Below are positions 1 to 64,000 of a stretch of DNA of 64,000 nucleotides, piece after piece; the stretch's first letter is position 1; each line of letters starts with the position of its first letter. The notes under the pieces are model-generated. The model searched no databases. It saw only the letters and a program-made list of their open reading frames with translations, and was not told the DNA's origin. The translations under genes and the position numbers were made by a program. This DNA is from Brevibacillus brevis. Lineage in GTDB: Bacteria > Bacillota > Bacilli > Brevibacillales > Brevibacillaceae. The stretch lies in the NCBI RefSeq assembly GCF_031583145.1, contig NZ_CP134050.1, positions 1,760,501 to 1,824,500 on the forward strand. The letters run 5' to 3'.

Positions 1-342
1 ACGCAAAACGGTGAGCTGATCATCGGGTTCGTGGAAGCGACTGATGCGGAGAAAGGCAGCATCCATGTGTACGTCGTTCACTGCGATCACGAAAAGGCTG
101 TGGGCAAAGTCGCCGTCGTGCATGACAGCTGGGTCGAGCCTATGGGCGATTCCGAGGTGGCCAGCGAGGAGCAGGTACGCGACCTGATCGATCTCGCACT
201 GGCTACCAGAGACCGGGCGTGGTTCATGGAACTGGTCGCCCAGGAAAAGTCGCTGCCAAAGAGCGCAAGGCGCAGCGACCAAAGAGGCGGAGAGTCCCGG
301 CGCATCCGCAATCGCTTGGGAACATCTGCTATCTGGGAATGA
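1..342 (+). CDS. IDEAL-domain protein, C-terminal part (5' end outside window)
   Basis: The frame is open from base 1 to a TGA/TAA-type stop at 340-342, so the true start lies upstream; the GTG at 31 is not preceded by a ribosome site. About 113 residues are visible. The stretch with VRDLIDLALATRDRAWFMEL (about residues 58-77) matches the IDEAL domain, a short helical module of Bacillales proteins that is often a protein-protein adaptor. The tail after it is basic and probably disordered. No partner can be named from the neighbours; a thioredoxin-like gene follows after 36 bases. Domain call is by motif memory, not by a profile search. Confidence 0.7.
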   Translation, partial: TQNGELIIGFVEATDAEKGSIHVYVVHCDHEKAVGKVAVVHDSWVEPMGDSEVASEEQVRDLIDLALATRDRAWFMELVAQEKSLPKSARRSDQRGGESRRIRNRLGTSAIWE

Positions 343-378
343 TGGTTGGTACCGTATAATGCGTAGGAGGAAAAATGG

Positions 379-942
379 ATGACTACCCTTGCACACAATC
401 CGTGGTTTGAGAAAGGCATGACATACGACGAGTACACGAAGAGCATGAAAGTCAATCGTGAAGAGCTGACCCGTGTATACGAGCAGCTCACGTTCACCGA
501 TGAGGACCTGGCGGTATGGAAAGACGTTGCGAAGCGCAACTGGAGGGGCATCGTGCTGACTGCCGACTGGTGCGGCGACGCAGCTCTGAATGTGCCCATC
601 CTGCAAAGAATCGCCGAGCAGAGCAGCGTGGAGCTGAGATACCTGATCCGCGACGAAAATCTCGAGCTCATGGATCAATACTTGACCAACGGGACCTCCC
701 GTGCGATTCCGATCTTCATCTTCATCGACGAGCAAGGGGAAAAGCAGGCAGTGTGGGGCCCGCGCTCGCCGGAAGTACAGGAGTTGATCACAGGACTTCG
801 GAGCCAGCTGCCTGCAGCCGATGCGCCTGATTTCGCGGAAAAGCAAAACAACGTCTATCGCAGCTTCAAAGAAAAAATCACCTCCGATCCGGCCATTTGG
901 CGCACGGTGATCGACAGCGTGAAGGCCGCGGTAAGAGGCTAA
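379..942 (+). CDS. Thioredoxin-like fold protein (Thioredoxin_9 type), 187 aa
   Basis: A cytosolic protein with no signal peptide. Residues 55-70 read VLTADWCGDAALNVP, the place of the thioredoxin active site, and a cis-proline motif (RAIPIFIFID) follows near residue 112. Only one cysteine remains (WCGDA in place of WCxxC), so classical dithiol exchange is unlikely; family members of this type are common in Bacillales and their partner is unknown. Start chosen at ATG 379 because AGGAGG at 365-370 lies 8 bases upstream; an ATG at 375 is out of frame. A TATAAT-like hexamer lies at 355-360. Confidence 0.85.
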   Translation: MTTLAHNPWFEKGMTYDEYTKSMKVNREELTRVYEQLTFTDEDLAVWKDVAKRNWRGIVLTADWCGDAALNVPILQRIAEQSSVELRYLIRDENLELMDQYLTNGTSRAIPIFIFIDEQGEKQAVWGPRSPEVQELITGLRSQLPAADAPDFAEKQNNVYRSFKEKITSDPAIWRTVIDSVKAAVRG

Positions 943-1004
943 AACGAAGCGCGCATGGCGTACAGATAGAAAAATTTATAATGGATAGGACTGGATAACG
1001 AGAA

Positions 1005-2219
1005 ATGAGAAATGCAGAGAATCACGGGCGACCGATTCTGTTCCTGATGGTGAACATGTTCATCGCCATGCTGGGGATCGGTTTGATCATTCCCATTCTT
1101 CCCGAATTTTTAAAGGAATTTGACGCAGGCGGAAAGACCGCCGGGTATTTGATCGCGGCGTTGGGACTGACCCAGTTTATTTTTTCGCCGATCGCAGGGG
1201 AGTGGTCGGATAAGTACGGACGGAAGATTATGATTGTCTCCGGCCTCGGGCTGTTTACCATCTCCAACCTGCTTTTTGCGACGGCGGAGCACATCTCGAT
1301 GCTGTACGTGTCGCGACTGATCGGGGGCATCGGGGCAGCCGCCATGATTCCTTCGATGCTGGCGTACGTGGCGGACATTACGACCGAAGAAAAGCGGGGC
1401 AAAGGCTTGGGCCTCCTCGGAGCAGCCATGTCTCTCGGCTTCGTCATCGGGCCGGGAATTGGGGGCTTCCTCGCCGAGCTGGGATTGCGGATGCCGCTTT
1501 ACGTCTCCGCAGCTGTCGGGGCGCTTGCCACAGTCGGTTCCTTGCTGTTCCTGCCTGAATCCCTCTCCAAAGAGGCGCAGCTTGCGGCACGCCAGTCCAA
1601 GGAGAAGAAGGAAAACGTGTTTGTCCAGCTGGGAAGATCCGTCAAGGCGCCGTATTTCGTCATGCTGATCCTCGTGTTTACAATGACCTTTGGCTTGGCA
1701 AACTTCGAGGCGATCTTCCCGCTGTTCGTGGACGCGAAATTCGCCTACACGGCTCGCGACATTTCCATCATCATCACGGTGGGGGCTCTGGCGGGGACCA
1801 TTGTTCAGGCGGCATTTATCGGCAAGCTGATCACGCGATTCGGTGAGAAGAATTTGATCAACTGGACGTTTTTGTTCTCGGCCGTTTCCATGTTTCTCAT
1901 GCTGCTGTCGGGCAACTTCTGGTATATGCTCGCATTGACCGTTGTGTTCTTTACGCTGACGTCCATCATGCGTCCGGCGATCAACACGCTCATTTCCAAG
2001 CGTGCGGGAGACGAGCAAGGCTTCGTCGCAGGGATGAACAACGCCTACATGAGCTTGGGCAACATTTTCGGCCCGGCTGCGGCTGGTACCCTGTACGATG
2101 TGCATTTGAACGCTCCGTATTTGTTCGGCGCGATCATTTTGATCATCAGTCTGATCCTTTCGAAAAGGGAAGGCCGACGCCGGGTCAAGCCGATGGCAGC
2201 CCAGTCGGAAATCGTATAG
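1005..2219 (+). CDS. MFS transporter, DHA1 drug:H+ antiporter type, 404 aa
   Basis: Twelve hydrophobic segments. Motif A in loop 2-3 is GEWSDKYGRKIMI (about residues 65-77) and the antiporter motif C in helix 5 is GFVIGPGIGGF (about 145-155), both hallmarks of the 12-helix drug/proton antiporters related to TetA, NorA and Bmr. The likely role is proton-driven export of a small toxic compound at the cytoplasmic membrane; the substrate cannot be read from sequence. Start is ATG 1005 with a weak GAG ribosome site. A TATAAT hexamer at 977-982 without a good -35 is the only promoter hint. A terminator follows at 2243. Confidence 0.9.
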   Translation: MRNAENHGRPILFLMVNMFIAMLGIGLIIPILPEFLKEFDAGGKTAGYLIAALGLTQFIFSPIAGEWSDKYGRKIMIVSGLGLFTISNLLFATAEHISMLYVSRLIGGIGAAAMIPSMLAYVADITTEEKRGKGLGLLGAAMSLGFVIGPGIGGFLAELGLRMPLYVSAAVGALATVGSLLFLPESLSKEAQLAARQSKEKKENVFVQLGRSVKAPYFVMLILVFTMTFGLANFEAIFPLFVDAKFAYTARDISIIITVGALAGTIVQAAFIGKLITRFGEKNLINWTFLFSAVSMFLMLLSGNFWYMLALTVVFFTLTSIMRPAINTLISKRAGDEQGFVAGMNNAYMSLGNIFGPAAAGTLYDVHLNAPYLFGAIILIISLILSKREGRRRVKPMAAQSEIV

Positions 2220-2242
2220 CCCATCGCGGCAGAGTATCGGTG

Positions 2243-2284
2243 GCGGATCCGCTGTTCTTCGGAACAGGGCGGGTCCGCTTTTTT
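2243..2284 (+). terminator. Rho-independent terminator after the MFS gene
   Basis: GCGGATCC...GGGTCCGC stem with an inner TGTTC/GAACA helix closed by a TTCG tetraloop, followed by a run of six T. Confidence 0.85.
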
Positions 2285-2362
2285 GCGTAAGCCGCGATTG
2301 TCGTTTACCGAATCGGCCGGTCGCAGTTACAATGGAGGAAAAAGGAAAGAAGGGGATGTCCG

Positions 2363-2989
2363 TTGTTCACGCTTTCCACGCTCAGCACATTTGTCCTCAT
2401 CGTGATCGGCTTGTTTTTGATTCCCGGACCGGCTGTTCTCTTGACTGCCACACGCACCGTCCAGGGAGGGAGGAGGGCTGGCATCCTGGCCGGTCTCGGC
2501 ATCGCTACGGGCGATTTCATTCATACGATGTTTGCCGCCATTGGGCTGTCGGCGATCCTGATGACGTCCGCGATGGCTTTTCAGGTGGTGAAGATAGCGG
2601 GAGCAGCTTACTTGCTGTACCTCGGCATCCGTGCGATTCTGGAGAAGCCGACGGATCCGAGCGTGCCCGCCGTCACTCCGCTGTCTGGCTTGCGCGCTTA
2701 CACCGAAGCGATTCTCGTCGAGGTGTTGAATCCGAAAACTGCGCTGTTCTTTCTGGCGTTTTTGCCCCAGTTTGTGAATCCGGAGCGGGGAGCGACCTTC
2801 CTGCAGTTTTTCGTGCTCGGACTGGTGTTTGTGACCATGAGCGTCCTTTATACGTCCTTGATTGCAGTGAGTGTTCGCCAGCTGGGAAAATGGCTCAAGC
2901 GGGTTCCCTGGTTGGGACGCTGGAGCGGCAAGCTGGTCGGTGTCATTTATATCGGATTGGGATTGAAGGTAGCGTTTCAAAGCAGGTAA
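2363..2989 (+). CDS. LysE/RhtB-family amino-acid exporter, 208 aa
   Basis: Six predicted membrane helices. The N-terminal block FLIPGPAVLLTATRTVQGG (about residues 19-37) and the following G-rich helix with GIATGDFIH are the LysE-family signature; VLNPKTALFFLAFLPQF near residue 125 is also typical. Such proteins export amino acids such as homoserine, threonine or lysine, or related small metabolites. TTG start at 2363 is supported by AGAAGGGG at 2348-2355. It is a single gene flanked by a terminator upstream and an unrelated flavoprotein gene downstream. The substrate is not known. Confidence 0.9.
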   Translation: MFTLSTLSTFVLIVIGLFLIPGPAVLLTATRTVQGGRRAGILAGLGIATGDFIHTMFAAIGLSAILMTSAMAFQVVKIAGAAYLLYLGIRAILEKPTDPSVPAVTPLSGLRAYTEAILVEVLNPKTALFFLAFLPQFVNPERGATFLQFFVLGLVFVTMSVLYTSLIAVSVRQLGKWLKRVPWLGRWSGKLVGVIYIGLGLKVAFQSR

Positions 2990-3037
2990 GAGTGCGGTAA
3001 GCTCCGGTCTGCGAGTGAAAAAAAGGAGGGTGCTCGG

Positions 3038-3679
3038 ATGAGCAAACGATTCCAGGACGTGATTTCTACGCATGAACAATTTGCTGAGCTGCGTCAAGTA
3101 TACGGCCATCCCGGAGAGCGGGCGGTAAAAAAAGTCATCTCGTCTCTGGATCATCACTGCCGCGAGTTTATTTCCAAGTCCCCGTTTTTGGCGCTGGCCA
3201 CTTCAAATGCGGACGGGGAGTGCGATGTTTCGCCACGGGGAGATCATCCGGGGTTTGTGCTGGTTTTGGATGACCATCACCTGTTTATTCCGGAGCGGCC
3301 GGGCAATCGCCGCCTGGATTCCGTCCAGAACATCTTGTCCAACCCGCAGGTCGGCCTGCTCTTCCTCATCCCGGGGCTGGGAGAGACCTTGCGGATCAAC
3401 GGAAAAGCGTTTGTGTGCCGGGACCAGGAGCTGCTTGACCAATGCGCCGTGAACGGCCGTCGTCCGCTGTTCGGGATCGGCGTGGAAGTGAAGGAGTGCT
3501 TTGCTCACTGTGCGAAGGCGCTGATCCGGTCGAGCTTGTGGGATCCGGAGAAATGGCTGGCAAAGGAGCTGCTTCCGTTCATGCCGCAAGTGTACGCCGA
3601 TCATTGCCAAATCCCGGAGATGACTACAGAGCGGGTGGAGAAAGAGCTGAACGAAGGCTATCAAAATCGATTGTACTAG
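3038..3679 (+). CDS. PPOX-class FMN flavoprotein, MSMEG_1061-like, 213 aa
   Basis: Pyridoxamine-5'-phosphate-oxidase-like split-barrel protein. Key stretches are FLALATSNADGECDVSPRGD (residues 49-68) and the strand-loop with PGNRRLDSVQNILSNPQVGL (about 88-107), which form the FMN-binding face in this family. Members are cytosolic FMN proteins of mostly unknown substrate; several react with F420- or flavin-linked xenobiotics. Start ATG 3038 has AAGGAGGG 7 bases upstream. It stands alone between a LysE gene and a bidirectional terminator. The exact reaction is not predicted. Confidence 0.85.
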   Translation: MSKRFQDVISTHEQFAELRQVYGHPGERAVKKVISSLDHHCREFISKSPFLALATSNADGECDVSPRGDHPGFVLVLDDHHLFIPERPGNRRLDSVQNILSNPQVGLLFLIPGLGETLRINGKAFVCRDQELLDQCAVNGRRPLFGIGVEVKECFAHCAKALIRSSLWDPEKWLAKELLPFMPQVYADHCQIPEMTTERVEKELNEGYQNRLY

Positions 3680-3720
3680 AGCTTAGGCTGACTTCCTGGT
3701 TGCGGGCCAGGTTTTCATGA

Positions 3721-3756
3721 AAAAACCGAGCGCGATTCTTTCGCGTCTCGGTTTTT
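3721..3756. terminator. Bidirectional terminator between convergent genes
   Basis: AAAAACCGAG/CTCGGTTTTT arms with an inner CGCGA/TCGCG helix. A- and T-runs on both sides serve the + gene ending at 3679 and the - gene ending at 3758. Confidence 0.9.
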
Positions 3757-3757
3757 C

Positions 3758-4087
3758 TTATTGCTCATGATCGTTTTCCACCAAATGTTTCAGAGCGGAC
3801 AGCCTTTCATCCCAGTATTGGTCGAAAAAGGACAGCCACTGCTTGAGCTCGGCCAGGGGCTCCGGCTGAAGCTTGTACCGTGTTTCCCGTCCGACCTTCT
3901 GATTGCTCACGAGACCGGCATCGTGCAGCACATGCAGATGCTTGTTCACGGCAGTGCGGGTGATCGGGAAGCATGCAGTGATTTCCGCAATCGGCATTTC
4001 CCTGTCTGCAAGCAGCTGCAGCATCCGCCTGCGGGTCGGGTCAGCGATTGCCTGGAAAACGTCATGCTTGGACGGGGAGGTGACCAA
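3758..4087 (-). CDS. ArsR-family repressor, 109 aa
   Basis: Winged helix-turn-helix protein: DVFQAIADPTRRRMLQLL (residues 9-26) is the ArsR N-terminal helix, and TRTAVNKHLHVLHDAGLV the recognition helix and wing entry. No CxC metal-binding motif is present, so it is the metal-independent subtype usually paired with an SRPBCC protein, as here. I chose the TTG at 4087: its upstream neighbour ends at 4089 and GAGGT within that gene's last codons acts as the ribosome site, so translation is coupled. An open frame runs further upstream to 4201 but overlaps the neighbour and should not be used. Operators are visible at 4540-4584. Confidence 0.88.
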   Translation of the reverse strand: MVTSPSKHDVFQAIADPTRRRMLQLLADREMPIAEITACFPITRTAVNKHLHVLHDAGLVSNQKVGRETRYKLQPEPLAELKQWLSFFDQYWDERLSALKHLVENDHEQ

Positions 4088-4088
4088 G

Positions 4089-4514
4089 TTATACCTCGAT
4101 GGTTGCGGGAAGCTTCTCTTTGACGATCTTCTCCCACCCGCCGTCCATGATGCCGCGAATGACGGTGTGTGGCTGGCCGAATTCCGTGAGCTTCTCTGCA
4201 TCCCAGCCGGAGTGAATCAGGGTGAATTCCGTTTTTCCCTCTTCCAGCTGCTTCAATTCAAAGGTAATATGCCAATCCTTGCCCCAGTCAAAACCGAGGC
4301 GGTTGGGCGGATCGATTTCCGTCACTTTGCACGGAGAATCGCCAAATTGTCCGGCATGCAGAATGAAGTCGCGTCCCATGACAGGTTCAAATGTATTGGG
4401 CATCCACCACGATGCGATTCCTTCCGACGTGGCGACAGCTTTCCATACTTTTTCGATCGGAGCCTGAAGTACCACCGTTTTGCGGATCTCCGGCAAAGTT
4501 CCCTGTGTTTGCAT
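4089..4514 (-). CDS. SRPBCC (AHSA1-like) domain protein, 141 aa
   Basis: START/Bet v1-like fold of the Aha1-domain type: the N-terminal strand RKTVVLQAPIEKVWKAVAT and ASWWMPNTFEP (residues 10-45), then DWHITFELKQLEEGKTEFTL and the C-terminal helix GGWEKIVKEKL. These small cytosolic proteins bind hydrophobic ligands in a cavity; in ArsR-linked pairs the ligand is usually unknown. Start is ATG 4514 with GGAGG 9 bases upstream; the longer frame to 4544 lacks this site. It is first in a two-gene unit with the ArsR gene, driven by the promoter at 4562-4589. Confidence 0.87.
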   Translation of the reverse strand: MQTQGTLPEIRKTVVLQAPIEKVWKAVATSEGIASWWMPNTFEPVMGRDFILHAGQFGDSPCKVTEIDPPNRLGFDWGKDWHITFELKQLEEGKTEFTLIHSGWDAEKLTEFGQPHTVIRGIMDGGWEKIVKEKLPATIEV

Positions 4515-4539
4515 AGCGATGCCTCCATGGTTTGAATGT

Positions 4540-4589
4540 AACACCTCTAGGTGTCATAACCAATATAACACCTTTTTGTGTCATGTCAA
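4540..4589 (-). promoter_or_regulatory. Promoter and two ArsR-type operators of the SRPBCC-arsR unit
   Basis: On the minus strand TTGACA (4584-4589) and TATATT (4562-4567) are 16 bases apart. Two related sites, ACACCTCTAGGTGT (4541-4554) and ACACCTTTTTGTGT (4568-4581), both followed by CAT, lie just downstream of the -10 and inside the -10/-35 spacer. The placement predicts autorepression by the ArsR product. Confidence 0.7.
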
Positions 4590-4697
4590 AGGGTTTTCTC
4601 TTTTGATTGTTTCCTCGTGTGCGTGAGACATACATCCATCCTACCAAGATTGCTGGGGATTCAAGAGAAAAAATATAACCAGACTTTTTGTTATTAT

Positions 4698-4712
4698 GGT
4701 AATATTTACCAA
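4698..4712. promoter_or_regulatory. Possible operator, inverted repeat TGGTAA/TTACCA
   Basis: TGGTAATATTTACCA is a near-perfect 15-bp palindrome in an AT-rich stretch 80 bases before the secreted protein gene. It could be a regulator site; no partner is identified. Confidence 0.3.
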
Positions 4713-4794
4713 TAAATCCATTAGAAAGGGTATAGCCTGTGGGCATACATCCTGGAGCAGCAAAAAGTGAATGGGGAAAGGAAAGGGATGCGCA

Positions 4795-5835
4795 TTGAAA
4801 TTTTGGGTAAGAATGGCACTCGCTTTTGCGTTGCTGGTCGGCATGGCAGCGCCAAGCACATATGCCGAAGCGTCGTCGCCGAGTCCGGAATCTTTGTTTC
4901 CGGAGTATCAACATCTGCCTGATTATTTTGTGGTGGGCGAAACGTACAAGCTGGAAGTGCGCCATAAGCATATCGGGTGGGCAGAAGTAAAGAAGGCGGA
5001 GTTTGCCTTTTCCGAAGGAGCCAAGGAAAGCGTCGAACATGTGGAAACCGTGCCAACGGAAGATCCTGCGTACTACCAGACCACTGGAGAATTCACCCCG
5101 AAGAAAAAAGGGAAGTACACCCTCACCTTTACGATAACGGAAGAAGATGGGTACAACCGCTGGGTAGATTCGGTTCGCGCCGACATACGGGTCATCGACG
5201 CCGGATTGCCCGAGCCTCCCGAGGAAGTGCAGTCGAGGCTTACGAGCTCCGCCAGCACCTTTGAGATCGGGAAGGAAGTCAAATTCACCATTTCCACCAC
5301 CAAAAAGGGAACGAAGTTTGAAGATGCTCAAATCGTCGTGACCAAAAGTCCCGCAGGCATGGGAGAAGTCAGGAAACTGAAAACCGTGCAACGAAGCGGT
5401 ACTTACGTGACGACAGGCTATTTTACCCCTAGTCGGGAAGGCGACTATCATTTCCACTTCGAACTGCCGATGAGCGATGAACACGGAAAGCGGTGGGAAG
5501 GAGTCCTCGACTTTTCCATCAAAGTGAAAGCGCCCAAGCCGAAAAACATTCGCGTGGAAATGGTGCCGTTGGTAGGCAAGACGCTGTTGCAGGACGGGGG
5601 ACAAGCTGTCGTGATCGCGAAAATACCGAAATCGTATGCGAAAAAAGGATATTCATTCGCCTGGTCGGACAACGTGAAGCCGATGAGCGGACCGAGGCTG
5701 CAAGACAGCAGCTACGAGTATGTGGCGGGTGTATTCCAAGCGGAAGCAGCGGGTTTGCACCACGTTTCCTTCAAGGCTTATCGGGAGTATGAATGGGTAG
5801 GAGAAGCGTACTTGCAGATCCAAGTGGATGAGTGA
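4795..5835 (+). CDS. Secreted protein with three Ig-like repeats, 346 aa, function unknown
   Basis: Residues 1-25 form a signal peptide (basic start, MALAFALLVGMA core, AXA-type end at STYAEA). The mature part holds three similar beta-sandwich units of about 95-105 residues; each has a YXXTGXFTP or YVAGVFQAE strand (TTGEFTPKKKGKYTLTF, TTGYFTPSREGDYHFHF, YVAGVFQAEAAGLHHVSF), like the FixH/YtkA-type or Ig-like folds. No catalytic or anchor motif is visible. I prefer TTG 4795 (AAGGAAAGGGA 6 bases upstream) over ATG 4771, which has no good ribosome site but adds only 8 residues. It may be a surface-binding or envelope-stress protein; this is a guess. Confidence 0.75.
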   Translation: MKFWVRMALAFALLVGMAAPSTYAEASSPSPESLFPEYQHLPDYFVVGETYKLEVRHKHIGWAEVKKAEFAFSEGAKESVEHVETVPTEDPAYYQTTGEFTPKKKGKYTLTFTITEEDGYNRWVDSVRADIRVIDAGLPEPPEEVQSRLTSSASTFEIGKEVKFTISTTKKGTKFEDAQIVVTKSPAGMGEVRKLKTVQRSGTYVTTGYFTPSREGDYHFHFELPMSDEHGKRWEGVLDFSIKVKAPKPKNIRVEMVPLVGKTLLQDGGQAVVIAKIPKSYAKKGYSFAWSDNVKPMSGPRLQDSSYEYVAGVFQAEAAGLHHVSFKAYREYEWVGEAYLQIQVDE

Positions 5836-5863
5836 TTGCGACCAGATGTGAAGTTCCCATACC

Positions 5864-5909
5864 GAACGGCAGCCCACGGACGATGTTTCGTTTGCGGCAG
5901 CCGTTTTTT
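5864..5909 (+). terminator. Terminator after the Ig-repeat protein
   Basis: AACGGCAGCC/GGCAGCCGTT arms with one A-A mismatch, then six T. Repeat copy 1 begins right after the T-run. Confidence 0.75.
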
Positions 5910-5912
5910 CTT

Positions 5913-5998
5913 GTACAGATCGGAATTTCTAACATTCCTATCCAGTATAAGGGCAACCGCGGCTCCGCCAAAAGGCATGGCGTAGCCAGGTTTTCTAA
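5913..5998 (+). repeat. Post-terminator structured repeat, copy 1
   Basis: About 86 bases, roughly 85% identical by eye to copy 2 (27151-27237). It contains a 5' hairpin GGAAT/ATTCC, then CTATCCAGTNTAAGGGCAAC, then a hairpin GGCTCCGCC/GGCGTAGCC around the loop AAAAGGCAT, closed by AACC (5955-5958) and GGTT (5989-5992). The 21-base core 5970-5990 is identical to copy 3. Small frames crossing it are not genes. Confidence 0.7.
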
Positions 5999-6131
5999 TA
6001 CCCGACACTTTGAAGGGGGGGAAACGATCGTTTTGTCTCTCCAAGTGCGGGCAAATCATGTAAAATAGGATCATTCCAGAGCTGGAAGGATTCGGTACCG
6101 AAAACAGGCAAAGAGAAAGGTGGTTCAGGTC

Positions 6132-7439
6132 ATGCTGCACGAATCTGAAGAAGATCGATGTATTCAAAACTACGTAGCTTCCCCGCAAAACCAGGAGCGT
6201 TTGTTTAAACGGACGCTGCTGATCGTGGTCATTTCCCAAATCTTCGGCGGAGCCGGACTAGCGGCTGGCGTCACTGTCGGTGCGCTGCTCGCTCAAGATA
6301 TGTTGGGTACGGAAAGCTACGCCGGGATTCCTTCCGCGCTGCTGACCCTCGGTTCTGCCGTAGCTGCCCTGCTCGTCGGGCGGCTCTCGCAGCGCTCGGG
6401 ACGCCGGTTTGGACTTGCTTCAGGCTTTTTCGCAGGGGGAATTGGCGCGATCGGGGTCATTCTTGCCGCCGTCACTCGCAATATTCCGCTTCTCTTTTTT
6501 TCTTTGTTGATTTACGGGGCAGGGACGGCCACCAATTTGCAAGCCCGCTATGCGGGGACTGACCTGGCGAAGCCCAACCAGCGCGCGACAGCGGTCAGTA
6601 TCGCTATGGTCTCCACCACATTCGGTGCGGTGGCCGGCCCCAACCTGGTCCAGGTCATGGGCCGATTGGCGACTTCACTCGGCATCCCGGCTCTGGCGGG
6701 TCCCTTCATTCTGGGCGCTGCCGCTTTCCTTCTCGCGGGCTTGGTTTTCGCAGTTTTCCTCCGACCCGATCCGTTTGTAGTCGCAAAGGCCATCGCTGAA
6801 GCGCAGAAGACAGGCGAAAACGGCGCGAAGGACGCGGGGGCTGGAAAAATGGCAAGCAACGGCCGGGGGATCGTCGTAGGGGCGACCGTCATGATCCTGA
6901 CCCAAATCGTGATGGTGGCGATCATGACGATGACGCCGATTCACATGAAGAATCACGGGCACGGCCTGGGCGAAGTGGGGCTGGTCATCGGCATTCACAT
7001 CGGGGCGATGTACCTCCCTTCCCTGTTGACCGGGGTGCTGGTCGACAAGATCGGTCGCACGGCCATGTCGTTCGCTTCCGGCGCGATCTTGCTCGCTGCC
7101 GGCATGATCGCCGCGCTGGCTCCCGCGGATTCCATGGCTCTGCTGATTACGGCACTCGCTCTGCTCGGGCTGGGGTGGAACTTCGGCTTGATCAGCGGAA
7201 CGGCGCTCATCGTGGACGCCAGCGAACCTGCCACCCGCGCCAAGACGCAGGGGACCGTCGACGTATTGATTGCCCTGGCAGGGGCATCGGGTGGAGCGTT
7301 GTCCGGTATGGTGGTAGCGCACTCCAGCTTCGCCACCCTTTCGCTCGCGGGAGGCTTCCTCTCGCTGCTGCTGATCCCGGTCGGGGTATGGTACCACGCC
7401 AAGCAAAAAGCGGCGAAAACGAAAAGCTTGCCGCTCTGA
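6132..7439 (+). CDS. MFS transporter, 435 aa
   Basis: Twelve hydrophobic segments with a central cytosolic loop around residues 218-245 rich in A, E and K. The motif A equivalent is GRLSQRSGRRFGLASG (about residues 86-101), and LLTGVLVDKIGRTAMS in the second half repeats it. It resembles the YfmO/YitG group of putative exporters; the substrate is unknown. ATG 6132 has AAAGGTGG 7 bases upstream and is preferred over GTG 6120. The 133-base interval before it holds repeat copy 1 at its far end, but I see no clear promoter. Confidence 0.85.
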   Translation: MLHESEEDRCIQNYVASPQNQERLFKRTLLIVVISQIFGGAGLAAGVTVGALLAQDMLGTESYAGIPSALLTLGSAVAALLVGRLSQRSGRRFGLASGFFAGGIGAIGVILAAVTRNIPLLFFSLLIYGAGTATNLQARYAGTDLAKPNQRATAVSIAMVSTTFGAVAGPNLVQVMGRLATSLGIPALAGPFILGAAAFLLAGLVFAVFLRPDPFVVAKAIAEAQKTGENGAKDAGAGKMASNGRGIVVGATVMILTQIVMVAIMTMTPIHMKNHGHGLGEVGLVIGIHIGAMYLPSLLTGVLVDKIGRTAMSFASGAILLAAGMIAALAPADSMALLITALALLGLGWNFGLISGTALIVDASEPATRAKTQGTVDVLIALAGASGGALSGMVVAHSSFATLSLAGGFLSLLLIPVGVWYHAKQKAAKTKSLPL

Positions 7440-7440
7440 C

Positions 7441-7505
7441 AAAAAGCCGGTTGTACCTGCAGGGGGACAGAGAATGGACCCCCTGGGGCACAACCGGCTT
7501 TCTTT
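7441..7505. terminator. Long bidirectional terminator hairpin
   Basis: AAAGCCGGTTGT pairs with ACAACCGGCTTT over a 60-base hairpin whose upper part has a second GGGGG/CCCCC helix. It lies between convergent genes. Confidence 0.8.
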
Positions 7506-7531
7506 ACCGGACGTGGGCAACCAAGAATCGG

Positions 7532-8353
7532 CTATTGAAACAGTTCGTAGTACAGGTCGATTTCCCGACCTTTCAAGATATGGTAAATTCTCGTCCCGAC
7601 AAGCTTGGTACCCGATAAGTCGTCCTTGTAGAAATGGGCGAAAAGCTCGTAATTCCGGGTGCCCGACAGATTCGCATACAAGCCTTTCGGGGTCTCAAAC
7701 TTTGTCGAGCTGAGCCTTTGCAGCTGGTCGTTTTGCAACGAGTAAATCGAGATGTACTCGGTACCGTCCGACGACTTTTCCCGGATGCCGAAATTCCCGT
7801 TTCCGATATGTCCTGGCGGAACATTTGCATTTTCCGCCCACGCCATTCCCGGAATGATCTGGGCGTCGACGATTGGCTTTCCATCCGGTGTGACGCGGGG
7901 CAATTTCACTTCTTTCATCGTAGCGTAGTTCTTGACCGAGACGGCCCAACGCTGGGAGCCTGCGCCGATTGCCGTCCCCAAATAAACCGTATCGTACAAT
8001 TGCTCATACTTCGGATCGAAATTGTCCTCCGTGATCCCATCCTTCGCACGCGCTGCGGCCATCTCCTTGAAGCCGGGCGGTTGCGTCATCCGAACAGCAC
8101 GGGCGTTTTGATCCCACTGCGTTTGAGCACCCAGCGCGTTTGCTACCGATGCTACGGGAGCATAGACGACACCGTTGTACAGAAACGGCTCCGCTTTTGG
8201 CTGCATGGCTTTTCCGTTCACGATGAGTTGGATGTGGGAAAATTGCACCTGAATCGTTTTCGTAACGGCCGACCACGCGAGGGCAGTACCGGACGAAAGT
8301 AGGATGAGTCCGACGCTCAGGCTAATGGCGACCCTTTTTGAAGCTTTCCACAT
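7532..8353 (-). CDS. Secreted stalk-domain protein (copper amine oxidase N-like), 273 aa
   Basis: A signal peptide spans residues 1-26 (ISLSVGLILLSSGTALAW). Next comes one copper-amine-oxidase N-terminal type module (about residues 34-92, with IQLIVNGKAMQPKAEPFLYNG and VYAPVASVANALGA), a fold used by Paenibacillaceae as a wall- or polysaccharide-contacting stalk rather than for copper. The remaining 180 residues have no motif I recognise. Start ATG 8353 has GGAAGGAG upstream. It is monocistronic and convergent with the MFS gene. An exported envelope-associated role is inferred. Confidence 0.8.
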   Translation of the reverse strand: MWKASKRVAISLSVGLILLSSGTALAWSAVTKTIQVQFSHIQLIVNGKAMQPKAEPFLYNGVVYAPVASVANALGAQTQWDQNARAVRMTQPPGFKEMAAARAKDGITEDNFDPKYEQLYDTVYLGTAIGAGSQRWAVSVKNYATMKEVKLPRVTPDGKPIVDAQIIPGMAWAENANVPPGHIGNGNFGIREKSSDGTEYISIYSLQNDQLQRLSSTKFETPKGLYANLSGTRNYELFAHFYKDDLSGTKLVGTRIYHILKGREIDLYYELFQ

Positions 8354-8626
8354 GATGATTCTCCTTCCAGTGATTTACACAAGGTACATCAGGTAGACGC
8401 AAGGGGTAGGGAAAAAGTTTCGTAGAATGGAAAAAGAAAGGGTGAACTGCTTCTCATTGGCGCCAGCGGAGATAAGAGTGCACGTTTGCCGAGAAACGTG
8501 AAAGCGGGGAAAGCAAGGAATCAAATGGATGCTTTGGCAGAGCAAAAATAACAGCAGCGGCCCTCTCTGACCTTCATGTCGGTCTGAAAGGGCCACTGCC
8601 TTTTTCAATGGATGAAATCCTATCGT
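8354..8626. other. Intergenic stretch between the stalk protein and the RpiR gene
   Basis: About 270 bases. The first 190 should hold the promoter of the stalk-protein gene, but no hexamer pair stands out; the last part is the RpiR terminator. A 77-residue open frame on the minus strand here has no ribosome site and is not taken as a gene. Confidence 0.5.
8543..8600 (-). terminator. Terminator of the RpiR gene
   Basis: GCAGCGGCCCT...AGGGCCACTGC stem with an inner TGACC/GGTCT helix. On the minus strand it is followed by TTATTTTTG; on the plus strand by TTTTT, so it may work both ways. Confidence 0.75.
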
Positions 8627-9496
8627 TTACGAATTGGCCGGGTCGTAGTAGATTCCAAGTCCACTCCATGCCTCTTCCATTTCGGTGAGCAAGTTCGTCG
8701 CCTTCTCGTAATCCTGATGGAACATCGAGCGCAGGATGGCCGTCAGCAGAGACATCGGCGCGACGAACGAATCCATGTGCGAGGCGATGCTCGTCGGCGC
8801 ATACAGAACTTCATCTGCATAGGGGCAGAGAGGGGAAGAAGGGTAGTCGGTCATGACGACGATCCGTGCGCCTCTTTTCTTGCCGATGGCGAGGGAATCG
8901 ACGCTGAAGCGTGTATAGCGGGCGAACCCGATGCCTACAAGCACGTCATCCTCTTGCAGGCGATGGAGCCGATCGACCGTCCGGGGCTCTCCGTCAAAGA
9001 GGAGCGTCTCTTTGCCGAGCAGATTCAGGTAAAAGTCCAGGAACGTCCCGAGCGCCAAGGTGCTGCGCGAGCTGACGATGCCGATTCGCTTCGCGGAGAG
9101 CAGCAGCTTCACGACGCGCTCCAGGGCACCGAGATCGATCCGTTCCATCATGAAGTTCAGGTTGTTTGCGTCCTCTTCAAAGTATTGCAGGACGGTCTGC
9201 TGCTCCGCCTTGGCCGTGCCGCGGGACAACTGAAAGCGTTGGCCTGTCGTCAGCCGGGAGCGGACCCATTCCTGCAGCTCGCGGGACAGCCCGGGAAAGC
9301 CGGAGAAGCCCAGGAACGTGGCAAAGCGGGTGACGGTGGATTCGCTCACGCTCGCTTCCCTGGCCAGCTCCGCGACGTTGTAAAAGGCGGAAGACTCGGG
9401 ATCGCGCAAGATGACGTCAGCGATGGCCTGCTGGGAAGGGCTCATCTGCGGATACATTTGGGACAGCTTTTGCAATACACTGGGGCTTTGATTCAA
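8627..9496 (-). CDS. RpiR/MurR-family regulator with SIS domain, 289 aa
   Basis: The N-terminal RpiR helix-turn-helix (residues 1-77) includes VAELAREASVSESTVTRFAT. The C-terminal SIS sugar-phosphate-binding domain (about 125-265) includes RIGIVSSRSTLALGTFLDFY and DVLVGIGFARYTRFSVDSLA. RpiR proteins sense phosphorylated sugars or, in some clades, amino-acid-derived ligands. It lies 80 bases downstream of the aminotransferase gene on the same strand, so it is probably co-transcribed and autoregulated through the two operators at 10955-11001. Its own terminator follows. The effector is unknown. Confidence 0.9.
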   Translation of the reverse strand: MNQSPSVLQKLSQMYPQMSPSQQAIADVILRDPESSAFYNVAELAREASVSESTVTRFATFLGFSGFPGLSRELQEWVRSRLTTGQRFQLSRGTAKAEQQTVLQYFEEDANNLNFMMERIDLGALERVVKLLLSAKRIGIVSSRSTLALGTFLDFYLNLLGKETLLFDGEPRTVDRLHRLQEDDVLVGIGFARYTRFSVDSLAIGKKRGARIVVMTDYPSSPLCPYADEVLYAPTSIASHMDSFVAPMSLLTAILRSMFHQDYEKATNLLTEMEEAWSGLGIYYDPANS

Positions 9497-9576
9497 GATT
9501 GGCTCACCTCTTCATCCTGCCTTGCACGAATGCTGGGATAAGTATACGACAGGACAGAGGAGGTGACAATTGCCGC

Positions 9577-10935
9577 TCAAGCCAGCGGATCTTGTTTCAG
9601 TGCAGCCATGCTTTTCTCGAAGGCATCCAGCGTCTTTTGAATTTCCGCCGGACCGTGTGCAGCCGACATCGAGAAGCGGTTCAGCGGCTTGGAGTAGACG
9701 CCGTTGTCCATGAGCAAAAAGTCGAGAGCAAGGCGCAGCTGGCCGTTGTTCTTGCCCAGATCGCGGTAGTGGCCGATCGGCTCGCGGGTCGCCATGACGT
9801 TGAAGATCGTTCCTTCTCCGAGCGTTTGGAAAGGCAGGTCGTACTGCTTTGCGAGTGCGTCGATGCCTGAGCGCAGCTCGTGGGTATTGGCCACGATCCG
9901 CTCGAAGTTCCCCGGCTGCTTCAGGTAGCGGATGGTAGCCAGACCTGCGGCGATGGACAGCGGGTTGCCGTTGAACGTACCGCTGTGGAACACTACTTCC
10001 GACTTTTTCGGAGAGCGGAGAGGAGAGGACAGCTCCATGATGGCACGCTTGCCGCCCACGACCCCGATCGGGAAGCCCCCGCCTGCGACCTTTCCCAACG
10101 CCGTCAAATCCGGTTCGACGCCGTAGAAGGCTTGGGCTCCGCCCACTTCAATGCGGAAGCCGGTTTTTACCTCGTCAAAGATGAGGACGATGCCCAGCTG
10201 GGTCGTCAGCTCGCGCAAGTTTTTCATGAAGGCGCGGTCCGCCGCAATGTAGCCGGACAGCAGCGGTTCCATGATGACGGCGCAGATTTGACCGGCTTTT
10301 TCCGTCAGGATGCGTTCACAGGCCTCCCAATCGTTGAAGGGAAGGATAACCGTGTGATCGCGATAGTAGTCAGGTGTGCCGTATGATTCGGGAACGGACT
10401 TGGGCGCCTGTGTCGTTCCGTACAGGTCCGCCGTCGGGTTGACGCTTTGCAGGACGTGGTCGTGCGCGCCGTGGTAGTGCCCTTCGAATTTGGCGATGCA
10501 CGCCTTTCCGGTATGCGCCGTGGCAAGACGCAGGGCAAACAGGGTGGCTTCCAGTCCGGAGTTCGTGAAGCGCACCTGATCAAAGCTCGGGTACAGAGCC
10601 AGCAGCTCGTCTGTCATCTCCATTTCCAGCGGATGGGTCGCTCCGAAGCTGCTCGTTCCTTGCTCCGTCCACGCCCGCTGGACCGCATTCAGCACCTCGG
10701 GATGGGCGTGCCCAAGCATCAGTGCGCCGTAAGACAGCAGGTAGTCGACGTACCGGTGACCATCCAGATCGATCAGGCTGGCGGCGTCAGCCTTTTCGAA
10801 AATAATGGGAAACGGTGCAAAGTAGCGCAGGTTTCCGTTTACCCCGCCGGAAATCGTATGGGATGCGCGCTCGAAGAAAGCCGCGGAATTAGGCCGTTTT
10901 GTTCCAAAGGTATCTTGCAGGGATGAAAGTTTCAT
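9577..10935 (-). CDS. PLP-dependent class III aminotransferase (glutamate-1-semialdehyde aminomutase-like), 452 aa
   Basis: Fold-type I, class III transaminase. Seen: GGVNGNLRYFAPFP near the N terminus, the PLP phosphate region TNSGLEATLFALRLA, FEGHYHGAHDH, the IFDEVKTGFR aspartate that contacts the PLP nitrogen, and the Schiff-base lysine in LTALGKVAGGGFPIG (about residue 279). It resembles GSA aminomutase but lies away from hem genes, so it more likely transaminates an imported amino acid or omega-amino acid. It faces the symporter gene across a shared operator region and precedes the rpiR gene, suggesting one regulated uptake-and-use unit. Confidence 0.88.
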   Translation of the reverse strand: MKLSSLQDTFGTKRPNSAAFFERASHTISGGVNGNLRYFAPFPIIFEKADAASLIDLDGHRYVDYLLSYGALMLGHAHPEVLNAVQRAWTEQGTSSFGATHPLEMEMTDELLALYPSFDQVRFTNSGLEATLFALRLATAHTGKACIAKFEGHYHGAHDHVLQSVNPTADLYGTTQAPKSVPESYGTPDYYRDHTVILPFNDWEACERILTEKAGQICAVIMEPLLSGYIAADRAFMKNLRELTTQLGIVLIFDEVKTGFRIEVGGAQAFYGVEPDLTALGKVAGGGFPIGVVGGKRAIMELSSPLRSPKKSEVVFHSGTFNGNPLSIAAGLATIRYLKQPGNFERIVANTHELRSGIDALAKQYDLPFQTLGEGTIFNVMATREPIGHYRDLGKNNGQLRLALDFLLMDNGVYSKPLNRFSMSAAHGPAEIQKTLDAFEKSMAALKQDPLA

Positions 10936-10954
10936 TTCATGACCTCCTTGTTTG

Positions 10955-11001
10955 TGAAATTATTATTGCACGGGCTTGTGTAATTTGCAATAATCATTTC
11001 A
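10955..11001. promoter_or_regulatory. Two inverted 16-bp RpiR-type operators in a divergent promoter region
   Basis: TGAAATTATTATTGCA (10955-10970) on the plus strand and TGAAATGATTATTGCA read on the minus strand (10986-11001) differ at one of 16 positions. Each is itself a near-palindrome TGMAAT-N4-ATTKCA, the usual form of RpiR-family operators. They sit between the starts of the aminotransferase and symporter genes. Confidence 0.75.
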
Positions 11002-11033
11002 TGCCGTTGAATTTTACGAACAGGGGGAATGTT

Positions 11034-12275
11034 ATGAATACTAGGTTTGCCTTTTATATTTTGGGTGCGACTGTGCTAGGGGCAGCCTTTGGGCATTTTT
11101 TTCCGGAAATCGGGAAGGAGATCAAGTTCGTGGGAGATGCCTTCATCCGCTTGCTGAAGATGATTGTCATCCCGGTCATCGTCACGACTTTGCTGGTCGG
11201 GATCGCCGGCATCGGCGACATCAAGCGAATGGGCCGGATCGGGGTGAAGACAGTCGTCTGGTTTGAACTGATCACGACGCTGATCTTGTTCATCGGGCTC
11301 GGCATCGCCAATCTGGTCAAGCCGGGAAAGGGCATCGAACTGACGAATCTTCCCCAAGCGGATTTGACTGCAATCGCGTCCAACACCGCGACCGTCCTTG
11401 ACGCCAAGACCCTCCTTCTGCATATCGTTCCGACCAACATTGTCGACGTGATGGCCAAAAACGACTTGCTCGCCGTCATCTTTTTTTGCATCCTGTTCGG
11501 AATCGCCCTCGTCAAGCTGGGCCATGAGGCAAGGCCGTTCGTTTCCATGATGGAGATCGCCTCCAAAGCTTCCTTCCAGCTCGTAAACATGGTCATGCTG
11601 ACCGCTCCTGTCAGCGTCTTTGCCCTGATGTCCGCTACGATCGGGACATACGGCATCGCGCTGATCGTGCCGTTGTTGAAACTGATTGGAACCGCTTACC
11701 TCGGACTGGCTGTCGTCGTCTTCGGACTCTTTTCCGTCATCGCAGTTCTTTTGCGCGTCCCGATCAAAGACATCTATAAAATGGTCTGGGATTTGATGAT
11801 CGTGGGAGCTTCGACGGGAAGCACCGAAACGGTCGTACCCCAGCTCATGCAGCGGCTGGAAAAGTACGGCGTCCCGAAGTACATCACATCTTTCGTCATC
11901 CCGGCCGGCATGCCGCTCAATTCCGACGGCACGACGCTCTATCTGACCATCGCCGGGCCGTTCATTGCCCAGGCTTTTGGCATCGACATGTCGTGGCAGC
12001 AGCAGCTGATGATGGTCCTCTTCTTCATCGTGACCAGCAAAGGGGTCGCGGCAGTGCCGTCCTCGTCCATGGTAATTCTGCTTGCGACCGTCACGGCTGT
12101 CGGCTTGCCGCCTGAAGGTGTGGCTCTGATCATCGGGATCGACCGTGTCATCGATATGGCGCGGACGGCAGTCAATGTGTTCGGCCACGTCTTTTCCTGC
12201 ATCGCAGTGGCGAAGTGGGAAGGGGTGTTTCGCAAAAACAGAGAGCACGACCAGGACCAGCCCGTCTCCGCTTGA
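11034..12275 (+). CDS. Dicarboxylate/amino acid:cation symporter (DAACS family), 413 aa
   Basis: Relative of GltP, GltT and DctP that imports acidic amino acids or C4-dicarboxylates with H+ or Na+. Seen: PVIVTTLLVGIAGIGDIKRMG in helix 2-3, the hairpin loop HP1 motif GASTGSTETVVPQ, FVIPAGMPLNSDGT, HP2 region SKGVAAVPSSSMVILL, and helix 8 IDRVIDMARTAVNVFGH. The usual NVTGD ending of helix 8 is NVFGH here, so substrate preference may differ from glutamate. ATG 11034 has AGGGGG 6-7 bases upstream; an open frame to 10899 crosses the operator region and is rejected. It is divergent from the aminotransferase. Confidence 0.9.
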   Translation: MNTRFAFYILGATVLGAAFGHFFPEIGKEIKFVGDAFIRLLKMIVIPVIVTTLLVGIAGIGDIKRMGRIGVKTVVWFELITTLILFIGLGIANLVKPGKGIELTNLPQADLTAIASNTATVLDAKTLLLHIVPTNIVDVMAKNDLLAVIFFCILFGIALVKLGHEARPFVSMMEIASKASFQLVNMVMLTAPVSVFALMSATIGTYGIALIVPLLKLIGTAYLGLAVVVFGLFSVIAVLLRVPIKDIYKMVWDLMIVGASTGSTETVVPQLMQRLEKYGVPKYITSFVIPAGMPLNSDGTTLYLTIAGPFIAQAFGIDMSWQQQLMMVLFFIVTSKGVAAVPSSSMVILLATVTAVGLPPEGVALIIGIDRVIDMARTAVNVFGHVFSCIAVAKWEGVFRKNREHDQDQPVSA

Positions 12276-12340
12276 GGGATCGTTGGGATGGGTGGACAGG
12301 CCGCTCGTATAAAAAGGGCAGGCAGCATGGAAACAAACAG

Positions 12341-12370
12341 GGAGAGCTCCGGTTGAGGGCTCTCTTTTTT
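12341..12370 (+). terminator. Terminator after the symporter
   Basis: GGAGAGC/GCTCTCT stem followed by TTTTTT. Confidence 0.85.
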
Positions 12371-12507
12371 GCGATCGATTTTGCGGATGCCCTGCGAAAA
12401 TTGCGGTGTACGAAGGTCAATCCACGCAGAGCGGCGCCTCTTTTTTTTCGCTACCATAGTTGTGCACAAGGATTGTTCAGTTCCATGGAGAAATGGGGAG
12501 AGGGCCG

Positions 12508-13710
12508 ATGAATTGGCGTCCTGTTGTTTGGAGTCTGGTGGCAGGAACATTTTTGTCACGGATCGGCACGTACATGACCATGCCTTTTTTGGCGATTTAT
12601 TTGCACCAGGTGGCGGGAATGGAGGCAGGCTGGGTCGGAACGGTCATCGGCGTCAGCTTTTTGGTCGGGATGTTCAGCAGTTTTTTGGGCGGGGTCTGGT
12701 CGGATCGTTTCGGACGCTATCCGATCATGCTCATCTCGCTGCTCGGCTGGAGTGCGACGTTCGTAGGGTTTGCAATGGTGCAGACGTGGCTGGGCTTCTT
12801 TCTCGTCAGTGCATGCAACGGCTTTTTCCGCAATTTGTTCGAGCCGACCTCGAAGGCGCTGATCGGCGATATCGCCCCGCCCGAAAAACTGATGCATGTT
12901 TTTCGGGCCCGCTATCTGGCAATCAATGCGGGGGCCGCGCTGGGGCCGTTGGCAGGCGTGTATCTCGGCAGCGCGCATACGACCGGACCTTTTTGGGTGA
13001 CGGCAGGGATATGCCTCTCGTACCTGTTGCTGCTTGTCGTAGTCAGCATACGTTTTCCGGCGACGGCAGTATGGACAAAGAGCCGTCAGTCCGTCACCTT
13101 TCGCAAGGCGTGGCAGGCAGCTGCCATCGACAGGGCATTTCGCAGCTACCTGCTCGGCTCTTCCTTTGTGTACGCCGCCTATGCCCAGATGGAGTCCACA
13201 CTGGCGCAGTACATGGCAAATGCGCCGGGCATCACAGACGGTATCCAGCTGTATTCCTGGCTCGTGCTTACGAACACCATCGCTGTGCTCTCCTTGCAAG
13301 CGCCGGTCATGCGGCTCTTTCGGAGGAAGCCGCCGATCGCGGCGCTTCAGTGGGGAGCGCTGCTGCTCGGAGCAGGGCTGTTCGGCTTCGGCGCTTTTCC
13401 AAGCTGGATCGGACTCGTGCTGTCGATGGTCGTCTTCACGGTTGGGGAGCTTCTTTGCTTCGTGATGGGAGAGATAGTCGTCCAGGAGCTCGCGCCGTCC
13501 GAGCTGCGGGGAACGTATTTCGGAGCGAGCGGACTGGCTTTTATCGGACAGGGCGTCGGGCCGTGGCTGGGAGGCTTCTTGCTGGAAACGCTCGGCTTTT
13601 CCCGCGGCCTGCTGGTCTTCGCCCTGCTCATGCTGACGGCGTGGTGCGCAGTGCCCCTGTTCATGCGGGCGCAAATCTGGCAACAGCAAAGTCAGAAGGC
13701 CGGACTGTAA
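12508..13710 (+). CDS. MFS transporter, 400 aa
   Basis: Twelve hydrophobic segments; motif A GVWSDRFGRYPIM at about residues 60-72. Residues 100-125 (SACNGFFRNLFEPTSKALIG) and LAINAGAALGPLAGVYLG (motif C region) fit the YfkF/MdtH-like exporters. It probably exports a drug or metabolite at the cytoplasmic membrane. Start ATG 12508 has GGGAGAGGG close upstream; the longer frame from 12460 lacks a ribosome site. An oxidoreductase gene follows 44 bases downstream on the same strand, so the two may be co-transcribed. Confidence 0.85.
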   Translation: MNWRPVVWSLVAGTFLSRIGTYMTMPFLAIYLHQVAGMEAGWVGTVIGVSFLVGMFSSFLGGVWSDRFGRYPIMLISLLGWSATFVGFAMVQTWLGFFLVSACNGFFRNLFEPTSKALIGDIAPPEKLMHVFRARYLAINAGAALGPLAGVYLGSAHTTGPFWVTAGICLSYLLLLVVVSIRFPATAVWTKSRQSVTFRKAWQAAAIDRAFRSYLLGSSFVYAAYAQMESTLAQYMANAPGITDGIQLYSWLVLTNTIAVLSLQAPVMRLFRRKPPIAALQWGALLLGAGLFGFGAFPSWIGLVLSMVVFTVGELLCFVMGEIVVQELAPSELRGTYFGASGLAFIGQGVGPWLGGFLLETLGFSRGLLVFALLMLTAWCAVPLFMRAQIWQQQSQKAGL

Positions 13711-13754
13711 AACCAGAAGAATAAAGACACAAATGAGAAACGGGGGATTCATAG

Positions 13755-14711
13755 ATGAGTACAGCGAGCTACAAAATCGGCGTCATTGGCGCGGGAGTAA
13801 TGGGAGAGCGGATGATGAACGCCCTCCGCACCCATCAAACGTTTCGGATCGCAGCGATCAGCGACGTGTCTGCCGAGCGGGCACAGGAGGCAGCCAAGCT
13901 CTCGGGGGATGTCCCTTGGTATACCGATCACCGCGAGATGCTGGATGCAGAGGAGCTGGACGCCGTCTACTTGGCGGTACCGCCCAAATTCCACCACGGG
14001 ATCGCGCTGGACATCCTGGCGAGGAAAAAGCATCTGCTGTGCGAAAAGCCGCTGGCCAATACGCTGGGGGAAGCGGAAGAGATGCTGCAGGCTGCAAGGG
14101 AAGCGGGAGTCGTGCATGCGATGAACTTTCCTACGTACTATCAGGCGATCTTTCCCGAGCTGAAGCGTCGTCTGGAGGATCTGGGGACGATCCGCCGCAT
14201 TGACATCCTCACCCACTTCCACGTATGGCCGCGTCCTTGGCAGCAGACGCCGTGGCTGTCCGGCCGCGAGCAGGGCGGCTTCATCCGGGAGGTGCTGCCC
14301 CACTATACGCACTTGACGTATGCGTTGTTTGGCGACCTGGAAGTGGTTCGTTCGGAGGTAGACTATCCGGCGGATCCGGAAGCCTGCGAGACAGGGGTAT
14401 CTGCGCTCCTGCGTCTTGCGGACGGTACGCCTGTCACGATCAATGGTCTTGCCGGCATCGCGCACCAGGAGCATCTGGATTACCGCATTTACGGTACGGA
14501 AGGGACACTCAGTCTGCAAAACTGGACGAATCTTCACGTGGGCGGAAACAACGAACCGGTCGTGCAGGTAGACATCCCGCTGATCGATCGCCTCTCGCAT
14601 CTGCTTGACGAGTTCGCCCGTGCGATCCGGGGGGAAGAGGCGAGGCTGGTCACGTTCGAGACGGGTGTCAAGTTGCAGAAGGTGCTGGAAGAGTTGCTGG
14701 GGAATCACTGA
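13755..14711 (+). CDS. Gfo/Idh/MocA-family oxidoreductase, 318 aa
   Basis: NAD(P)-dependent dehydrogenase. The N-terminal Rossmann fold starts with KIGVIGAGVMGERMM (residues 6-20), followed by the family hallmark CEKPLANTLGEAEEML (about 98-113, the EKP lysine). The C-terminal alpha/beta domain includes REVLPHYTHLTYALFGD and YRIYGTEGTL. Substrates in this family are sugars, inositols or sugar acids. Clear ribosome site CGGGGGA before ATG 13755. It follows the MFS gene by 44 bases and ends at a terminator; transporter plus dehydrogenase may handle one polyol or sugar, which is inference. Confidence 0.88.
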   Translation: MSTASYKIGVIGAGVMGERMMNALRTHQTFRIAAISDVSAERAQEAAKLSGDVPWYTDHREMLDAEELDAVYLAVPPKFHHGIALDILARKKHLLCEKPLANTLGEAEEMLQAAREAGVVHAMNFPTYYQAIFPELKRRLEDLGTIRRIDILTHFHVWPRPWQQTPWLSGREQGGFIREVLPHYTHLTYALFGDLEVVRSEVDYPADPEACETGVSALLRLADGTPVTINGLAGIAHQEHLDYRIYGTEGTLSLQNWTNLHVGGNNEPVVQVDIPLIDRLSHLLDEFARAIRGEEARLVTFETGVKLQKVLEELLGNH

Positions 14712-14728
14712 CGAAAACAGATGACGAA

Positions 14729-14759
14729 GGACCGCAAAGGAACGCTCTGCGGTCTTTTT
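14729..14759 (+). terminator. Terminator after the oxidoreductase
   Basis: GGACCGCA/TGCGGTCT stem and TTTTT. Confidence 0.85.
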
Positions 14760-14833
14760 GCTTTTCATTGCCAGGGTTTGGCAGGCGGCGTAAGATGGAA
14801 GAAGCATGAAGCGGAAAACGAGGGGACGAAACG

Positions 14834-15664
14834 GTGAAAGTCGCAGAATTACAGTTTGCCCACAGCAAAATCATGGTGCTTCACTTCGCGCCGGAAACAG
14901 CCGACCCAAAGCTGCACGGCCACGGCGATGATTATCAGATGAGCATTCCGCTGGACGGTTTGCCCGTGATCGAGCGCGAGGGAGAGACAAAGCCGCTTGC
15001 GGATCGGCACTGGTGCCTGACGAGGCCGGGGGAAAAGCATCTCCATTTTGCACAAGGACGTTCGTCGAGAGTGCTGCTGATCAATCTGAGCAGCGGGTAT
15101 TTGCAGCAGGTGCTGGCAGAGCAGACGGGGAGCGCAGATCCGAGTGTCCCGTTGGAGTTTGCCCCATGGGCGAAGGGCGATGCCGACGTGTTCCAGAAGC
15201 TGGCGGATCAGGCGATGAGGCAGGCCTTGCACCTGGCCCCGGACGATCTGGCGTGGCAGGAGTGGGAGTGGGAGCTGGCACGCCAGCTGCTTGGCAGGCA
15301 AACCGGTTCGCACTCGGCTGCATGGCGGTCTCGTCCCGTGCCGACCACCCATCCTTCCCTGAACCGGGTGTTGGAACGAATCCATGAGCAGTACGCCAGC
15401 CCCATCAACATCGAGCAGCTGGCGGCGACGGCAGGCGTGAACAAGTTTTACCTCATCCGGCTGTTCCGCCTTCACTTGGGGGTGACGCCGTCGCGCTACG
15501 TGGCGGATATTCGTCTCGCCCGAGCAGCGGAGGCGTTGCTTAGCTCCAGCCGCGAGATCACCGATGTCGCCTTTGCCTGCGGTTTCGGCAGTCTGTCCGG
15601 CTTTGAGCGCCAGTTCAAGCAAAGATACGGGATGACCCCGACTGAATACCGCAACCGGTCGTGA
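14834..15664 (+). CDS. AraC-family regulator with cupin sensor domain, 276 aa
   Basis: The N-terminal cupin-like ligand domain (about residues 1-110) contains LHGHGDDYQMSIPLDG and RPGEKHLHF. The C-terminal double helix-turn-helix (about 178-274) contains INIEQLAATAGVNKFYLIRL, LGVTPSRYVADIRLARAAE and the family-signature segment ITDVAFACGFGSLSGFERQF. GTG start at 14834 has GAGGGGA upstream. It stands alone after a terminator. It could regulate the neighbouring oxidoreductase or peptidase genes, or act elsewhere; it is one of three AraC-type candidates for the 21-bp repeat regulon in this window. Confidence 0.9.
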   Translation: MKVAELQFAHSKIMVLHFAPETADPKLHGHGDDYQMSIPLDGLPVIEREGETKPLADRHWCLTRPGEKHLHFAQGRSSRVLLINLSSGYLQQVLAEQTGSADPSVPLEFAPWAKGDADVFQKLADQAMRQALHLAPDDLAWQEWEWELARQLLGRQTGSHSAAWRSRPVPTTHPSLNRVLERIHEQYASPINIEQLAATAGVNKFYLIRLFRLHLGVTPSRYVADIRLARAAEALLSSSREITDVAFACGFGSLSGFERQFKQRYGMTPTEYRNRS

Positions 15665-15707
15665 CGGGCGGGACAGAAATTCCTGGCCGAAAGCATGCAG
15701 TCGAAAG

Positions 15708-16601
15708 TCATGCTTTCAGCAATCGGCTCTGCATCAAAAAGTCGATAAACGTCTTCATGATCCCCCCCAGCGGCGTGTCCTTGAGGTAGATCAGTTCAAA
15801 GTTGCGGTTGAGCTGAGGCAGGCTTTGTACGGACACATCGAGCAGCTCCGCTTCTGTCAAATCTTTCTGAATGGCAAAGCGAGGCAGGAAGGCGATCCCC
15901 AGCTTTTGCTTGACCATCCGCTTGACGACTTCGATGTTGTCCGCTTCCATCACGACGTTGTTTTGCAACTGGTGATGGCTGAAGGCGCTGCTGATCAGCT
16001 TCCAGTCCAGGGAGCCGCGGTTGAAGAGGATCAGTCTCTCCCGGGCCACCTCCTCGATCGAGACCTGCTGCCGGTTGGCGAAGGGATGGTCCGGATAGAT
16101 GGCGAGCACCATGTCATCCGACATGAGCTGGATGCGATTGATTTGCGGATGGTTCACTTCCCTGGCGATCCCGAAGGATACTTCGTGATTCAGCACCATG
16201 TCCAGCACCTGATGGGAATGGCCGGTGAGGATCGTCAGCTTGATTTTGGGATACAGCTTTTGGAATTGCTCCATGAGGTCGGGAAGGATGTAGAAGGCGG
16301 CCACGAACACGGAGGAGATGACCAGCTCGCCCTCCACATCGCCGTAGGAGCGCTGAATCGCCTGCTGCCCTTCCTGGAGCATGTGCAGGATATTTTTCGC
16401 GTACGGCAGGAAGAGGTCGCCTTCCTTCGTGAGCGAGATCGTGTGTCCGGTCCGTTGAAACAGCTTGCAGCCCATGGACGTCTCCAACGCTTTGATGCGC
16501 ATGCTGACGGTAGGCTGGGAGAGGTAAAGGAGCTCCGCGGTCTTGCTGAAACTGCCGGTCAATGCGACAAAAATAAACGCTTCAATCTGTTCCATATTCA
16601 T
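15708..16601 (-). CDS. LysR-family regulator, 297 aa
   Basis: The N-terminal winged helix-turn-helix FIFVALTGSFSKTAELLYLS with QPTVSMRIKALE is typical of the LysR family. The C-terminal periplasmic-binding-like effector domain (about residues 88-295) includes ELVISSVFVAAFYILPDLM. ATG 16601 is preferred because GGAG lies 8 bases upstream; the frame to 16622 starts inside that leader. The gene is divergent from the M19 dipeptidase gene across 120 bases, the usual arrangement for a LysR protein and its target, so it probably controls the 16.7-20.2 kb peptidase cluster. Confidence 0.88.
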   Translation of the reverse strand: MNMEQIEAFIFVALTGSFSKTAELLYLSQPTVSMRIKALETSMGCKLFQRTGHTISLTKEGDLFLPYAKNILHMLQEGQQAIQRSYGDVEGELVISSVFVAAFYILPDLMEQFQKLYPKIKLTILTGHSHQVLDMVLNHEVSFGIAREVNHPQINRIQLMSDDMVLAIYPDHPFANRQQVSIEEVARERLILFNRGSLDWKLISSAFSHHQLQNNVVMEADNIEVVKRMVKQKLGIAFLPRFAIQKDLTEAELLDVSVQSLPQLNRNFELIYLKDTPLGGIMKTFIDFLMQSRLLKA

Positions 16602-16721
16602 AGGGAAGACTCCATTATGCAAAATTTTAAAGACGCCTATGTGAATCTTTTATTGGATTCGCCGATACAGATACATTAACGTAAAATCAAGAGACTTGCT
16701 AGAAGAGGATGGCGATAAACG

Positions 16722-17657
16722 ATGCCGGGCATGGACATCATCGATTTGCACTGCGATGCGCTTTTGAAATTGTGGGAACGGCAAGGGGAGATCTCGTTCG
16801 CGGATGCCGAGGAGCTGGACGTGAACAAGCGTCGGCTCGTGCAAGGCAGGGTCAAGGTGCAATGCTTTGCCATTTACACCCCGGCGGACATGAAGGCGGA
16901 GCAGCGATTTCAGGCGGCGCTGGATCAGATCCACCATTTTTACGCGGACGTGCTGGGAAAGCATCCGGAGATGAGGCAAATCCGGGAATGGAGCGATTTT
17001 GACAACCTGGAGGACGGCCAGATCGGAGCGATGCTGACGCTGGAGGGCGTAGAGCCGATCGGCAACGACCTGCAAAAGCTGCATATTTTGTACCAGCTTG
17101 GCGTCCGCTCCGTCGGTTTGACTTGGAATTACGCCAATCTGGCGGCTGACGGGGCACTGGAGCCGAGAAATGCGGGCTTGACGGCGTTTGGAAAGGAGAT
17201 TGTCCGTTTTCACAACGAGCACAAGATGCTGACTGACGTCTCGCACCTGGGCGAGGCCAGCTTTTGGGATGCGCTGGAGGCGGCGAACTATCCGATCGCG
17301 AGCCATTCCAACGCGAAGGCGTGCTGCGACAATCCGCGCAATCTGAGCGATGAGCAGGCGAAGGCGCTGTTTGCCAAGGGCGCGATGGTACACGTGGTCT
17401 ACTGCCCGATGTTCATCAAGGAAAAAGGGGAAGTGACCATCGCCGACCTGATCCGCCACATCGATCATTTTTGTTCGCTGGGCGGAGTGCGGCAGCTCGG
17501 TCTCGGCTCCGATTTTGACGGGATCACCACCAAAGTGGTCGGGCTCGAGCATGCCGGGATGACGTACAATCTCCTGAACGAGCTGCTCAAGCGTTACTCC
17601 GAGGAAGAAGTGCGCGGGTTTGCCGGCGGGAACTTTTTGAGATGCCGCCCTGTGTAA
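16722..17657 (+). CDS. Membrane-dipeptidase family (M19) zinc dipeptidase, 311 aa
   Basis: Amidohydrolase-fold dipeptidase. Metal ligands visible: the HxD pair in IIDLHCDALLK (H10, D12), the bridging glutamate in MLTLEGVEPIG (about 107), and the two histidines of PIASHSNAKACCDNPRN (about 194) and the LTDVSHLGEASFW block; GLGSDFDGI supplies the later aspartate. M19 enzymes cleave dipeptides, often those with a C-terminal D-residue. Length fits the family. It is first of three same-strand hydrolase genes and divergent from a LysR gene. The C terminus (GGNFLRCRPV) is slightly shorter than usual. Confidence 0.9.
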   Translation: MPGMDIIDLHCDALLKLWERQGEISFADAEELDVNKRRLVQGRVKVQCFAIYTPADMKAEQRFQAALDQIHHFYADVLGKHPEMRQIREWSDFDNLEDGQIGAMLTLEGVEPIGNDLQKLHILYQLGVRSVGLTWNYANLAADGALEPRNAGLTAFGKEIVRFHNEHKMLTDVSHLGEASFWDALEAANYPIASHSNAKACCDNPRNLSDEQAKALFAKGAMVHVVYCPMFIKEKGEVTIADLIRHIDHFCSLGGVRQLGLGSDFDGITTKVVGLEHAGMTYNLLNELLKRYSEEEVRGFAGGNFLRCRPV

Positions 17658-17719
17658 AGGAGCTCGCGTCAGCCTTAGGACGACTTGGGGCAAGCGCCCA
17701 AAAGGAGGAGAACGAAACA

Positions 17720-18805
17720 ATGACATCCAACGGACCCCAAAAAATTCGCGCTTATGGCGTAAAGATCGGGCATCTGCCGACTGGTGAAAAAAACGACATT
17801 ACAGATGTGCCCGATGTGCGGGTCGGGCATGTGACTATTACGCGCGAGCTGGAAGGCGGGGAAGGGGAGTACGCCTGCACGGGTGTGACGGCCATTTTGC
17901 CCCATGGCGGAAGCCTGTTTCGGGAAAAAGTGGCCGCTGCCAGCTACGTCATCAACGGTTTCGGCAAGACGACAGGACTCGTGCAGGTAAACGAGCTCGG
18001 GGTACTGGAATCGCCGATCATGCTCACCAATACGTTCTCCGTCCCTGCCGTCACCCAGGGTACGCTCCAGTACATGCTGGATGCTCATGAAGAGATCGGA
18101 GACACGACAGGGACGATCAACATCGTCGTGGGGGAGTGCAACGACAGCCACTTGAATTCGATTCGCCGCTGCGCCGTGCAGCCGCAGGACGCCATCGCCG
18201 CGATTCGCAGCGCGTCGGATGGACCCGTCGCGGAAGGTGCGGTAGGAGCCGGAACGGGCATGGTCGCTTTTGGCTACAAGGGCGGAATCGGTTCTTCTTC
18301 GCGGGTGGTGTCTGCCGGCGACTCCGCGTACACGGTGGGAGCGCTCGTTCTGAGCAACTTTGGACGGAAGGAAGAGTTTTTGGCGGACAGGCTGTTTTCC
18401 GGAAAGGTGGACGGATTGCCAGCCGTCGAGAAGCAGGCGGATGGCTCGATCATCATGGTGATTGCCACGGATGCGCCGCTGAGCGATCGGCAGCTGCTGC
18501 GTGTAGCCAAGCGGTCGGGGATCGGACTCGGTCGGACGGGCAGCCACTTTAGCCACGGAAGCGGAGACATCGTGATCGCCTTTTCCACCGCCCAAAAAAT
18601 TCCCCATCGAACCGAGCAGATCGTGGAGACGCGCTTGCAGCTGCGCGAGGATCAGCCGGTGATGAACGAGCTGTTCGCGGCAGCCGCCGAGGCGACGGAG
18701 GAGGCGATTTACAATTCACTTTCCCAGGCCCGGACGACGACGGGCAGACAGGGGCGCACAGTGTACGCGTTTCCGTTCGAGGAGCTCCTGGCGACTCGAG
18801 GCTGA
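17720..18805 (+). CDS. P1-family (DmpA-type) aminopeptidase, 361 aa
   Basis: N-terminal-nucleophile hydrolase of family S58. Seen: NDITDVPDVRVGHVTI, the LTNTFSVPAVTQGTL block, NIVVGECNDSHLN, and the autocleavage region FGYKGGIGSSSRV (about residues 194-206), where a Gly-Ser bond is cut to free the catalytic serine. Such enzymes release N-terminal D- or L-residues or beta-amino acids from short peptides and amides. Start ATG 17720 has AAGGAGGAG upstream; the open frame from 17642 overlaps the dipeptidase stop and is rejected. It fits a D-amino-acid peptide salvage pathway with its neighbours. Confidence 0.9.
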   Translation: MTSNGPQKIRAYGVKIGHLPTGEKNDITDVPDVRVGHVTITRELEGGEGEYACTGVTAILPHGGSLFREKVAAASYVINGFGKTTGLVQVNELGVLESPIMLTNTFSVPAVTQGTLQYMLDAHEEIGDTTGTINIVVGECNDSHLNSIRRCAVQPQDAIAAIRSASDGPVAEGAVGAGTGMVAFGYKGGIGSSSRVVSAGDSAYTVGALVLSNFGRKEEFLADRLFSGKVDGLPAVEKQADGSIIMVIATDAPLSDRQLLRVAKRSGIGLGRTGSHFSHGSGDIVIAFSTAQKIPHRTEQIVETRLQLREDQPVMNELFAAAAEATEEAIYNSLSQARTTTGRQGRTVYAFPFEELLATRG

Positions 18806-18854
18806 CTGACCTGCGCTACAAAGTAAAGTAAGGACGATAGAGGGGGCAGAGGAT

Positions 18855-20183
18855 ATGTCGGCTATACCGATCAACGAATCGGCCTTGGATCGGTTCGTTC
18901 TGGATTTCAGAGAGCGCCATCAGGTGCCGGGGCTGGCGATCGCCATTTCCCGGCAGGGGGACGTCATCTATCAGAAAGGGTTTGGCGTACGGGATATGCA
19001 GACCAAAGAGCCGGTGACACCCGACACGATGTTTGGCGTCGCTTCGGTGACCAAGTCTTTCACGGCTGTCGCGATCATGCAGCTGGCATTTGAGGGCCAG
19101 CTGTCGCTGGACGATCCGGTCACTCGCTATCTCCCCTCTTTCCGGTTGCCGAAAGCGGGCGATCCCCACGAGGTGAAAATCCGCCATCTGCTCTCCCATA
19201 CGACAGGGCTCCCGCCGATTGTACGTCGCGAAGAGTTGACGAAATGGGACGAACATTTCGAACACATCGCGGCTGCGGACTGCGAGCTTTTGGGAGCGCC
19301 GGGGGAATTTTTCAGTTACTGCAACGACACCTTCCTTTTGCTGGGGGCGATCATCGAGAGGGTGACGGGCCGCCTGTTCCGACGCTACGTGACTCATTTG
19401 CTGCTGGAACCGCTGCAGATGAACCGTTCGACGTTCAGCCTCGAAGAGCTGGCGCGAATGCACAATGTGTCCGTGCCTTACGTGAAGCAGGCAGGGGCGT
19501 CTGAACCGAAAAGGGCGGATTGGCCCACGCTGGGGAACTACGAGGTTGGCGGGGGCATTCGCTCCAATGTGCTGGATTTGCTGAAGTACGGGGAGCTCCA
19601 CGTGAACAGCGGGCGCATCCGGGATGTCAGTATTGCCAGTGAAGCGCTGCTGAAGGAAATGCGCCAGCCGGTCCATCGCCTGACGAGAAATGCCTGGTAC
19701 GGGTATGCCTTCAAAGTAGTGCCCGAATACGTACCCGGAACGACGCTGGTCGAGCACGGGGGTGGCCAGCCGGGCGTCTCGTCGAATTTCGGATTCGTTC
19801 CGGAAGCGGGACTGGTGGTGGCGGTGCTGTCCAATCTCGATCAGGTGCCGATCCGCGATCTTTGGCTCGCGGCGGTCAATGCCGGATTGGGGCTGCCGCT
19901 GGAACACAGGGAAGAGCGGGAACCGAGCCTCGAAGCGTCGCCGCAGGAGCTGCAGAGGCTGGTCGGGACTTACCGCTCGGCAGAGGGCGGATATGTCCGT
20001 ATCTTCCTGCGGGAAGGCGAGCCGGTGGCAGATGTGGCGGGAACACAGTTCGCCATGCGCCCGAGTGCGGTCGACACGCTGGTTTTTCGAGAGACGGAGC
20101 AGCCGCTGCGCTTCTTTTTCAAGTCGGAGGAGCGAGCTTGGGCAGTCCTGCTGGGGCTGCGAATGCTCACCCGAGTCGACTAG
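18855..20183 (+). CDS. Serine hydrolase, class C beta-lactamase fold, 442 aa
   Basis: Cytosolic (no signal peptide) penicillin-binding-type hydrolase. The catalytic SxxK is SVTK in FGVASVTKSFTAVAIMQL (about residues 63-80), the YxN motif is YCN (about 155), and the HxG motif is HGG in LVEHGGGQPGVSSNFGFV (about 299). The last 100 residues form an extra beta domain, as in D-aminopeptidases or EstB-type esterases. It lies 49 bases after the P1 peptidase gene, so a D-peptidase or amidase role in the same catabolic unit is likely but unproven. Confidence 0.88.
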   Translation: MSAIPINESALDRFVLDFRERHQVPGLAIAISRQGDVIYQKGFGVRDMQTKEPVTPDTMFGVASVTKSFTAVAIMQLAFEGQLSLDDPVTRYLPSFRLPKAGDPHEVKIRHLLSHTTGLPPIVRREELTKWDEHFEHIAAADCELLGAPGEFFSYCNDTFLLLGAIIERVTGRLFRRYVTHLLLEPLQMNRSTFSLEELARMHNVSVPYVKQAGASEPKRADWPTLGNYEVGGGIRSNVLDLLKYGELHVNSGRIRDVSIASEALLKEMRQPVHRLTRNAWYGYAFKVVPEYVPGTTLVEHGGGQPGVSSNFGFVPEAGLVVAVLSNLDQVPIRDLWLAAVNAGLGLPLEHREEREPSLEASPQELQRLVGTYRSAEGGYVRIFLREGEPVADVAGTQFAMRPSAVDTLVFRETEQPLRFFFKSEERAWAVLLGLRMLTRVD

Positions 20184-20197
20184 ATTTCTGCTCTTCG

Positions 20198-20232
20198 GAC
20201 GGACCTGGATCATCCAGGTTCGTCTTTTTTTT
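20198..20232 (+). terminator. Terminator closing the peptidase unit
   Basis: GACGGACCTGG/CCAGGTTCGTC stem with ATCAT loop and eight T. A weaker GGGG/CCCC hairpin with a run of A follows near 20282-20305; no clear promoter for namZ is visible. Confidence 0.85.
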
Positions 20233-20364
20233 GTGTGGAGCTATTTTCGCAGCTGCGTCATTTTTGACCGCTTTCCCCAAAACGGGGGATTGCCCCTCCA
20301 AAAAAAGCCAATAATGAATGGGGTAGTCATGGCTTGCAAACACGATATCAAGAGGTGATGCTGC

Positions 20365-21633
20365 ATGGCTTTGTCCGACTGCTTTCGCCTCCTGTGCTCT
20401 TTCGTCCTGCTCGGCTCATTGGCTGTGGGAGGAGCGGGAGAGCTCGCAGATGCGAAGGAAAAACAGATTTCCTACGCCGTTCAGACCGGCATCGAGAGGC
20501 TGCTGGAGGATCCCGGCATGCTCGCCGGAAAGCGGGTCGGTCTGATTACCAATGCGACAGGAGTCACCAGACAGCTCGTTCACGATGTGGATGCGCTGCT
20601 CGAAAAGAAAGTCAATCTGGTAGCCGTATACGGACCGGAGCACGGCATTCGCGGCGCGGAGCAGGCAGGCTCCGCCACGGATACGTATCGGGACCCGAAA
20701 AGCGGGCTGCCTTTTTACAATGTGTATGGAAAAAAGCCGGAGGAAATGGCCCGTCTGCTCAGTGGCGTCGATGTCGTCCTGTATGATATTCAGGACGTCG
20801 GCTCGCGCTTTTACACGTACACGGCGACGATGGCGTACGGGATGAAGGCAGCTGCCTTGGCCGGAAAGCCTTTTGTCGTGCTGGACCGCCCCAACCCGAT
20901 CGGCGGGGAAAAGGTCGAAGGGCCTGTTCTCGATCCGCGGTACCGCTCTTTCGTCGGCCTGTATCCCATTCCCATCCGTCACGGGATGACAGCGGGAGAG
21001 CTGGCCCTGTTGTTTCGGGAGCAATTCATAGAAAAGGAGCTCGGCAAAAAGCTCGACCTCACCGTCATTCCCATGGCTGGCTGGAAACGGGGAATGTCGT
21101 ATGAAGAGACGGGCCTTCCGTGGGTGCTGCCGTCACCCAATATGCCTACCGTCGATACGACTGCCGTCTATCCGGGCAACTGCCTGTTTGAAGGCACCAA
21201 TCTTTCCGAGGGGCGGGGAACGACGCGCCCATTTGAGTGGATCGGCGCCCCGTACATTGACGGGTGGGAGCTGGCCCAGGCCTTGAATCGTCTGGACTTG
21301 CCCGGCGTTCATTTTCGTGCGGCGTATTTTCAGCCCGCCTTTTCCAAGCACGCGGGCAAAACGGTCGGAGGCGTGCAGTTTTACGTGACGGACCCGGATC
21401 GGTTTGAACCGGTGAGAACCGCCTTGACCGTGATCGCGGAAGTAAAAAAGCGCTATCCGGGACAGTTTGCCTGGCGACGCGACCACTGGATCGACAGGCT
21501 CCTCGGTACGGACGAGGTCCGCAAAGCCATCGACCAGGGAGTAGCGGTCCCGGACATCGTCGCAAAATGGCAGGGCTGTCTGCGCGCTTTTGAAGAACGG
21601 CGCAAGCCTTATCTGCTCTATGGTTCGGAGTGA
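20365..21633 (+). CDS. namZ: Exo-beta-N-acetylmuramidase NamZ (DUF1343), exported, 422 aa
   Basis: Removes MurNAc from the non-reducing end of peptidoglycan fragments (established for B. subtilis NamZ/YbbC). Residues 1-29 are a signal peptide. Family marks: GLITNATGVTRQLVHDVD, VYGPEHGIRG (about 92-101), LYDIQDVGSRFYTYTATM (about 139-156), VLDRPNPIGGE, LPSPNMPT and EGTNLSEGRGTTRPFE. ATG 20365 has AGAGGTGAT upstream. It is the first gene of a tight set with the AmiE-like and NagZ genes, the same trio as in the B. subtilis ybb/mur operon, though in a different order and without murQ, murR and murP nearby. Confidence 0.93.
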   Translation: MALSDCFRLLCSFVLLGSLAVGGAGELADAKEKQISYAVQTGIERLLEDPGMLAGKRVGLITNATGVTRQLVHDVDALLEKKVNLVAVYGPEHGIRGAEQAGSATDTYRDPKSGLPFYNVYGKKPEEMARLLSGVDVVLYDIQDVGSRFYTYTATMAYGMKAAALAGKPFVVLDRPNPIGGEKVEGPVLDPRYRSFVGLYPIPIRHGMTAGELALLFREQFIEKELGKKLDLTVIPMAGWKRGMSYEETGLPWVLPSPNMPTVDTTAVYPGNCLFEGTNLSEGRGTTRPFEWIGAPYIDGWELAQALNRLDLPGVHFRAAYFQPAFSKHAGKTVGGVQFYVTDPDRFEPVRTALTVIAEVKKRYPGQFAWRRDHWIDRLLGTDEVRKAIDQGVAVPDIVAKWQGCLRAFEERRKPYLLYGSE

Positions 21634-21639
21634 TGGAAA

Positions 21640-23328
21640 ATGAAAAAAAGAGCGGTGATCGTCGGATTGTGCGTGTGCTTGTGCGCGGGTTTGATTTGCC
21701 CTGCGTGGGCAGCCCAGAAGCCGGACGGTGAGAAGAAGCCGCGGCCCGTCCCTCACCCGCTCACGCACGCGTGGGATGCGCCGGGACCATCCCGTACGGA
21801 GCTGCGCCCGGGTTCGCCTGCCGAAGCGGGGCTGTCTGAAAAGGCGCTGGACCAGATCGACCAGGTGATCCAGTCTGCGATCGAGCGCAAACTCGTGCCT
21901 GGCGCGGTCGTGCTCGTAGCCCGGCGCGGCGTGATCGCCTGGGAGCAAGCGTACGGATATGCCGCCAAGTACGCGGATGACGGGTACGGCGAGCTGCGTT
22001 CGCCCGTCCGGATGCGGACAGACACGTTGTTTGACCTCGCGTCGGTCAGCAAGCTGTTTACCGCAGTAGCAGTCATGCAGCTATACGACCAGGGACGCAT
22101 CCGGCTGGACGAACCAGTAGTGACCTACCTGCCTGATTTCGTCGGAAAAGGCAAGGAAAAGGTGACGGTTCGCCAGCTGTTGACGCATACGTCCGGTTTC
22201 GCGGCATACGTCCCGCTGTACAAGCAGGGGGGCAGCCGCGAAGCGCTGCTGCAGACGGTCCTGCGCCTGCCTCTCGCGGAAGAGCCGGGCCGTGCCCACG
22301 TATACAGCGATGTCAACATGCTGGTATTGGGCGTCCTGGTCGAAAGGCTGTCCGGAAAACGCCTGGATGACTTCATCCGGGAGAGCATCGCACAGCCGCT
22401 GGGGCTTGCTGAGACCATGTACAACCCTCCCCCTCCATTGCGAAAGAGATCCGCTGCGACGGAGTACCAGGCTGCCACTGACAGGGGACTTATCTGGGGC
22501 CAGGTGCAAGACGAGAACGCCTGGGCACTCGGAGGAGTGGCCGGTCATGCCGGCCTGTTTGGGACGGCCCGCGATTTGGCAGTCTTTGCCCAGATGATGC
22601 TAAACGGCGGCACGTATGGGGGGAAGCGCATCCTGTCAGAGAAGGCCGCAGCCTGGATGGCTCAAAATCAATTGTCCGCCTTGTCGGATGAAAAGCACGG
22701 TCTGGGCTGGCAGCTGGATCGCGGAACGTACATGGATGCGCTCGGCGACAGCCGTTCGATGGGGCACACGGGTTTTACCGGTACATCGCTTCTGGTGAGC
22801 CACAGCCAGCAAGCCATCGTCATTTTCCTTACGAACCGGATCCACCCCGTCCGCGATACGGCCTCCCTTACCCCGCTTCGCAATGCGGTCGCAAGGCAGG
22901 CCTCCTTGGCGATTTCGGTCGACATTCCCTGGCAGGACGGCGCCTGGTTCGCGGGGACGGGCGACGACCGGCAGGCGACATTGACCGCCGAAGCGAGCAT
23001 GGCCGCGGGAGGCACGCTGACGTATGACACGTGGTATCGGATCGAGAATGAGTATGACTACGGCTACGTGGAAGTATCGCCGGATAAAATCCGCTGGAAG
23101 AAGCTCGGCGATGCGGCGACGGGAGAAAGCGACTGGGTCCGCGTATCGTGGAGGCTGCCGGAAGGGGTGAAATACATCCGGTTCCGCTATGAGACGGACG
23201 GGACGATCAACGGCAGGGGCTGGTACGTTCATCATCCGGTGTTGCTCGATCGGACCGGGCGCAAGATCGGGACGGATTGGCTGGCGGAAGGCTGGTCACG
23301 CGAAGGCGGGAGGGAGGAGAAGCCATGA
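21640..23328 (+). CDS. amiE: AmiE-like exported muramyl-peptide amidase (class C beta-lactamase fold) with extra C-terminal domain, 562 aa
   Basis: Signal peptide 1-24. Catalytic SxxK is SVSK in LFDLASVSKLFTAVAVMQLY (about residues 130-149), YxN is replaced by YSD (about 223), and HTG in SMGHTGFTGTS (about 374). It fits B. subtilis AmiE/YbbE, which cleaves the MurNAc-L-Ala bond after NamZ/NagZ action. Residues after about 430 form a beta-rich domain with YDTWYRIENEYDYGYVEVSP, similar to jelly-roll or immune-inhibitor-A modules, absent from B. subtilis AmiE (about 440 aa). It starts 6 bases after namZ and overlaps nagZ by 4 bases, so one operon. Confidence 0.85.
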   Translation: MKKRAVIVGLCVCLCAGLICPAWAAQKPDGEKKPRPVPHPLTHAWDAPGPSRTELRPGSPAEAGLSEKALDQIDQVIQSAIERKLVPGAVVLVARRGVIAWEQAYGYAAKYADDGYGELRSPVRMRTDTLFDLASVSKLFTAVAVMQLYDQGRIRLDEPVVTYLPDFVGKGKEKVTVRQLLTHTSGFAAYVPLYKQGGSREALLQTVLRLPLAEEPGRAHVYSDVNMLVLGVLVERLSGKRLDDFIRESIAQPLGLAETMYNPPPPLRKRSAATEYQAATDRGLIWGQVQDENAWALGGVAGHAGLFGTARDLAVFAQMMLNGGTYGGKRILSEKAAAWMAQNQLSALSDEKHGLGWQLDRGTYMDALGDSRSMGHTGFTGTSLLVSHSQQAIVIFLTNRIHPVRDTASLTPLRNAVARQASLAISVDIPWQDGAWFAGTGDDRQATLTAEASMAAGGTLTYDTWYRIENEYDYGYVEVSPDKIRWKKLGDAATGESDWVRVSWRLPEGVKYIRFRYETDGTINGRGWYVHHPVLLDRTGRKIGTDWLAEGWSREGGREEKP

Positions 23329-25442
23329 ATCGAACCGCAACACGCACGCGAAAGGGAGTCATTGCCCACGCTCTGCTGCTTTTCGCGGTAGTGATCGGCA
23401 CCAGCCAGAGCAGTTCCGGGGCGGGTGCCGCAGCACTGGTGCAGATACCTGACCTGATCATCGATTTGAACATTCCCGAGATCGATGCTGCGGTGATCGG
23501 CGATACCCTTCCCTTGCAGGCCCTTCACGTGTACAGGGACGGGCATGTGGAAAAGGCGACCCGCCGTCTGCAATGGAAAAGCTCGAACAAAAACGTCGCC
23601 TCGGTCGATGACGAAGGCGTCGTCCACTTTTCAACCAGTCAAGGGACGACCTTTCTCTCTGTATCGGATGGACGTTTGCAGGATCGGCTCGAACTCACCC
23701 TCCGCCAGCAGGGGAAACCCAGGGTGACAGTGGTCAAGCAAAAAGGCGAGCGCTACCGAATCATCCGCAAATTGATCGCCCGCATGACGCTTGAAGAAAA
23801 GATCGGCCAAATGATAATGGCGGACTTTCGCAAGGTGAATGGCAAGGCCGTGACCAGGCTGCTTCCGGACGTGGAGGCAGCAATCAAGCGGTACCAGCTC
23901 GGGGGCGTCATATTGTTTCGGGAAAACATCGAAAACACGGAGCAGACGATCAACCTCGTCCACGCATACCAGCAAGCGGCCCAAAAGTACGGGATGCTGA
24001 TCGCGCTGGACCAGGAGGGTGGGATCGTGTCGCGCTTGCGGCAAGGAACGGACCTGCCGGGCAATATGGCGTTGGGAGCTGCGCGCTCCGGCGAATTGGC
24101 CTGGAAGGCGGGGGATGTCATCGGCAGCGAGCTTGCCAGCCTGGGGATCAATACCAACTTCGCCCCCGATCTGGATGTGAACAACAATCCGAACAATCCG
24201 GTCATCGGCGTGCGCTCGTTCGGAGAGGATCCGCGGCTGGTCGGCGATTTGGGCGTTGCGTTTGCCGCAGGGCTTCAGCACAATGGCATCGTCTCGACAG
24301 CCAAGCACTTTCCCGGCCATGGGGATACCGCTGTCGATTCCCACCTGGGCTTGCCGCAGGTCACGCACGGCAGGGAGCGGCTCGCCCGGGTCGAGCTATA
24401 CCCGTTCAAACAGGCGATCACTGCCGGGGTGGATGCGATCATGACCGCACATATCACCTTTCCACAAATCGACGGGAGTACCGTCCTTTCCAAAAAGGAC
24501 GGAACGACAATCCACCTCCCAGCGACACTCTCTCCACGAATCGTTACGGGGCTCCTGCGCGAAGAGCTCGGGTTTGACGGTGTCATCTTTACCGATGCCA
24601 TGAACATGCAGGCTATCGCCGATCACTTCGGGGCAGCGGATGCAGCCGTACGGGCGATCCAGGCGGGCGTGGATGTCGTGCTGATGCCGACCGATCTGGA
24701 CGAGGTCGTGAAGGGTGTGCGGGAAGCTGTGCGGCGGGGCGAGATCAGCGAGACGCGAATCGATCAGTCCCAAAGACGGATTTTGACGATGAAGATCAAG
24801 CGGGGAATCGTGAAGGAAGAAGACCCGGTTACGGTTGAAGCCAAGCTGATCCGGGCGATGGAGCGGATCGGCTCGAGGGAGCACAGGCAGGTGGAGGCGG
24901 AAGCGGCCATGCGCTCCATCACCTTGGTGAAGAACAACGGCGTGCTGCCCTTGGCGTTGGCAGACGGGCAGAGAATCGCGGTGGTCGGTGACAGCTATGT
25001 GGAGGTGCTTGCCGACGCCGTGAAGAAATACCATGCCGAGACGGAGACGATCCGCATCGGCAAGCGCGGGCTTTCTCCCTTCCAATGGCAGCAGGTCATG
25101 CGGGCGGACGTCGTCATTCTCGCTTCATGCACGGCGGATGTCAAAGCAAGATCGCCGAAGGCTGCCGGGATCGAGCTGTTCAGACAAATCGTCGAGCGGA
25201 CTCAAAGGCCGGTAATCGGCGTCGGTATCCGCAATCCGTACGACATCATGGCCTACCCGCATGTAGATGCCTACCTGGCCCAGTACGGATACCGTCAAGC
25301 GAGCTTTGCGGCCACAGCAGCCACTATGTTTGGCTGGAATCTCCCGACCGGCAGGCTGCCTGTCACGATTCCGGACGGGAGGGGAGGAACGATGTACCCG
25401 TTCGGACACGGCTTGACCTTCGAGCCGATCGGAAGCGAGTGA
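23325..25442 (+). CDS. nagZ: Beta-N-acetylglucosaminidase NagZ (GH3), exported, 705 aa
   Basis: Releases GlcNAc from muropeptides and cell-wall sugars. Order: signal peptide (1-37), an Ig/Big2-like module (about 55-125, with LQWKSSNKNVASVDDEGVVHF), the GH3 barrel (about 140-490) and the GH3 C-terminal alpha/beta domain (about 515-700). The NagZ-specific catalytic His-Asp loop AKHFPGHGDTAVDSH (about 326-340) and the nucleophile aspartate in FTDAMNMQAI (about 424) are intact; NTNFAPDLDVNNNPNNPVIG is also typical. ATG 23325 shares its A with the amiE stop (ATGA) behind GGAGGAG. The N-terminal Ig module is an addition relative to B. subtilis NagZ. Confidence 0.93.
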   Translation: MNRTATRTRKGVIAHALLLFAVVIGTSQSSSGAGAAALVQIPDLIIDLNIPEIDAAVIGDTLPLQALHVYRDGHVEKATRRLQWKSSNKNVASVDDEGVVHFSTSQGTTFLSVSDGRLQDRLELTLRQQGKPRVTVVKQKGERYRIIRKLIARMTLEEKIGQMIMADFRKVNGKAVTRLLPDVEAAIKRYQLGGVILFRENIENTEQTINLVHAYQQAAQKYGMLIALDQEGGIVSRLRQGTDLPGNMALGAARSGELAWKAGDVIGSELASLGINTNFAPDLDVNNNPNNPVIGVRSFGEDPRLVGDLGVAFAAGLQHNGIVSTAKHFPGHGDTAVDSHLGLPQVTHGRERLARVELYPFKQAITAGVDAIMTAHITFPQIDGSTVLSKKDGTTIHLPATLSPRIVTGLLREELGFDGVIFTDAMNMQAIADHFGAADAAVRAIQAGVDVVLMPTDLDEVVKGVREAVRRGEISETRIDQSQRRILTMKIKRGIVKEEDPVTVEAKLIRAMERIGSREHRQVEAEAAMRSITLVKNNGVLPLALADGQRIAVVGDSYVEVLADAVKKYHAETETIRIGKRGLSPFQWQQVMRADVVILASCTADVKARSPKAAGIELFRQIVERTQRPVIGVGIRNPYDIMAYPHVDAYLAQYGYRQASFAATAATMFGWNLPTGRLPVTIPDGRGGTMYPFGHGLTFEPIGSE

Positions 25443-25452
25443 GCGAAAAAGC

Positions 25453-25485
25453 GAAAGATCCGGCAGCAGATGTGCCGGATCTTTC
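25453..25485. terminator. Hairpin after nagZ
   Basis: GAAAGATCCGGCA/TGCCGGATCTTTC perfect 13-bp arms. No long T-run follows, so termination strength is uncertain; it lies between convergent genes. Confidence 0.6.
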
Positions 25486-25525
25486 AGACAGCCTCCTCGT
25501 TGGGAAGGCTTTGATTGGGGGTCTC

Positions 25526-26413
25526 TTATGCTTCCGCGGCCTTGTCCCTCGCGACTGGAATCCAGATTTCGCTGCGATATGTGGGTGAAGACACATCCTT
25601 GTGCTCGTTCCACAGGATTTCCGGGCCTTCAGCCAGCTCGTAGCCGGATGAGGGAAGCCATTCCGAGAAAATCCTCCCCCACGTCTGCTGGAGCGTCTCA
25701 GGAAATGGACCTACCGATTCAAAGACCGCCCATGTGGAAGCAGGCACTTCGAGGGATGCCAGGTGATCCGGGCAGGGAGCCGTCGTCGCTACCCCGATGT
25801 AATGGTCCAGCTCCCCCTTTTCCTCCATGCGTCCTTCCGAAAAATGGACGGATGCGCTGAGGATGCCCATCGGCTCTACATTCGACATGCTTTTCAGCTC
25901 TTGGATCGTTTTTTCGTCCAGCATCTTCGCCATCGCGGCAATTTCGGGATTCGCTCCGTGGAACTGGATGGGCACCCGCTTCATGATCCCGACAATGCGA
26001 AATGCCGGGTTTTCTACGATTCGATAATTCATTTCCTCGCCTCCCTGTATGGTCAAGCGGAAGGACATTCGCGGATAAGCCTTCAAGGAATGGCCTTGGT
26101 TCCTCGCTTCGGACGGCGTGACTCCGTGCAATGCGCAAAACGCGCGGGAAAACGAGTCGGCGGAGCTGTACCCGTACTTGACGGCCAAATCGAGTATCCG
26201 GCAGTCCGTGCTTGCCAGTTCAAAAGCTGCAAGCGTGAGCCTTCTGCGGCGGATGTACTCCGACAAGGTGATGCCCGCCAAAAACGAGAACATTCGGGTG
26301 AAATGGTATTCCGAGCAGGCGGCCAACCGGGCTATTTCTTTATAGTCGATGTCCTCGGTCAGGTTTTCCTCGATATAGGCGAGTGCGCCATTCATTCTTT
26401 CCAGCAATTCCAT
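25526..26413 (-). CDS. AraC-family regulator with GyrI-like effector domain, 295 aa
   Basis: N-terminal AraC double helix-turn-helix (about residues 6-105): [33 protein letters not shown] and [19 protein letters not shown]. The C-terminal GyrI-like ligand-binding domain (about 130-295) carries [16 protein letters not shown] and [20 protein letters not shown]. This is the Rob/BmrR-like architecture, usually sensing cationic drugs or other hydrophobic ligands. I use ATG 26413, 8 bases after GGGAGG; the open frame reaches 26611 but lacks a ribosome site and crosses AT-rich leader. The neighbouring YdhK gene is divergent and may be the target. Confidence 0.87.
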
Positions 26414-26570
26414 GCGCATGACCTCCCTTACACTGGTAGAATAACAGGCGACGATTGTGTGCATCCGACTTTGCGTGCACAAGATTGTCGTCCGCATTTT
26501 GTTTCGGGCATGGATTGCGTAAGCATACTGTTGAACGAGCGGACAATCAAGCTTTACGGAGGTGTGCTTC

Positions 26571-27062
26571 ATGAGAAAACTGTTGCTCATGTCTATGATG
26601 TTCGTCGCCATGATCGCTCTCGCCGCCTGCGGCCAAGGAAAATCGGCAATCCCGGAAGACGTGAATGCCCTGCCAAACGCTACCTATCCGGTCGGAAGCG
26701 ATGTCACGATCAAAGCGAACTACCAACCGGGGATGCAAGGGGCCAAAGGTAAAATCGTCGGAGCCTACGATACGACAGCCTATGCTGTCACGTATACACC
26801 GACGACAGGCGGAGCGCCCGTGAAAAGCTATAAATGGATCATCCATGAAGAAATCAAGAGCCACGTCAAGCACCCGTATAAACCGGGTACGGAAATTGTG
26901 CTGAAAGCGGATCACGTGGAAGGGATGATGGGGGCCAGCGCTAAAATCGATTCTGCGGAAACGACGACTGTTTACATGGTCGATTATACTCCGACGACGG
27001 GCGGCAGCGAAGTCAAGAACTACAAATGGCTGACGGAAAACGAGCTTTCTCCTGCCAAGTAA
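26571..27062 (+). CDS. YdhK-family lipoprotein (two DUF1541 repeats), 163 aa
   Basis: Signal peptide with lipobox LAAC (cysteine near residue 19), so it is anchored to the outer face of the membrane. Two homologous repeats of about 60 residues follow: [20 protein letters not shown] with [20 protein letters not shown], and [20 protein letters not shown] with [18 protein letters not shown]. Homologues occur near copper and stress genes in Bacillales, but the function is unknown. GGAGGTG lies before ATG 26571. It is divergent from the AraC-GyrI regulator. Confidence 0.88.
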
Positions 27063-27100
27063 GGCAGGGCGGGAGCGAATGGCGAACAAAAGCTCAGGAG

Positions 27101-27150
27101 AAAGAGCGGCGTCTTGGACCATTTTGTGTCCAGGCTGTCGCTCTTGTTTT
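27101..27150 (+). terminator. Terminator after the YdhK gene
   Basis: AAGAGCG/CGCTCTT with inner TTGGAC/GTCCAG helix, then GTTTTG. Repeat copy 2 starts right after it. Confidence 0.7.
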
Positions 27151-27237
27151 GTACCGAATGGAATTTATAAAATTCCTATCCAGTTTAAGGGCAACGGCGG
27201 CTACGCCTAAAGGCATGGTGAAGCAAGGCTTTTCTAA
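27151..27237 (+). repeat. Post-terminator structured repeat, copy 2
   Basis: About 87 bases, roughly 85% identical to copy 1 with one indel. The 5' hairpin is conserved as GGAATT/AATTCC. GGCTACGCC/GGTGAAGC flanks the loop TAAAGGCAT. An outer helix GGCAACG (27190-27196) can pair with CGTTGCC (27238-27244). Confidence 0.7.
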
Positions 27238-27239
27238 CG

Positions 27240-27896
27240 TTGCCTCAAGGAAACGGGTATGCGCGTCCGGCTTACAGTCTTCGGGCGATTCAAGGCTATG
27301 CCGAGATGATCAAGAATCCGGATTATGACTTTGCGATGGAGGAAATCAGGGAATATGCAGGGATAATCGAAACGAAGTCGCTCTATATCAAAGAGGTGAT
27401 CGAAGACCTCCATTTCGCAACGCGGTTGAAAAATAAAGAGTTTACGCTGCAGAAGAAAACGAGGAATGTCGTTGTCTTGTTGCGGGATATTGTCATCCAA
27501 ATCTTGAACGATCCAACGCATGAGAGTCGAGAGATTCAGTTTGAAGCCAACGAAGAAAGCATTTATCTGGAAATAGATGAGCTTCTCTTTCGAAGAGCGC
27601 TCCATAATTTGATCGAAAACGCGATTGTCCATAACCACTCTCACGTACAAATAACTGTGAGCATCGAAAAGAAAGAACGCACCCATCTTTTCATTCAAGA
27701 CAATGGAAAAGGGATTCGGAAGGAAGAGCTGGATCGGATTTTTGACCGATATTATCGGGGAACGAATACCGGTGCAGCCCATAAAGGATCGGGACTCGGT
27801 ATGGCCATCGCTCGTGACATCATAAAAGCCCATGGGGGAGAGATTGTCATTTCCAGTGAGATTGGCCTTGGAACCACGATCGAAGTCCGACTATGA
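27240..27896 (+). pseudogene. Sensor histidine kinase remnant, 5' part and His box missing
   Basis: From about 27285 the frame encodes the end of the dimerisation helix (IQGYAEMIKN) and a complete HATPase domain: N box HNLIENAIVHN, G1 box QDNGKGI, F box FDRYY, G2 box GSGLGMAI. The sensor part, HAMP and the phospho-accepting histidine are absent, and there is no ribosome site or convincing start; the upstream sequence turns into repeat copy 2. So this is a beheaded kinase gene, apparently cut when the repeat or a deletion arrived. No response regulator is adjacent. The reading frame itself is undisturbed, so the loss may be recent. Confidence 0.8.
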
Positions 27897-27905
27897 GGCA
27901 AACGA

Positions 27906-27948
27906 AAAAGCACATTCCTTTGACGAAGTCGAAAAGGAATGTGCTTTT
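27906..27948. terminator. Bidirectional terminator
   Basis: AAAAGCACATTCCTTT/AAAGGAATGTGCTTTT perfect 16-bp arms between convergent frames. Confidence 0.9.
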
Positions 27949-27950
27949 GA

Positions 27951-28397
27951 TCAGGATCTGTCCAGCTCGATCCGCACGACGGTTTCCTTCTGGGCAGGGA
28001 GCTTCTCCAGCTCGATCATCTGCCAGTTGGGAGACAGGGCCGCACGCACCCAGGCAAGCGCTTCATCGGCCAGACGTACGCGGTCCAGCCCCGTGTCCAG
28101 CACCTCATAGTCCTGGTCTGCCACGAGTCCGTAGCGTTTGTTCAGCAAAAATTTGACCCCGTTTACGGTGGCAAACTTGATCTGGTATCCTTCGCGGATA
28201 GCGGTCTCGATCGTGAGCGGATCCTGCTTCGAGAGCATGAACAGATCGCTGAAATCGAATCGCCCACCTTCAATATCGGCAAAAGCCGCCCGGTTCTCGG
28301 TACGCAGCTTGTGGATAATTTCCTCATCGACAAACCCGTGGGCGCGCGCCGCTTCGAGCAGCATCATTTCCCATTGGGACAGCTTGACGGCAGACAC
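27951..28397 (-). CDS. Hypothetical protein, 148 aa
   Basis: I do not recognise the family. The protein is cytosolic and mixed alpha/beta with no cysteine. An N-terminal helical part (residues 1-45) includes SQWEMMLLEAARAHGFVDEE, and a middle part IKFATVNGVKFLLNKRYGLV looks beta-rich. Codon use resembles its neighbours. GTG 28397 has GGAGGGAG 7-8 bases upstream, which supports expression. It is a single gene between a terminator and the EamA transporter gene; the two minus-strand genes are 113 bases apart, so separate transcription is likely. Confidence 0.7.
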   Translation of the reverse strand: MSAVKLSQWEMMLLEAARAHGFVDEEIIHKLRTENRAAFADIEGGRFDFSDLFMLSKQDPLTIETAIREGYQIKFATVNGVKFLLNKRYGLVADQDYEVLDTGLDRVRLADEALAWVRAALSPNWQMIELEKLPAQKETVVRIELDRS

Positions 28398-28510
28398 AGA
28401 AAGCTCCCTCCTCGCCTTGTGTTCTTGCAGGAAAATCTCATTCCTTCCCTAGTATAAAGCAGGAGAGGGGGGATCTCAACCTGCATATCCGATTAATCCC
28501 ATGTGAATAA

Positions 28511-29440
28511 TTATAAATTGTGGCTGGTGCGAGGCGACGAACCCGAAGTCGTCGTCAGCGTGACGCCTGCAATGATCAGGAGCGCGCCGAAGAGCTGCAC
28601 AGCAGTGATTGGCTTCGCTAGCAAAACAAAGCCGAAGACCATGGCAATGAACGGCTCCAGATTGGAAAACATCGCGGCCTTTGCCGCCCCCACTTTCTGC
28701 ACCTGACTGTTCCAGATCAGCGTGACGATCCCGTGCATCACGACTGCGGTAACGAAGAGCAGGAGCCAGGAAGAGGGGCGGTGGCTGACCGTCGCCAGCG
28801 GTGCGCTGACCAGCACAAAAGGCAGCATGGCGCCGAATCCGATCAGGTTGGAGCCCAGTGTCGTGACGAGAGGAGACAGGCGATGGCCGAGCTGGCGGAC
28901 GAGGATGATCGACACGGCGAAAGAAAGCATCGTGACGAAGATCCAGATGATGCCGATGTCAAAATGCAGCGTAGCGCCGTTGTAAATGACAAAGAGCACA
29001 CCGGCAGTCCCGATGAGAGAGCCGATGGCCATTCGACCGGTCAGCCTTTCTTTCAAAAAGAGCGCAGCCAGGAGAGCCGTAGTGATGGGGGTCAAGGCCA
29101 GCACGAGCGCGGAAGTAGTCGGATCCGCCGTAACCAGGCCTTTGTAGAACGACCACTGATTCAGGAAGACGCCGACGATTCCGAGCGCTCCCAGGCGTAG
29201 CCATTCCTTTCGGGAGAGAGCGGGTACGGTCAGGCGCGGGCGGGACCGCACGACTTCAAGGCCGTGCGACCGAACGGCATTACGGCCGAATGCCCAAGCC
29301 GTTACAAACAGGCTGATGAACAAGAGGCGCAAGGCCGACAGCAGCAGAGGGGAAAACTCCGCCACGAGCAGCTTGCCGAAGACGAAGTTGCTGCCCCAGG
29401 CCGTGACGCAAAACACCAGCAAAAGATAGGAGCGAAGCAT
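28511..29440 (-). CDS. EamA/DMT-superfamily transporter, 309 aa
   Basis: Ten hydrophobic segments in two EamA halves (about residues 5-140 and 160-300). The first half starts with LLLVFCVTAWGSNFVFGKLL and ends in TTALLAALFLKERLTGRM; the second ends in LEPFIAMVFGFVLLAKPITA with the QLFGALLIIAGV helix. Such proteins export amino acids or metabolites, or are of unknown substrate. ATG 29440 is preferred because GGAAGGA lies about 10 bases upstream; the frame continues to 29464 without a better site. It is next to, but 48 bases downstream of, the sodium symporter operon. Confidence 0.87.
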   Translation of the reverse strand: MLRSYLLLVFCVTAWGSNFVFGKLLVAEFSPLLLSALRLLFISLFVTAWAFGRNAVRSHGLEVVRSRPRLTVPALSRKEWLRLGALGIVGVFLNQWSFYKGLVTADPTTSALVLALTPITTALLAALFLKERLTGRMAIGSLIGTAGVLFVIYNGATLHFDIGIIWIFVTMLSFAVSIILVRQLGHRLSPLVTTLGSNLIGFGAMLPFVLVSAPLATVSHRPSSWLLLFVTAVVMHGIVTLIWNSQVQKVGAAKAAMFSNLEPFIAMVFGFVLLAKPITAVQLFGALLIIAGVTLTTTSGSSPRTSHNL

Positions 29441-29488
29441 TGGAATCCATTCCTTCCGATTCATGAGGCAGCGGCCCGGCCGGCTTTG

Positions 29489-30814
29489 CTACGAGCCGGA
29501 CGTCGTGCGTCGGTAGCGCCTCCATACGCCAAAGATGCAGAGATAGGCGAACAGGACAAGAGCGCTGCTGGCCGAGGCGATCCAGACGGCTTTCAAATAG
29601 TCTACATACGCCCGGCTGACGTATCCGCTGAGGATGCCGACCGCTGCGCTGATGATGATGAAGTTGCTTGCCTTGCCTTTGGTCAGGACGATGACGATCA
29701 CGGGCAAGAACAGGGAAGCGTAAATGATGCCGAAAAACAAGAGCAAGTCGAGCAAAGTCGGGGAAAAATACGTCGTCAGGCCGATGGAAACAGCGCCGAT
29801 CGCGATGGCGAGCGTATAGCTCAGCCGAATTTTTTGCCGTTCGCTCGCTGCCGGCCGAAACAGCTGATAGACGTTGCCGACCATGAGGCTGACCATGGAG
29901 TGGAGATTCGCTCCGAACGCCGAAGTGATCGCCCCAAAGGAGCAGAGGACAAACAGCACCAGCAAAAACAGCGTATCGATCTTCCTGACCAAATCGAACA
30001 ACAGCGAGTAAATGTCGTCAAAACCTCCGGAAAAAATGACGATAAAGACGAGCGAAGAAAAGGCGAGGGGAATCGTGGCAAAAATCAGGCCGGACAAGAG
30101 AAACGTAGGTACGACCTTCTTGTCCTCCATCATGTAGAGCCTCTGCCAGGTAGCCTGGTCGACGAATACTTGTCCAAAGCCGATCAGCATGCCGGTGACG
30201 ATAAAGAGCAGCCCCTCCTTGTTGTTGAGGACCAGCAGATACGGATGGTACAGGCGAATACCGTTAAAGACGTGCTCGACCCCTTTTCCGATAAAAAAGT
30301 AAACCGGGATGAGGATGGTCGTCGCAAAGGTGATGACGATCTGGACGATGGCGAAGCGATGGATGGAGCGGATCCCTCCGATGCCGGCGAACAGCACGCA
30401 GAACACGAAGAAGAGCAGCTGTCCCAAGGGGATCGGCAGACCGAACAGGATATTGAGCAGCACGCCGCCCGCCATTCCTTGCACAAACATGCCTTCGATG
30501 CTCGTGATGAACAGGATGGCGATCATCAGCCAAAAGCCGAACGGGTGCAGCTTGCCCCGCATGTAGTCGCCGATGGTCATGCCGCCGGAAAACTCGCTCC
30601 GCACTTTCCGCCCGAGCCAGCCAAAGGCGATCAAGGCGAAAGCCCCCATCAGGGAATACCCGATACCGCCGAACATTCCGTACTTGACCAATGCTTCCGG
30701 GGAGCCGAAGATGGTGTTTCCCGTGACCCAGCGGGCGAGGATGGACACGACACCGAGGCCGATCCCGATCTTGAACGCCCCCAGGACGTATTCGCGAAAC
30801 GATTGATAAGTCAA
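29489..30814 (-). CDS. Sodium:solute symporter family (SSS) transporter, 441 aa
   Basis: About 12-13 membrane segments. Typical SSS features are ARWVTGNTIFGSPEALVKYG near the N terminus, the GIGGIRSIHRFAIVQIVIT segment, FGQVFVDQATWQRLYMM and GAITSAFGANLHSMVSLMVG. It would import a solute with Na+. TTG start 30814 overlaps the stop of the response regulator gene (TTGA overlap) behind AAGGGG. It is the last gene of a kinase-regulator-transporter operon, so the two-component system probably senses the solute or controls this transporter. The substrate is unknown. Confidence 0.88.
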   Translation of the reverse strand: MTYQSFREYVLGAFKIGIGLGVVSILARWVTGNTIFGSPEALVKYGMFGGIGYSLMGAFALIAFGWLGRKVRSEFSGGMTIGDYMRGKLHPFGFWLMIAILFITSIEGMFVQGMAGGVLLNILFGLPIPLGQLLFFVFCVLFAGIGGIRSIHRFAIVQIVITFATTILIPVYFFIGKGVEHVFNGIRLYHPYLLVLNNKEGLLFIVTGMLIGFGQVFVDQATWQRLYMMEDKKVVPTFLLSGLIFATIPLAFSSLVFIVIFSGGFDDIYSLLFDLVRKIDTLFLLVLFVLCSFGAITSAFGANLHSMVSLMVGNVYQLFRPAASERQKIRLSYTLAIAIGAVSIGLTTYFSPTLLDLLLFFGIIYASLFLPVIVIVLTKGKASNFIIISAAVGILSGYVSRAYVDYLKAVWIASASSALVLFAYLCIFGVWRRYRRTTSGS

Positions 30815-31515
30815 GTGACATTCCCCTTGTCCCGGTACTCTTTCGGTGTTTTTCCGACCACCTTCCGAAAGATCGTGCTGAAATAGTGCTGGCTGTTGAA
30901 GCCCGCCCGCTCGGCAACCGTGGAGATGCTCCAGTCGGTATGTCCCAGCAGAAACTTCTTCGACATCTGGATTCGATACTGCATCAAATATTCGGAGAAA
31001 GAGACGCCGACCTCTTCATGAAACCGGCGGCTGAGATACGTCGGGTTGATGTGGACCTCCGAAGCCAGATCAGCGAGGTTGAGCTTCTCCGCGAACCGCT
31101 GATGGATGATGTTCATGGCATCCGAGATGATCCGGGTGTAGGCGGAGAGAGCCGTGTTCTTTTGGTACTTGGAAAGCAGCTCGACCAGCTCGCTTTCGAT
31201 GACGGGCTTGGTCATGTAGTCGACCACGCCGAGCCGGATCGACTGCTTGGCGTAATGGAAGTCCTGGTAGGCCGTGACGATGATCAGCTCGATATCGCGG
31301 TGCTGGGCACGCAGCTCTTCACCCAGCGCCAATCCGGACTTGCCGGGGAGGTTGATGTCCAGAAAGGCGAGATGGAGAGGCACCTTCTGGCTGATCGCCA
31401 TGGCTTGGCTGCCATCCGCCGCCTTGTAGAGATTCCACAAGGGAAACATCGGCCGGATGAAGTACTCCAGCTGCTCCAGCTCCAATGGCTCGTCGTCTAC
31501 TAACAGTACGTTCAT
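30811..31515 (-). CDS. Response regulator, REC plus AraC-type DNA-binding domain, 234 aa
   Basis: REC domain (about residues 1-118): acidic pair in LLVDDEPLELEQ, phospho-acceptor Asp in LAFLDINLPGKSGLAL (about 53), and TAY plus the TKP lysine. The AraC-type double helix-turn-helix (about 140-233) has LNLADLASEVHINPTYLSRR, VSFSEYLMQYRIQMSK and ISTVAERAGFNSQHYFSTIF. This is the YesN-type output. ATG 31515 follows GAGG by 8 bases and lies 5 bases past the kinase stop; GTG 31524 is possible. It is a candidate activator for the tandem 21-bp sites, because AraC-type proteins read direct repeats with this spacing. Confidence 0.9.
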   Translation of the reverse strand: MNVLLVDDEPLELEQLEYFIRPMFPLWNLYKAADGSQAMAISQKVPLHLAFLDINLPGKSGLALGEELRAQHRDIELIIVTAYQDFHYAKQSIRLGVVDYMTKPVIESELVELLSKYQKNTALSAYTRIISDAMNIIHQRFAEKLNLADLASEVHINPTYLSRRFHEEVGVSFSEYLMQYRIQMSKKFLLGHTDWSISTVAERAGFNSQHYFSTIFRKVVGKTPKEYRDKGNVT

Positions 31516-31520
31516 CACTC

Positions 31521-32309
31521 TCACCTCATTTCATAGGAGTCACAAATGACACGCGGCCACTCCACGATGACATGCGTCCCGCTGCCTTCAGCGGGAGTCA
31601 GCTTGAGCCGGGCATGGTCCCCAAAACAGAGATGGAGCCGCCGGCGGATGTTGTCCAGCCCGTGGCCGCTCTCCTCCTGGGGATGGATGACGAAATCCCG
31701 TTCAGGCGAATCTTCTTCCAGGACGGACGAGCCGTTGTCAATGACATCCAGCCGCACGACATCGTCTTGCTGGCTCAGACCGATTTGCAGAATGGCTTCT
31801 CCCATCTTTCGCTCCAGACCGTGCTTGAACGCGTTTTCCACCAGCGTCTGCAGGACGAATGGCGGAATGCAGGCGGCGAGCAGTTCTTCGGCGCAGTCCA
31901 GGTGGACGGTGAGCCTGCTCCCGAAACGCAGCTTCTGGATCTCCAGGTATTGCTCGGTGTAGTGGATCTCCCGGCGCAGCGAGATAAGCGGCTCCGTCGA
32001 TTTGTACTTGAATTTGAGAAACTGCGACAACACTTCAAGCGCGCGGATCAGCTCGCGAGTCCGATTGAGCCTGGCCAGACTGAGAATCACGTTCAGCGTA
32101 TTGAACAGGAAGTGGGGCTGGATTTGCTGATTCAGCTGGTTGTACAAGGCTTGCTGCAGCTCCTTTTCCAGCTCGATCTTCACGTTTTTGTTTTCCAAGA
32201 GGTCGATCCGCTTCTCGAAAATAAACAGGAACAATAAAGCAATAGCTCCTATGATAGGAGCCAAAATGAAAAGCAGGATGAGCAACGTAAACCCTTCAAA
32301 GCTTATCAT
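31521..32309 (-). CDS. LytS/YesM-type sensor histidine kinase, 262 aa
   Basis: A short N-terminal membrane region (about residues 6-30, LLILLFILAPIIGAIALLFL) is followed by a coiled coil and the His_kinase domain with the phospho-accepting histidine in QIQPHFLFNTLNVIL (about 64). The HATPase has VLQTLVENAFKHGL (N box) and GHGLDNIRRRL. There is no extracellular sensor domain, so sensing may occur in the membrane or through the partner symporter. ATG 32309 has GAAGGGA upstream. Its stop is 5 bases before the regulator start. The 99 bases upstream contain an AT-rich region with a TATGAT-like -10. Confidence 0.9.
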   Translation of the reverse strand: MISFEGFTLLILLFILAPIIGAIALLFLFIFEKRIDLLENKNVKIELEKELQQALYNQLNQQIQPHFLFNTLNVILSLARLNRTRELIRALEVLSQFLKFKYKSTEPLISLRREIHYTEQYLEIQKLRFGSRLTVHLDCAEELLAACIPPFVLQTLVENAFKHGLERKMGEAILQIGLSQQDDVVRLDVIDNGSSVLEEDSPERDFVIHPQEESGHGLDNIRRRLHLCFGDHARLKLTPAEGSGTHVIVEWPRVICDSYEMR

Positions 32310-32408
32310 GAGATCCCTTCTGTACGATGTTTTCTCATTTCTTTGCTACTATCCATCATAGCATGAGGAAGGTGTTGCTTTTTATTTTTATCAAATTTTA
32401 ATGTTTGC

Positions 32409-33398
32409 TTACTGAACGAGGTGGCAGGCCACCTGGTGGCTCTCGTGCAGGCTGGTCAAGGCAGGTGCTTCCGTCTTGCAGCGCTCCACCGCATACGGGC
32501 AGCGGGTGTGGAACCGGCATCCCTGGGGTGGATTGATTGGCGACGGCACATCGCCGCGCAGGATGATCCTCTCCTGCTTGCGGTTTACGTCCGGCACGGG
32601 AATCGCGGAGAGCAGCGCCTGGGTGTACGGATGCTGCGGGCTGTCGAACAGCGACTTCTTGTCGGCGATTTCCACGATTTTTCCCAGGTACATCACCATG
32701 ATCCGGTCGGAGATGTGGCGGACGACCCCTAGATCGTGGGAGATGAACAAATACGTCAGCTTGAACTGGCGCTGCAAACTCTTGAGCAGATTGAGCACCT
32801 GCGCCTGGATAGAGACGTCCAGCGCCGAGACGGCTTCGTCACAGATGATCAGCTTGGGCTGCATCGCGAGGGCGCGGGCGATCCCGATCCGCTGGCGCTG
32901 GCCGCCGCTGAATTCATGAGGGAAGCGGTCGATCTGATCCGGCCGCAGTCCGACGTAGCCGAGCAGCTCGATGATGCGTTCGCGGCGCCGGCTGGCCGGT
33001 ACCACATTCTGGATCGCCAAGGCCTCTCCGAGAATCTGTGCTACCGATTGCCGGGGATTGAGCGAGGCGAAAGGATCCTGAAAAATGACCTGCAAATCCT
33101 TGCGCATCCCGCGCATTTGCGATTTGCTCAGCGCGAGCAGATCTTTGCCTTCGAACAGCACGGAGCCGGCGGTCGGTTCGTCCAGCCGCAGGATGGCGCG
33201 TCCGGTAGTGGATTTGCCGCACCCGGACTCTCCCACGATGCTGAGCGTCTCCCCCTCGTAAATGGTGAAGCTGATGTCGTCTACCGCTTTTACGTGATTG
33301 ACGGTCCGGCCCAAAATGCCGCCTTTGATCGGAAAGTGCTGTTTCAGGTTGCTTACCTGGAGCAGCGGTTTTTTTGCTTGTCGAATGAGTCCACTCAT
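32409..33398 (-). CDS. Peptide-type ABC transporter ATPase (OppF/DppF-like), 329 aa
   Basis: Walker [10 protein letters not shown] (about residues 56-64), signature [15 protein letters not shown], Walker [15 protein letters not shown] (Ala in place of the usual Pro after DE), switch [11 protein letters not shown], and a C-terminal oligopeptide_HPY tail with [14 protein letters not shown], where cysteines often hold an Fe-S cluster. ATG 33398 starts 4 bases after the stop of the upstream ATPase gene. An open frame to 33590 overlaps that gene and is rejected. It is the last gene of the four-gene import operon. Confidence 0.92.
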
Positions 33399-33402
33399 CT
33401 GG

Positions 33403-34425
33403 TCATACCCCCGTTTCCGTTGCCGTTTTTGCTGTACCGTCCCACTCGGAGGTGTAGATCCAGCAGCGTACCTGGCTGCCGTCTTCCTGCTCCAGCAGCT
33501 CTGGCAGCCGGGAGTGGCACAGCTCCGTCGCGTGCGGACAGCGCGGTGCGAAGCGGCATCCGGCAGGCATGTTGAAGGGGCTGGGAACATTGCCGGCGAT
33601 CGCTTGCAATTCCTCCACGTCTTGATCCATGCGGGGGAGGGAATTCATCAGCCCGACCGTATACGGATGGCGAGGCTTTTCGAAAAGCTGCTTCGCCGTG
33701 GTGTACTCGACGACTTTCCCGGCGTACATGACGGCTACCCGGTCGCACGTCTCGGCGACGACCCCCAGATCGTGCGTGATCATGATAATGCTCATGCCCA
33801 GCTCCGTCTGCAGCTTTTTCATCAACTCGAGAATCTGTGCCTGGATCGTCACGTCGAGGGCGGTCGTCGGTTCGTCCGCGATGAGAATCTCCGGGCGGCA
33901 AGCGAGGGCCATGGCGATCATGACGCGCTGGCGCATGCCGCCGGACAGTTCATGCGGCTCCTGGGTCGCGCGTTTTTCCGGGGATGGGATGCCGACGAGC
34001 TTCAACATTTCCACCGCTTTGTCCCAGGCTTCCTTGCGGCCCATGTTTTGATGCAGTCGCAGCACTTCCGCGATTTGTTCGCCGACCGTGTACACCGGGT
34101 TGAGCGAGGTCATCGGCTCCTGGAAAATCATCGAGATATCGTTGCCGCGAATGGCCCGCATCTGGGCTTCCGACTTTTTCAACAGGTCCTGGCCCTTGAA
34201 GAGAATTTCTCCTCCGACGATTTTTCCCGGCGGACTGGCGATCAGCCGCAGGATGGAGAGGGATGTAATGCTCTTCCCACAGCCCGATTCGCCGACGAGG
34301 CCCAGCGTCTCTCCTTTGTTCAGGGAGAAGTCGACGCCGTCCACAGCCTTGCTTACGCCGTCGTCGGTGAAAAAGTGCGTTTGCAGATTGCGAACGTCCA
34401 GGATTTTTTCTTGTTGTCCCGGCAT
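33403..34425 (-). CDS. Peptide-type ABC transporter ATPase (OppD/DppD-like), 340 aa
   Basis: Walker [10 protein letters not shown] (about residues 44-52), Q loop [14 protein letters not shown], signature [16 protein letters not shown], Walker [15 protein letters not shown] and H loop [13 protein letters not shown]. The C-terminal oligopeptide_HPY tail has [14 protein letters not shown]. It pairs with the OppF-like ATPase to power the two permeases. Such importers carry peptides, but family members also take nickel, glutathione, sugars or opines, so the substrate must come from the binding proteins. Start ATG 34425 has GGAGGGAGC upstream. Confidence 0.93.
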
Positions 34426-34437
34426 GATGCTCCCTCC

Positions 34438-35358
34438 TTAGTTCAAGTCAATTCGTTTGTTGAAGTAGCGATACAGCACATCGACGAGCAGGTTGACGAA
34501 GACGAAAATGATCGAGGCTATGAGAACGCCGCCCTGAACGACGGGCAAGTCGCGCATGCGGATGGCGTCGACGATGAGACGCCCCAGGCCGTTGATCGCG
34601 AAGACGGATTCGACGAGGACGGTCCCGCCCAAGAGGTAGCCAAATTGCAGCCCGACGACCGTAATGATCGGAATCAGGGCGTTTTTCAGCGCGTGCTTGT
34701 AGATGATGACCTGCTCGCGCAGACCTTTCGCTTTGGCGGTGCGGATGTAGTCTTGCCGCACGACGTCGAGCATGCTGGAGCGCGTCATCCGGGCGACAAT
34801 CGCAGCCCCGCCAGTGCCGAGCGTGACGGCAGGCAGCACGATGTGCTTCCACGTCCCCCAGCCGGCGACGGGAAAGAGGTGGAGCTTCACCGAAAAGTAG
34901 TAAATGAGGCTCAGACCGAGCCAAAAGCTGGGCAAAGACACCCCGAGCAGGGCGACGATCATGATCGTGATGTCTGCCGCGGAATATTGCTTCGTCGCGG
35001 AAATGATCCCCGCGATCATGCCGAGCACGATCGTGACGAAAATGCTGGCGATGGCCAGCTCGATGGTAGCAGGGAGACGAGCCATGATTTCGTCGAACAC
35101 GGGCAGGTTCGAGCGCAGCGACGTGCCCAAATCACCGGAGAACACGTCTGTGACGTAATGGAAGTACTGGATCAGGACCGGCTGATCCAGGCCGAGCTGC
35201 GTGCGGATATTCGCGATGGTTTCTGCCGAAGCGCCTTCGCCGGCCAGCAGGACGGCCGGATCTCCCGGGACCATCTGCATGATCAGGAAGACGACCAGAA
35301 TGACACCGAGCAGGACGGGAATCATCTGCAGCAAGCGACGGATAATGTAGACGAACAT
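34438..35358 (-). CDS. Peptide-type ABC transporter permease (DppB/GsiC-like), 306 aa
   Basis: Six membrane helices. N-terminal [20 protein letters not shown] and VPGDPAVLL are typical of the DppB/OppB group; the EAA-type loop is [23 protein letters not shown], and the terminal [14 protein letters not shown] is standard. ATG 35358 sits 8 bases after AGGAGG; ATG 35364 would be too close to it. The gene follows the other permease by 12 bases and precedes the first ATPase by 12 bases. Confidence 0.92.
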
Positions 35359-35370
35359 GAGCATTCCCTC

Positions 35371-36273
35371 CTATTGTTTCATTCGCGGATCGAGAGCGTC
35401 CCGCAGGCCGTCTCCGAAGATGTTGAAGCCCAATACGAGCGTCGAGATGGCAAGGCCAGGGAACATGGCGAGGTACGGCGCCGTAAACAGGAAGTCGCGC
35501 CCGTTGCTCAGCATCGCGCCCCACTCCGGCAGGGGAGGCTGGGCGCCAAGTCCGAGGAAGGACAGGCCCGCCGCCGACAAAATCGCCGTGGCCAGGCGCA
35601 TGGTTGCCTGCACGATGATCGGTGACAGAATGTTTGGAAAAATATGTTTGAAAAGAATCGTGAAATCATTGGCGCCGAGCGAACGGATCGCGTCGATATA
35701 CTCCAGCTTTTTTACGGTCAAGGTCGAGCCGCGGACGATCCGGGCGAACACGGGGATGGAAAACACCCCCACCGCGATCATGACGTTGAACAGGCTGGGA
35801 CCGAGCGCACTGACGATCGCCAGAGAAAGCAGGATACCGGGAAACGCCAGGAGAACATCAATGACACGGGAGATGACGGTATCCACCCATTTTCCGTAAT
35901 AGCCGGACAAGAGTCCGAGAATGATGCCGAAAAACGCTCCGATAAAGACGGCGACAAAGCCGACAGACATCGACAGTCGGGTACCGTACAGCAAGCGGCT
36001 CAAAACGTCGCGGCCCTTGTCGTCGGTGCCCATCCAGTGTTCGGATGACGGCGGTTTCAGCTTGCCTGCCAGATCGATGGCGTACGGATCATGAGGGGCG
36101 ATCAGCGGGGCCAGCAAGGCGATCGCGATGTAAAACAAGACGATGAAGCCGCCGACCATGGCCAGTTTGTTTTTGCTCAGCTTGCGGTAAAAGGTCCGCC
36201 ACCTGCCTGCACGTGCCGGCGCAGTTTGGGGACCAGTCGCTTGATTGGCTGGCGATGCGTACTCAACCTTCAT
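35371..36273 (-). CDS. Peptide-type ABC transporter permease (DppC/GsiD-like), 300 aa
   Basis: N-terminal cytosolic tail of about 35 residues, then FRKLSKNKLAMVGGFI-like entry (here YRKLSKNKLAMVGGFIVLFY), the periplasmic HWMGTDDKGRDVLSRLLYGT motif of this group, EAA loop YIDAIRSLGANDFTILFKHI, and C-terminal FNIFGDGLRDALDPRMK. Start ATG 36273 has AAGGAGGG 8-9 bases upstream; the frame to 36483 runs across the promoter region and is rejected. It is the first gene of the import operon and divergent from the amidohydrolase genes. Promoter and tandem-repeat site lie in the 184-base gap. Confidence 0.92.
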   Translation of the reverse strand: MKVEYASPANQATGPQTAPARAGRWRTFYRKLSKNKLAMVGGFIVLFYIAIALLAPLIAPHDPYAIDLAGKLKPPSSEHWMGTDDKGRDVLSRLLYGTRLSMSVGFVAVFIGAFFGIILGLLSGYYGKWVDTVISRVIDVLLAFPGILLSLAIVSALGPSLFNVMIAVGVFSIPVFARIVRGSTLTVKKLEYIDAIRSLGANDFTILFKHIFPNILSPIIVQATMRLATAILSAAGLSFLGLGAQPPLPEWGAMLSNGRDFLFTAPYLAMFPGLAISTLVLGFNIFGDGLRDALDPRMKQ

Positions 36274-36314
36274 AGGTGCAACCCTCCTTTTGCTTGAGTC
36301 CAAGTTATCAGAAA

Positions 36315-36343
36315 AATGTATGAAGTAAAGGCAATTTGAACAA
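36315..36343 (-). promoter_or_regulatory. Candidate promoter of the ABC transporter operon
   Basis: On the minus strand TTGTTC (36338-36343) and TACATT (36315-36320) are 17 bases apart, 42 bases upstream of the permease start. It abuts tandem-repeat site A. Confidence 0.5.
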
Positions 36344-36346
36344 CTC

Positions 36347-36409
36347 GTAAAGATAGTGAAAATAGACGTAAAAATTGTGCAAATCTCGTCAGGAAGCATG
36401 CAGGATAAT
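36347..36409 (+). promoter_or_regulatory. Tandem 21-bp repeat site A and amidohydrolase promoter
   Basis: GTAAAGATAGTGAAAAT (36347-36363) and GTAAAAATTGTGCAAAT (36368-36384) start 21 bases apart. GATAAT (36404-36409) begins 36 bases after the second repeat starts. The -35 position reads AAATCT, so an activator is likely needed. A weaker half-copy (GTAAAGGCAATTTG) starts at 36325. Confidence 0.75.
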
Positions 36410-36457
36410 GATGGGGAAAGGCATGGAGAGAGCCGAAAAAGAGAGGATGGATGGTGG

Positions 36458-37702
36458 ATGGCTGTTACCTTTTGGTTGACCAATGTTCGTCTGGAGACGG
36501 GCTATCGCCGCGAGAACGGCGTCGTCAGCGGGACGGAAACCGCTTTGTTTCACATCTTGATAAAAGACGGAAAATTTGCGCGGATCGCACCGGCACAAGA
36601 AATGCCGCAGGACGGTATTCCGCAGCGCGACGCAGGCGGTCTTCTGGCCTTGCCGTCCTTCGTGGAAAAACACGTGCATCTGGACAAGACACTCCTGGGA
36701 GAAGAGTGGCGGGCGGTCATTCCGGTATCCAGCATCATTGAGCGTTGCGAGATCGAAAAGCGCGTGCTGCCGGGACTTGCGACCACCACGCAGGAGAGGG
36801 CGGAAAATCTGCTCGGCGTCCTGCTTTCGTACGGTTCTACCCATGTACGGACGCATGTGGACATTTACCCGGAGGCAGGCATCTTTAACCTGGAGGAAGT
36901 CAAAAAGGCGCTCGCGACCTATCAGCATCTGGTTTCCCACGAGATCGTCGCATTCCCGCAGCACGGACTGCTACGCACCGGCGCAAAGGGATTGCTTCGA
37001 GAGGCGCTGCAACAGGGAGCGACCCATGTCGGCGGCGTCGACCCGGCCACCGTGGACGAGGATATCGAGGAATCGCTGCACCAAATGATGGAGCTGGCTG
37101 TAGAGGCCGGGGCGGGAGTCGACCTGCACCTGCACGATCCCGGGCATTTGGGGACGTTCACCATGAAGCGGCTGGCGGCGATGACCGTCGACGCAGGCTG
37201 GCAAGGGCGGGTGGCCATCAGCCATGCCTTCGCCCTCGGCGACATTCCGTCTGCAGAGGCAGAAGAGATGGCGACGATTTTGCGCGAGGCGGGGATCACC
37301 ATCATCACGAGCGTGCCGTACAGCCGCGTCATTCCACCGGTATCTTTGCTGCACCAAAACGGCGTGGATGTGGCGGTCGGCTGCGACAACATCTTCGACA
37401 CCTGGCAGCCGTACGGTAACGGCGACGTCCTGGAGCGTCTGTGGCGATTGGCTGAGCGTTCTCGCTGGCTGGATGAGCTGTCGCTTTCCCAGTCGCTGCG
37501 CTTTATCACTGGTGGAAAGACGACGCTGGACGCAGGGGGCAAACAGTTGTGGCCGGCAGCCGGAGAAGACGCCAGCCTCGTCCTCGTAGAGGCGAGCTGC
37601 TCGGCGGAGGCGGTGGCACGACGGGTGGACCGCCAAGCGGTAATCTCCCGCGGCCAGCTCGCAGCGGGGCAGCTGGATGAAGTGCCGGCCAGGGAGGCGT
37701 AA
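36458..37702 (+). CDS. Cytosine-deaminase-like amidohydrolase, paralogue 1, 414 aa
   Basis: Metal-dependent hydrolase of the CodA-type amidohydrolase group, cytosolic. Seen: FWLTNVRLETGYR (beta-sandwich start), metal HxH in VEKHVHLDKT (about residues 67-76), VRTHVDIYPEAG, IVAFPQHGLLRTG, metal His in VDLHLHDPGHLG (about 222), ISHAFALGD and the metal Asp in GCDNIFDTWQPYG (about 309). In CodA the HCDE motif supplies a catalytic Glu three residues after the His; here that place is Asp. Likely hydrolyses a C-N bond in an imported cyclic amide or amidine. ATG 36458 follows GAGAGGA; site A drives it. It is 6 bases upstream of paralogue 2. Confidence 0.85.
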   Translation: MAVTFWLTNVRLETGYRRENGVVSGTETALFHILIKDGKFARIAPAQEMPQDGIPQRDAGGLLALPSFVEKHVHLDKTLLGEEWRAVIPVSSIIERCEIEKRVLPGLATTTQERAENLLGVLLSYGSTHVRTHVDIYPEAGIFNLEEVKKALATYQHLVSHEIVAFPQHGLLRTGAKGLLREALQQGATHVGGVDPATVDEDIEESLHQMMELAVEAGAGVDLHLHDPGHLGTFTMKRLAAMTVDAGWQGRVAISHAFALGDIPSAEAEEMATILREAGITIITSVPYSRVIPPVSLLHQNGVDVAVGCDNIFDTWQPYGNGDVLERLWRLAERSRWLDELSLSQSLRFITGGKTTLDAGGKQLWPAAGEDASLVLVEASCSAEAVARRVDRQAVISRGQLAAGQLDEVPAREA

Positions 37703-37708
37703 GTACGC

Positions 37709-38929
37709 ATGCCATCCCCGTACTGGATCATCAATGCTCGCCTTGAGTGCGGTTACGAATGGGAGCAGGGGGCGATACGCGCTACTCGGACCGAGCTGTG
37801 TGATTTGCTGATCGAAAACGGAAAGATCGGCCGGATCGTGCCTTCCCGCGAGATTCTGGAGGACGGCTTGCCGAGAGTGGATGCCCGCGGGCTGCTCATC
37901 CTGCCGTCCATGGCGGAAAAGCACATTCATCTGGACAAGACCTACTTCGGCGGGCCGTGGAAGGCGACGACGCCGGTCAAAAACCTGTTCGAGCGGCACG
38001 AGGAGGACAGGGGGCTGCTGCCAGCCCATTTGCGAAATTCGCAGCAGGGAGCAGAGAGCATTATGTCGCTGCTGATCGATACCGGAGTCACTCACGTCCG
38101 TACCCATTGCCACGTCGATCCACAAGTAGGGCTCAGCTTTCTGGAAAGGCTGCTCGCGGCATTTGACACTTTCGCGGGGCGGCTGTCCCACGAGATCGTC
38201 GCATTTCCCCACTACGGCATGCTTCGTACCGAAGCGGCGAGTAGCGTACGCGAAGCGCTTCGGCATGGGGCTACACATGTAGGGGGCGTCGATCCGGGGG
38301 GTGTGGACGGACACATCGAGAAGTCACTGCAGACGATATTCGAGCTGGCTGTCGAGGCCGATGCGGACATTGACCTGCATTTGCACGACCCGGGCCATCT
38401 CGGGCTGTTCACCATCAAGCGGCTGGCTGCCTTGACGGAAGAAGCAGGCTGGCAAGGTCGCGTCACCGTCAGCCACGCGCTGGGGCTAGGAGACGTCTCG
38501 CCGGAGGAAACGCGAGAGATCGCCCTGCAGCTGGCCGCACTGGGGATCTCGATCGCATCCACGGTTCCGATCAACCGGCCGACTATACCGATCCCCTTGC
38601 TTCATTCGACAGGGGTAGCCGTCATGCTGGGCAACGACAGCCTCACCGACAACTGGACGCCGTTTGGGACCGGTGATTTGCTGGAAAAGGCAGGACGGCT
38701 CGCGGAGCGCTTTCGCCTCACGGACGAACGGTCGCTGGCTGCCGCTCTAGGATATGTCACAGAAGGCCGGATCCCGCTCGACGAGGAAGGCAGCCGGCAA
38801 TGGCCTCTTCCCGGAGACGAGGCCAGCCTGATGGCGGTCGAGGCGTCTTGCTCGGCGGAGGCGGTCGCGAGGAGGGCCACGCGGCGAGTGGTGCTGTACC
38901 AGGGGACTCGCGTGTCGGGGGAGTGGTAA
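37709..38929 (+). CDS. Cytosine-deaminase-like amidohydrolase, paralogue 2, 406 aa
   Basis: Same architecture as its upstream neighbour: YWIINARLECGYEW, AEKHIHLDKTYF (metal HxH), VRTHCHVDPQVG, IVAFPHYGMLRTE, IDLHLHDPGHLG, VSHALGLGD and GNDSLTDNWTPFG. The substrate-binding Gln of the FPQ motif seen in paralogues 1, 3 and 4 is His here (FPH), suggesting a different substrate or product geometry. It follows paralogue 1 after 6 bases and precedes paralogue 3 by 48 bases, all on one strand, so it belongs to the same operon under site A. Catalytic identity is inferred from motifs only. Confidence 0.85.
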   Translation: MPSPYWIINARLECGYEWEQGAIRATRTELCDLLIENGKIGRIVPSREILEDGLPRVDARGLLILPSMAEKHIHLDKTYFGGPWKATTPVKNLFERHEEDRGLLPAHLRNSQQGAESIMSLLIDTGVTHVRTHCHVDPQVGLSFLERLLAAFDTFAGRLSHEIVAFPHYGMLRTEAASSVREALRHGATHVGGVDPGGVDGHIEKSLQTIFELAVEADADIDLHLHDPGHLGLFTIKRLAALTEEAGWQGRVTVSHALGLGDVSPEETREIALQLAALGISIASTVPINRPTIPIPLLHSTGVAVMLGNDSLTDNWTPFGTGDLLEKAGRLAERFRLTDERSLAAALGYVTEGRIPLDEEGSRQWPLPGDEASLMAVEASCSAEAVARRATRRVVLYQGTRVSGEW

Positions 38930-38977
38930 TCACGCATGGCAGGGACGTTTATTAACTACGAAAGGGTGTCAGGATAG

Positions 38978-40201
38978 ATGGTTACGAGCTATTGGATCAC
39001 CAACGTTCGCTTGGAGAGCGGATACCGCAAGGAACAGGATAAAATCGTCGCGACCCAGACGGAAATCGCCCATCTTTTGATCGCGGACGGCCGGATCGCG
39101 CAAATCGAATACGGGACAGAGCCGCCCCGGACGGATCTTCCGAAGCAAGATGCAGCCGGACTTCTCGCTCTGCCTTCTTTCCGGGATATGCACATTCACA
39201 TCGACAAGACGTACTACGGAGGGCCGTGGAAAGCCGTCACGCCGATCAAGACGATTCTCGACCGGTTGGCGGAGGAAGCCCAGCTGATGACCCAGCTGCT
39301 GCCGACAGCGCAGGAGCGGGCGGAAAAAATGCTGGCGCTTTTGCTCTCGGCCGGGACGACGCACGTCCGGACACATTGCAACATCGATCCGTACATCGGA
39401 TTGAAAAACCTGGAGGCGACACTTATGGCCATCGAGACATTCCGCGGAAAGATGAGCTGCGAGATCGTCGCATTTCCGCAGCAGGGGCTCCTGCGCAGCA
39501 ACCAGGTGGAAAATATCCGCCAGGCGCTGAAAATGGGCGCGACCTACGTGGGCGGCGTCGACCCGGCCACAGTGGACCAAAACATCGAAAAGTCGCTGGC
39601 TACCGTGTTTGAGCTGGCAGTGGAGGCGGACGCGCCGATCGACCTGCACCTGCACGATCCCGACTACCTGGGCATTTTTACCTTCAAACGGCTTGCGAGG
39701 ATGACGGAAGAGGCAGGCTGGAAGGGACGAGTCACCATCAGCCATGCCAACTCGCTGGCGGACATCAGTTTGGCTGAAGCGGGGGAAGTCGCCGAGATGC
39801 TCGCGGAGCAGGGCATTTCCATCACGAGCACGGTACCAGTCGTCAAGCCGACGATTCCGATCCCCCTGCTGCGCGAAAAAGGCGTGGCGGTCTCGCTCGG
39901 GGACGACAGCATTACGGACCACTGGTCGCCGTTCGGGCAGGGAGACAGTCTGGAAAAAGCGGGAAGGCTCGCGGAGCGCTTCCGGATGCAGGATGAGCGT
40001 TCCCTTTCCCAGGCGCTTGGCTTCATCACCGGAGGCAAGACGCCGCTGGACAAAGAGGGCAGCCGCCAGTGGCCCAACGTCGGAGACGAGGCTGACATCG
40101 TCTTCCTGCACGCCGCTTCGGCAGGGGAGGCCGTAGCGCGCCGCAGCAAGCGCCAGGCGGTCATGTTCAAAGGGAATGTCGTACACGGTTCGCTGCACTA
40201 G
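38978..40201 (+). CDS. Cytosine-deaminase-like amidohydrolase, paralogue 3, 407 aa
   Basis: Third tandem copy: YWITNVRLESGYRKEQ, RDMHIHIDKTYYGGPWK (metal HxH), VRTHCNIDPYIG, IVAFPQQGLLRSN, IDLHLHDPDYLG, ISHANSLADISLAEA and GDDSITDHWSPFG. It is closest by eye to paralogue 2 (shared YxGGPWKA, PTIPIPLL and EKAGRLAERFR blocks), pointing to a local duplication. Own ribosome site AAAGGGTGTCAGGA before ATG 38978. It ends the operon; a strong hairpin follows at 40213. Confidence 0.85.
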   Translation: MVTSYWITNVRLESGYRKEQDKIVATQTEIAHLLIADGRIAQIEYGTEPPRTDLPKQDAAGLLALPSFRDMHIHIDKTYYGGPWKAVTPIKTILDRLAEEAQLMTQLLPTAQERAEKMLALLLSAGTTHVRTHCNIDPYIGLKNLEATLMAIETFRGKMSCEIVAFPQQGLLRSNQVENIRQALKMGATYVGGVDPATVDQNIEKSLATVFELAVEADAPIDLHLHDPDYLGIFTFKRLARMTEEAGWKGRVTISHANSLADISLAEAGEVAEMLAEQGISITSTVPVVKPTIPIPLLREKGVAVSLGDDSITDHWSPFGQGDSLEKAGRLAERFRMQDERSLSQALGFITGGKTPLDKEGSRQWPNVGDEADIVFLHAASAGEAVARRSKRQAVMFKGNVVHGSLH

Positions 40202-40212
40202 CATGATCGGGT

Positions 40213-40271
40213 AAGGAAAAGGAGTGACTCCGAAAGTAGCTCAAACTGCTTAGAGGGCACTCCTTTCCTTC
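40213..40271 (+). terminator. Hairpin ending the amidohydrolase operon
   Basis: AAGGAAAAGGAGTG pairs with CACTCCTTTCCTT (one bulged A). No long T-run after it, but the arm itself is T-rich. Confidence 0.6.
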
Positions 40272-40385
40272 GGAGACAGGCATGTGGGGGACGCCTTGAG
40301 TACGTCATCACGCATGAAACGGGATGGTGTGGCCCGTACTTCAGCCGCATGAGCCGGCAGGAAGCGGAATGACCGAAAAAGAGCA

Positions 40386-40446
40386 TAAAATAGCAGTGCC
40401 AGCCAAGGGACCAGCGTTTGCGCCCGCAGCTGACACTGCTTTTTCA
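40386..40446. terminator. Terminator of the stalk/GH-like protein gene
   Basis: AGCAGTGCCAGC/GCTGACACTGCT arms; TTTTT on the plus side and ATTTTATG on the minus side. Confidence 0.75.
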
Positions 40447-40474
40447 TTTGCTGTACCGGCTGCGCCAGGCAGGA

Positions 40475-41770
40475 TCAGTTCGACCTTGCAGCCAATTTAC
40501 TCCAGCTTTTGTAATCATGGACGGCAAAGCCCGCGTAGCTCGAAAAATGGGAAAGCTTTTCCTTCGCTTTTTGCAATTCCGCTTCCATCGCCCCTGCACT
40601 CAAGGAGTGAAACGACGTCATTGGGCCTTCCGAGCTGGGGGCCGTCTCCACGGCTACGATCACGTTCTTCTTCAGTGTGGCGGCTTCCCGCAAGATCGCA
40701 TTGGCGTTGGCCACGATGCCGTCATTTCCGAGGGCGACATTCCGATAATCCATGATGACCACCGAATCCGCCTTTTCCAGCAGCCATGCGCTCATGCTGT
40801 AATCAGAGCCCGGGACCTTGACCATGTGCAGCCAAAAAGGAACGTCGAACGCAAGGGTCAAGCCGCTCCCTTTTGCTTTCTCCTCGATGAAGCGCATGCT
40901 GTTCATCCAGGTTTCAATCACCCGCTTGTTGTCTGTCTTCCATTCGGCCAAAATATAGGGCTCTATGTCGAAATGCAGCCCCGTAAACCTCTCTTCCGGC
41001 CCGACTGCCGCGTTGTAGCTTTGCACCCAGGCGATGAACGATTCGATTTGGTCCTGGTAGTGCGGAAGGGCCCACTCGGGGCGTCCGCCAAGCGCTTCCA
41101 CCCTGATCTGTTTCTCCCTCGCCTTCCTCACGAAGTCGCGATAAACCGGTACGGGTACGTCCTTGTCAATCTGAAGGTAGATCGCAGTCAGACGGTGATC
41201 GCTGGCAAATGTGAAAACGCTGTCCGGGGACGTCTGGATAATGGCGGCGTCCCAGATCCAGGTAGCTTGCTGCAGCTTTGGCGTGCTGACGGCAGCGTTT
41301 GGAGGCGGAGAGGCGGGGACGATTTTCGTATTCCCGGGAGTCGTCACCACAGCCAGATTGCGCTCGGCGACCCAATCGATTTGGGCGTGAAAGGCTTCTC
41401 CGATAAAGCGGAGTGGCACCATCGTGCGGTTGTTCCTGATCACCGCGGGAGTATCGAAGGCGACCATCTCGCCGTTCAACTGTGCACGGTTTTGCCCGAT
41501 CTGGAAACGGATGCTTTGCCCCTTTTTCGCAAGTGTCACTTCATTTGACTGCCCGTACCACTGAACACCGAGACCCAGCTCTTCCGCTACGAAGCGTACG
41601 GGGACCATCGTCCGGTCTGTCTGGGGATCGAGATAGGGCGGTTCATCGGGGAAGGACACGTATTGCCCGTTCACGGCTACGTCGATCGGTGATGCGGCAA
41701 GTGCCGGCGAGGAGGCTGCGGTGCCAAGCAACAGGAGCAGGGGTAAGGCTGCCAGCCGATTTCTTTTCAT
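40475..41770 (-). CDS. Secreted protein: copper-amine-oxidase-N stalk module plus putative glycosidase-like barrel, 431 aa
   Basis: Signal peptide 1-25. Residues 30-145 hold two stalk-type half repeats, each with a TMVPVRF or TMVPLRF strand (RTMVPVRFVAEELGL and RTMVPLRFIGEAFHA). Residues 165-430 look like a TIM barrel: TAIYLQIDKDVPVPVYRDFV, GLHFDIEPYILAEW with paired acids at the end of a strand, DVPFWLHMV, VVIMDYRN and FAVHDYKSW, as in family 18-like or DUF4434-type hydrolases. A wall- or polysaccharide-cleaving function is inferred. Start ATG 41770. It lies between two amidohydrolase loci but is on the other strand and has no 21-bp site. Confidence 0.78.
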   Translation of the reverse strand: MKRNRLAALPLLLLLGTAASSPALAASPIDVAVNGQYVSFPDEPPYLDPQTDRTMVPVRFVAEELGLGVQWYGQSNEVTLAKKGQSIRFQIGQNRAQLNGEMVAFDTPAVIRNNRTMVPLRFIGEAFHAQIDWVAERNLAVVTTPGNTKIVPASPPPNAAVSTPKLQQATWIWDAAIIQTSPDSVFTFASDHRLTAIYLQIDKDVPVPVYRDFVRKAREKQIRVEALGGRPEWALPHYQDQIESFIAWVQSYNAAVGPEERFTGLHFDIEPYILAEWKTDNKRVIETWMNSMRFIEEKAKGSGLTLAFDVPFWLHMVKVPGSDYSMSAWLLEKADSVVIMDYRNVALGNDGIVANANAILREAATLKKNVIVAVETAPSSEGPMTSFHSLSAGAMEAELQKAKEKLSHFSSYAGFAVHDYKSWSKLAARSN

Positions 41771-42052
41771 GTGGGTATGACCTCGTATCTTCCGTTATGC
41801 GTAAATGCCTTCCCGGCGCCAGATGCACCGAATGGCTATTCTATTTTACAATACCTGGCTTCTGAATTCCCTGATCAAATGGTTGCAGTTTCAGCCGTTT
41901 TTGCACACAAGGGGATAAGTTGAATCCGGATCGGGTGCCGATTTGCAGGACTCTGTTCCGAACGTAAAGATTATCATATGTATGAACTTGACATCATATC
42001 GATGTAAAGGCTTGAAGGACTGAATCAGTGATGAGGGAGAGGAAGTGTGTTC

Positions 42053-42391
42053 ATGAAACTGAATCATCTCAATCTCACGGTAACTGACGTGAACGCGGCA
42101 CGCGAGTTTTTGGAAAAGTATTTTGAGCTGCAAACCAGGCATACGCGGGGAAATTCATTCGCTGTGCTCTCCGACAAAGATGGACTCGTGCTGACCTTGA
42201 TGAAAGGGACGGAAGCAGAATATCCCAAGACTTTTCACATTGGTTTTATTCAGGAAAGTGAAGAGCAAGTAAACGCGATCAATCGACGAATGAAGGAAGA
42301 TGGTTTCGATGTGGGGGAGCCGCAAAGAGCACATGGATGGACTTTCTACGTGAAAGCCCCTGGCGGATTTACGGTTGAGGTCCTTTGCTGA
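42053..42391 (+). CDS. VOC/glyoxalase-family protein, 112 aa
   Basis: One vicinal-oxygen-chelate unit with two beta-alpha-beta-beta-beta modules: LNHLNLTVTDVNAAREFLEKY (residues 3-23), HIGFIQESEEQVNAINRRMKE and the C-terminal WTFYVKAPGGFTVEVLC, where a metal-ligand Glu (TVEV) is kept. Members are glyoxalase I-like, fosfomycin-resistance or dioxygenase-like; the length fits a single-domain resistance-type or unknown VOC protein that dimerises. ATG 42053 is placed after GAGAGGA; GTG 42047 is possible. It is monocistronic with a strong terminator at 42442. Confidence 0.85.
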   Translation: MKLNHLNLTVTDVNAAREFLEKYFELQTRHTRGNSFAVLSDKDGLVLTLMKGTEAEYPKTFHIGFIQESEEQVNAINRRMKEDGFDVGEPQRAHGWTFYVKAPGGFTVEVLC

Positions 42392-42441
42392 ATCGGGCAG
42401 AAAGGACCTGAGCAATGGAAATGCAAAGGGACAGACTAAAG

Positions 42442-42497
42442 AAGCAGCGGCAGTCCCGGGGTGGATTTTTCGCCCCCGGAACTGCCGCTGCCTTTTG
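42442..42497. terminator. Terminator hairpin between convergent genes
   Basis: AGCAGCGGCAGTCCCGGGG pairs with CCCCCGGAACTGCCGCTGC, then CTTTTGG. Confidence 0.8.
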
Positions 42498-42510
42498 GAT
42501 ACCCGGCGAG

Positions 42511-42556
42511 ACCTGTACCCTTTAGCTGTAAAAGGCATGGCGTAGCCAGGTGTTCC
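42511..42556 (+). repeat. Post-terminator structured repeat, copy 3 (core only)
   Basis: The 21-base core AAAAGGCATGGCGTAGCCAGG (42530-42550, spelled here as AAAAGGCATGG plus CGTAGCCAGG) equals copy 1 exactly. The outer pair is ACCTG (42511-42515) with CAGGT (42547-42551). The GGAAT hairpin part is missing. Confidence 0.6.
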
Positions 42557-42586
42557 AGGAAGCAGTCTGTCTTTTTGCACATGCAT

Positions 42587-43858
42587 TTACGTTGCTGCGA
42601 TTTCCTTCCCGCCGCCAAAAGAGCGGTGAGTGATGTCCTCCAACCCCCCGAGCACAATCTTCCCTTTAAACATGACCGCGGGACGGCGGGATCGTCTGGC
42701 TACCGCTTCAGCCGAGCAGCTGGCCTCTGCAAAGACGATGCTCGCCTCATCGCCTACCTTCGGCCATGCGCGGTTGCCTTCCTTGTCCAGCGTCGTTTTT
42801 CCACCCGTGATGAAAAACAGGGACTGCACGAGAGAGCGCTCATCCACCCAGCGATACCGCTCGACCAGACGGTTCAGCTTTTCCAGCATGTCGCCAGTGC
42901 CGTATGGCGACCAGGAGTCGTAGAACCCGTCGTAGCCCAAAGCGACCCTGACTCCTTTTTCATGCAGGATCGGCACGGGAGGCATCGGTCGATTGATGGG
43001 GACCGTGGTCATGATTTGCACGCCGTTTCGCGCGAGACGCTCCGCCATCTCCGCGCTCTCTTCGGGGGCCACGTCTCCCAAAGCGAAGGCATGGCTGATC
43101 GCCATCCGGTTTTTCCAGCCCGCTTCCTCGGTCAGGTCGAGGATCCGCTTGATCGTATAAAAGCCGAGCGTTCCCGGGTCGTGCAGATGGATGTCGACGT
43201 CCGCATCGGCTTCGATCGCGATGTCCATCATTTCGCGCAGGGACCCTTCCAGTTCATTGTCGATTCCAGCAGGGTCCAGACCGCCCACGAGGGTCGCGCC
43301 TTCGCGCATGGCCTGTCTCATCAGCTGGCTCGCTTTCGTCCGAAGCAGTCCTTGCTGGGGAAAGGCCACGATCTCGTAGGTAAGCTTGTCACTGTAAGAC
43401 TCGAGGGCTTCGCGTACGCCTTCGAGGTTTTTCAGGCCAACGAACGGGTCGATGTTCACGTGTGTCCGCACATGGGTGGCACCGCCTGCGAGCAGCCAGG
43501 AGAGCATGGCCTGTGCCCGCTGTTTTGTCGTGCCCGTCAACAAGGGCATTTCTCTCTCCTCGAATTGCAGCCGATCGATCAGCTTTTTCGGCGGCAGACA
43601 TGATTTCCACGCTGCCCCAGCGTACGTCTTGTCCAGGTGGTTGTGCATTTCTGCAAACGATGGCAGCGCAAGCAGGCCGTTTGCATTCTGGATGGGGAGG
43701 GGAGTAGACGGCGGATTGGCTGCCGACTCGATACGGACGATACGGCCATCTTCAATGAGCAGATGGGCCAGCTCCGTGACCGTATGATCGACTCCATCCG
43801 GTCCCGTCTCGAATCCGGCGTCCAGGCGTACATTGGTGAGCCAAAAAGCATTCGTCAT
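42587..43858 (-). CDS. Cytosine-deaminase-like amidohydrolase, paralogue 4, 423 aa
   Basis: Fourth member of the family, transcribed alone: FWLTNVRLDAGFE, FAEMHNHLDKTYA (metal HxH), VRTHVNIDPFVG, IVAFPQQGLLRTK, VDIHLHDPGTLG, ISHAFALGDVAPEE and GYDGFYDSWSPYG. A 12-residue extension follows the usual C terminus. Start ATG 43858 has GGGATTGATG upstream (a modest ribosome site AGGGAT). Its promoter carries the tandem-repeat site E, tying it to the transporter locus although it lies 7 kb away. A second promoter-proximal feature, a Tn7-like end, begins 195 bases upstream. Confidence 0.85.
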   Translation of the reverse strand: MTNAFWLTNVRLDAGFETGPDGVDHTVTELAHLLIEDGRIVRIESAANPPSTPLPIQNANGLLALPSFAEMHNHLDKTYAGAAWKSCLPPKKLIDRLQFEEREMPLLTGTTKQRAQAMLSWLLAGGATHVRTHVNIDPFVGLKNLEGVREALESYSDKLTYEIVAFPQQGLLRTKASQLMRQAMREGATLVGGLDPAGIDNELEGSLREMMDIAIEADADVDIHLHDPGTLGFYTIKRILDLTEEAGWKNRMAISHAFALGDVAPEESAEMAERLARNGVQIMTTVPINRPMPPVPILHEKGVRVALGYDGFYDSWSPYGTGDMLEKLNRLVERYRWVDERSLVQSLFFITGGKTTLDKEGNRAWPKVGDEASIVFAEASCSAEAVARRSRRPAVMFKGKIVLGGLEDITHRSFGGGKEIAAT

Positions 43859-43930
43859 TAAACATCAATCCCTTCGCGTTGAAAATCAGGAAAACGAGTG
43901 AAATGGGTCAGAAGCCATGCTGCTTTTAAA

Positions 43931-43993
43931 ATTGTAGAGAATATTTCGAACATAAAGTTGCACGTTCTTTACTTGTTTTTGCATCATCTTTAC
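43931..43993 (-). promoter_or_regulatory. Tandem 21-bp repeat site E and promoter of paralogue 4
   Basis: Minus strand: GTAAAGATGATGCAAAA starts at 43993 and GTAAAGAACGTGCAACT at 43972, 21 bases apart. TACAAT occupies 43936-43931, exactly 36 bases from the second repeat start. No recognisable -35. Confidence 0.78.
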
Positions 43994-44095
43994 GTGTTCG
44001 GGGGAAAGGCGTCTCCTTCTTGGGATATGCCATTCGCTTGCCAACACGATGGTGTTATGAGAAAACAAAGTAGTAGACTGACGCGATAAACGAAA

Positions 44096-44144
44096 CAGCA
44101 GCAGCCATGGACGAGAAAATAAAGTCCTAGACTGCTGCTGTTTT
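44096..44144 (+). other. CAGCAGCAG/CTGCTGCTG hairpin enclosing a TnsB-like site
   Basis: Nine-base arms 44096-44104 and 44132-44140 followed by TTTTATT. The second left-end TnsB-like site lies in the loop. It could terminate rightward transcription entering the element. Confidence 0.5.
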
Positions 44145-44222
44145 ATTGAACAAACATTCCCAGCTGAACCGTAAAGTTCAAAGTGGTTACGTTTTTTGGC
44201 CGATTGACTTTTTTATCGCATT

Positions 44223-44735
44223 CTATTTCAGGGAGACAAGATAATCGGCAAGTTTATCGAAAGTAGCCTCAAGATCTTGTTGAAGCTTTGGAGCCATACC
44301 TTTGTAGGTATCTTGTTCCTCAGCTGAAGCGTTCACAGGGCAACCTTTCAATTTTAAAACAGTTTTACCTTCGTCATCTTCTAGCGTTATGATATTCATA
44401 ATTTCAAGAGGCCAGCTCACGCTAAAAGGCGCTCGGATCGTATTGCCTTGCTCATCAGAAAAGGATCGGATATAAGCCACTTTCTCAGGTTCGACAACCT
44501 CTTGGTATGCAAATTTTCCCCACATCACCTGATTTCCGTCAGGAGACGTCTGGATACCTAAAAACTCGCCACCTGATCGAGCGTCCATTTTAACGATTTC
44601 GAGGGTGACCCCCTTTGGCCCCCACCATTTCGCGAAATGCCCGAGCTCTGTCCATGCTTTAAATACGAGTTCGCGAGGGGCATCGAATACACGCGTAATT
44701 GCAATTTCGAACGATTGATTCAGATTGTTATCCAT
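44223..44735 (-). CDS. SRPBCC (AHSA1-like) domain protein inside the Tn7-like element, 170 aa
   Basis: Aha1/START-type ligand-binding protein: IAITRVFDAPRELVFKAWTE (residues 11-30), FAKWWGPKGVTLEI, GKFAYQEVVEPEKVAYIRSF and the C-terminal helix LEATFDKLADYLVSLK. Of a different subgroup from the SRPBCC protein at 4089, with no ArsR partner beside it. Start ATG 44735 has AAGGAGG upstream. The gene is the only intact cargo between the two transposon-like ends, and its base composition is more AT-rich than the neighbours, which supports transfer. A ligand or function cannot be named. Confidence 0.85.
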   Translation of the reverse strand: MDNNLNQSFEIAITRVFDAPRELVFKAWTELGHFAKWWGPKGVTLEIVKMDARSGGEFLGIQTSPDGNQVMWGKFAYQEVVEPEKVAYIRSFSDEQGNTIRAPFSVSWPLEIMNIITLEDDEGKTVLKLKGCPVNASAEEQDTYKGMAPKLQQDLEATFDKLADYLVSLK

Positions 44736-44747
44736 GAAAATCCTCCT

Positions 44748-44929
44748 TGTTTTTCATGTAGCGCAATACCTCCGTGCCCTTCTGCCGTAAGCTGTGGCAC
44801 TTTCTCGGAAACAGGACCATTCAAATAAGAAGAGTTCTGCCACGACACATGATCCAGCGTCCGCGAAAAGACGTACATGGGTTTCCGATCGAGCTTGCGT
44901 GCGAAGGCGATCTTGAATGGAGGTCCGTG
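44748..44929 (-). pseudogene. Fragment of a RibD-C-type dihydrofolate reductase family gene
   Basis: The minus-strand frame reads FKIAFARKLDRKPMYVFSRT followed by LDHVSWQNSSYLNGPVSEK, which matches the YVFSRTLDxVxWxNS core of the RibD C-terminal/DHFR-like family. Only about 60 residues remain: the N terminus and everything after the GGIAL strand are missing, and the frame runs into the ribosome site of the SRPBCC gene. SRPBCC and DHFR-like genes often sit together in Bacillales, so this is probably a decayed partner. Confidence 0.6.
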
Positions 44930-45202
44930 CAGCCTCCTTATGTCTACAATTTAACATCCAAAAGCAGGCCCGGTTTCTCATGGATTGCTAATGGGCACAG
45001 TCCAGGCCATGCCGAATACTACTTTTTTCTCAATCTACAACTTTATTTTCCTAGTCTACTACTTTATTTTCATCTGACAGTTGGCAGTCCGTTTGCTCCG
45101 ATGGTAAACGGCAGATGCGAAAAGCGGGGCGGCATCGCAGGGTAGGGCTGAACCATGATCTGTAGCTGTTGGCACGGGGAGTTGACCTCTGAACGAAAAG
45201 GG

Positions 45203-45224
45203 AGTAGTGTTTTATAGTACTACT
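45203..45224. promoter_or_regulatory. Inverted repeat AGTAGT-N10-ACTACT before the TrmB-like gene
   Basis: AGTAGTGTTTTATAGTACTACT (split as AGTAGT, N10, ACTACT) includes a TATAGT hexamer and lies 30 bases before the TTG start. It may be an autoregulatory operator. Confidence 0.4.
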
Positions 45225-45254
45225 GATAGCCTGTGTAAGAAAGAAGGGAATAGC

Positions 45255-46034
45255 TTGATTGATGAACTTCGAAAAATCGGCTTGTCTGATCTGGAGGCAA
45301 GATGCTATCTGGTGCTCCACGAGGACCCGAAGATATCCGGCTATGAGGTTGCCAAAAAAGTATCGGTTTCCCGCACGAATGTGTATGCGGCCCTGCGCTC
45401 GTTGACGGAAAAAGGCATATGCCGGGTAATCGAGAGCGAGCCAATCCTCTATGATGCCGTCCCGATTGAACAGCTGATCCGTTTGTTGAAATCCGATTTC
45501 GAGCAAACAACGCGTGTTCTGCAGGAGCAATTGAGTGCTGCTCCAAAGACGCCGCCCTCTTTTTACAGCTGGCAAGGCGACAAAGCGATCGAAACGGCCA
45601 TTCGGCGATTGGTTGCCAATGCGGACAAAAGCATCGTAGCAGATATTTGGTCAGAAGACGTGCATTGGGTGGAAGAGCCTCTTTTGGAAGCGGAAAAGCG
45701 CGGGGTTGCCGTTACGCTAATCTCTATCGGGGAATGTACGACAAGCTTGAAACATGTGTTGATCCACAAAAGAAGCGCAGAATGGAGTACCGTTCGCGCG
45801 CGGAAATTTTCGATTTTGTGTGATGCCCAGTCTGCACTGCTCGGCAGCTTTGGAAGAGGCCTCAAACCGACTGTGCTGGAAACAGATCATCCCTCTCTCA
45901 TCGAGCTCTTGCAAAATGCGTTCTACCATGACCTCGTCATGGAGCAAATGGAGCGGGATTTCGGCCAAGAGCTGGATAAAAAGTACGGGAAAGATTATGA
46001 GAGCATTCTTCATCCGTACAAGGAATACTTGTAA
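45255..46034 (+). CDS. TrmB-family transcriptional regulator, 259 aa
   Basis: Archaeal/Bacillales-type sugar regulator family. The N-terminal winged helix has LRKIGLSDLEARCYLVLHED, ISGYEVAKKVSVSRTNVYAA and a wing ending in CRVIESEPILYDAVP. A middle coiled stretch FEQTTRVLQEQLSAAP leads to a PLD-like effector domain (about residues 115-235) with SIVADIWSEDVHWVEEPLLE and SILCDAQSALLGSFG. TTG 45255 is preferred (AGAAGGG 6 bases upstream); GTG 45207 would start inside the inverted repeat. It is a lone gene just right of the Tn7-like element; the target is unknown. Confidence 0.8.
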   Translation: MIDELRKIGLSDLEARCYLVLHEDPKISGYEVAKKVSVSRTNVYAALRSLTEKGICRVIESEPILYDAVPIEQLIRLLKSDFEQTTRVLQEQLSAAPKTPPSFYSWQGDKAIETAIRRLVANADKSIVADIWSEDVHWVEEPLLEAEKRGVAVTLISIGECTTSLKHVLIHKRSAEWSTVRARKFSILCDAQSALLGSFGRGLKPTVLETDHPSLIELLQNAFYHDLVMEQMERDFGQELDKKYGKDYESILHPYKEYL

Positions 46035-46100
46035 ACAGTATTCCTTTATTTTGGGAGTTACTACAGTGGTATTTTTGCATGCATCTATGAACCGTAATAG

Positions 46101-46145
46101 AAACAAGCTCAGCCCGCTGAAGTAGCAGCGGACTGAGCTTGTTTC
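46101..46145. terminator. Bidirectional terminator
   Basis: AAACAAGCTCAG-CCGCTG / CAGCGG-CTGAGCTTGTTT arms between convergent genes. Confidence 0.88.
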
Positions 46146-46160
46146 TCTGTGGGTCAGCGA

Positions 46161-46853
46161 TTAGTCTTCTTCGTCAAAATCCGGGAAGATGTCCACCAGA
46201 TAGCGGTGCAGTTCGCCATTGGCATCCAGCAAAACATTTGCGCTCTTGATTGGCTGGTTTTCTGATTTCTCCTTCGGGGTGAAGGTCACCAGCGTGAATG
46301 GCTTCCCTGGCAATTCCTCCTCCGGGTAACCTGTGAGGACATACGTATATTGCTTGCTGTATTCAAACTGGCTTGCACGATCCTTTAGGAAGAAGTCCAG
46401 GTAATGCTCCGCTCTTTCAACTGCTTCACGTCCCTGGAGCGGTTTGTCGGTGTTGGGACTCTCCGAATTATGGTCGAAAATAATGACTTCCCCTGTCTCT
46501 GCATTGAGCTTCAAATGGGCGATGAGGTAGTCTTGGTCGAACAGCAGCGCGACGAGTACAGTAATTTTGTTGCCATTTACGTCTTTCTCTACTGATTCTC
46601 TAATGCTGTCGATCCTGTAATCTGTCAGCTGGGGCACAATTTCCGTGAGTTCTTCCAGCTTGTTTTTTACCATTTCTTCCGCAGCCTCGGCAGAGAGCAC
46701 GTTTTTCTTAGCTTTCTTCTTCGATGCTTTGCTGACTTCAGCCTTTGCGTAGACGGAGGTACTGGCAGCATTCCCAGATGCTGCCCATACGGGTGTGGCG
46801 GAGAGTAGAAAAACGGCGGCTAGTGCAGAGGCAGCAAAACTTTTGGCTTTCAT
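46161..46853 (-). CDS. Secreted PepSY/YcdB-like protein, 230 aa, function unknown
   Basis: Signal peptide 1-25 (FAASALAAVFLLSATPVWAA). A lysine-rich linker (SKASKKKAKKN) follows, then alpha-beta units with LSAEAAEEMVKNKLEELTEI and VLVALLFDQDYLIAHLKLNAETGEVIIFDH, which resemble PepSY or YcdB/YcdC repeats of spore-former envelope proteins. The acidic C terminus is DFDEED. A chaperone- or inhibitor-like role outside the cell is typical of PepSY proteins but unproven here. Start ATG 46853 has AGGAGT upstream. Confidence 0.75.
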   Translation of the reverse strand: MKAKSFAASALAAVFLLSATPVWAASGNAASTSVYAKAEVSKASKKKAKKNVLSAEAAEEMVKNKLEELTEIVPQLTDYRIDSIRESVEKDVNGNKITVLVALLFDQDYLIAHLKLNAETGEVIIFDHNSESPNTDKPLQGREAVERAEHYLDFFLKDRASQFEYSKQYTYVLTGYPEEELPGKPFTLVTFTPKEKSENQPIKSANVLLDANGELHRYLVDIFPDFDEED

Positions 46854-46974
46854 GCTTCACATTCACTCCTATTTGGTAGTTTTACAATCAATAAATAAGA
46901 CGAATGACTGTTGGAATAGTTTCATATATTTACCAAATTTTATAATTAAATGGAAATCTGATGAGACGCAATCT

Positions 46975-47003
46975 TGAAAAAAGTTCGTCTGAAACCGTAT
47001 AAT
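46975..47003 (+). promoter_or_regulatory. Promoter of the alpha/beta hydrolase gene
   Basis: TTGAAA (46975-46980), 17-base spacer, TATAAT (46998-47003). A good SigA-type promoter 27 bases before the GTG start. Confidence 0.75.
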
Positions 47004-47029
47004 GGTAGTCCTTGGGAGGGGATAATGCC

Positions 47030-47809
47030 GTGAAAGACCACAAATGGATCGAACGAAATGGAAAACGTCTCTCTGCTATGATTCACTTGCCGGATGGTGT
47101 GGCAAATCCGCCTGTCGTCATTTTCTGCCACGGTTTTACGGGAGAAAAAGTGGGTGGCAACCAGTTTGTCCTGCGGCTGGCCAATGCGGTGGAGGCGGCC
47201 GGTTACGCTGCCATCCGGTTTGATTTTTCCGGATCGGGGGAAAGTGCGGGAATATTTGAGCAAGACACGACGATTTCCGGCTGGACAGACGATCTGCGTA
47301 ACGTCGTCGAATGGACGAGGCAAGAACCTCTGTTTCGGGACTCCCCGGTATTTCTTGTCGGCCAGAGTCTCGGCGGGTGCATCGTCCTTCTCCATGACGG
47401 TACAAAACAGCCGGTGGCCGGCAGAATCGCGATCGCACCGGTGGTGGATCCCAAGCAAAATTTCCATGACACGATCCTGGGACCAGAGCTGTGGGAAGCA
47501 GCCGCAGCCGGACAGACGATTTCCCATTTTTACGGAAAGGGATTTTCGCTGCGGCCCGATCTTGTCCACGACATCCTCGAGCATGGGCACTCGCCTCTGG
47601 CCGCGTGCCAGTCCTATCGCGACCCGGTTTTGCTGGTCCACGGTACGGAGGATACGTCAGTGCCCGCAGCAGGCTCCACCCGGTTTGCCGAAGCGTACGG
47701 CGGTCCCGTCGAGCTTCTGCTGATGGAGGGGGCGGACCATAGCTTTTCCCGCCAGATGGATCTATTGCAACAGAAGATCGTGGAGTGGCTTTCCGCTCAG
47801 GCATACTAG
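47030..47809 (+). CDS. Alpha/beta hydrolase, 259 aa
   Basis: Cytosolic esterase-type hydrolase. Oxyanion region VIFCHGFTGEKVGG (about residues 30-43), nucleophile elbow GQSLGG (Ser about 117), acid in LLVHGTEDTSVPAAGS (about 202) and catalytic His in GADHSFSR (about 234). It resembles the cinnamoyl-esterase/YtmA-like group of S9-like hydrolases. GTG 47030 is preferred because GGGAGGGG lies 8 bases upstream; an ATG at 47025 is out of frame. Single gene with its own promoter and a terminator at 47842. Confidence 0.88.
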   Translation: MKDHKWIERNGKRLSAMIHLPDGVANPPVVIFCHGFTGEKVGGNQFVLRLANAVEAAGYAAIRFDFSGSGESAGIFEQDTTISGWTDDLRNVVEWTRQEPLFRDSPVFLVGQSLGGCIVLLHDGTKQPVAGRIAIAPVVDPKQNFHDTILGPELWEAAAAGQTISHFYGKGFSLRPDLVHDILEHGHSPLAACQSYRDPVLLVHGTEDTSVPAAGSTRFAEAYGGPVELLLMEGADHSFSRQMDLLQQKIVEWLSAQAY

Positions 47810-47841
47810 CCTCGGAGGGACAAAGCCCGCTCTTTTCCGCG

Positions 47842-47873
47842 AAAAGGCCATGGAGGGGGTTCCGTGGCCTTTT
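47842..47873. terminator. Bidirectional terminator
   Basis: AAAAGGCCAYGGA/TCCGTGGCCTTTT arms between convergent genes. Confidence 0.85.
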
Positions 47874-47881
47874 GGTGCTGC

Positions 47882-49132
47882 CTATTTTCCCGGTGTAGCC
47901 TCCGGAGAGGGATTGCGGCGGGTCCACACCCAAAGAAGGAGGGCGGCTGCGCTGACCGTAGCGCCAAACAGGCAAACCGCATCCCAGCCCGCGTATGCGT
48001 AAAGATTGGTCGAAGCGATGGCACCTGTAGAGCTGCCGATGGAATAAAAAATCATGTACCCGGCAGTGAGCCGGCTCCGCGCTTCCGGGCGGACGGCGAA
48101 GATCAAGCTTTGGTTGGTGACGTGGACTGCCTGCACGGCCATATCCAGGATGACGATGCCGACCGCCAAGGCGGCCAGCGACGATTCCGTGAAGGTGATG
48201 GGCAGCCAGGAAACAAGCAAGAACAACAGGGCGATCCCGGTTGTTCGTTGCCCCAGCCCGCGATCGGCGAGCCGCCCCGCTCCTGCGGCAGCGACCGCGC
48301 CCACTGCGCCAGCGAGGCCGAATGCGCCGATGGCGGTATGCGACAGTGACAAGGGGGCCGAACTGAGAGGCAAGACGAGCGAAGTCCAGAGCGTGCTGAA
48401 TGCCGTGAAAATCAAAAACGCGAATACGGCGCGGATGCGCAGGATTCTTTCCTGAACGAACAGCTCGATGATCGATCGCAGCAAAAGCAGGTAGGGAAGC
48501 CCCGTTCTTTTTTCTTTGGATGACGGCAGGACGCAAAGCAGGGCGACTGCCGTGACCAGCATGAGCACTGCCGAGACGAGATAGACAAAGCGCCAGCCCA
48601 GAAGGTCGGTCAGGATCCCTGCGAAAGTCCTCGCGAGGAGAATCCCGATCACGACTCCACTCGTCACTGCCCCGACGATGCGTCCTCGCTCAAGAGGGGC
48701 AGCCAGAGTGGAAGCGTACGACACGAGCACCTGCGTCACGACTGCCAGCATCCCGACGACAGCCAAGCCCGTGAATAATACGGGGATCGCGGGGGCCAGG
48801 CCAACTACCAAAAGGGCGGCTGCTGAAAGAAACATCATCCCTGCGATAAGCAGGCGCTGGTTCCAGGCATCGCCGAGCGGAACAAGGAGAAATAGTCCCA
48901 GTGCATAACAAACCTGCGTGACGGTAATGACGATGCCAATCCACGAATGGGAAATGCCGAACTCGCTGGCCAGGGAGTCCAGCAGGGGCTGTGCGTAGTA
49001 AACATTGGACACCGCCAGCCCGCAGGCTACGGAAAACAACAGAGTAACCTGGCGGGGCAGGGCTGAGGCGACTGTGCCATCCGCTGTGGGATGGTCCGTG
49101 GCGACGGCCTCTCTTTTGGCGAGCTTTTCCAT
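47882..49132 (-). CDS. MFS transporter (YgaY/CynX-like DHA1 group), 416 aa
   Basis: Twelve hydrophobic segments. LFSVACGLAVSNVYYAQPLL (about residues 31-50) is a signature of the group that includes E. coli YgaY and B. subtilis YbcL-like exporters; LVPLGDAWNQRLLIAGMM is the motif A place and TSGVVIGILLARTFAG the motif C place. It likely exports a toxic small molecule. ATG 49132 has AAGGAG 8 bases upstream. It is divergent from a TetR gene, with matching operator-like palindromes in both promoters, so repression by that TetR protein is likely. Confidence 0.88.
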   Translation of the reverse strand: MEKLAKREAVATDHPTADGTVASALPRQVTLLFSVACGLAVSNVYYAQPLLDSLASEFGISHSWIGIVITVTQVCYALGLFLLVPLGDAWNQRLLIAGMMFLSAAALLVVGLAPAIPVLFTGLAVVGMLAVVTQVLVSYASTLAAPLERGRIVGAVTSGVVIGILLARTFAGILTDLLGWRFVYLVSAVLMLVTAVALLCVLPSSKEKRTGLPYLLLLRSIIELFVQERILRIRAVFAFLIFTAFSTLWTSLVLPLSSAPLSLSHTAIGAFGLAGAVGAVAAAGAGRLADRGLGQRTTGIALLFLLVSWLPITFTESSLAALAVGIVILDMAVQAVHVTNQSLIFAVRPEARSRLTAGYMIFYSIGSSTGAIASTNLYAYAGWDAVCLFGATVSAAALLLWVWTRRNPSPEATPGK

Positions 49133-49159
49133 ACAATCCACTCCTTCTTGAAATTATTA

Positions 49160-49192
49160 TGTACTCATCAGTATAATATACCAATCAGTACA
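49160..49192. promoter_or_regulatory. Operator-like palindrome in the MFS promoter
   Basis: TGTACTCATCAGTATA followed on the other strand by TGTACTGATTGGTATA (12 of 16 matches) forms a 33-bp inverted repeat covering a TATACT-type -10 on the minus strand. It shares TATACCNANC with the site at 49312. Confidence 0.6.
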
Positions 49193-49275
49193 TTTTGCTT
49201 TGACGATAATGTACCGTCTGTTAACCTTGTTTGTCAATAGGGGGATCGCCTGGATTCTTGACATCGAGCAGGGGT

Positions 49276-49327
49276 TTGACAACAAGCTTCCACGATCGTA
49301 GAATCATAATATACCGAACGATATAAA
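49276..49327 (+). promoter_or_regulatory. TetR gene promoter with operator downstream of the -10
   Basis: TTGACA (49276-49281), 17-base spacer, TAGAAT (49299-49304). TATACCGAACGATATA (49310-49325 region) is palindromic at 12 of 16 positions and overlaps the start of transcription, predicting autorepression. Confidence 0.65.
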
Positions 49328-49342
49328 AAGGGGTGCAAGAGT

Positions 49343-49924
49343 ATGGTTCGACTTCGCGAGTTTGATGAGGAAAAGGCTTTGGACGCAGCCATGCAGCTCT
49401 TTTGGGAAAAAGGATACGAGGCAACCTCTTTAAGCGATTTGACCGCAAAAATGGGCATTTCCCGGCCGAGCCTGTACGCGGCCTACGGAGATAAAAAGGA
49501 ACTGTTTGAGTCAGCGCTGCGCAAATACGCTCGCTCCCACGCCGCCTACGTAAGGGCCAGGCTCCAAAGCAGTTCCTCTGTCAAGGAGTCGTTTCGCTCC
49601 TACTTCGATGGGGTGGTGGAGGAGGCGTACGAAGGAGGGAAAAACCGGGGGTGCTTCTGCATCAATACGATGGTCGAGCTTGCCCCGCACGAAGAGATCT
49701 TTGCGATTCTGACGCGGGAGCATCAAATGTACCTCTCTGTGCTCTTCCAGGAAACCATCGAACGAGGCAAACAGTCGGGTGAGCTTGACGCCGCTGCGGA
49801 CGCAAAAGCGTTGGCGCAGACCTTGGTCATATCGCTGATTGGACTTACGGTGCTGCTCAAGTCCAGGCCCGAACGAGCTTTCGTTGACAATTCCGTAACG
49901 GTGATGCTGTCTTTGCTCGGCTAA
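49343..49924 (+). CDS. TetR/AcrR-family repressor, 193 aa
   Basis: N-terminal DNA-binding domain: FDEEKALDAAMQLFWEKGYE, SLSDLTAKMGISRPSLYAAY and GDKKELFESALRKY (residues 7-63), then an all-helical ligand domain with GCFCINTMVELAPHEEIFAI (two cysteines, C-F-C, which could sense redox or electrophiles). It is of the TetR_C_16/YcnC-like group linked with efflux or reductase genes. Divergent from the MFS gene with shared palindromes. Start ATG 49343 after AAAAGGGGTG. Confidence 0.9.
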   Translation: MVRLREFDEEKALDAAMQLFWEKGYEATSLSDLTAKMGISRPSLYAAYGDKKELFESALRKYARSHAAYVRARLQSSSSVKESFRSYFDGVVEEAYEGGKNRGCFCINTMVELAPHEEIFAILTREHQMYLSVLFQETIERGKQSGELDAAADAKALAQTLVISLIGLTVLLKSRPERAFVDNSVTVMLSLLG

Positions 49925-49974
49925 AAGCATTGGAAGGAGAGCGAACGCCATCATCCACTGGTTGATTCGAACCA

Positions 49975-50012
49975 AAAAGTCGGCCTGCCCGCATGCAGAC
50001 CGACTTTATTTG
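49975..50012. terminator. Bidirectional terminator
   Basis: AAAGTCGG/CCGACTTT arms with an inner CTGC/GCAG helix, T-rich on both strands. Confidence 0.8.
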
Positions 50013-50061
50013 TGAAGGGCCGAGGAAGGCGATCTCCCGAAGAAAGGCAGTAAGGATAAGA

Positions 50062-50955
50062 TCACGTCCGGGATTGCAGATCGACAAAATAACGAACGAC
50101 GTAATCACGAAACGTCCGAGCCGACTGGGAGAGATAACGATCTTTCCGCCAGGCGAGCTGGTACGTCCGCAGGCAGTAAGGCTTCTGGATCCGGATCAAA
50201 TGGGCAGATCCGGCTTTTTCCCCAAGCGTCTGGGGCCAAAAGGCGACCCCGATCCCGGTCTGCAGGAAATGAGCGACGGCAGAGTGCTCGTCGACCTCGC
50301 AAATGATGTGGGGAGCAAATCCTGCCTGCTGGCAAAAACCGTCCGTCATCCAGCGGAAAGGGTTGTCTTCCTTGATGGAGATGAACGGCTCATGCGCCGC
50401 TTCCGCCAGATCGATTGTGGTTCGATTGGCCCAGCGATGGCCGGGTGGTACGGCCAGCAGGATCTCTTCGGTCAGGATGCTCACGCCGTCAATTCCCTCT
50501 CGCACAAGTGGCGGGAACGTGAAGCAAAAGTCAATCTCGCCCTTGATGAGCTGCTGCTCTTTTTCCGCGGCCGGGGCTTGCGTGATGCGCAGCTGGACGT
50601 CCGGGTGCAAGGCGAGAAAGGAGCCGATCATCTCGGAAAAGCATTTATGCGTCGTGGTAGAGACGAGTACCTTTCCCTGTTCCCTTCCAGCCAGATCGGC
50701 AATCTCCCGCTGTCCGTCATCCAACAAGGCGAGTGCTGCCTCGACTTTGCCGAGGAATGCTTTTCCGAAGGCATTTAATTGAATTTGCCGTCCCCTCCGG
50801 TCGAAAAGCGGGACGCCCAAATCTTCCTCCAGGCGGGAAATCGTCTTGCTCAAGGCAGGCTGAGCAATGCGGAGCTCCTGGGCTGCCTTTGTCATGTGCT
50901 CCAGCCTGGCCACCTTGCAAAAGTATTGCAGCTGCAACAATTCCAATGGCCTCAC
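50062..50955 (-). CDS. LysR-family regulator, 297 aa
   Basis: Helix-turn-helix with LQLQYFCKVARLEHMTKAAQ and IAQPALSKTISRLEEDLGVP (residues 7-48). The effector domain (about 90-292) has KVLVSTTTHKCFSEMIGSFL and TGIGVAFWPQTLGEK. It resembles CzcR/YybE-like members. GTG 50955 has TTGGAG upstream. It is divergent from the quinone-oxidoreductase-like gene with one LysR-type box between, so that gene is its probable target. Confidence 0.9.
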   Translation of the reverse strand: MRPLELLQLQYFCKVARLEHMTKAAQELRIAQPALSKTISRLEEDLGVPLFDRRGRQIQLNAFGKAFLGKVEAALALLDDGQREIADLAGREQGKVLVSTTTHKCFSEMIGSFLALHPDVQLRITQAPAAEKEQQLIKGEIDFCFTFPPLVREGIDGVSILTEEILLAVPPGHRWANRTTIDLAEAAHEPFISIKEDNPFRWMTDGFCQQAGFAPHIICEVDEHSAVAHFLQTGIGVAFWPQTLGEKAGSAHLIRIQKPYCLRTYQLAWRKDRYLSQSARTFRDYVVRYFVDLQSRT

Positions 50956-50964
50956 TCCAATTCA

Positions 50965-50980
50965 TATACTTGAGTGTATA
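50965..50980. promoter_or_regulatory. LysR box TATAC-N6-GTATA
   Basis: TATACTTGAGTGTATA, a 16-bp palindrome of the T-N11-A type, lies 10 bases upstream of the LysR start and 117 bases before the oxidoreductase start. Confidence 0.65.
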
Positions 50981-51096
50981 AATTGATTGGGAAAGATGTA
51001 TTTTTGTTTATGATAGGGGAATTGTAGAATAAATCCTGCCAGATAGCAATCAGTCAAACGTGTCGCAAAAACGCTGGCAGGAAAGGATGAGTGTCC

Positions 51097-52008
51097 ATGA
51101 AAGCGGCAGGAATTTTGACGTTTGGCCCCCCGGAAGTTTTGCAGTTGATCGAGGTCGATTCCCCGCAGGCAGGAAGACAAGAAGTGCGGGTTCAAGTCAA
51201 GGCGGCAGGTGTCCAGCCTTTCGATTTGGCTGTGCGAAGCGGCTGGGCTCCACCGGGAGGAGAGATCCGGTTTCCGCAGGTACTCGGAAATGAATTCGCC
51301 GGGATTGTAGATCAGGTCGGAGAAGAAGTAAGCGGCTTCTCGATCGGAGACGAAGTCATCGGCTTTCGCGTGCTGGGGTGTCAGGCTGAGTATGTGGTCG
51401 TCGGTCCGGAGCAACTGGTCAAAAAGCCGAAGGAAATGCCCTGGGAGGTAGCGGCTGTATTGCCGGCGTCGGGACAGACGGCGCATACCGCCTGGGAAGT
51501 GCTTGGAGTGCGCGAGGGGGAGACGGTGCTCGTTCATGCGGCCGCGGGTGGGGTCGGAACGTTCGCCGTTCAGATCGCCATAGCCAGAGGAGCGACGGTC
51601 ATCGGGACGGCCAGTGAAAAAAATCATGAATACCTCCGCTCTCTCGGCGCTATTCCCGTCCGCTACGGTCCGGGACTCGTCGAGCGCGTGCGAGCCCTCA
51701 CCCCCGACGGGGTTGACGCGGCGCTTGATGCAGCAGGGGCTGATGCGCTCATGGCCTCGGTGGAGCTGGTGCAGCAAAAGGAGCGGATCGGTACGATCGT
51801 GGCATTTGAGTTGGCGGAGCAGCTTGGCCTTCGATTCATCCGCAACCAGCGTTCCGCCGAACGGCTGCAGGAGCTCGTCGATTTGTATCGGCAAGGAAAG
51901 CTTCACATCACAATACGCGAGGCGTTTCCTCTACGTCAGGCAGCCGCCGCTCATCGCGAGCTGGAGTCAGGGCACGGGCGTGGGAAGATCGTCATCGTCA
52001 TGGAGTAA
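51097..52008 (+). CDS. NADP-dependent quinone oxidoreductase-like (zinc-free MDR) protein, 303 aa
   Basis: Medium-chain dehydrogenase/reductase fold without zinc ligands. The N-terminal GroES-like part includes FGPPEVLQLIEVDSPQAG and VLGNEFAGIVDQVGEEV; LPASGQTAHTAWEVLGVREG leads to the Rossmann motif VLVHAAAGGVGTFAVQIAIA (about residues 149-168), the quinone-reductase signature. These enzymes reduce quinones or enones with NADPH. ATG 51097 is chosen after AGGAAAGGA; GTG 51091 is too near it. Divergent from the LysR regulator; a terminator follows at 52017. Confidence 0.88.
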   Translation: MKAAGILTFGPPEVLQLIEVDSPQAGRQEVRVQVKAAGVQPFDLAVRSGWAPPGGEIRFPQVLGNEFAGIVDQVGEEVSGFSIGDEVIGFRVLGCQAEYVVVGPEQLVKKPKEMPWEVAAVLPASGQTAHTAWEVLGVREGETVLVHAAAGGVGTFAVQIAIARGATVIGTASEKNHEYLRSLGAIPVRYGPGLVERVRALTPDGVDAALDAAGADALMASVELVQQKERIGTIVAFELAEQLGLRFIRNQRSAERLQELVDLYRQGKLHITIREAFPLRQAAAAHRELESGHGRGKIVIVME

Positions 52009-52016
52009 TGAGAGTA

Positions 52017-52049
52017 AAAGCCGGCCGGCATGCACACGGGCCGGCTTTT
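52017..52049. terminator. Bidirectional terminator
   Basis: AAAAGCCGGCC/GGCCGGCTTTT arms between convergent genes. Confidence 0.88.
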
Positions 52050-52056
52050 GGCTATC

Positions 52057-53382
52057 CTAAGCGTCATGCAGGGGCAGGACGATTTTGATCCCGAGCCCTC
52101 CGCCTGCAGGCAGAAACGCGCAGATTTCCCCATCCTGCTTTTCGATCATGCCTTTGCAAATGGCGAGCCCGAGTCCGCTGCCGTTTTTCACTTTCGAGCG
52201 GGCCTTGTCCACGCGGTAAAACGGATCGAATATTTTTTGCAGCTCTTCCGCCGGCACTCCGGGTCCGTTGTCGGTCAGCTCGAAGATCGCGTGTTCGCCA
52301 TCGGTGTAGACGCTCATCGAGACGCGTACATGATCGCAGCCGTGGGAATGATTGAGCGAATTGTGGATGATGTTGGCGAATACCCGGCGGATCCGCTGCT
52401 CGTCGACGAACAGGAACGGGTTTCCTTCAAAGGAACAGTCACAATGAAAATCCGCGGCGAAAGTCGGCAGCTCCTCCTTGTACTCCGACGCGATCGATTC
52501 CACGAAGGAAACGAGCGGCACCTTTTTTCTGGTCAACAGCGGATGGTTGGCGTTTTGGACGTACTCGGAGAGGTCTTGCGTGAGCTTTTCGATTTCCGTC
52601 GCTTTCCGATAAATGATCTGGTAATATTCCAGGCGTTTCTCCTCCGAATGCACGCGCCCCTTCATCAGCCGCTCGATGTATCCCTTGATGGAAGTCAGCG
52701 GAGTCTTGAGATCGTGCGAAATCGCGGCCATGGCAGCAGACTGCTTCCGCTTTTCCAGCGAGAGAGTCTCGTTGGCCAGAAGCAGGGAGCTGTAGATTTT
52801 TTCCCACTCCATTTCGCTCGGGTATCTGGGCATCCCTTCCTTCAGGAGCTCGCTGTGCTTTTGGTAAAACGTCACGAGCGGCAGCATCGCCAGTCTGCGG
52901 CTGTATACCGCAAGAAAGATCGTCGACAGGCAAAAAAGCAGAACGGATACGCCAAGGAAGTGGCTGGACGCCTGAAGCGGACGCAGCATGTTCCACGTGA
53001 CCGGGTGGGTAAAGGTAAACACGTATTGATGCTTCTCGTCCGTGTACTGGTCGTCCTGCAGGGTGACGGAGAAGATGTTGTGCGATAAAGAGTCGGCCGT
53101 AATGGACTTCTCTTTGGTCCGGTCGAACATGCTGATGCGCATGGAGTGGTTCTGGGCATACGTGTGCAAAAATTCGCGGGTCTCGCCAGGCTTGCCCCGC
53201 AGCTTGTTGATCTCTTCGATAAACTGACGGTCCTGCTGCTGAAATCCGTGCCGCAGCTTTTCCCATTCCGAAGCAAAATCGGCGATTTCAAATTTCCAGT
53301 AGTACACGCCAAGGATGAGCAGGCAAAGAAACAGGACGACGCAGTGAGCGATGAGCAGCTTGACTTGGATGTGGTTTTTCAC
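52057..53382 (-). CDS. Sensor histidine kinase, 441 aa
   Basis: Membrane kinase with two transmembrane helices (about residues 8-28 and 142-160) bordering an extracellular sensor of about 110 residues. The His box is AAISHDLKTPLTSIKGYIERL (His about 226; full motif at residues 223-240), N box FANIIHNSLNHSHG, G1 ELTDNGPGVP, F FDPFYRVDKAR and G2 GSGLGLAICKGMI. It phosphorylates the OmpR-type partner whose gene overlaps by GTGA (GTG start at 53382). No HAMP domain is evident. The signal is unknown; a small secreted protein gene lies upstream of the pair. Confidence 0.9.
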   Translation of the reverse strand: MKNHIQVKLLIAHCVVLFLCLLILGVYYWKFEIADFASEWEKLRHGFQQQDRQFIEEINKLRGKPGETREFLHTYAQNHSMRISMFDRTKEKSITADSLSHNIFSVTLQDDQYTDEKHQYVFTFTHPVTWNMLRPLQASSHFLGVSVLLFCLSTIFLAVYSRRLAMLPLVTFYQKHSELLKEGMPRYPSEMEWEKIYSSLLLANETLSLEKRKQSAAMAAISHDLKTPLTSIKGYIERLMKGRVHSEEKRLEYYQIIYRKATEIEKLTQDLSEYVQNANHPLLTRKKVPLVSFVESIASEYKEELPTFAADFHCDCSFEGNPFLFVDEQRIRRVFANIIHNSLNHSHGCDHVRVSMSVYTDGEHAIFELTDNGPGVPAEELQKIFDPFYRVDKARSKVKNGSGLGLAICKGMIEKQDGEICAFLPAGGGLGIKIVLPLHDA

Positions 53383-54062
53383 TGCATGTCACCGACGAAC
53401 TTGTAACCGATGCCCCAGACGGTTTTGATGTAATGTTTGTCCTGCTCCAGCTTGGAACGCAGGTTTTTGATGTGGACGGTCACGGTATTGATGTCCCCGA
53501 ACTCGGTCTCGCCCCAGATGGCGTTGTAGATCTGTTCGCGGCTGAGTACCCGGTTCGCGTTTTCGGCCAGGTACAACAGAATCTGGAACTCCTTGGTCGA
53601 CAGCTCCACCCGTTTATCGTGATGGAAGACCTCAAACGTATCCTTGTTGATCGTGAGGCTTCCGCTGTGTATGAGCTTGGCTGCAGATATGTATCGATTT
53701 TCCCGGCGGAGATGAGCGCGTACCCTGGCGATCAGCTCCGAAATGCTGAACGGCTTCAATATGTAGTCGTCCGCGCCGACCTCCAGGCCGATGACCCGGT
53801 CCAGCTCCCTGTCCTTCGCGCTGAGGAACAGAATGGGAATGTTGACAGCATTGCGTATTTTCCGGCAAACGTCCAGGCCGTCCATCTCCGGCATCATGAT
53901 GTCGAGCAAAATCAGGGAAAGGGAAGGATCCAGCGCTTTTTCCAGCGCCTCTTTGCCGTTTGACGCTTCCACGGTGAGAAAGCCTTCGTCCTGAAAGCTC
54001 TCTGCGAGCAGACGCACAATATCGGGATCATCGTCGGCGATTAAGATGGTTGGGCTATTCAT
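53379..54062 (-). CDS. OmpR/PhoB-family response regulator, 227 aa
   Basis: REC domain (residues 4-115): LIADDDPDIVRLLAES, phospho-acceptor Asp in LILLDIMMPEMDGLDV (about 54), FLSAKD and YILKPF lysine. The winged-helix output (about 130-225) has VELSTKEFQILLYLAENANR, LSREQIYNAIWG and INTVTVHIKNLRSKLE. Start ATG 54062 has AGGAGGTC upstream. Overlaps the kinase gene, forming a classical two-component operon. A TATAAT-like -10 lies about 25-30 bases upstream. Confidence 0.92.
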   Translation of the reverse strand: MNSPTILIADDDPDIVRLLAESFQDEGFLTVEASNGKEALEKALDPSLSLILLDIMMPEMDGLDVCRKIRNAVNIPILFLSAKDRELDRVIGLEVGADDYILKPFSISELIARVRAHLRRENRYISAAKLIHSGSLTINKDTFEVFHHDKRVELSTKEFQILLYLAENANRVLSREQIYNAIWGETEFGDINTVTVHIKNLRSKLEQDKHYIKTVWGIGYKFVGDMQ

Positions 54063-54139
54063 TTGAAGACCTCCTTATTCACCATTATTATAAATAGTTA
54101 CGCTTCTCAGGAATATAAGGAGTAAATGCCTTCCCAGTA

Positions 54140-54174
54140 AAAAAAAGGCGTTCCGGTCGCGGAACACCTTTTTC
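54140..54174 (-). terminator. Terminator of the small secreted protein gene
   Basis: Minus strand: AAAAAGGTGTTCC/GGAACGCCTTTTTTTT. It separates that gene from the two-component operon. Confidence 0.85.
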
Positions 54175-54184
54175 GTGCTGATTC

Positions 54185-54487
54185 TTAGTTGGAATCGTCG
54201 CTTGGTCCTGGGAAGCTGAGCCAGTTCGTCGTCAAGCTGTCCACGGTAGTTGCGGAAGCCGCAGGTGCAGTCGCAGCGGTGCCATCCGTAGTTGTGGACG
54301 TTGCAGGAGACGTTGCAGCCTCGCCGGTAGTCGGGTTGACGATGCTGTGGTATTCTCCGACCATAGTAGTAAAGACGCTGGCAGTACTTTCTTTGTCATC
54401 GTCGCTTTTTGCGAAGGCCGGAACAGCCAGAGACGCTGTAATTGCCAGTGCGGCAGTCAGAGCTACGAAACGACAGGCTTTTTTCAT
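54185..54487 (-). CDS. Small secreted Thr/Ala/Ser-rich protein, 100 aa, function unknown
   Basis: Signal peptide 1-26 (VALTAALAITASLAVPAFAK with AFA-K cleavage). The mature 74 residues are low-complexity (ATSPATSTTTDGTAATAPAA) and end in LSFPGPSDDSN. No cysteine or anchor is present. ATG 54487 has GGAGG 9 bases upstream; ATG 54496 would abut it. The gene precedes the two-component operon on the same strand but is separated from it by a terminator; it could be a target or a signal, which is only a guess. Confidence 0.7.
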   Translation of the reverse strand: MKKACRFVALTAALAITASLAVPAFAKSDDDKESTASVFTTMVGEYHSIVNPTTGEAATSPATSTTTDGTAATAPAASATTVDSLTTNWLSFPGPSDDSN

Positions 54488-54747
54488 GATTTTCATCCTC
54501 CATGATCCCTCTCCCCAGAGGGGGGAATATCTTCAAGTTTTGTTATAAACCACATTTCTGTAATCCTTCTGAAAAAAGTATGAAGTTTTATGAAGAACTG
54601 CACGAAGAAGTGCATTTGGGCGGCTCAACCTTAAAAGTAATTATTTTCGGAATAAACTTGAGCGAGAAATCGTTCAAAATAGTTGATATTTTACTAACAA
54701 TGTGTAGTACTAGAGAAGTAGGATTTCATACTAAGGAGATGTAGAAG

Positions 54748-55821
54748 ATGGAGTGTCAGCTAACGATTACCCTGGCGGAGCAAAAAAAGGAGAAGCCTTC
54801 GGCAGATAAGCTTGGGTTCGGCGTGCATTTTACCGATCACATGTTTACGATGGACTATACGGAAGGGAAGGGATGGCACGATCCGCAAATCGTACCGTAC
54901 TCCCCGCTCACACTCGACCCCGCAGCCATGGTTTTCCACTACGGTCAGGCTGTGTTTGAAGGATTGAAAGCCTACCGCAATCAGGAAGACAGCGTCTGGC
55001 TGTTTCGGCCGGACCAAAACTTCAAGCGCATGAACCGCTCCCTGAGCCGCCTCAGCATGCCCCTGATCGACGAGGAATTCGTGCTCGAGGCGCTGAAAAA
55101 GCTGGTTGCTATTGAAAAAGAATGGATTCCGACGGAGAGCGGAACGTCTCTATATATTCGTCCTTTCGTAATTGCGACGGAAGCGTGCTTCGGCGTCCGC
55201 GCTTCGCATACGTACAAATTCGTCATCCTTCTGTCCCCGGTAGGCGCTTACTACTCCGGCGGCATGAAGCCGGTCAAAATTTACGTGGAAAACAACTACG
55301 TCCGGGCAGTGCGCGGCGGCACCGGAAACGCCAAAACCGCGGGCAACTACGCGGGCAGCCTGAAAGCGCAGGAGGAAGCGAAAGAGAAAGGCTACGAGCA
55401 AGTGCTCTGGCTGGATGGCATCGAGAACAAATACGTGGAAGAAGTCGGCAGCATGAACGTGTTCTTCAAGGTCAAGGGCGAGGTGTGGGTCCCTGCTTTG
55501 AACGGCAGCATTCTGGAAGGGATCACACGTGATTCCACGATTCACTTGCTGAAAGACTGGGGCGTGCCCGTGGTCGAAAAGCGCGTTTCGATGGAGGATC
55601 TGTACGAGGCGTACACCAAAGGGGAGCTCGAGGAAGCATTCGGCACCGGTACCGCCGCCGTCATCTCGCCGATCGGGGAGATGAGCTGGAACGGCCTTCG
55701 CATGGTCATCAACAAGGAAGAGACCGGACCGCTGACGACCAAGCTTTACGATACCATGACAGGCATTCAGTACGGCCAGCTCGAAGACAAGTTCGGCTGG
55801 TCTGTAAAAGTAACGGAATAG
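54748..55821 (+). CDS. ilvE: Branched-chain amino acid aminotransferase, 357 aa
   Basis: Fold-type IV PLP enzyme that interconverts Val, Leu and Ile with their 2-oxo acids using glutamate. Seen: [21 protein letters not shown] (residues 56-75 span), [34 protein letters not shown], the Schiff-base lysine in [16 protein letters not shown] (about 197), [12 protein letters not shown] and [12 protein letters not shown]. Length and motifs fit the bacterial eukaryote-like BCAT II group (YbgE/YwaA). ATG 54748 follows AAGGAGATG. Monocistronic, with a terminator at 55839. The 260-base gap upstream shows no T-box or clear promoter. Confidence 0.93.
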
Positions 55822-55838
55822 CCCAGACGCAACGAGCA

Positions 55839-55880
55839 GGCACAGTCGTCCTCGAACGAAGAGGAAGGCTGTGCCTTTTG
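55839..55880 (+). terminator. Terminator after ilvE
   Basis: GGCACAGTCGTCCTC/GAGGAAGGCTGTGCC arms, then TTTTG. Confidence 0.8.
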
Positions 55881-55924
55881 CGTTCCACGTAATCAAAATT
55901 TTATGATCGTCCAAAATAACAATA

Positions 55925-55987
55925 GTAAAAATAATGAAAAGAGAAGTAAAGATAGTGGAAAGAAAAAAGTTAGAAAATTATTAAAAT
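55925..55987 (+). promoter_or_regulatory. Tandem 21-bp repeat site B and promoter of binding protein 1
   Basis: GTAAAAATAATGAAAAG (55925) and GTAAAGATAGTGGAAAG (55946) start 21 bases apart. TAAAAT (55982-55987) begins 36 bases after the second repeat. No -35 consensus. Confidence 0.78.
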
Positions 55988-56046
55988 TAATACTACTGCA
56001 CCGCAATTTTTCATGATTACTCATTTGCAAAAGGGGGCCTTCATTC

Positions 56047-57645
56047 GTGAAAAAAAAGAGCAAGCTTCGTTCCATCCTCGCCCTGTCCGTGCTGATCGCA
56101 ACCGTTCTCACGGGTTGCGCATCCGGGCAGCAGGCCAATAGCCCGACCGGCGCAAGCAAAGCAGCGGACAGCCAAACGAAAACCGCTCCCGCGCCTGCGG
56201 AGGGAGGCACTTTGATCATCGCCCGCTTGTCCGACGCCAACAATCTCGATCCGCATTTCAGCACCCAGATCAACTCGATGGCGGTCGTTCAGCACAAACT
56301 GTACGAGGGACTCGTGCTGCAAGGGCCGAACAGCGAGTACAAGCCGCTCCTGGCAAGCGAATGGAAGCAGATCGACGACCTGACCTGGGAGTTTGTCCTG
56401 CGCGAGGGCGTGACCTTCCACGACGGCACCCCCTTCGATGGCGAGGCGGTGAAAAAGACGATCGACCGCATTTTGGACAAGAATGCCCCTACTCCCAAAG
56501 CCAACATGTTCGGAATGATCAGGGAAGTAAAGGTGGTGGACACTCACAGGATCCAATTCGTGCTGCACTATCCCTTTGCGGGGCTCTTGTCTGTCCTGGC
56601 GAGTGCGGAGGGAGGCATCATCAGTCCAAAGGCCATCGAGCAGTACGGCAAAGACCTGAGCAAGCATCCGGTCGGGACGGGCCCGTTCGTGTTTGAATCG
56701 TGGACCCCCGGGCAGGAGATCGTGCTCGTGAAAAATGAAAACTACTGGGGGAAAAAGCCCAGGATCGACAAGGTCGTCTTCAAAACCGTACCTGAGGACA
56801 CCACGCGGGTAGCGATGGTGGAGACGGGCGAAGCGCACATCGCGGAGCAGTTGCCGGTGACGGAGCTCGAGCGCGTGCAAAATTCCCCGAACATGACACT
56901 CGGGCGTTATCCGTCCTTTGCGGTGGACCACATCGGCATGAACGTCACCAAGAAGCCGTTTGACGACGTCCGCGTGCGGCAGGCGATTGCCCATGCCATC
57001 GACAAGGAAGCGATCATCCAGGGCGTGTACAACAACGTCGGGAAAGTCGCCAACTCTACCTTGGGGCCACAGGTCATCGGGTACAGCCCCAATGTAAAAG
57101 GGCCGGAATACGACCTGAACAAAGCCAAGCAGCTGCTTGCCGAAGCGGGATATCCGAACGACTTTAAGGCGACGGTGTACTTGAATGACAACAAGGCGAG
57201 GATCAATGTGGCTGAAGTGCTGCAATCGCAGCTCAAAGGGATCGGCATCGACCTGCAAATCCAGGTGATGGAGTTCGGGGCGTACCTCGATCTGGCTGCG
57301 AAAGGCGAGACACAGATGTTCATCAGCGGTTGGGGAAATGCCACTGGCGACGCCGACTACAACCAGTACAATCTGTTCCACAGCACGTCGCACGGAGTGC
57401 CCGGCAATCATTCCTTCTATTCCAATCCGAAGGTGGATGCGCTCATCGAAGCGGGCCGCAAAGAGAAAGACCCGCAGAAGCGCAAAGATATTTACGAAGA
57501 AGCACAGCAGATCGAGATGGAGGAAGTCCCTCTGCTCCCGTACCGCAGCAGCGAAAACCTGGCGGCGATCTCCAAAAGCGTGCAAGGCGTGACCATCAGC
57601 CCGTCCGGGTATGTCGAACTCAACGATGTGACGATTCAGGAGTGA
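56047..57645 (+). CDS. ABC transporter solute-binding lipoprotein (family 5), paralogue 1, 532 aa
   Basis: Lipoprotein with lipobox LTGC (Cys about 22), displayed on the membrane exterior. SBP_bac_5 fold: GTLIIARLSDANNLDPHFST (residues 58-77 region), YEGLVLQGPNSEYKPLLASE, the family block GVTFHDGTPFDGEAVKKTID, VGTGPFVFESWTPGQEIVLV, YWGKKPRIDKVVFKTVPEDT and KPFDDVRVRQAIAHAIDKEA. It would feed the DppBCDF-type permease at 32.4-36.3 kb, the only such importer in view, with which it shares the tandem site. GTG 56047 after AAGGGGG. A convergent chemoreceptor gene follows. Confidence 0.92.
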   Translation: MKKKSKLRSILALSVLIATVLTGCASGQQANSPTGASKAADSQTKTAPAPAEGGTLIIARLSDANNLDPHFSTQINSMAVVQHKLYEGLVLQGPNSEYKPLLASEWKQIDDLTWEFVLREGVTFHDGTPFDGEAVKKTIDRILDKNAPTPKANMFGMIREVKVVDTHRIQFVLHYPFAGLLSVLASAEGGIISPKAIEQYGKDLSKHPVGTGPFVFESWTPGQEIVLVKNENYWGKKPRIDKVVFKTVPEDTTRVAMVETGEAHIAEQLPVTELERVQNSPNMTLGRYPSFAVDHIGMNVTKKPFDDVRVRQAIAHAIDKEAIIQGVYNNVGKVANSTLGPQVIGYSPNVKGPEYDLNKAKQLLAEAGYPNDFKATVYLNDNKARINVAEVLQSQLKGIGIDLQIQVMEFGAYLDLAAKGETQMFISGWGNATGDADYNQYNLFHSTSHGVPGNHSFYSNPKVDALIEAGRKEKDPQKRKDIYEEAQQIEMEEVPLLPYRSSENLAAISKSVQGVTISPSGYVELNDVTIQE

Positions 57646-57692
57646 GAGCAAGTACATCTAAGCAGCCGCATGGGAAGGAACTACCTGCATCA

Positions 57693-57738
57693 GAAAAAGG
57701 AAAGGGGAGCAGATGATTTCTGGCTCCTCTTTCCTTTT
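57693..57738. terminator. Bidirectional terminator
   Basis: AAAAGGAAAGGGGAGC/GCTCCTCTTTCCTTTT arms between the binding protein and chemoreceptor genes. Confidence 0.88.
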
Positions 57739-57751
57739 GGCCGGACTAATA

Positions 57752-59734
57752 CTAATACGTAAACTTGTTGATCAGCACTTTGAGCTCCTCGGCCAGCGAT
57801 GCCAGCGCCTGGGAAGAAGAGGAGATCTCTTCCATGGAGGCGAGCTGCTCTTCCGTCGAAGCCGCGACCTCTTCGGCCGATTCCGCGTTGTTCTTGGCGA
57901 TCTGCGCCAGCTCTTTTGCCACCTCGCTCACAGCCCCTACGCCAGCCGAGATTTGCGACGCGATGCTGGATACTTCCTCGATCCGCGGAGCTGTCTTTTG
58001 CGTGCTTTGCAAAATTTGCTCGAACTTGTGGATCGTATCCGTAGAGACTTCCAGCCCTCCTGCCACGTCCTGCTTGACCTTTTCCATGGTCAGCACGGAC
58101 TCTTTCGTTTCCCGCTGAATTTCCGCGATCAACTCCGAGATTTGCGCGGCGGAAGCCTGGGATTGTTCCGCCAGGACCCGTACCTCAGTCGCTACGACGG
58201 CAAATCCTTTTCCGTGCTCGCCAGCACGTGCCGCCTCGATGGCTGCATTCAAGGCAAGCAGGTTGGTCTGCTGGGCGATGCCGCTGATGACTTCGGAGAT
58301 CGTGCCGATTTCTTTCGAACGCTCATACAGCGATCTGATCATGGTATCGGATTTTTCCACCGACTCGTGAATCGAGTTCATTTGTCCCATCACTTGCTGG
58401 ATGGACGTCCCGCCTTCGTCGGCCTGGACCGTCGTGTCTTTCGAGAGGTCGGATAGCACGCGGACCGTGTCTACGATGCGTTCGACCCCGTAAGAGATTT
58501 CCTCGAGGGCCTGTACGTTTTGGTCGACTCCGCTCGTTTGCTTTTCCGCGCTGGTGGCCACTTCCTGCACCGCAGCCGCGACATGCTCGGAGGTAGCGCT
58601 CGTCTGCTGGGCGCTCGCCGTCAGCTGTTCGGAGGACGCGGCTACCTGTTCCGCCCGCGTCTCGACATCCTGGATCAGCGTCCGCAGGTCGGACTGCATC
58701 TGCTGGAACGCCTGGGCGAGCTCCCCGATCTCATCGTTGGACTGCACCTCGATCGTTTCGGTCAGGATGCCGTTGCTGATTTTGACCGCTTGCGCGTGTA
58801 GCAGCTTGATGGAGCGGATGACGCCTCGGAGGATCACGGCAATCAGACAACCGCCGAGGAGCAGGCATGCGACGATGGTAATGACCGTGTTGATGAATAT
58901 CGGTTGGACGGCTTCCGTGATTTCACGGATGAGCATGGTTCCGCCGATTTTCCAGCCAGTCAGCTTGTTTGTGGTGAACAGCATGCTTTTCTCGTCGCCG
59001 TTCAGCGTGTAGGAAAAGCTGCCGGACTCGCTTTGATACGCCTGGTCGTAGAAGCTCTCCTGTGCGACTTCACCGGCTTTCATCGTCGGATGGACGACGT
59101 ATTTTTTGTCCTGGTCCAAAATCAATACGTATCCGTCTTTCCCGATTTGTACGGAAGAAGCGGCTTTCTTGATCTGTTCGATGCCGAGCGTGATCCCGAC
59201 GACTCCGGATCCGTCATCCGTCGTTCTGGCGATGGTCACGATGACTTCCCCAGTCACAGCAGACAGGTACGGGGGCGTAATGATGGCTGTCCCCTTGTTG
59301 GCCATAGCATTTTTATACCAGTCTCTCGTACGGGGATCGAAACCGGGTTTGGCCTCCTGCTTCGGGTAGCGGTAGTAGTAGCCCTCCTCGGTCCCCATGC
59401 TGATGCTCGCCACCTCTGGGTGCATCCCCATGTACATTTCGAAATAACGCATGACGTCCGGGCTTTCGCCGGGATGGTACATGCTTTTGTTGATGACGGA
59501 AGCCAAGTATGTGGCGTCGTCCATTTTGGGCGTGAAGGTGGAATTGACGACCGTATTGACGAGCTCCACGTTTTCGCCGGCACTCTTCAGCATCTGGCTT
59601 TCCATCGCAGCTTTCGACTGGGTGTATGCCAGTGTTCCGATGACGAGCGAAGGAAGGATGAGAATCAAGAGAAACGTAGTGATGAGCTTCGTCTTGAAGT
59701 TTCCGCGCCGGACATTCCATAATCGAATCTTCAT
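57752..59734 (-). CDS. Methyl-accepting chemotaxis protein with Cache sensor, 660 aa
   Basis: Transmembrane helix 1 (about residues 16-36), extracellular double-Cache domain (about 40-275, with [54 protein letters not shown]), TM2 (about 285-308), HAMP (about 310-360) and the signalling domain. The hairpin tip [20 protein letters not shown] and [15 protein letters not shown] are conserved. ATG 59734 is used; the frame extends to 59788 without a better ribosome site. Flanked by two binding-protein genes, so it may sense the same or related ligands, directly or through them. Confidence 0.9.
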
Positions 59735-59794
59735 GTTTGCAAGCATCCTCTCTGATGATGGATAGAAAAAAGTGATATTTTTCGCCAATCATTT

Positions 59795-59804
59795 ATATCG
59801 GATA
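59795..59804 (-). promoter_or_regulatory. SigD-like -10 element upstream of the chemoreceptor
   Basis: Minus strand TCCGATAT resembles the SigD -10 GCCGATAT at 7 of 8 positions; the upstream TAAA element is only approximate (CTAATT). Chemoreceptors of Bacillales are usually SigD genes. Confidence 0.35.
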
Positions 59805-59833
59805 AAGGGGGATGATGAATTAGCTGCAAACTA

Positions 59834-59896
59834 GTAAAAATACTGAAAATAGAAGTAAAGAGAGTGAAAAATTATAGGCAGAATTGTAGGTAAAAT
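59834..59896 (+). promoter_or_regulatory. Tandem 21-bp repeat site C and promoter of binding protein 2
   Basis: GTAAAAATACTGAAAAT (59834) and GTAAAGAGAGTGAAAAA (59855) start 21 bases apart. TAAAAT (59891-59896) begins 36 bases after the second repeat. Confidence 0.78.
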
Positions 59897-59960
59897 GAAA
59901 CGAGCGCGAATGATGGAAAAATTCACAAGAATACAGCGCGCGAAAAAGGGGGACATCACT

Positions 59961-61547
59961 ATGAAAAGGACGCGCTTTTTTCAGACGCTGATTGCGCTGA
60001 CAGTTGCGGTATCGGCTGCGCTGACAGGCTGCTCGTCTGGCCAAGAGGCAAGTCAAACCGCCAACGGTTCGGCTCAACCGGCAGCCAACCCGCAATCGGG
60101 CAAAACAGGCGGCACGCTCGTGATTGCACGGCTGTCCGATGCGAATAACCTTGACCCGCATTTTCTCACCCAGATCAACTCGGCTGCGATCATTCACCAC
60201 AAGGTATACGAAGGACTCGTCCGGATGGACAAGGAGAGCAAGTACGTGCCAGCGCTTGCCACGGAATGGAAGCAGCTGGATGACGTGACGTGGGAGTTCA
60301 AGCTGCGCCAGGGCGTCACCTTCCACGACGGCGCACCGTTCAATGCGGAAGCGGTCAAAAGAACGATTGCCCGCGTGCAGGACCCGAGCGTCGGCTCCAA
60401 CCGGGCGAATCTGTTTGAGGCGATCAAGGAAGTAAAAGCCGTGGATGACCAAACCGTCCAATTCATCCTGCACTATCCGTATGCTCCGCTCTTGTCTGTG
60501 CTGGCCGGTGCGGAAGGGGCGATCCTTTCTCCCAAGGCAATCGATCAGTACGGAAAAGATCTGAGCAAACACCCGACGGGCACCGGACCGTACAAGTTCG
60601 AATCGTGGACGCCCGGACAAGAAGTAGTCCTCGTGAAAAACGAGAACTATTGGGGCGGGCAGCCCAAGCTGGACAAAGTCGTCTTCAAGACCGTCCCTGA
60701 GGACACGACCCGCATTGCCATGGTAGAGACGGGAGAAGCACAGGTAGCCGAGCAGCTGCCCGTAACGGAAGTAGATCGCGTGCAAAATTCGAGCAGCATG
60801 ACGCTCGGGCGCTTTGAATCCTTCTCCAGCGACCATATCGGGATCAACACCAAGAAGAAGCCGTTTGACGACGTGCGGGTACGCCAGGCGATCGCGTATG
60901 CCGTCGACAAGGAGTCCATCATCAAAGGAGTGTACAACGATGTAGGGACACCGGCTCACTCCTCCATCACCCCGACGATGGTGGGCTACAGTCCAAATGT
61001 AAAAGGGCTGGATTACAACCTGGAAAAAGCAAAGCAGCTGCTGGCAGAGGCAGGCTACGCCAACGGACTCAAAGCGACGATTTACTTGAATGACAACAAA
61101 GCCCGGATCAGCGTAGCGGAGGTATTGCAGCAGCAGCTGAAACAAATCGGGATCGACCTGCAAGTGAAGGTGCTGGAATTCGGGGCGTACATCGATGCGG
61201 CCTCCAAGGGGGAGACTGACCTGTTCATCAGCGGCTGGGGCAATGCTACGGGCGACGCCGACTACAACCAGTACAACCTGTTCCACGCCAAGTCGCAAGG
61301 CGCGCCGGGGAACCACTCGTTTTACAGTAATCCGGAGGTGGACAAGCTGATCGAGGACGGCCGCAAGGAAAAGGATCCGGCGAAACGTACACAAATCTAC
61401 GAGCAGGCCCAACAGATCGAAATGAACGAGGCAGCACTGATTCCGTACCGCTTCTCCGAGAATCTCGCTGCTATCGAGAAAGGTGTGGAGGGCGTCTGGA
61501 TCAGCCCTGCCGGCCACATCGAAATCGACGAGGTAACTCTTCCATAA
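59961..61547 (+). CDS. ABC transporter solute-binding lipoprotein (family 5), paralogue 2, 528 aa
   Basis: Lipobox LTGC (Cys about 23). Same fold and order of blocks as the copy at 56047: GTLVIARLSDANNLDPHFLT, YEGLVRMDKESKYVPALATE, GVTFHDGAPFNAEAVKRTIA, TGTGPYKFESWTPGQEVVLV, YWGGQPKLDKVVFKTVPEDT and KPFDDVRVRQAIAYAVDKES, then SGWGNATGDADYNQYNLFHA near the end. Very close to paralogue 1 by eye, with differences in ligand-side loops. ATG 59961 after AAGGGGG; the open frame from 59895 is leader. It is monocistronic with its own tandem-repeat promoter and a terminator at 61562. Confidence 0.92.
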   Translation: MKRTRFFQTLIALTVAVSAALTGCSSGQEASQTANGSAQPAANPQSGKTGGTLVIARLSDANNLDPHFLTQINSAAIIHHKVYEGLVRMDKESKYVPALATEWKQLDDVTWEFKLRQGVTFHDGAPFNAEAVKRTIARVQDPSVGSNRANLFEAIKEVKAVDDQTVQFILHYPYAPLLSVLAGAEGAILSPKAIDQYGKDLSKHPTGTGPYKFESWTPGQEVVLVKNENYWGGQPKLDKVVFKTVPEDTTRIAMVETGEAQVAEQLPVTEVDRVQNSSSMTLGRFESFSSDHIGINTKKKPFDDVRVRQAIAYAVDKESIIKGVYNDVGTPAHSSITPTMVGYSPNVKGLDYNLEKAKQLLAEAGYANGLKATIYLNDNKARISVAEVLQQQLKQIGIDLQVKVLEFGAYIDAASKGETDLFISGWGNATGDADYNQYNLFHAKSQGAPGNHSFYSNPEVDKLIEDGRKEKDPAKRTQIYEQAQQIEMNEAALIPYRFSENLAAIEKGVEGVWISPAGHIEIDEVTLP

Positions 61548-61561
61548 TCATGACGCTCAGG

Positions 61562-61612
61562 AGCAGCATCGCGAGACTTCCCGAGGGGATCGAGCCATGC
61601 TGCCCTTTTCTT
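61562..61612 (+). terminator. Terminator after binding protein 2
   Basis: AGCAGCATCG/CG..ATGCTGC arms with an inner CGAG/CTCG-like helix, then CCTTTTC. Confidence 0.6.
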
Positions 61613-61891
61613 CTAGGGGGAAACTTTCCTGGGAAATGCTCGGAGAAGGAAAATCGATCAGGCAAATTCGCAATCAGGGGGGTGCACGGGGAGCCTTGTC
61701 ATGAAAGGCTGGAGGCATTGCTGCCCTGAATCGGAGTACGTGCAGGAAAAGGAAGAGTCAAAAATAAAGTAAGTGTAAAAATATTATAAATAGATGTAAA
61801 GATGCTGAAAGGCTTGCTTGACCCCTTGCTTTATAATGCAGATAAGAACCTAACACAGAAATTTCGACAACATCTCACAGGGGGCATACAG
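61613..61891 (+). other. Leader and spacer before binding protein 3
   Basis: About 280 bases without a gene. The first 160 show nothing I can name; the rest holds tandem site D, the TATAAT hexamer and a 50-base untranslated leader. The open frame starting at 61802 in the leader has no ribosome site. Confidence 0.5.
61775..61837 (+). promoter_or_regulatory. Tandem 21-bp repeat site D and promoter of binding protein 3
   Basis: GTAAAAATATTATAAAT (61775) and GTAAAGATGCTGAAAGG (61796) start 21 bases apart. A perfect TATAAT (61832-61837) begins 36 bases after the second repeat; the -35 position reads AAGGCT. Confidence 0.8.
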
Positions 61892-63463
61892 ATGAAGAAA
61901 GCACGCTTGTTCGGATCCTTGCTCGTCCTGACTTTGACCGTCGGAGCAGTACTGACCGGCTGCGGAGCGGGGCAGGATCAAGCCGGTTCAGGTACCGCAG
62001 CGCCTGCGGAAAGTCCAAAAGCAGGGGGCACGCTGATCGTAGCTCGCAAGGCGGATGCCAACAATCTCGACCCGCACTTCATTTCCAACATTCCATCCGC
62101 GAACTACATTTACGGCAAAGTATATGAAAGCCTGGTGGCTCGCGACAAAAACTCGGAGTACAAGCCTGCTCTGGCGACGGAGTGGAAGCAGGTGGACGAC
62201 CTGACGTGGGAGTTCAAGCTGCGGTCGGCGGTCACTTTCCACGACGGAGCTCCGTTCAATGCCGAAGCGGTAAAAAAGACGTTCGACCGGGTGCTGGACC
62301 CGAAAGTCGCTTCGCCACGAGCTTCCAACTTTTCCATGATCAAGGAAATCAAAGTGGTGGATGAACAAACCGTGCAATTTGTCCTGGAATATCCGTTCAC
62401 TCCGCTTCTTTCCATCCTGGCGAGCTCCGAGGGCAGCATCCTGAGCCCGAAAGCGATCAGCGAGCATGCGGACACGCTTTCCAAGCAGCCAGTCGGAACC
62501 GGGCCGTTCAAATTTGAATCGTGGACACCGGGCCAGGAAATGACACTGGTGAAAAACGACAGCTACTGGGGAGAAAAGCCGAAGGTAGACAAGGTCGTCT
62601 ACAAGGTCGTACCGGAAGACACGACCCGCATCGCGATGGTGGAAGCGGGAGAAGCCCATATCGCCGACCAGCTCCCGGTTACGGAGGTCGAACGCGCCCA
62701 ATCGTCTCCGAACATGACGATGGTTCGCGCGGAGGGCTTGGGTGTCGAGTACATCGGGTTCAATGTGACCAAAAAGCCGTTCGACGATGTCCGTGTCCGC
62801 CAGGCGGTCGCCCATGCCATCGAAAAGGAAGCCATCGTCAAAGGCGTGTACAACAACGTAGGCACGGAAGCCGTGTCCGCCATGTCTTCCAAAGTCATCG
62901 GCTACAATCCCGATCTGAAGGACTACGCGTACGATGTGAACGAAGCGCGCAAACTGCTCAGCGATGCGGGCTATCCGAACGGCTTCAAGACGACCATCGT
63001 AACCGATGACCGCAAAGAGCGGATGAACGTCGCTGAAGTCATTCAGTCCCAGCTGAAAGGAATCGGGATCGACGTGGACATCAAAGTGATGGAGTACGGG
63101 GCTTATCTCGAATACACCGACAAAGGCGAGCACGACATGTTCATCGGGGGCTGGGGCAATGCGACCGGGGACGGCGACTACAACCAGTACAATGTCTTCC
63201 ATAGTTCGTCCAAAGGAAGCGCCGGCAACCTCGCGTTTTACAACAACCCTGAAGTGGATCAGCTGATTGAGCAGGGGCGTCGCGAAAAAGACGCGAAAAA
63301 GCGCAACGAGATCTACGCCAAGCTGCAGGAAATCGAACTGAACGACGCGCCGGTCATTCCGATCCGCACGATTGATCACGTGTCGGTGACATCCAAGGAT
63401 GTGCGCGGCTTCTGGCTGAATCCGGTAGGGTATTTGATGTTGGACGATGTCACGATTCAATAA
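61892..63463 (+). CDS. ABC transporter solute-binding lipoprotein (family 5), paralogue 3, 523 aa
   Basis: Lipobox LTGC (Cys about 24). Blocks as in the other two: GTLIVARKADANNLDPHFIS, YESLVARDKNSEYKPALATE, AVTFHDGAPFNAEAVKKTFD, VGTGPFKFESWTPGQEMTLV, YWGEKPKVDKVVYKVVPEDT and KPFDDVRVRQAVAHAIEKEA. More diverged than copies 1 and 2, for example ANNLDPHFISNIPSANYIYG where they have TQINS. ATG 61892 after AGGGGGC. Own tandem-repeat promoter; terminator at 63477. Likely an alternative receptor for the same permease with another ligand range. Confidence 0.92.
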   Translation: MKKARLFGSLLVLTLTVGAVLTGCGAGQDQAGSGTAAPAESPKAGGTLIVARKADANNLDPHFISNIPSANYIYGKVYESLVARDKNSEYKPALATEWKQVDDLTWEFKLRSAVTFHDGAPFNAEAVKKTFDRVLDPKVASPRASNFSMIKEIKVVDEQTVQFVLEYPFTPLLSILASSEGSILSPKAISEHADTLSKQPVGTGPFKFESWTPGQEMTLVKNDSYWGEKPKVDKVVYKVVPEDTTRIAMVEAGEAHIADQLPVTEVERAQSSPNMTMVRAEGLGVEYIGFNVTKKPFDDVRVRQAVAHAIEKEAIVKGVYNNVGTEAVSAMSSKVIGYNPDLKDYAYDVNEARKLLSDAGYPNGFKTTIVTDDRKERMNVAEVIQSQLKGIGIDVDIKVMEYGAYLEYTDKGEHDMFIGGWGNATGDGDYNQYNVFHSSSKGSAGNLAFYNNPEVDQLIEQGRREKDAKKRNEIYAKLQEIELNDAPVIPIRTIDHVSVTSKDVRGFWLNPVGYLMLDDVTIQ

Positions 63464-63476
63464 GCATAGGGGAAAG

Positions 63477-63508
63477 CGGGGATGGCCCAAAGCCATCCTC
63501 GTTTTCGT
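63477..63508 (+). terminator. Terminator after binding protein 3
   Basis: GGGGATGGC/GCCATCCTC arms with CCAAA loop, then GTTTTC. Confidence 0.8.
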
Positions 63509-63666
63509 CTGAAGGATGGCTTCTCGCAGGTCGGCAGAATGCCGGCGATCGTAATGTATATGGACGCAGGAGGAAAAAAATCCCACGATCGGATAAAGGA
63601 AGACTGTTTCGGATGGAAGAAATATGTTATATTTTCTGACATGAAGGTAACTGAGGGGGATTTCAT

Positions 63667-64000
63667 GTGAGCTGGTTTCTTTCCGGTTTTTTTCTCTCGC
63701 TTTCTCTTTGTCTGGACCTAGGGATCGTCAATGTCGCGATTCTACGCGCAGGCGTCGCAAGGGGGCTGCTCCCGTCCTTTCTGATCGGGGTCGGTTCCAG
63801 CATCGGCGACCTGGTCTACGCATTGCTTTCCATGGCAGGGATCTCTCTTCTCCTAGAAAACAGGATCATCCGCTGGGTGCTGTGGCTCGGAGGGACAGTG
63901 GTTCTTTTGTACATGACGTGGAACATGCTGAAGGAATTCCGCAAGCCGAAAACAATCGAGCTTCAAGAGGAAGAGGAGCAGGTTGGCACCCGCAATTGGA
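63667..64000 (+). CDS. LysE-family transporter, N-terminal part (runs off the window)
   Basis: The frame is open to the window end, giving 111 residues. It starts with FLSGFFLSLSLCLDLGIVNV, then AGVARGLLPSFLIGVGSSIG and DLVYALLSMAGISLLL, a helix WVLWLGGTVVLLYMTWNML, and an acidic cytosolic loop LQEEEEQ. This fits the LysE/YrhP group of amino-acid exporters with the G-D motif after the second helix. GTG 63667 has GAGGGGG 7 bases upstream; the ATG at 63665 hits a stop at once. The C-terminal half is not visible. Confidence 0.8.
   Translation, partial: MSWFLSGFFLSLSLCLDLGIVNVAILRAGVARGLLPSFLIGVGSSIGDLVYALLSMAGISLLLENRIIRWVLWLGGTVVLLYMTWNMLKEFRKPKTIELQEEEEQVGTRNW

Follow-up and report, generated by a model that had tools for sequence, protein, structure and literature searches.

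The window analyzed here, i.e., the whole stretch of 64,000 nucleotides from Brevibacillus brevis, contains on its minus strand the genes of a peptide-type ABC importer, a histidine kinase (HK), a response regulator (RR), and a membrane protein of the SSF fold, accompanied by genes for amidohydrolases and substrate-binding proteins:

29489..30814, minus strand: SSF-fold membrane protein, proposed sensor partner of the kinase (Pfam SSF 1.9e-10; model and Foldseek; co-presence with the kinase)
30811..31524, minus strand: RR with receiver and AraC-type HTH, proposed reader of the tandem sites (Pfam Response_reg, HTH_18; co-occurrence)
31521..32309, minus strand: HK (Pfam His_kinase, HATPase_c; one N-terminal membrane helix)
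32409..36273, minus strand: oppF, oppD, oppB, oppC, peptide-type ABC importer without a binding protein of its own (Pfam ABC_tran, oligo_HPY, BPD_transp_1)
36458..40201, plus strand: AH1, AH2, AH3, three tandem amidohydrolases (Pfam Amidohydro_3, NCBIfam NF005312)
42587..43858, minus strand: AH4, amidohydrolase (Pfam Amidohydro_3, NCBIfam NF005312)
56047..57645, plus strand: SBP1, family-5 binding protein with lipobox (Pfam SBP_bac_5)
59961..61547, plus strand: SBP2, family-5 binding protein with lipobox (Pfam SBP_bac_5)
61892..63463, plus strand: SBP3, family-5 binding protein with lipobox (Pfam SBP_bac_5)

The amidohydrolases and binding proteins are the target genes named by the original prediction, with Pfam assigning Amidohydro_3 to all four of the former and SBP_bac_5 to all three of the latter. 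Each of their promoters carries a tandem site, i.e., two copies of a direct repeat:

36325..36340, plus strand: additional (third) GTAAA half-site of the divergent promoter (AH1-AH3), 22 bp upstream of its copy 1
36347..36383, plus strand: tandem site of AH1-AH3, copies at 36347 and 36368, -10 GATAAT at 36404-36409
43957..43993, minus strand: tandem site of AH4, copies at 43993 and 43972, -10 TACAAT at 43936-43931
55925..55961, plus strand: tandem site of SBP1, copies at 55925 and 55946, -10 TAAAAT at 55982-55987
59834..59870, plus strand: tandem site of SBP2, copies at 59834 and 59855, -10 TAAAAT at 59891-59896
61775..61811, plus strand: tandem site of SBP3, copies at 61775 and 61796, -10 TATAAT at 61832-61837

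The ten copies each show 0-3 mismatches to GTAAARATANTGMAAA, and their coordinates and 21-bp period (5/5 sites) had been predicted exactly to the base. The same applies to the -10 hexamer, which in all five promoters begins exactly 36 bp after copy 2 does, and to the lack of a -35 consensus, the best match to TTGACA at spacers of 15-19 being 2, 2, 3, 2, and 2 of 6. The predicted distance of 74-98 bp to the start codon holds when counted from the end of copy 2, with values of 74, 98, 85, 90, and 80 bp. A third GTAAA at 22 bp, as found for AH1-AH3, recurs in 19 of the 22 divergent promoters that were aligned (missing from loci L111, L117, and L124).

Distribution of the Tandem Sites

A genome-wide search was performed with a pattern consisting of GTAAAR-N4-TGNAA, a gap of N6, and a second GTAAAR-N4-TGNAA, using the reversed pattern as control. 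The five sites of the window are the best five matches of the 6.2-Mb genome (0, 0, 0, 0, and 1 mismatches) and the only ones with ≤1 mismatch, as the next best match has 2. With ≤3 mismatches, the tandem pattern yielded 11 matches and the reversed pattern only one. Since a single copy barely separates from its reverse (82 versus 56 matches with ≤2 mismatches) and is thus not distinctive alone, it is the tandem arrangement which carries the signal. This is also reflected in the spacing of single copies within 2.46 Mb of fetched, redundant loci, where 138 distinct pairs were found at 21 bp, 13 at 42 bp, and 6 at 63 bp, with no other distance exceeding 5 pairs, compared to three pairs at 21 bp for the reversed motif. 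Some pairs at multiples of 21 bp stem from a coding repeat in locus L119.

Within the genus, 26 genomes were compared. All 15 genomes with an orthologue of the RR encoded at 30811 carry 5-8 sites with ≤1 mismatch, whereas ten of the 11 genomes without it have none. The eleventh, G001, lacks the RR and has two isolated sites, which precede shortened amidohydrolase genes. In G008, six sites are kept despite a shortened RR frame (190 aa, matching residues 4-171 only). Relatives that keep the genes but lose the repeats or their spacing had been named as evidence against a regulon; the check in relatives favors it instead.

Outside the genus, a site matrix trained on the genus only was run on RR loci of other genera, a scan that the original prediction had proposed for related genomes. 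A site was recovered in all 40 further loci of RR orthologues, among them Paenibacillus, Peribacillus, Gottfriedia, and Neobacillus, with scores of 25.9-47.1. Control scores reached at most 17.0 for shuffled sequences, 18.8 for 25 loci of other RRs, and 20.2 for six loci of distant RRs. The weakest site accepted, that of L119 with 25.9, exceeds the top score of the distant loci by a rather small margin. Judging from the genome-wide pattern counts, the spacing counts, and the matrix scores across genera, chance can be rejected as origin of the sites, as originally claimed. For the distant RR loci L129-L133, a repeat scan anchored at the -10 revealed no convincing alternative operator, as L129 gave no match and those in L130-L133 were, as judged by eye, all coding or of low complexity. 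A comparison of HTH positions setting the site-bearing clade apart from the distant RRs yielded a single one (147), which is uninformative.

Proposed Mode of Regulation

By its domain content, the product of the gene at 30811 is a two-component response regulator, not a ligand-binding AraC protein. It carries Pfam HTH_AraC and HTH_18 and thereby the two AraC-type HTH motifs expected of a class II activator. The phospho-acceptor Asp56 of its receiver is found in 55/55 sequences, and the kinase gene adjoins the RR gene in 48 of 54 loci. Together with the co-occurrence of RR and sites in the genus and beyond, which supports the original assumption of an AraC-type reader in AraC/XylS geometry, we consider it very likely that the tandem repeats are the operators of this RR, and that the genes of the binding proteins and amidohydrolases would be activated from them in an AraC/XylS-like class II manner, with phosphorylation by the kinase as switch.

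At each half-site, one RR monomer would use its two HTH motifs to contact box A (GTAAAR) and box B (TGMAA), which are separated by roughly one helical turn, and two monomers would be arranged head to tail at a distance of 21 bp, i.e., two turns. The downstream monomer would cover about -48 to -33, the place of a -35 box, and from there would recruit RNA polymerase to these -10-only promoters, as AraC and XylS do in class II activation. Phosphorylation of the RR would come from the co-encoded kinase, which itself has no sensor domain, and the signal probably from the adjoining SSF-fold protein or from the opp importer. Binding proteins for the peptide-type ABC importer and cytosine-deaminase-like amidohydrolases would be the output, which suggests uptake and hydrolysis of a compound that probably contains nitrogen.

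As the downstream copy covers part of the -35 region and the sequence alone does not reveal the direction of control, the same RR might also bind the repeats as a repressor, blocking RNA polymerase at -35 until a signal releases it. We regard this as unlikely, since the promoters are devoid of a -35 box and should therefore need an activator. Over 19 clusters, the best matches to TTGACA were 2/6 in 12, 3/6 in five, and 4/6 in two, which is below the shuffled expectation. Moreover, a simple repressor needs no fixed distance of 36 bp to the -10, yet of 141 distinct sites with ≤1 mismatch, 114 have the -10 at exactly this distance; the remaining 27 mostly have a -10 at 35 or 37, form part of a triple site, or show none that reaches 5/6.

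It is even less probable that the repeats represent no operator at all, but either a promoter module copied along with recently duplicated genes or an A-rich element of the promoter. The motif is indeed rich in A, and among the targets are two sets of paralogues, four amidohydrolases and three binding proteins, which may have brought their promoters along. In relatives, however, the regulon is larger, comprising Amidohydro_1-type amidohydrolases, an ABC operon with a family-1 (SBP_bac_1) binding protein, an M24 peptidase, and unlinked paralogues, and the motif is common to unlike families (SBP_bac_1, Amidohydro_1, M24); unlinked targets belong to the same gene classes. This target assignment omits 26 of 150 cases because short frames without a closed end were not called. 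In addition, there is hardly any variation at the box positions, in contrast to the positions between them, and the presence of sites tracks the RR across genera.

The least probable explanation is a different reader, i.e., the regulators at 14834 or 25526, which are AraC-type by earlier annotation and encoded within 25 kb, or one from outside the window, where a first look found many RR candidates in Brevibacillus genomes; relatives of the one at 14834 (E≤1e-60) occur in only five of the 26 genomes and in just two of the 15 with sites, whereas the one at 25526 is present in all 26, including the site-less ones. From the three AraC-type candidates originally put forward, the distribution thus speaks against two, and sequence comparison supports the RR at 30811 as the only one that fits, since its presence goes along with that of the sites both inside the genus and outside it.

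The Kinase, the SSF-Fold Protein, and a CodY-Like Element

No sensor domain was found in the HK at 31521..32309. The SSF-fold protein accompanies the kinase in 47 of 48 loci, with the 48th locus ending early. This protein may serve as sensor for the sensorless kinase. In the window, as in each of the 47 loci holding both, the two proteins are encoded by separate genes, and neither contains a STAC domain (Pfam, E≤0.001), as a CbrA-type fusion would.

Between operator and -10, a box resembling AATTTTCWGAAAATT is enriched in register over 19 clusters, with a mean of 9.05/15 matches compared to 5.39 for shuffled sequences (z 9.7). The five promoters of the window match it poorly, with 4, 10, 7 (11 if shifted by one), 8, and 4 of 15. 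A better match lies outside of them:

36303..36317, minus strand: tentative CodY-like box (12/15), overlapping the candidate -10 (GATAAC) of the opp-HK-RR-SSF operon

A codY gene above the family cut-off is present in all 26 genomes of the genus, and AATTTTCWGAAAATT occurs with ≤2 mismatches at 31 places of the window's own genome, compared to two for its reverse. Of these 31 places, 15 have loci, and inspection of their flanks by eye revealed no clear CodY gene set. The palindromic variant is rare, with 0-3 places (≤1 mismatch) in each of eight genomes; its reverse has none in six of them and two and six in the others. The element might possibly be a CodY box. A more far-reaching model, which we regard as conceivable but rather doubtful, would combine these features into a split transceptor of Gram-positives, in which a separate SSF-fold protein, a transporter turned sensor and retained in this operon across Brevibacillus and remote Bacillota even if Pfam misses it, signals to the sensorless kinase, the RR drives the GTAAA tandem operators, and a starvation input is contributed by the conserved element AATWTTCWGAATATT between operator and -10, which may be a CodY box.

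Comparison With Known Systems

None of the top matches listed in PubMed Central was recognized as dealing with this regulon or motif. The predicted regulon would be a new one whose type of mechanism is already known. Exactly the same period of 21 bp is that of Pm and of araI1-I2, with AraC acting at araBAD. XylS at Pm is described as an AraC-type protein with double HTH that recognizes two direct repeats of two boxes each, the proximal one at the -35 region (PMC5481539). The sites presented here resemble those of XylS and AraC in the double HTH of the reader, the two-box direct repeats, and the -35 location of the repeat closest to the promoter. In contrast to XylS, the predicted reader is a response regulator that lacks a ligand-binding domain, the half-site is GTAAAR-N4-TGMAA instead of TGCA-N6-GGTA, and several promoters of one regulon are concerned, in Bacillales.

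YesN-class regulators are numerous in Bacillales, and few of them are known to have a defined operator. XydR from Clostridium cellulolyticum, a YesN-class protein, shares the domain architecture (REC and AraC HTH) and the His_kinase partner gene with the system described here. As far as the description of XydR goes, no consensus site could be defined, whereas here several genera agree in a defined half-site, period, and position, and a sensorless kinase is combined with a separate SSF-fold protein. Sequence comparison yields a likely regulator, a half-site, a period, a promoter position, and a list of targets in several genera, and with regulator, operator, and targets predicted, the inducer and the substrate of the amidohydrolases become directly testable.

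A histidine kinase tied to a membrane protein of the SSF/SLC5 fold is also known from the SLC5/STAC kinases CbrA and CrbS, with the difference that these form one chain via the STAC domain, whereas separate genes are found here. In a review, proteins combining SSS and HisKA are described as absent from Gram-positives at first glance, and those combining SSS and HATPase_c as found in Actinobacteria (PMC7918813). If the SSF-fold protein is indeed the sensor, the system would represent a two-gene, Gram-positive counterpart of CbrA.

Tandem Sites and Their Probable Regulator Within Brevibacillus

The tandem sites, i.e., two half-site copies 21 bp apart at five promoters of the window, are real. 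Reading them from the window bore out the original prediction throughout: ten repeat copies, a 21-bp period, 36 bp to the −10 hexamers, and no −35 box, with the 74-98 bp given there running from the end of copy 2, the promoter-proximal copy, to the start codon. Using a looser two-copy pattern, the five sites ranked first genome-wide (0, 0, 0, 0, and 1 mismatches), with sixth place taken at 2 mismatches. At ≤3 mismatches, the two-copy pattern matched this genome 11 times vs. once when reversed, while a single copy was not distinctive (82 matches vs. 56 for the reverse).

Three AraC-type proteins, encoded at 30811, 14834, and 25526, had been offered as regulators, and by distribution only the first of them was retained. 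This response regulator (RR; 30811-31524, minus strand) combines a receiver, with Asp56 in 55/55 sequences, and an AraC-type HTH. Orthologues with 89-100% identity were found in 15 of 26 genomes of the genus (the match in G008, B. centrosporus, covers residues 4-171 only), and all 15 contained 5-8 tandem sites at ≤1 mismatch, overlapping pairs within triple sites being counted apart. RR was absent from the other 11 genomes (criterion E ≤ 1e-30 with high identity; best match in G025, 30%), ten of which were devoid of sites at ≤1 mismatch, G016 among them with a single site at two mismatches. Summed over the 26 genomes, 130 matches were obtained at ≤2 mismatches vs. 26 with the reversed pattern. 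Relatives of the protein at 14834 (E ≤ 1e-60) occur in five of the 26 genomes, just two of which (the own genome and G008) have sites, and those of the protein at 25526 occur in all 26, so that it does not track the sites. Judged from these genome comparisons, RR is the only one of the three candidates that tracks the sites, and it is with high probability their regulator, as predicted by distribution and not by binding. In the G008 loci L075 and L105, the RR frame is shortened to 190 aa and oppC, a gene of the peptide-type ABC importer (opp), is split, with the sites kept; about 1.4 kb separate tandem site and oppC there, compared with about 70 bp in others.

One genome without RR, G001, still has two sites at ≤1 mismatch, both isolated and accompanied by shortened amidohydrolase frames:

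L070, about 9404-10725
L069, about 8962-10238

One of the two adjoins a fragment of an EamA gene, which flanks the cluster elsewhere, and precedes a 271-aa frame matching residues 1-261 of a 489-aa relative. The other, with TTATCG in the −10 slot, precedes a 392-aa frame about 100 residues short of a 501-aa relative. The simplest reading is that the cluster was lost together with its regulator and relic sites were left behind. The site at the EamA fragment looks like a deletion scar.

Distribution Beyond the Genus

Starting from seven aligned RRs, loci were collected from named genomes (best 80 of 253 relatives); 54 of them, L081-L134, carry the closer RRs. For 40 of the 54, sites were scored with a matrix trained exclusively within the genus (81 contexts, 9 clusters), leaving out L081-L087, L097, and L105 (Brevibacillus) and L129-L133 (distant RRs); L128, Brevibacillus by name but of another GTDB genus (G037), is among the 40 and outside the training set. 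The matrix scan of this and related genomes proposed earlier thereby returned a site in 40/40 loci with an RR orthologue (scores 25.9-47.1). The maximum was 17.0 in first-order shuffles of the same loci (any match in 76 of 80 shuffles), 18.8 in 25 loci of other RRs (L136-L160), and 20.2 in six distant RR loci (L129-L133, L135). At ≤1 mismatch, the strict pattern yielded 2, 3, 2, 2, 0, and 1 sites in six further genomes with RR and none in either of two holding other RRs; over these eight genomes, the reversed pattern matched twice vs. 10 times forward. L116, from the RR genome without strict sites, has weaker sites by matrix.

Predicted Target Genes

Genes were assigned by best match to 150 distinct sites (≤2 mismatches, −10 at 35-37). 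Of these, 124 had an assignable gene, 17 lacked a closed frame, and 9 had a short frame (26 without assignment).

Genes assigned to 124 tandem sites
Family-5 binding proteins: 58
AH1-type amidohydrolase: 26
AH4-type amidohydrolase: 15
Amidohydro_1 amidohydrolase: 14
Family-1 binding protein: 9
M24 peptidase: 2

The window's predicted targets are the amidohydrolases AH1-AH3 and AH4 and the family-5 binding lipoproteins SBP1-3. AH1-AH4 all exceed the cut-off of NCBIfam NF005312, a family named amidohydrolase and nothing more. Between SBP1 and SBP2 lies a further gene:

57752-59788, minus strand: methyl-accepting chemotaxis receptor (MCPsignal, dCache_1)

This receptor perhaps serves chemotaxis toward the regulon's compound.

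Kinase and SSF-Like Protein

The histidine kinase and the SSF-like membrane protein gene (29489-30814 in the window) both stand beside RR in 47 of 54 loci. Both are missing beside six orphan RR paralogues, and in the remaining locus the kinase is present and the locus stops 759 bp past RR. The orphan paralogues (L116, L118, L121, L125, L127, L134) adjoin amidohydrolase or binding-protein genes carrying the site. By a crude hydropathy count, the kinase has one membrane helix in most loci, two in three, and none in one shortened frame; Pfam found no domain in it besides His_kinase and HATPase_c.

The SSF-like protein follows directly after RR and mostly has 10-12 predicted helices. Pfam recognized SSF in the window's copy (1.9e-10) and did not find it in six of nine relatives (one clear, one below cut-off, one with an unrelated weak match, the rest none). 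A model from 22 sequences (pLDDT 85.1, pTM 0.84) resembles SSF transporters, and its top match, the urea symporter DUR3 (16% identity; TM 0.79, normalized to the query length), also ranks first by sequence (E 4.9e-7). As a working hypothesis, the SSF-like protein may sense the substrate on behalf of the kinase. At first glance, a review found no proteins joining SSS and HisKA in Gram-positives, and it described those with SSS and HATPase_c for Actinobacteria (PMC7918813).

Additional Promoter Features

Of 22 aligned promoters divergent from opp, 19 (all except L111, L117, and L124) carry a third GTAAA located 22 bp upstream of copy 1; over all contexts, it is present in 24/114. Located near the expected −35 of the opp operon, it might couple both directions. 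The spacer between operator and −10 contains an element resembling the CodY box, for which the consensus quoted in PMC5314169 was taken. It is enriched in register (z 9.7 vs. base shuffles, 19 clusters), not widespread, and weakly matched in the window's own promoters. CodY occurs in 26/26 genomes of the genus; we regard its input to the regulon as possible, if rather doubtful. Each of the 26 has at least two CodY-family matches, the second near 295 bits, and in the own genome two proteins exceed the cut-off (G000:C1:3552592-3553344 and G000:C1:4279797-4280546).

Site Geometry and Comparison With Known Systems

Distinct pairs of single copies lie 21 bp (n = 138), 42 bp (n = 13), or 63 bp (n = 6) apart, with ≤5 for any other distance, some pairs at multiples of 21 stemming from a coding repeat in L119. 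This repeat (L119:1618-1780, TTAAAACCGATGTAA type, 21 bp) mimics motif and period by coincidence. At the SBP2 promoter, several species have a triple site, its consecutive copies again spaced by 21 bp (L063:8417-8473 and similar). The −10 begins exactly 36 bp after the start of copy 2 in 114 of 141 distinct sites (≤1 mismatch). Over 19 clusters of the 114, the consensus reads GTAAAGATANTGAAAATANAAGTAAAGATNNTGAAA, N3, AATWTTCWGAATATT, N3, TATAAT, its invariant GTAAA being partly a selection effect, as sites were picked with the pattern.

XylS sites have a 21-bp period. Two 15-bp direct repeats of two boxes each have been described for XylS (PMC5481539). If the −10 is set as −12 to −7, copy 2 falls at about −48 to −33, in agreement with the AraC/XylS-like spacing and −35 overlap claimed originally; AraC and XylS show this placement in their class II geometry. 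The earlier interpretation as an AraC-type regulon was right in kind, the sites tracking RR by distribution, and what emerges from the sequences is a new, well-defined predicted regulon of known type.
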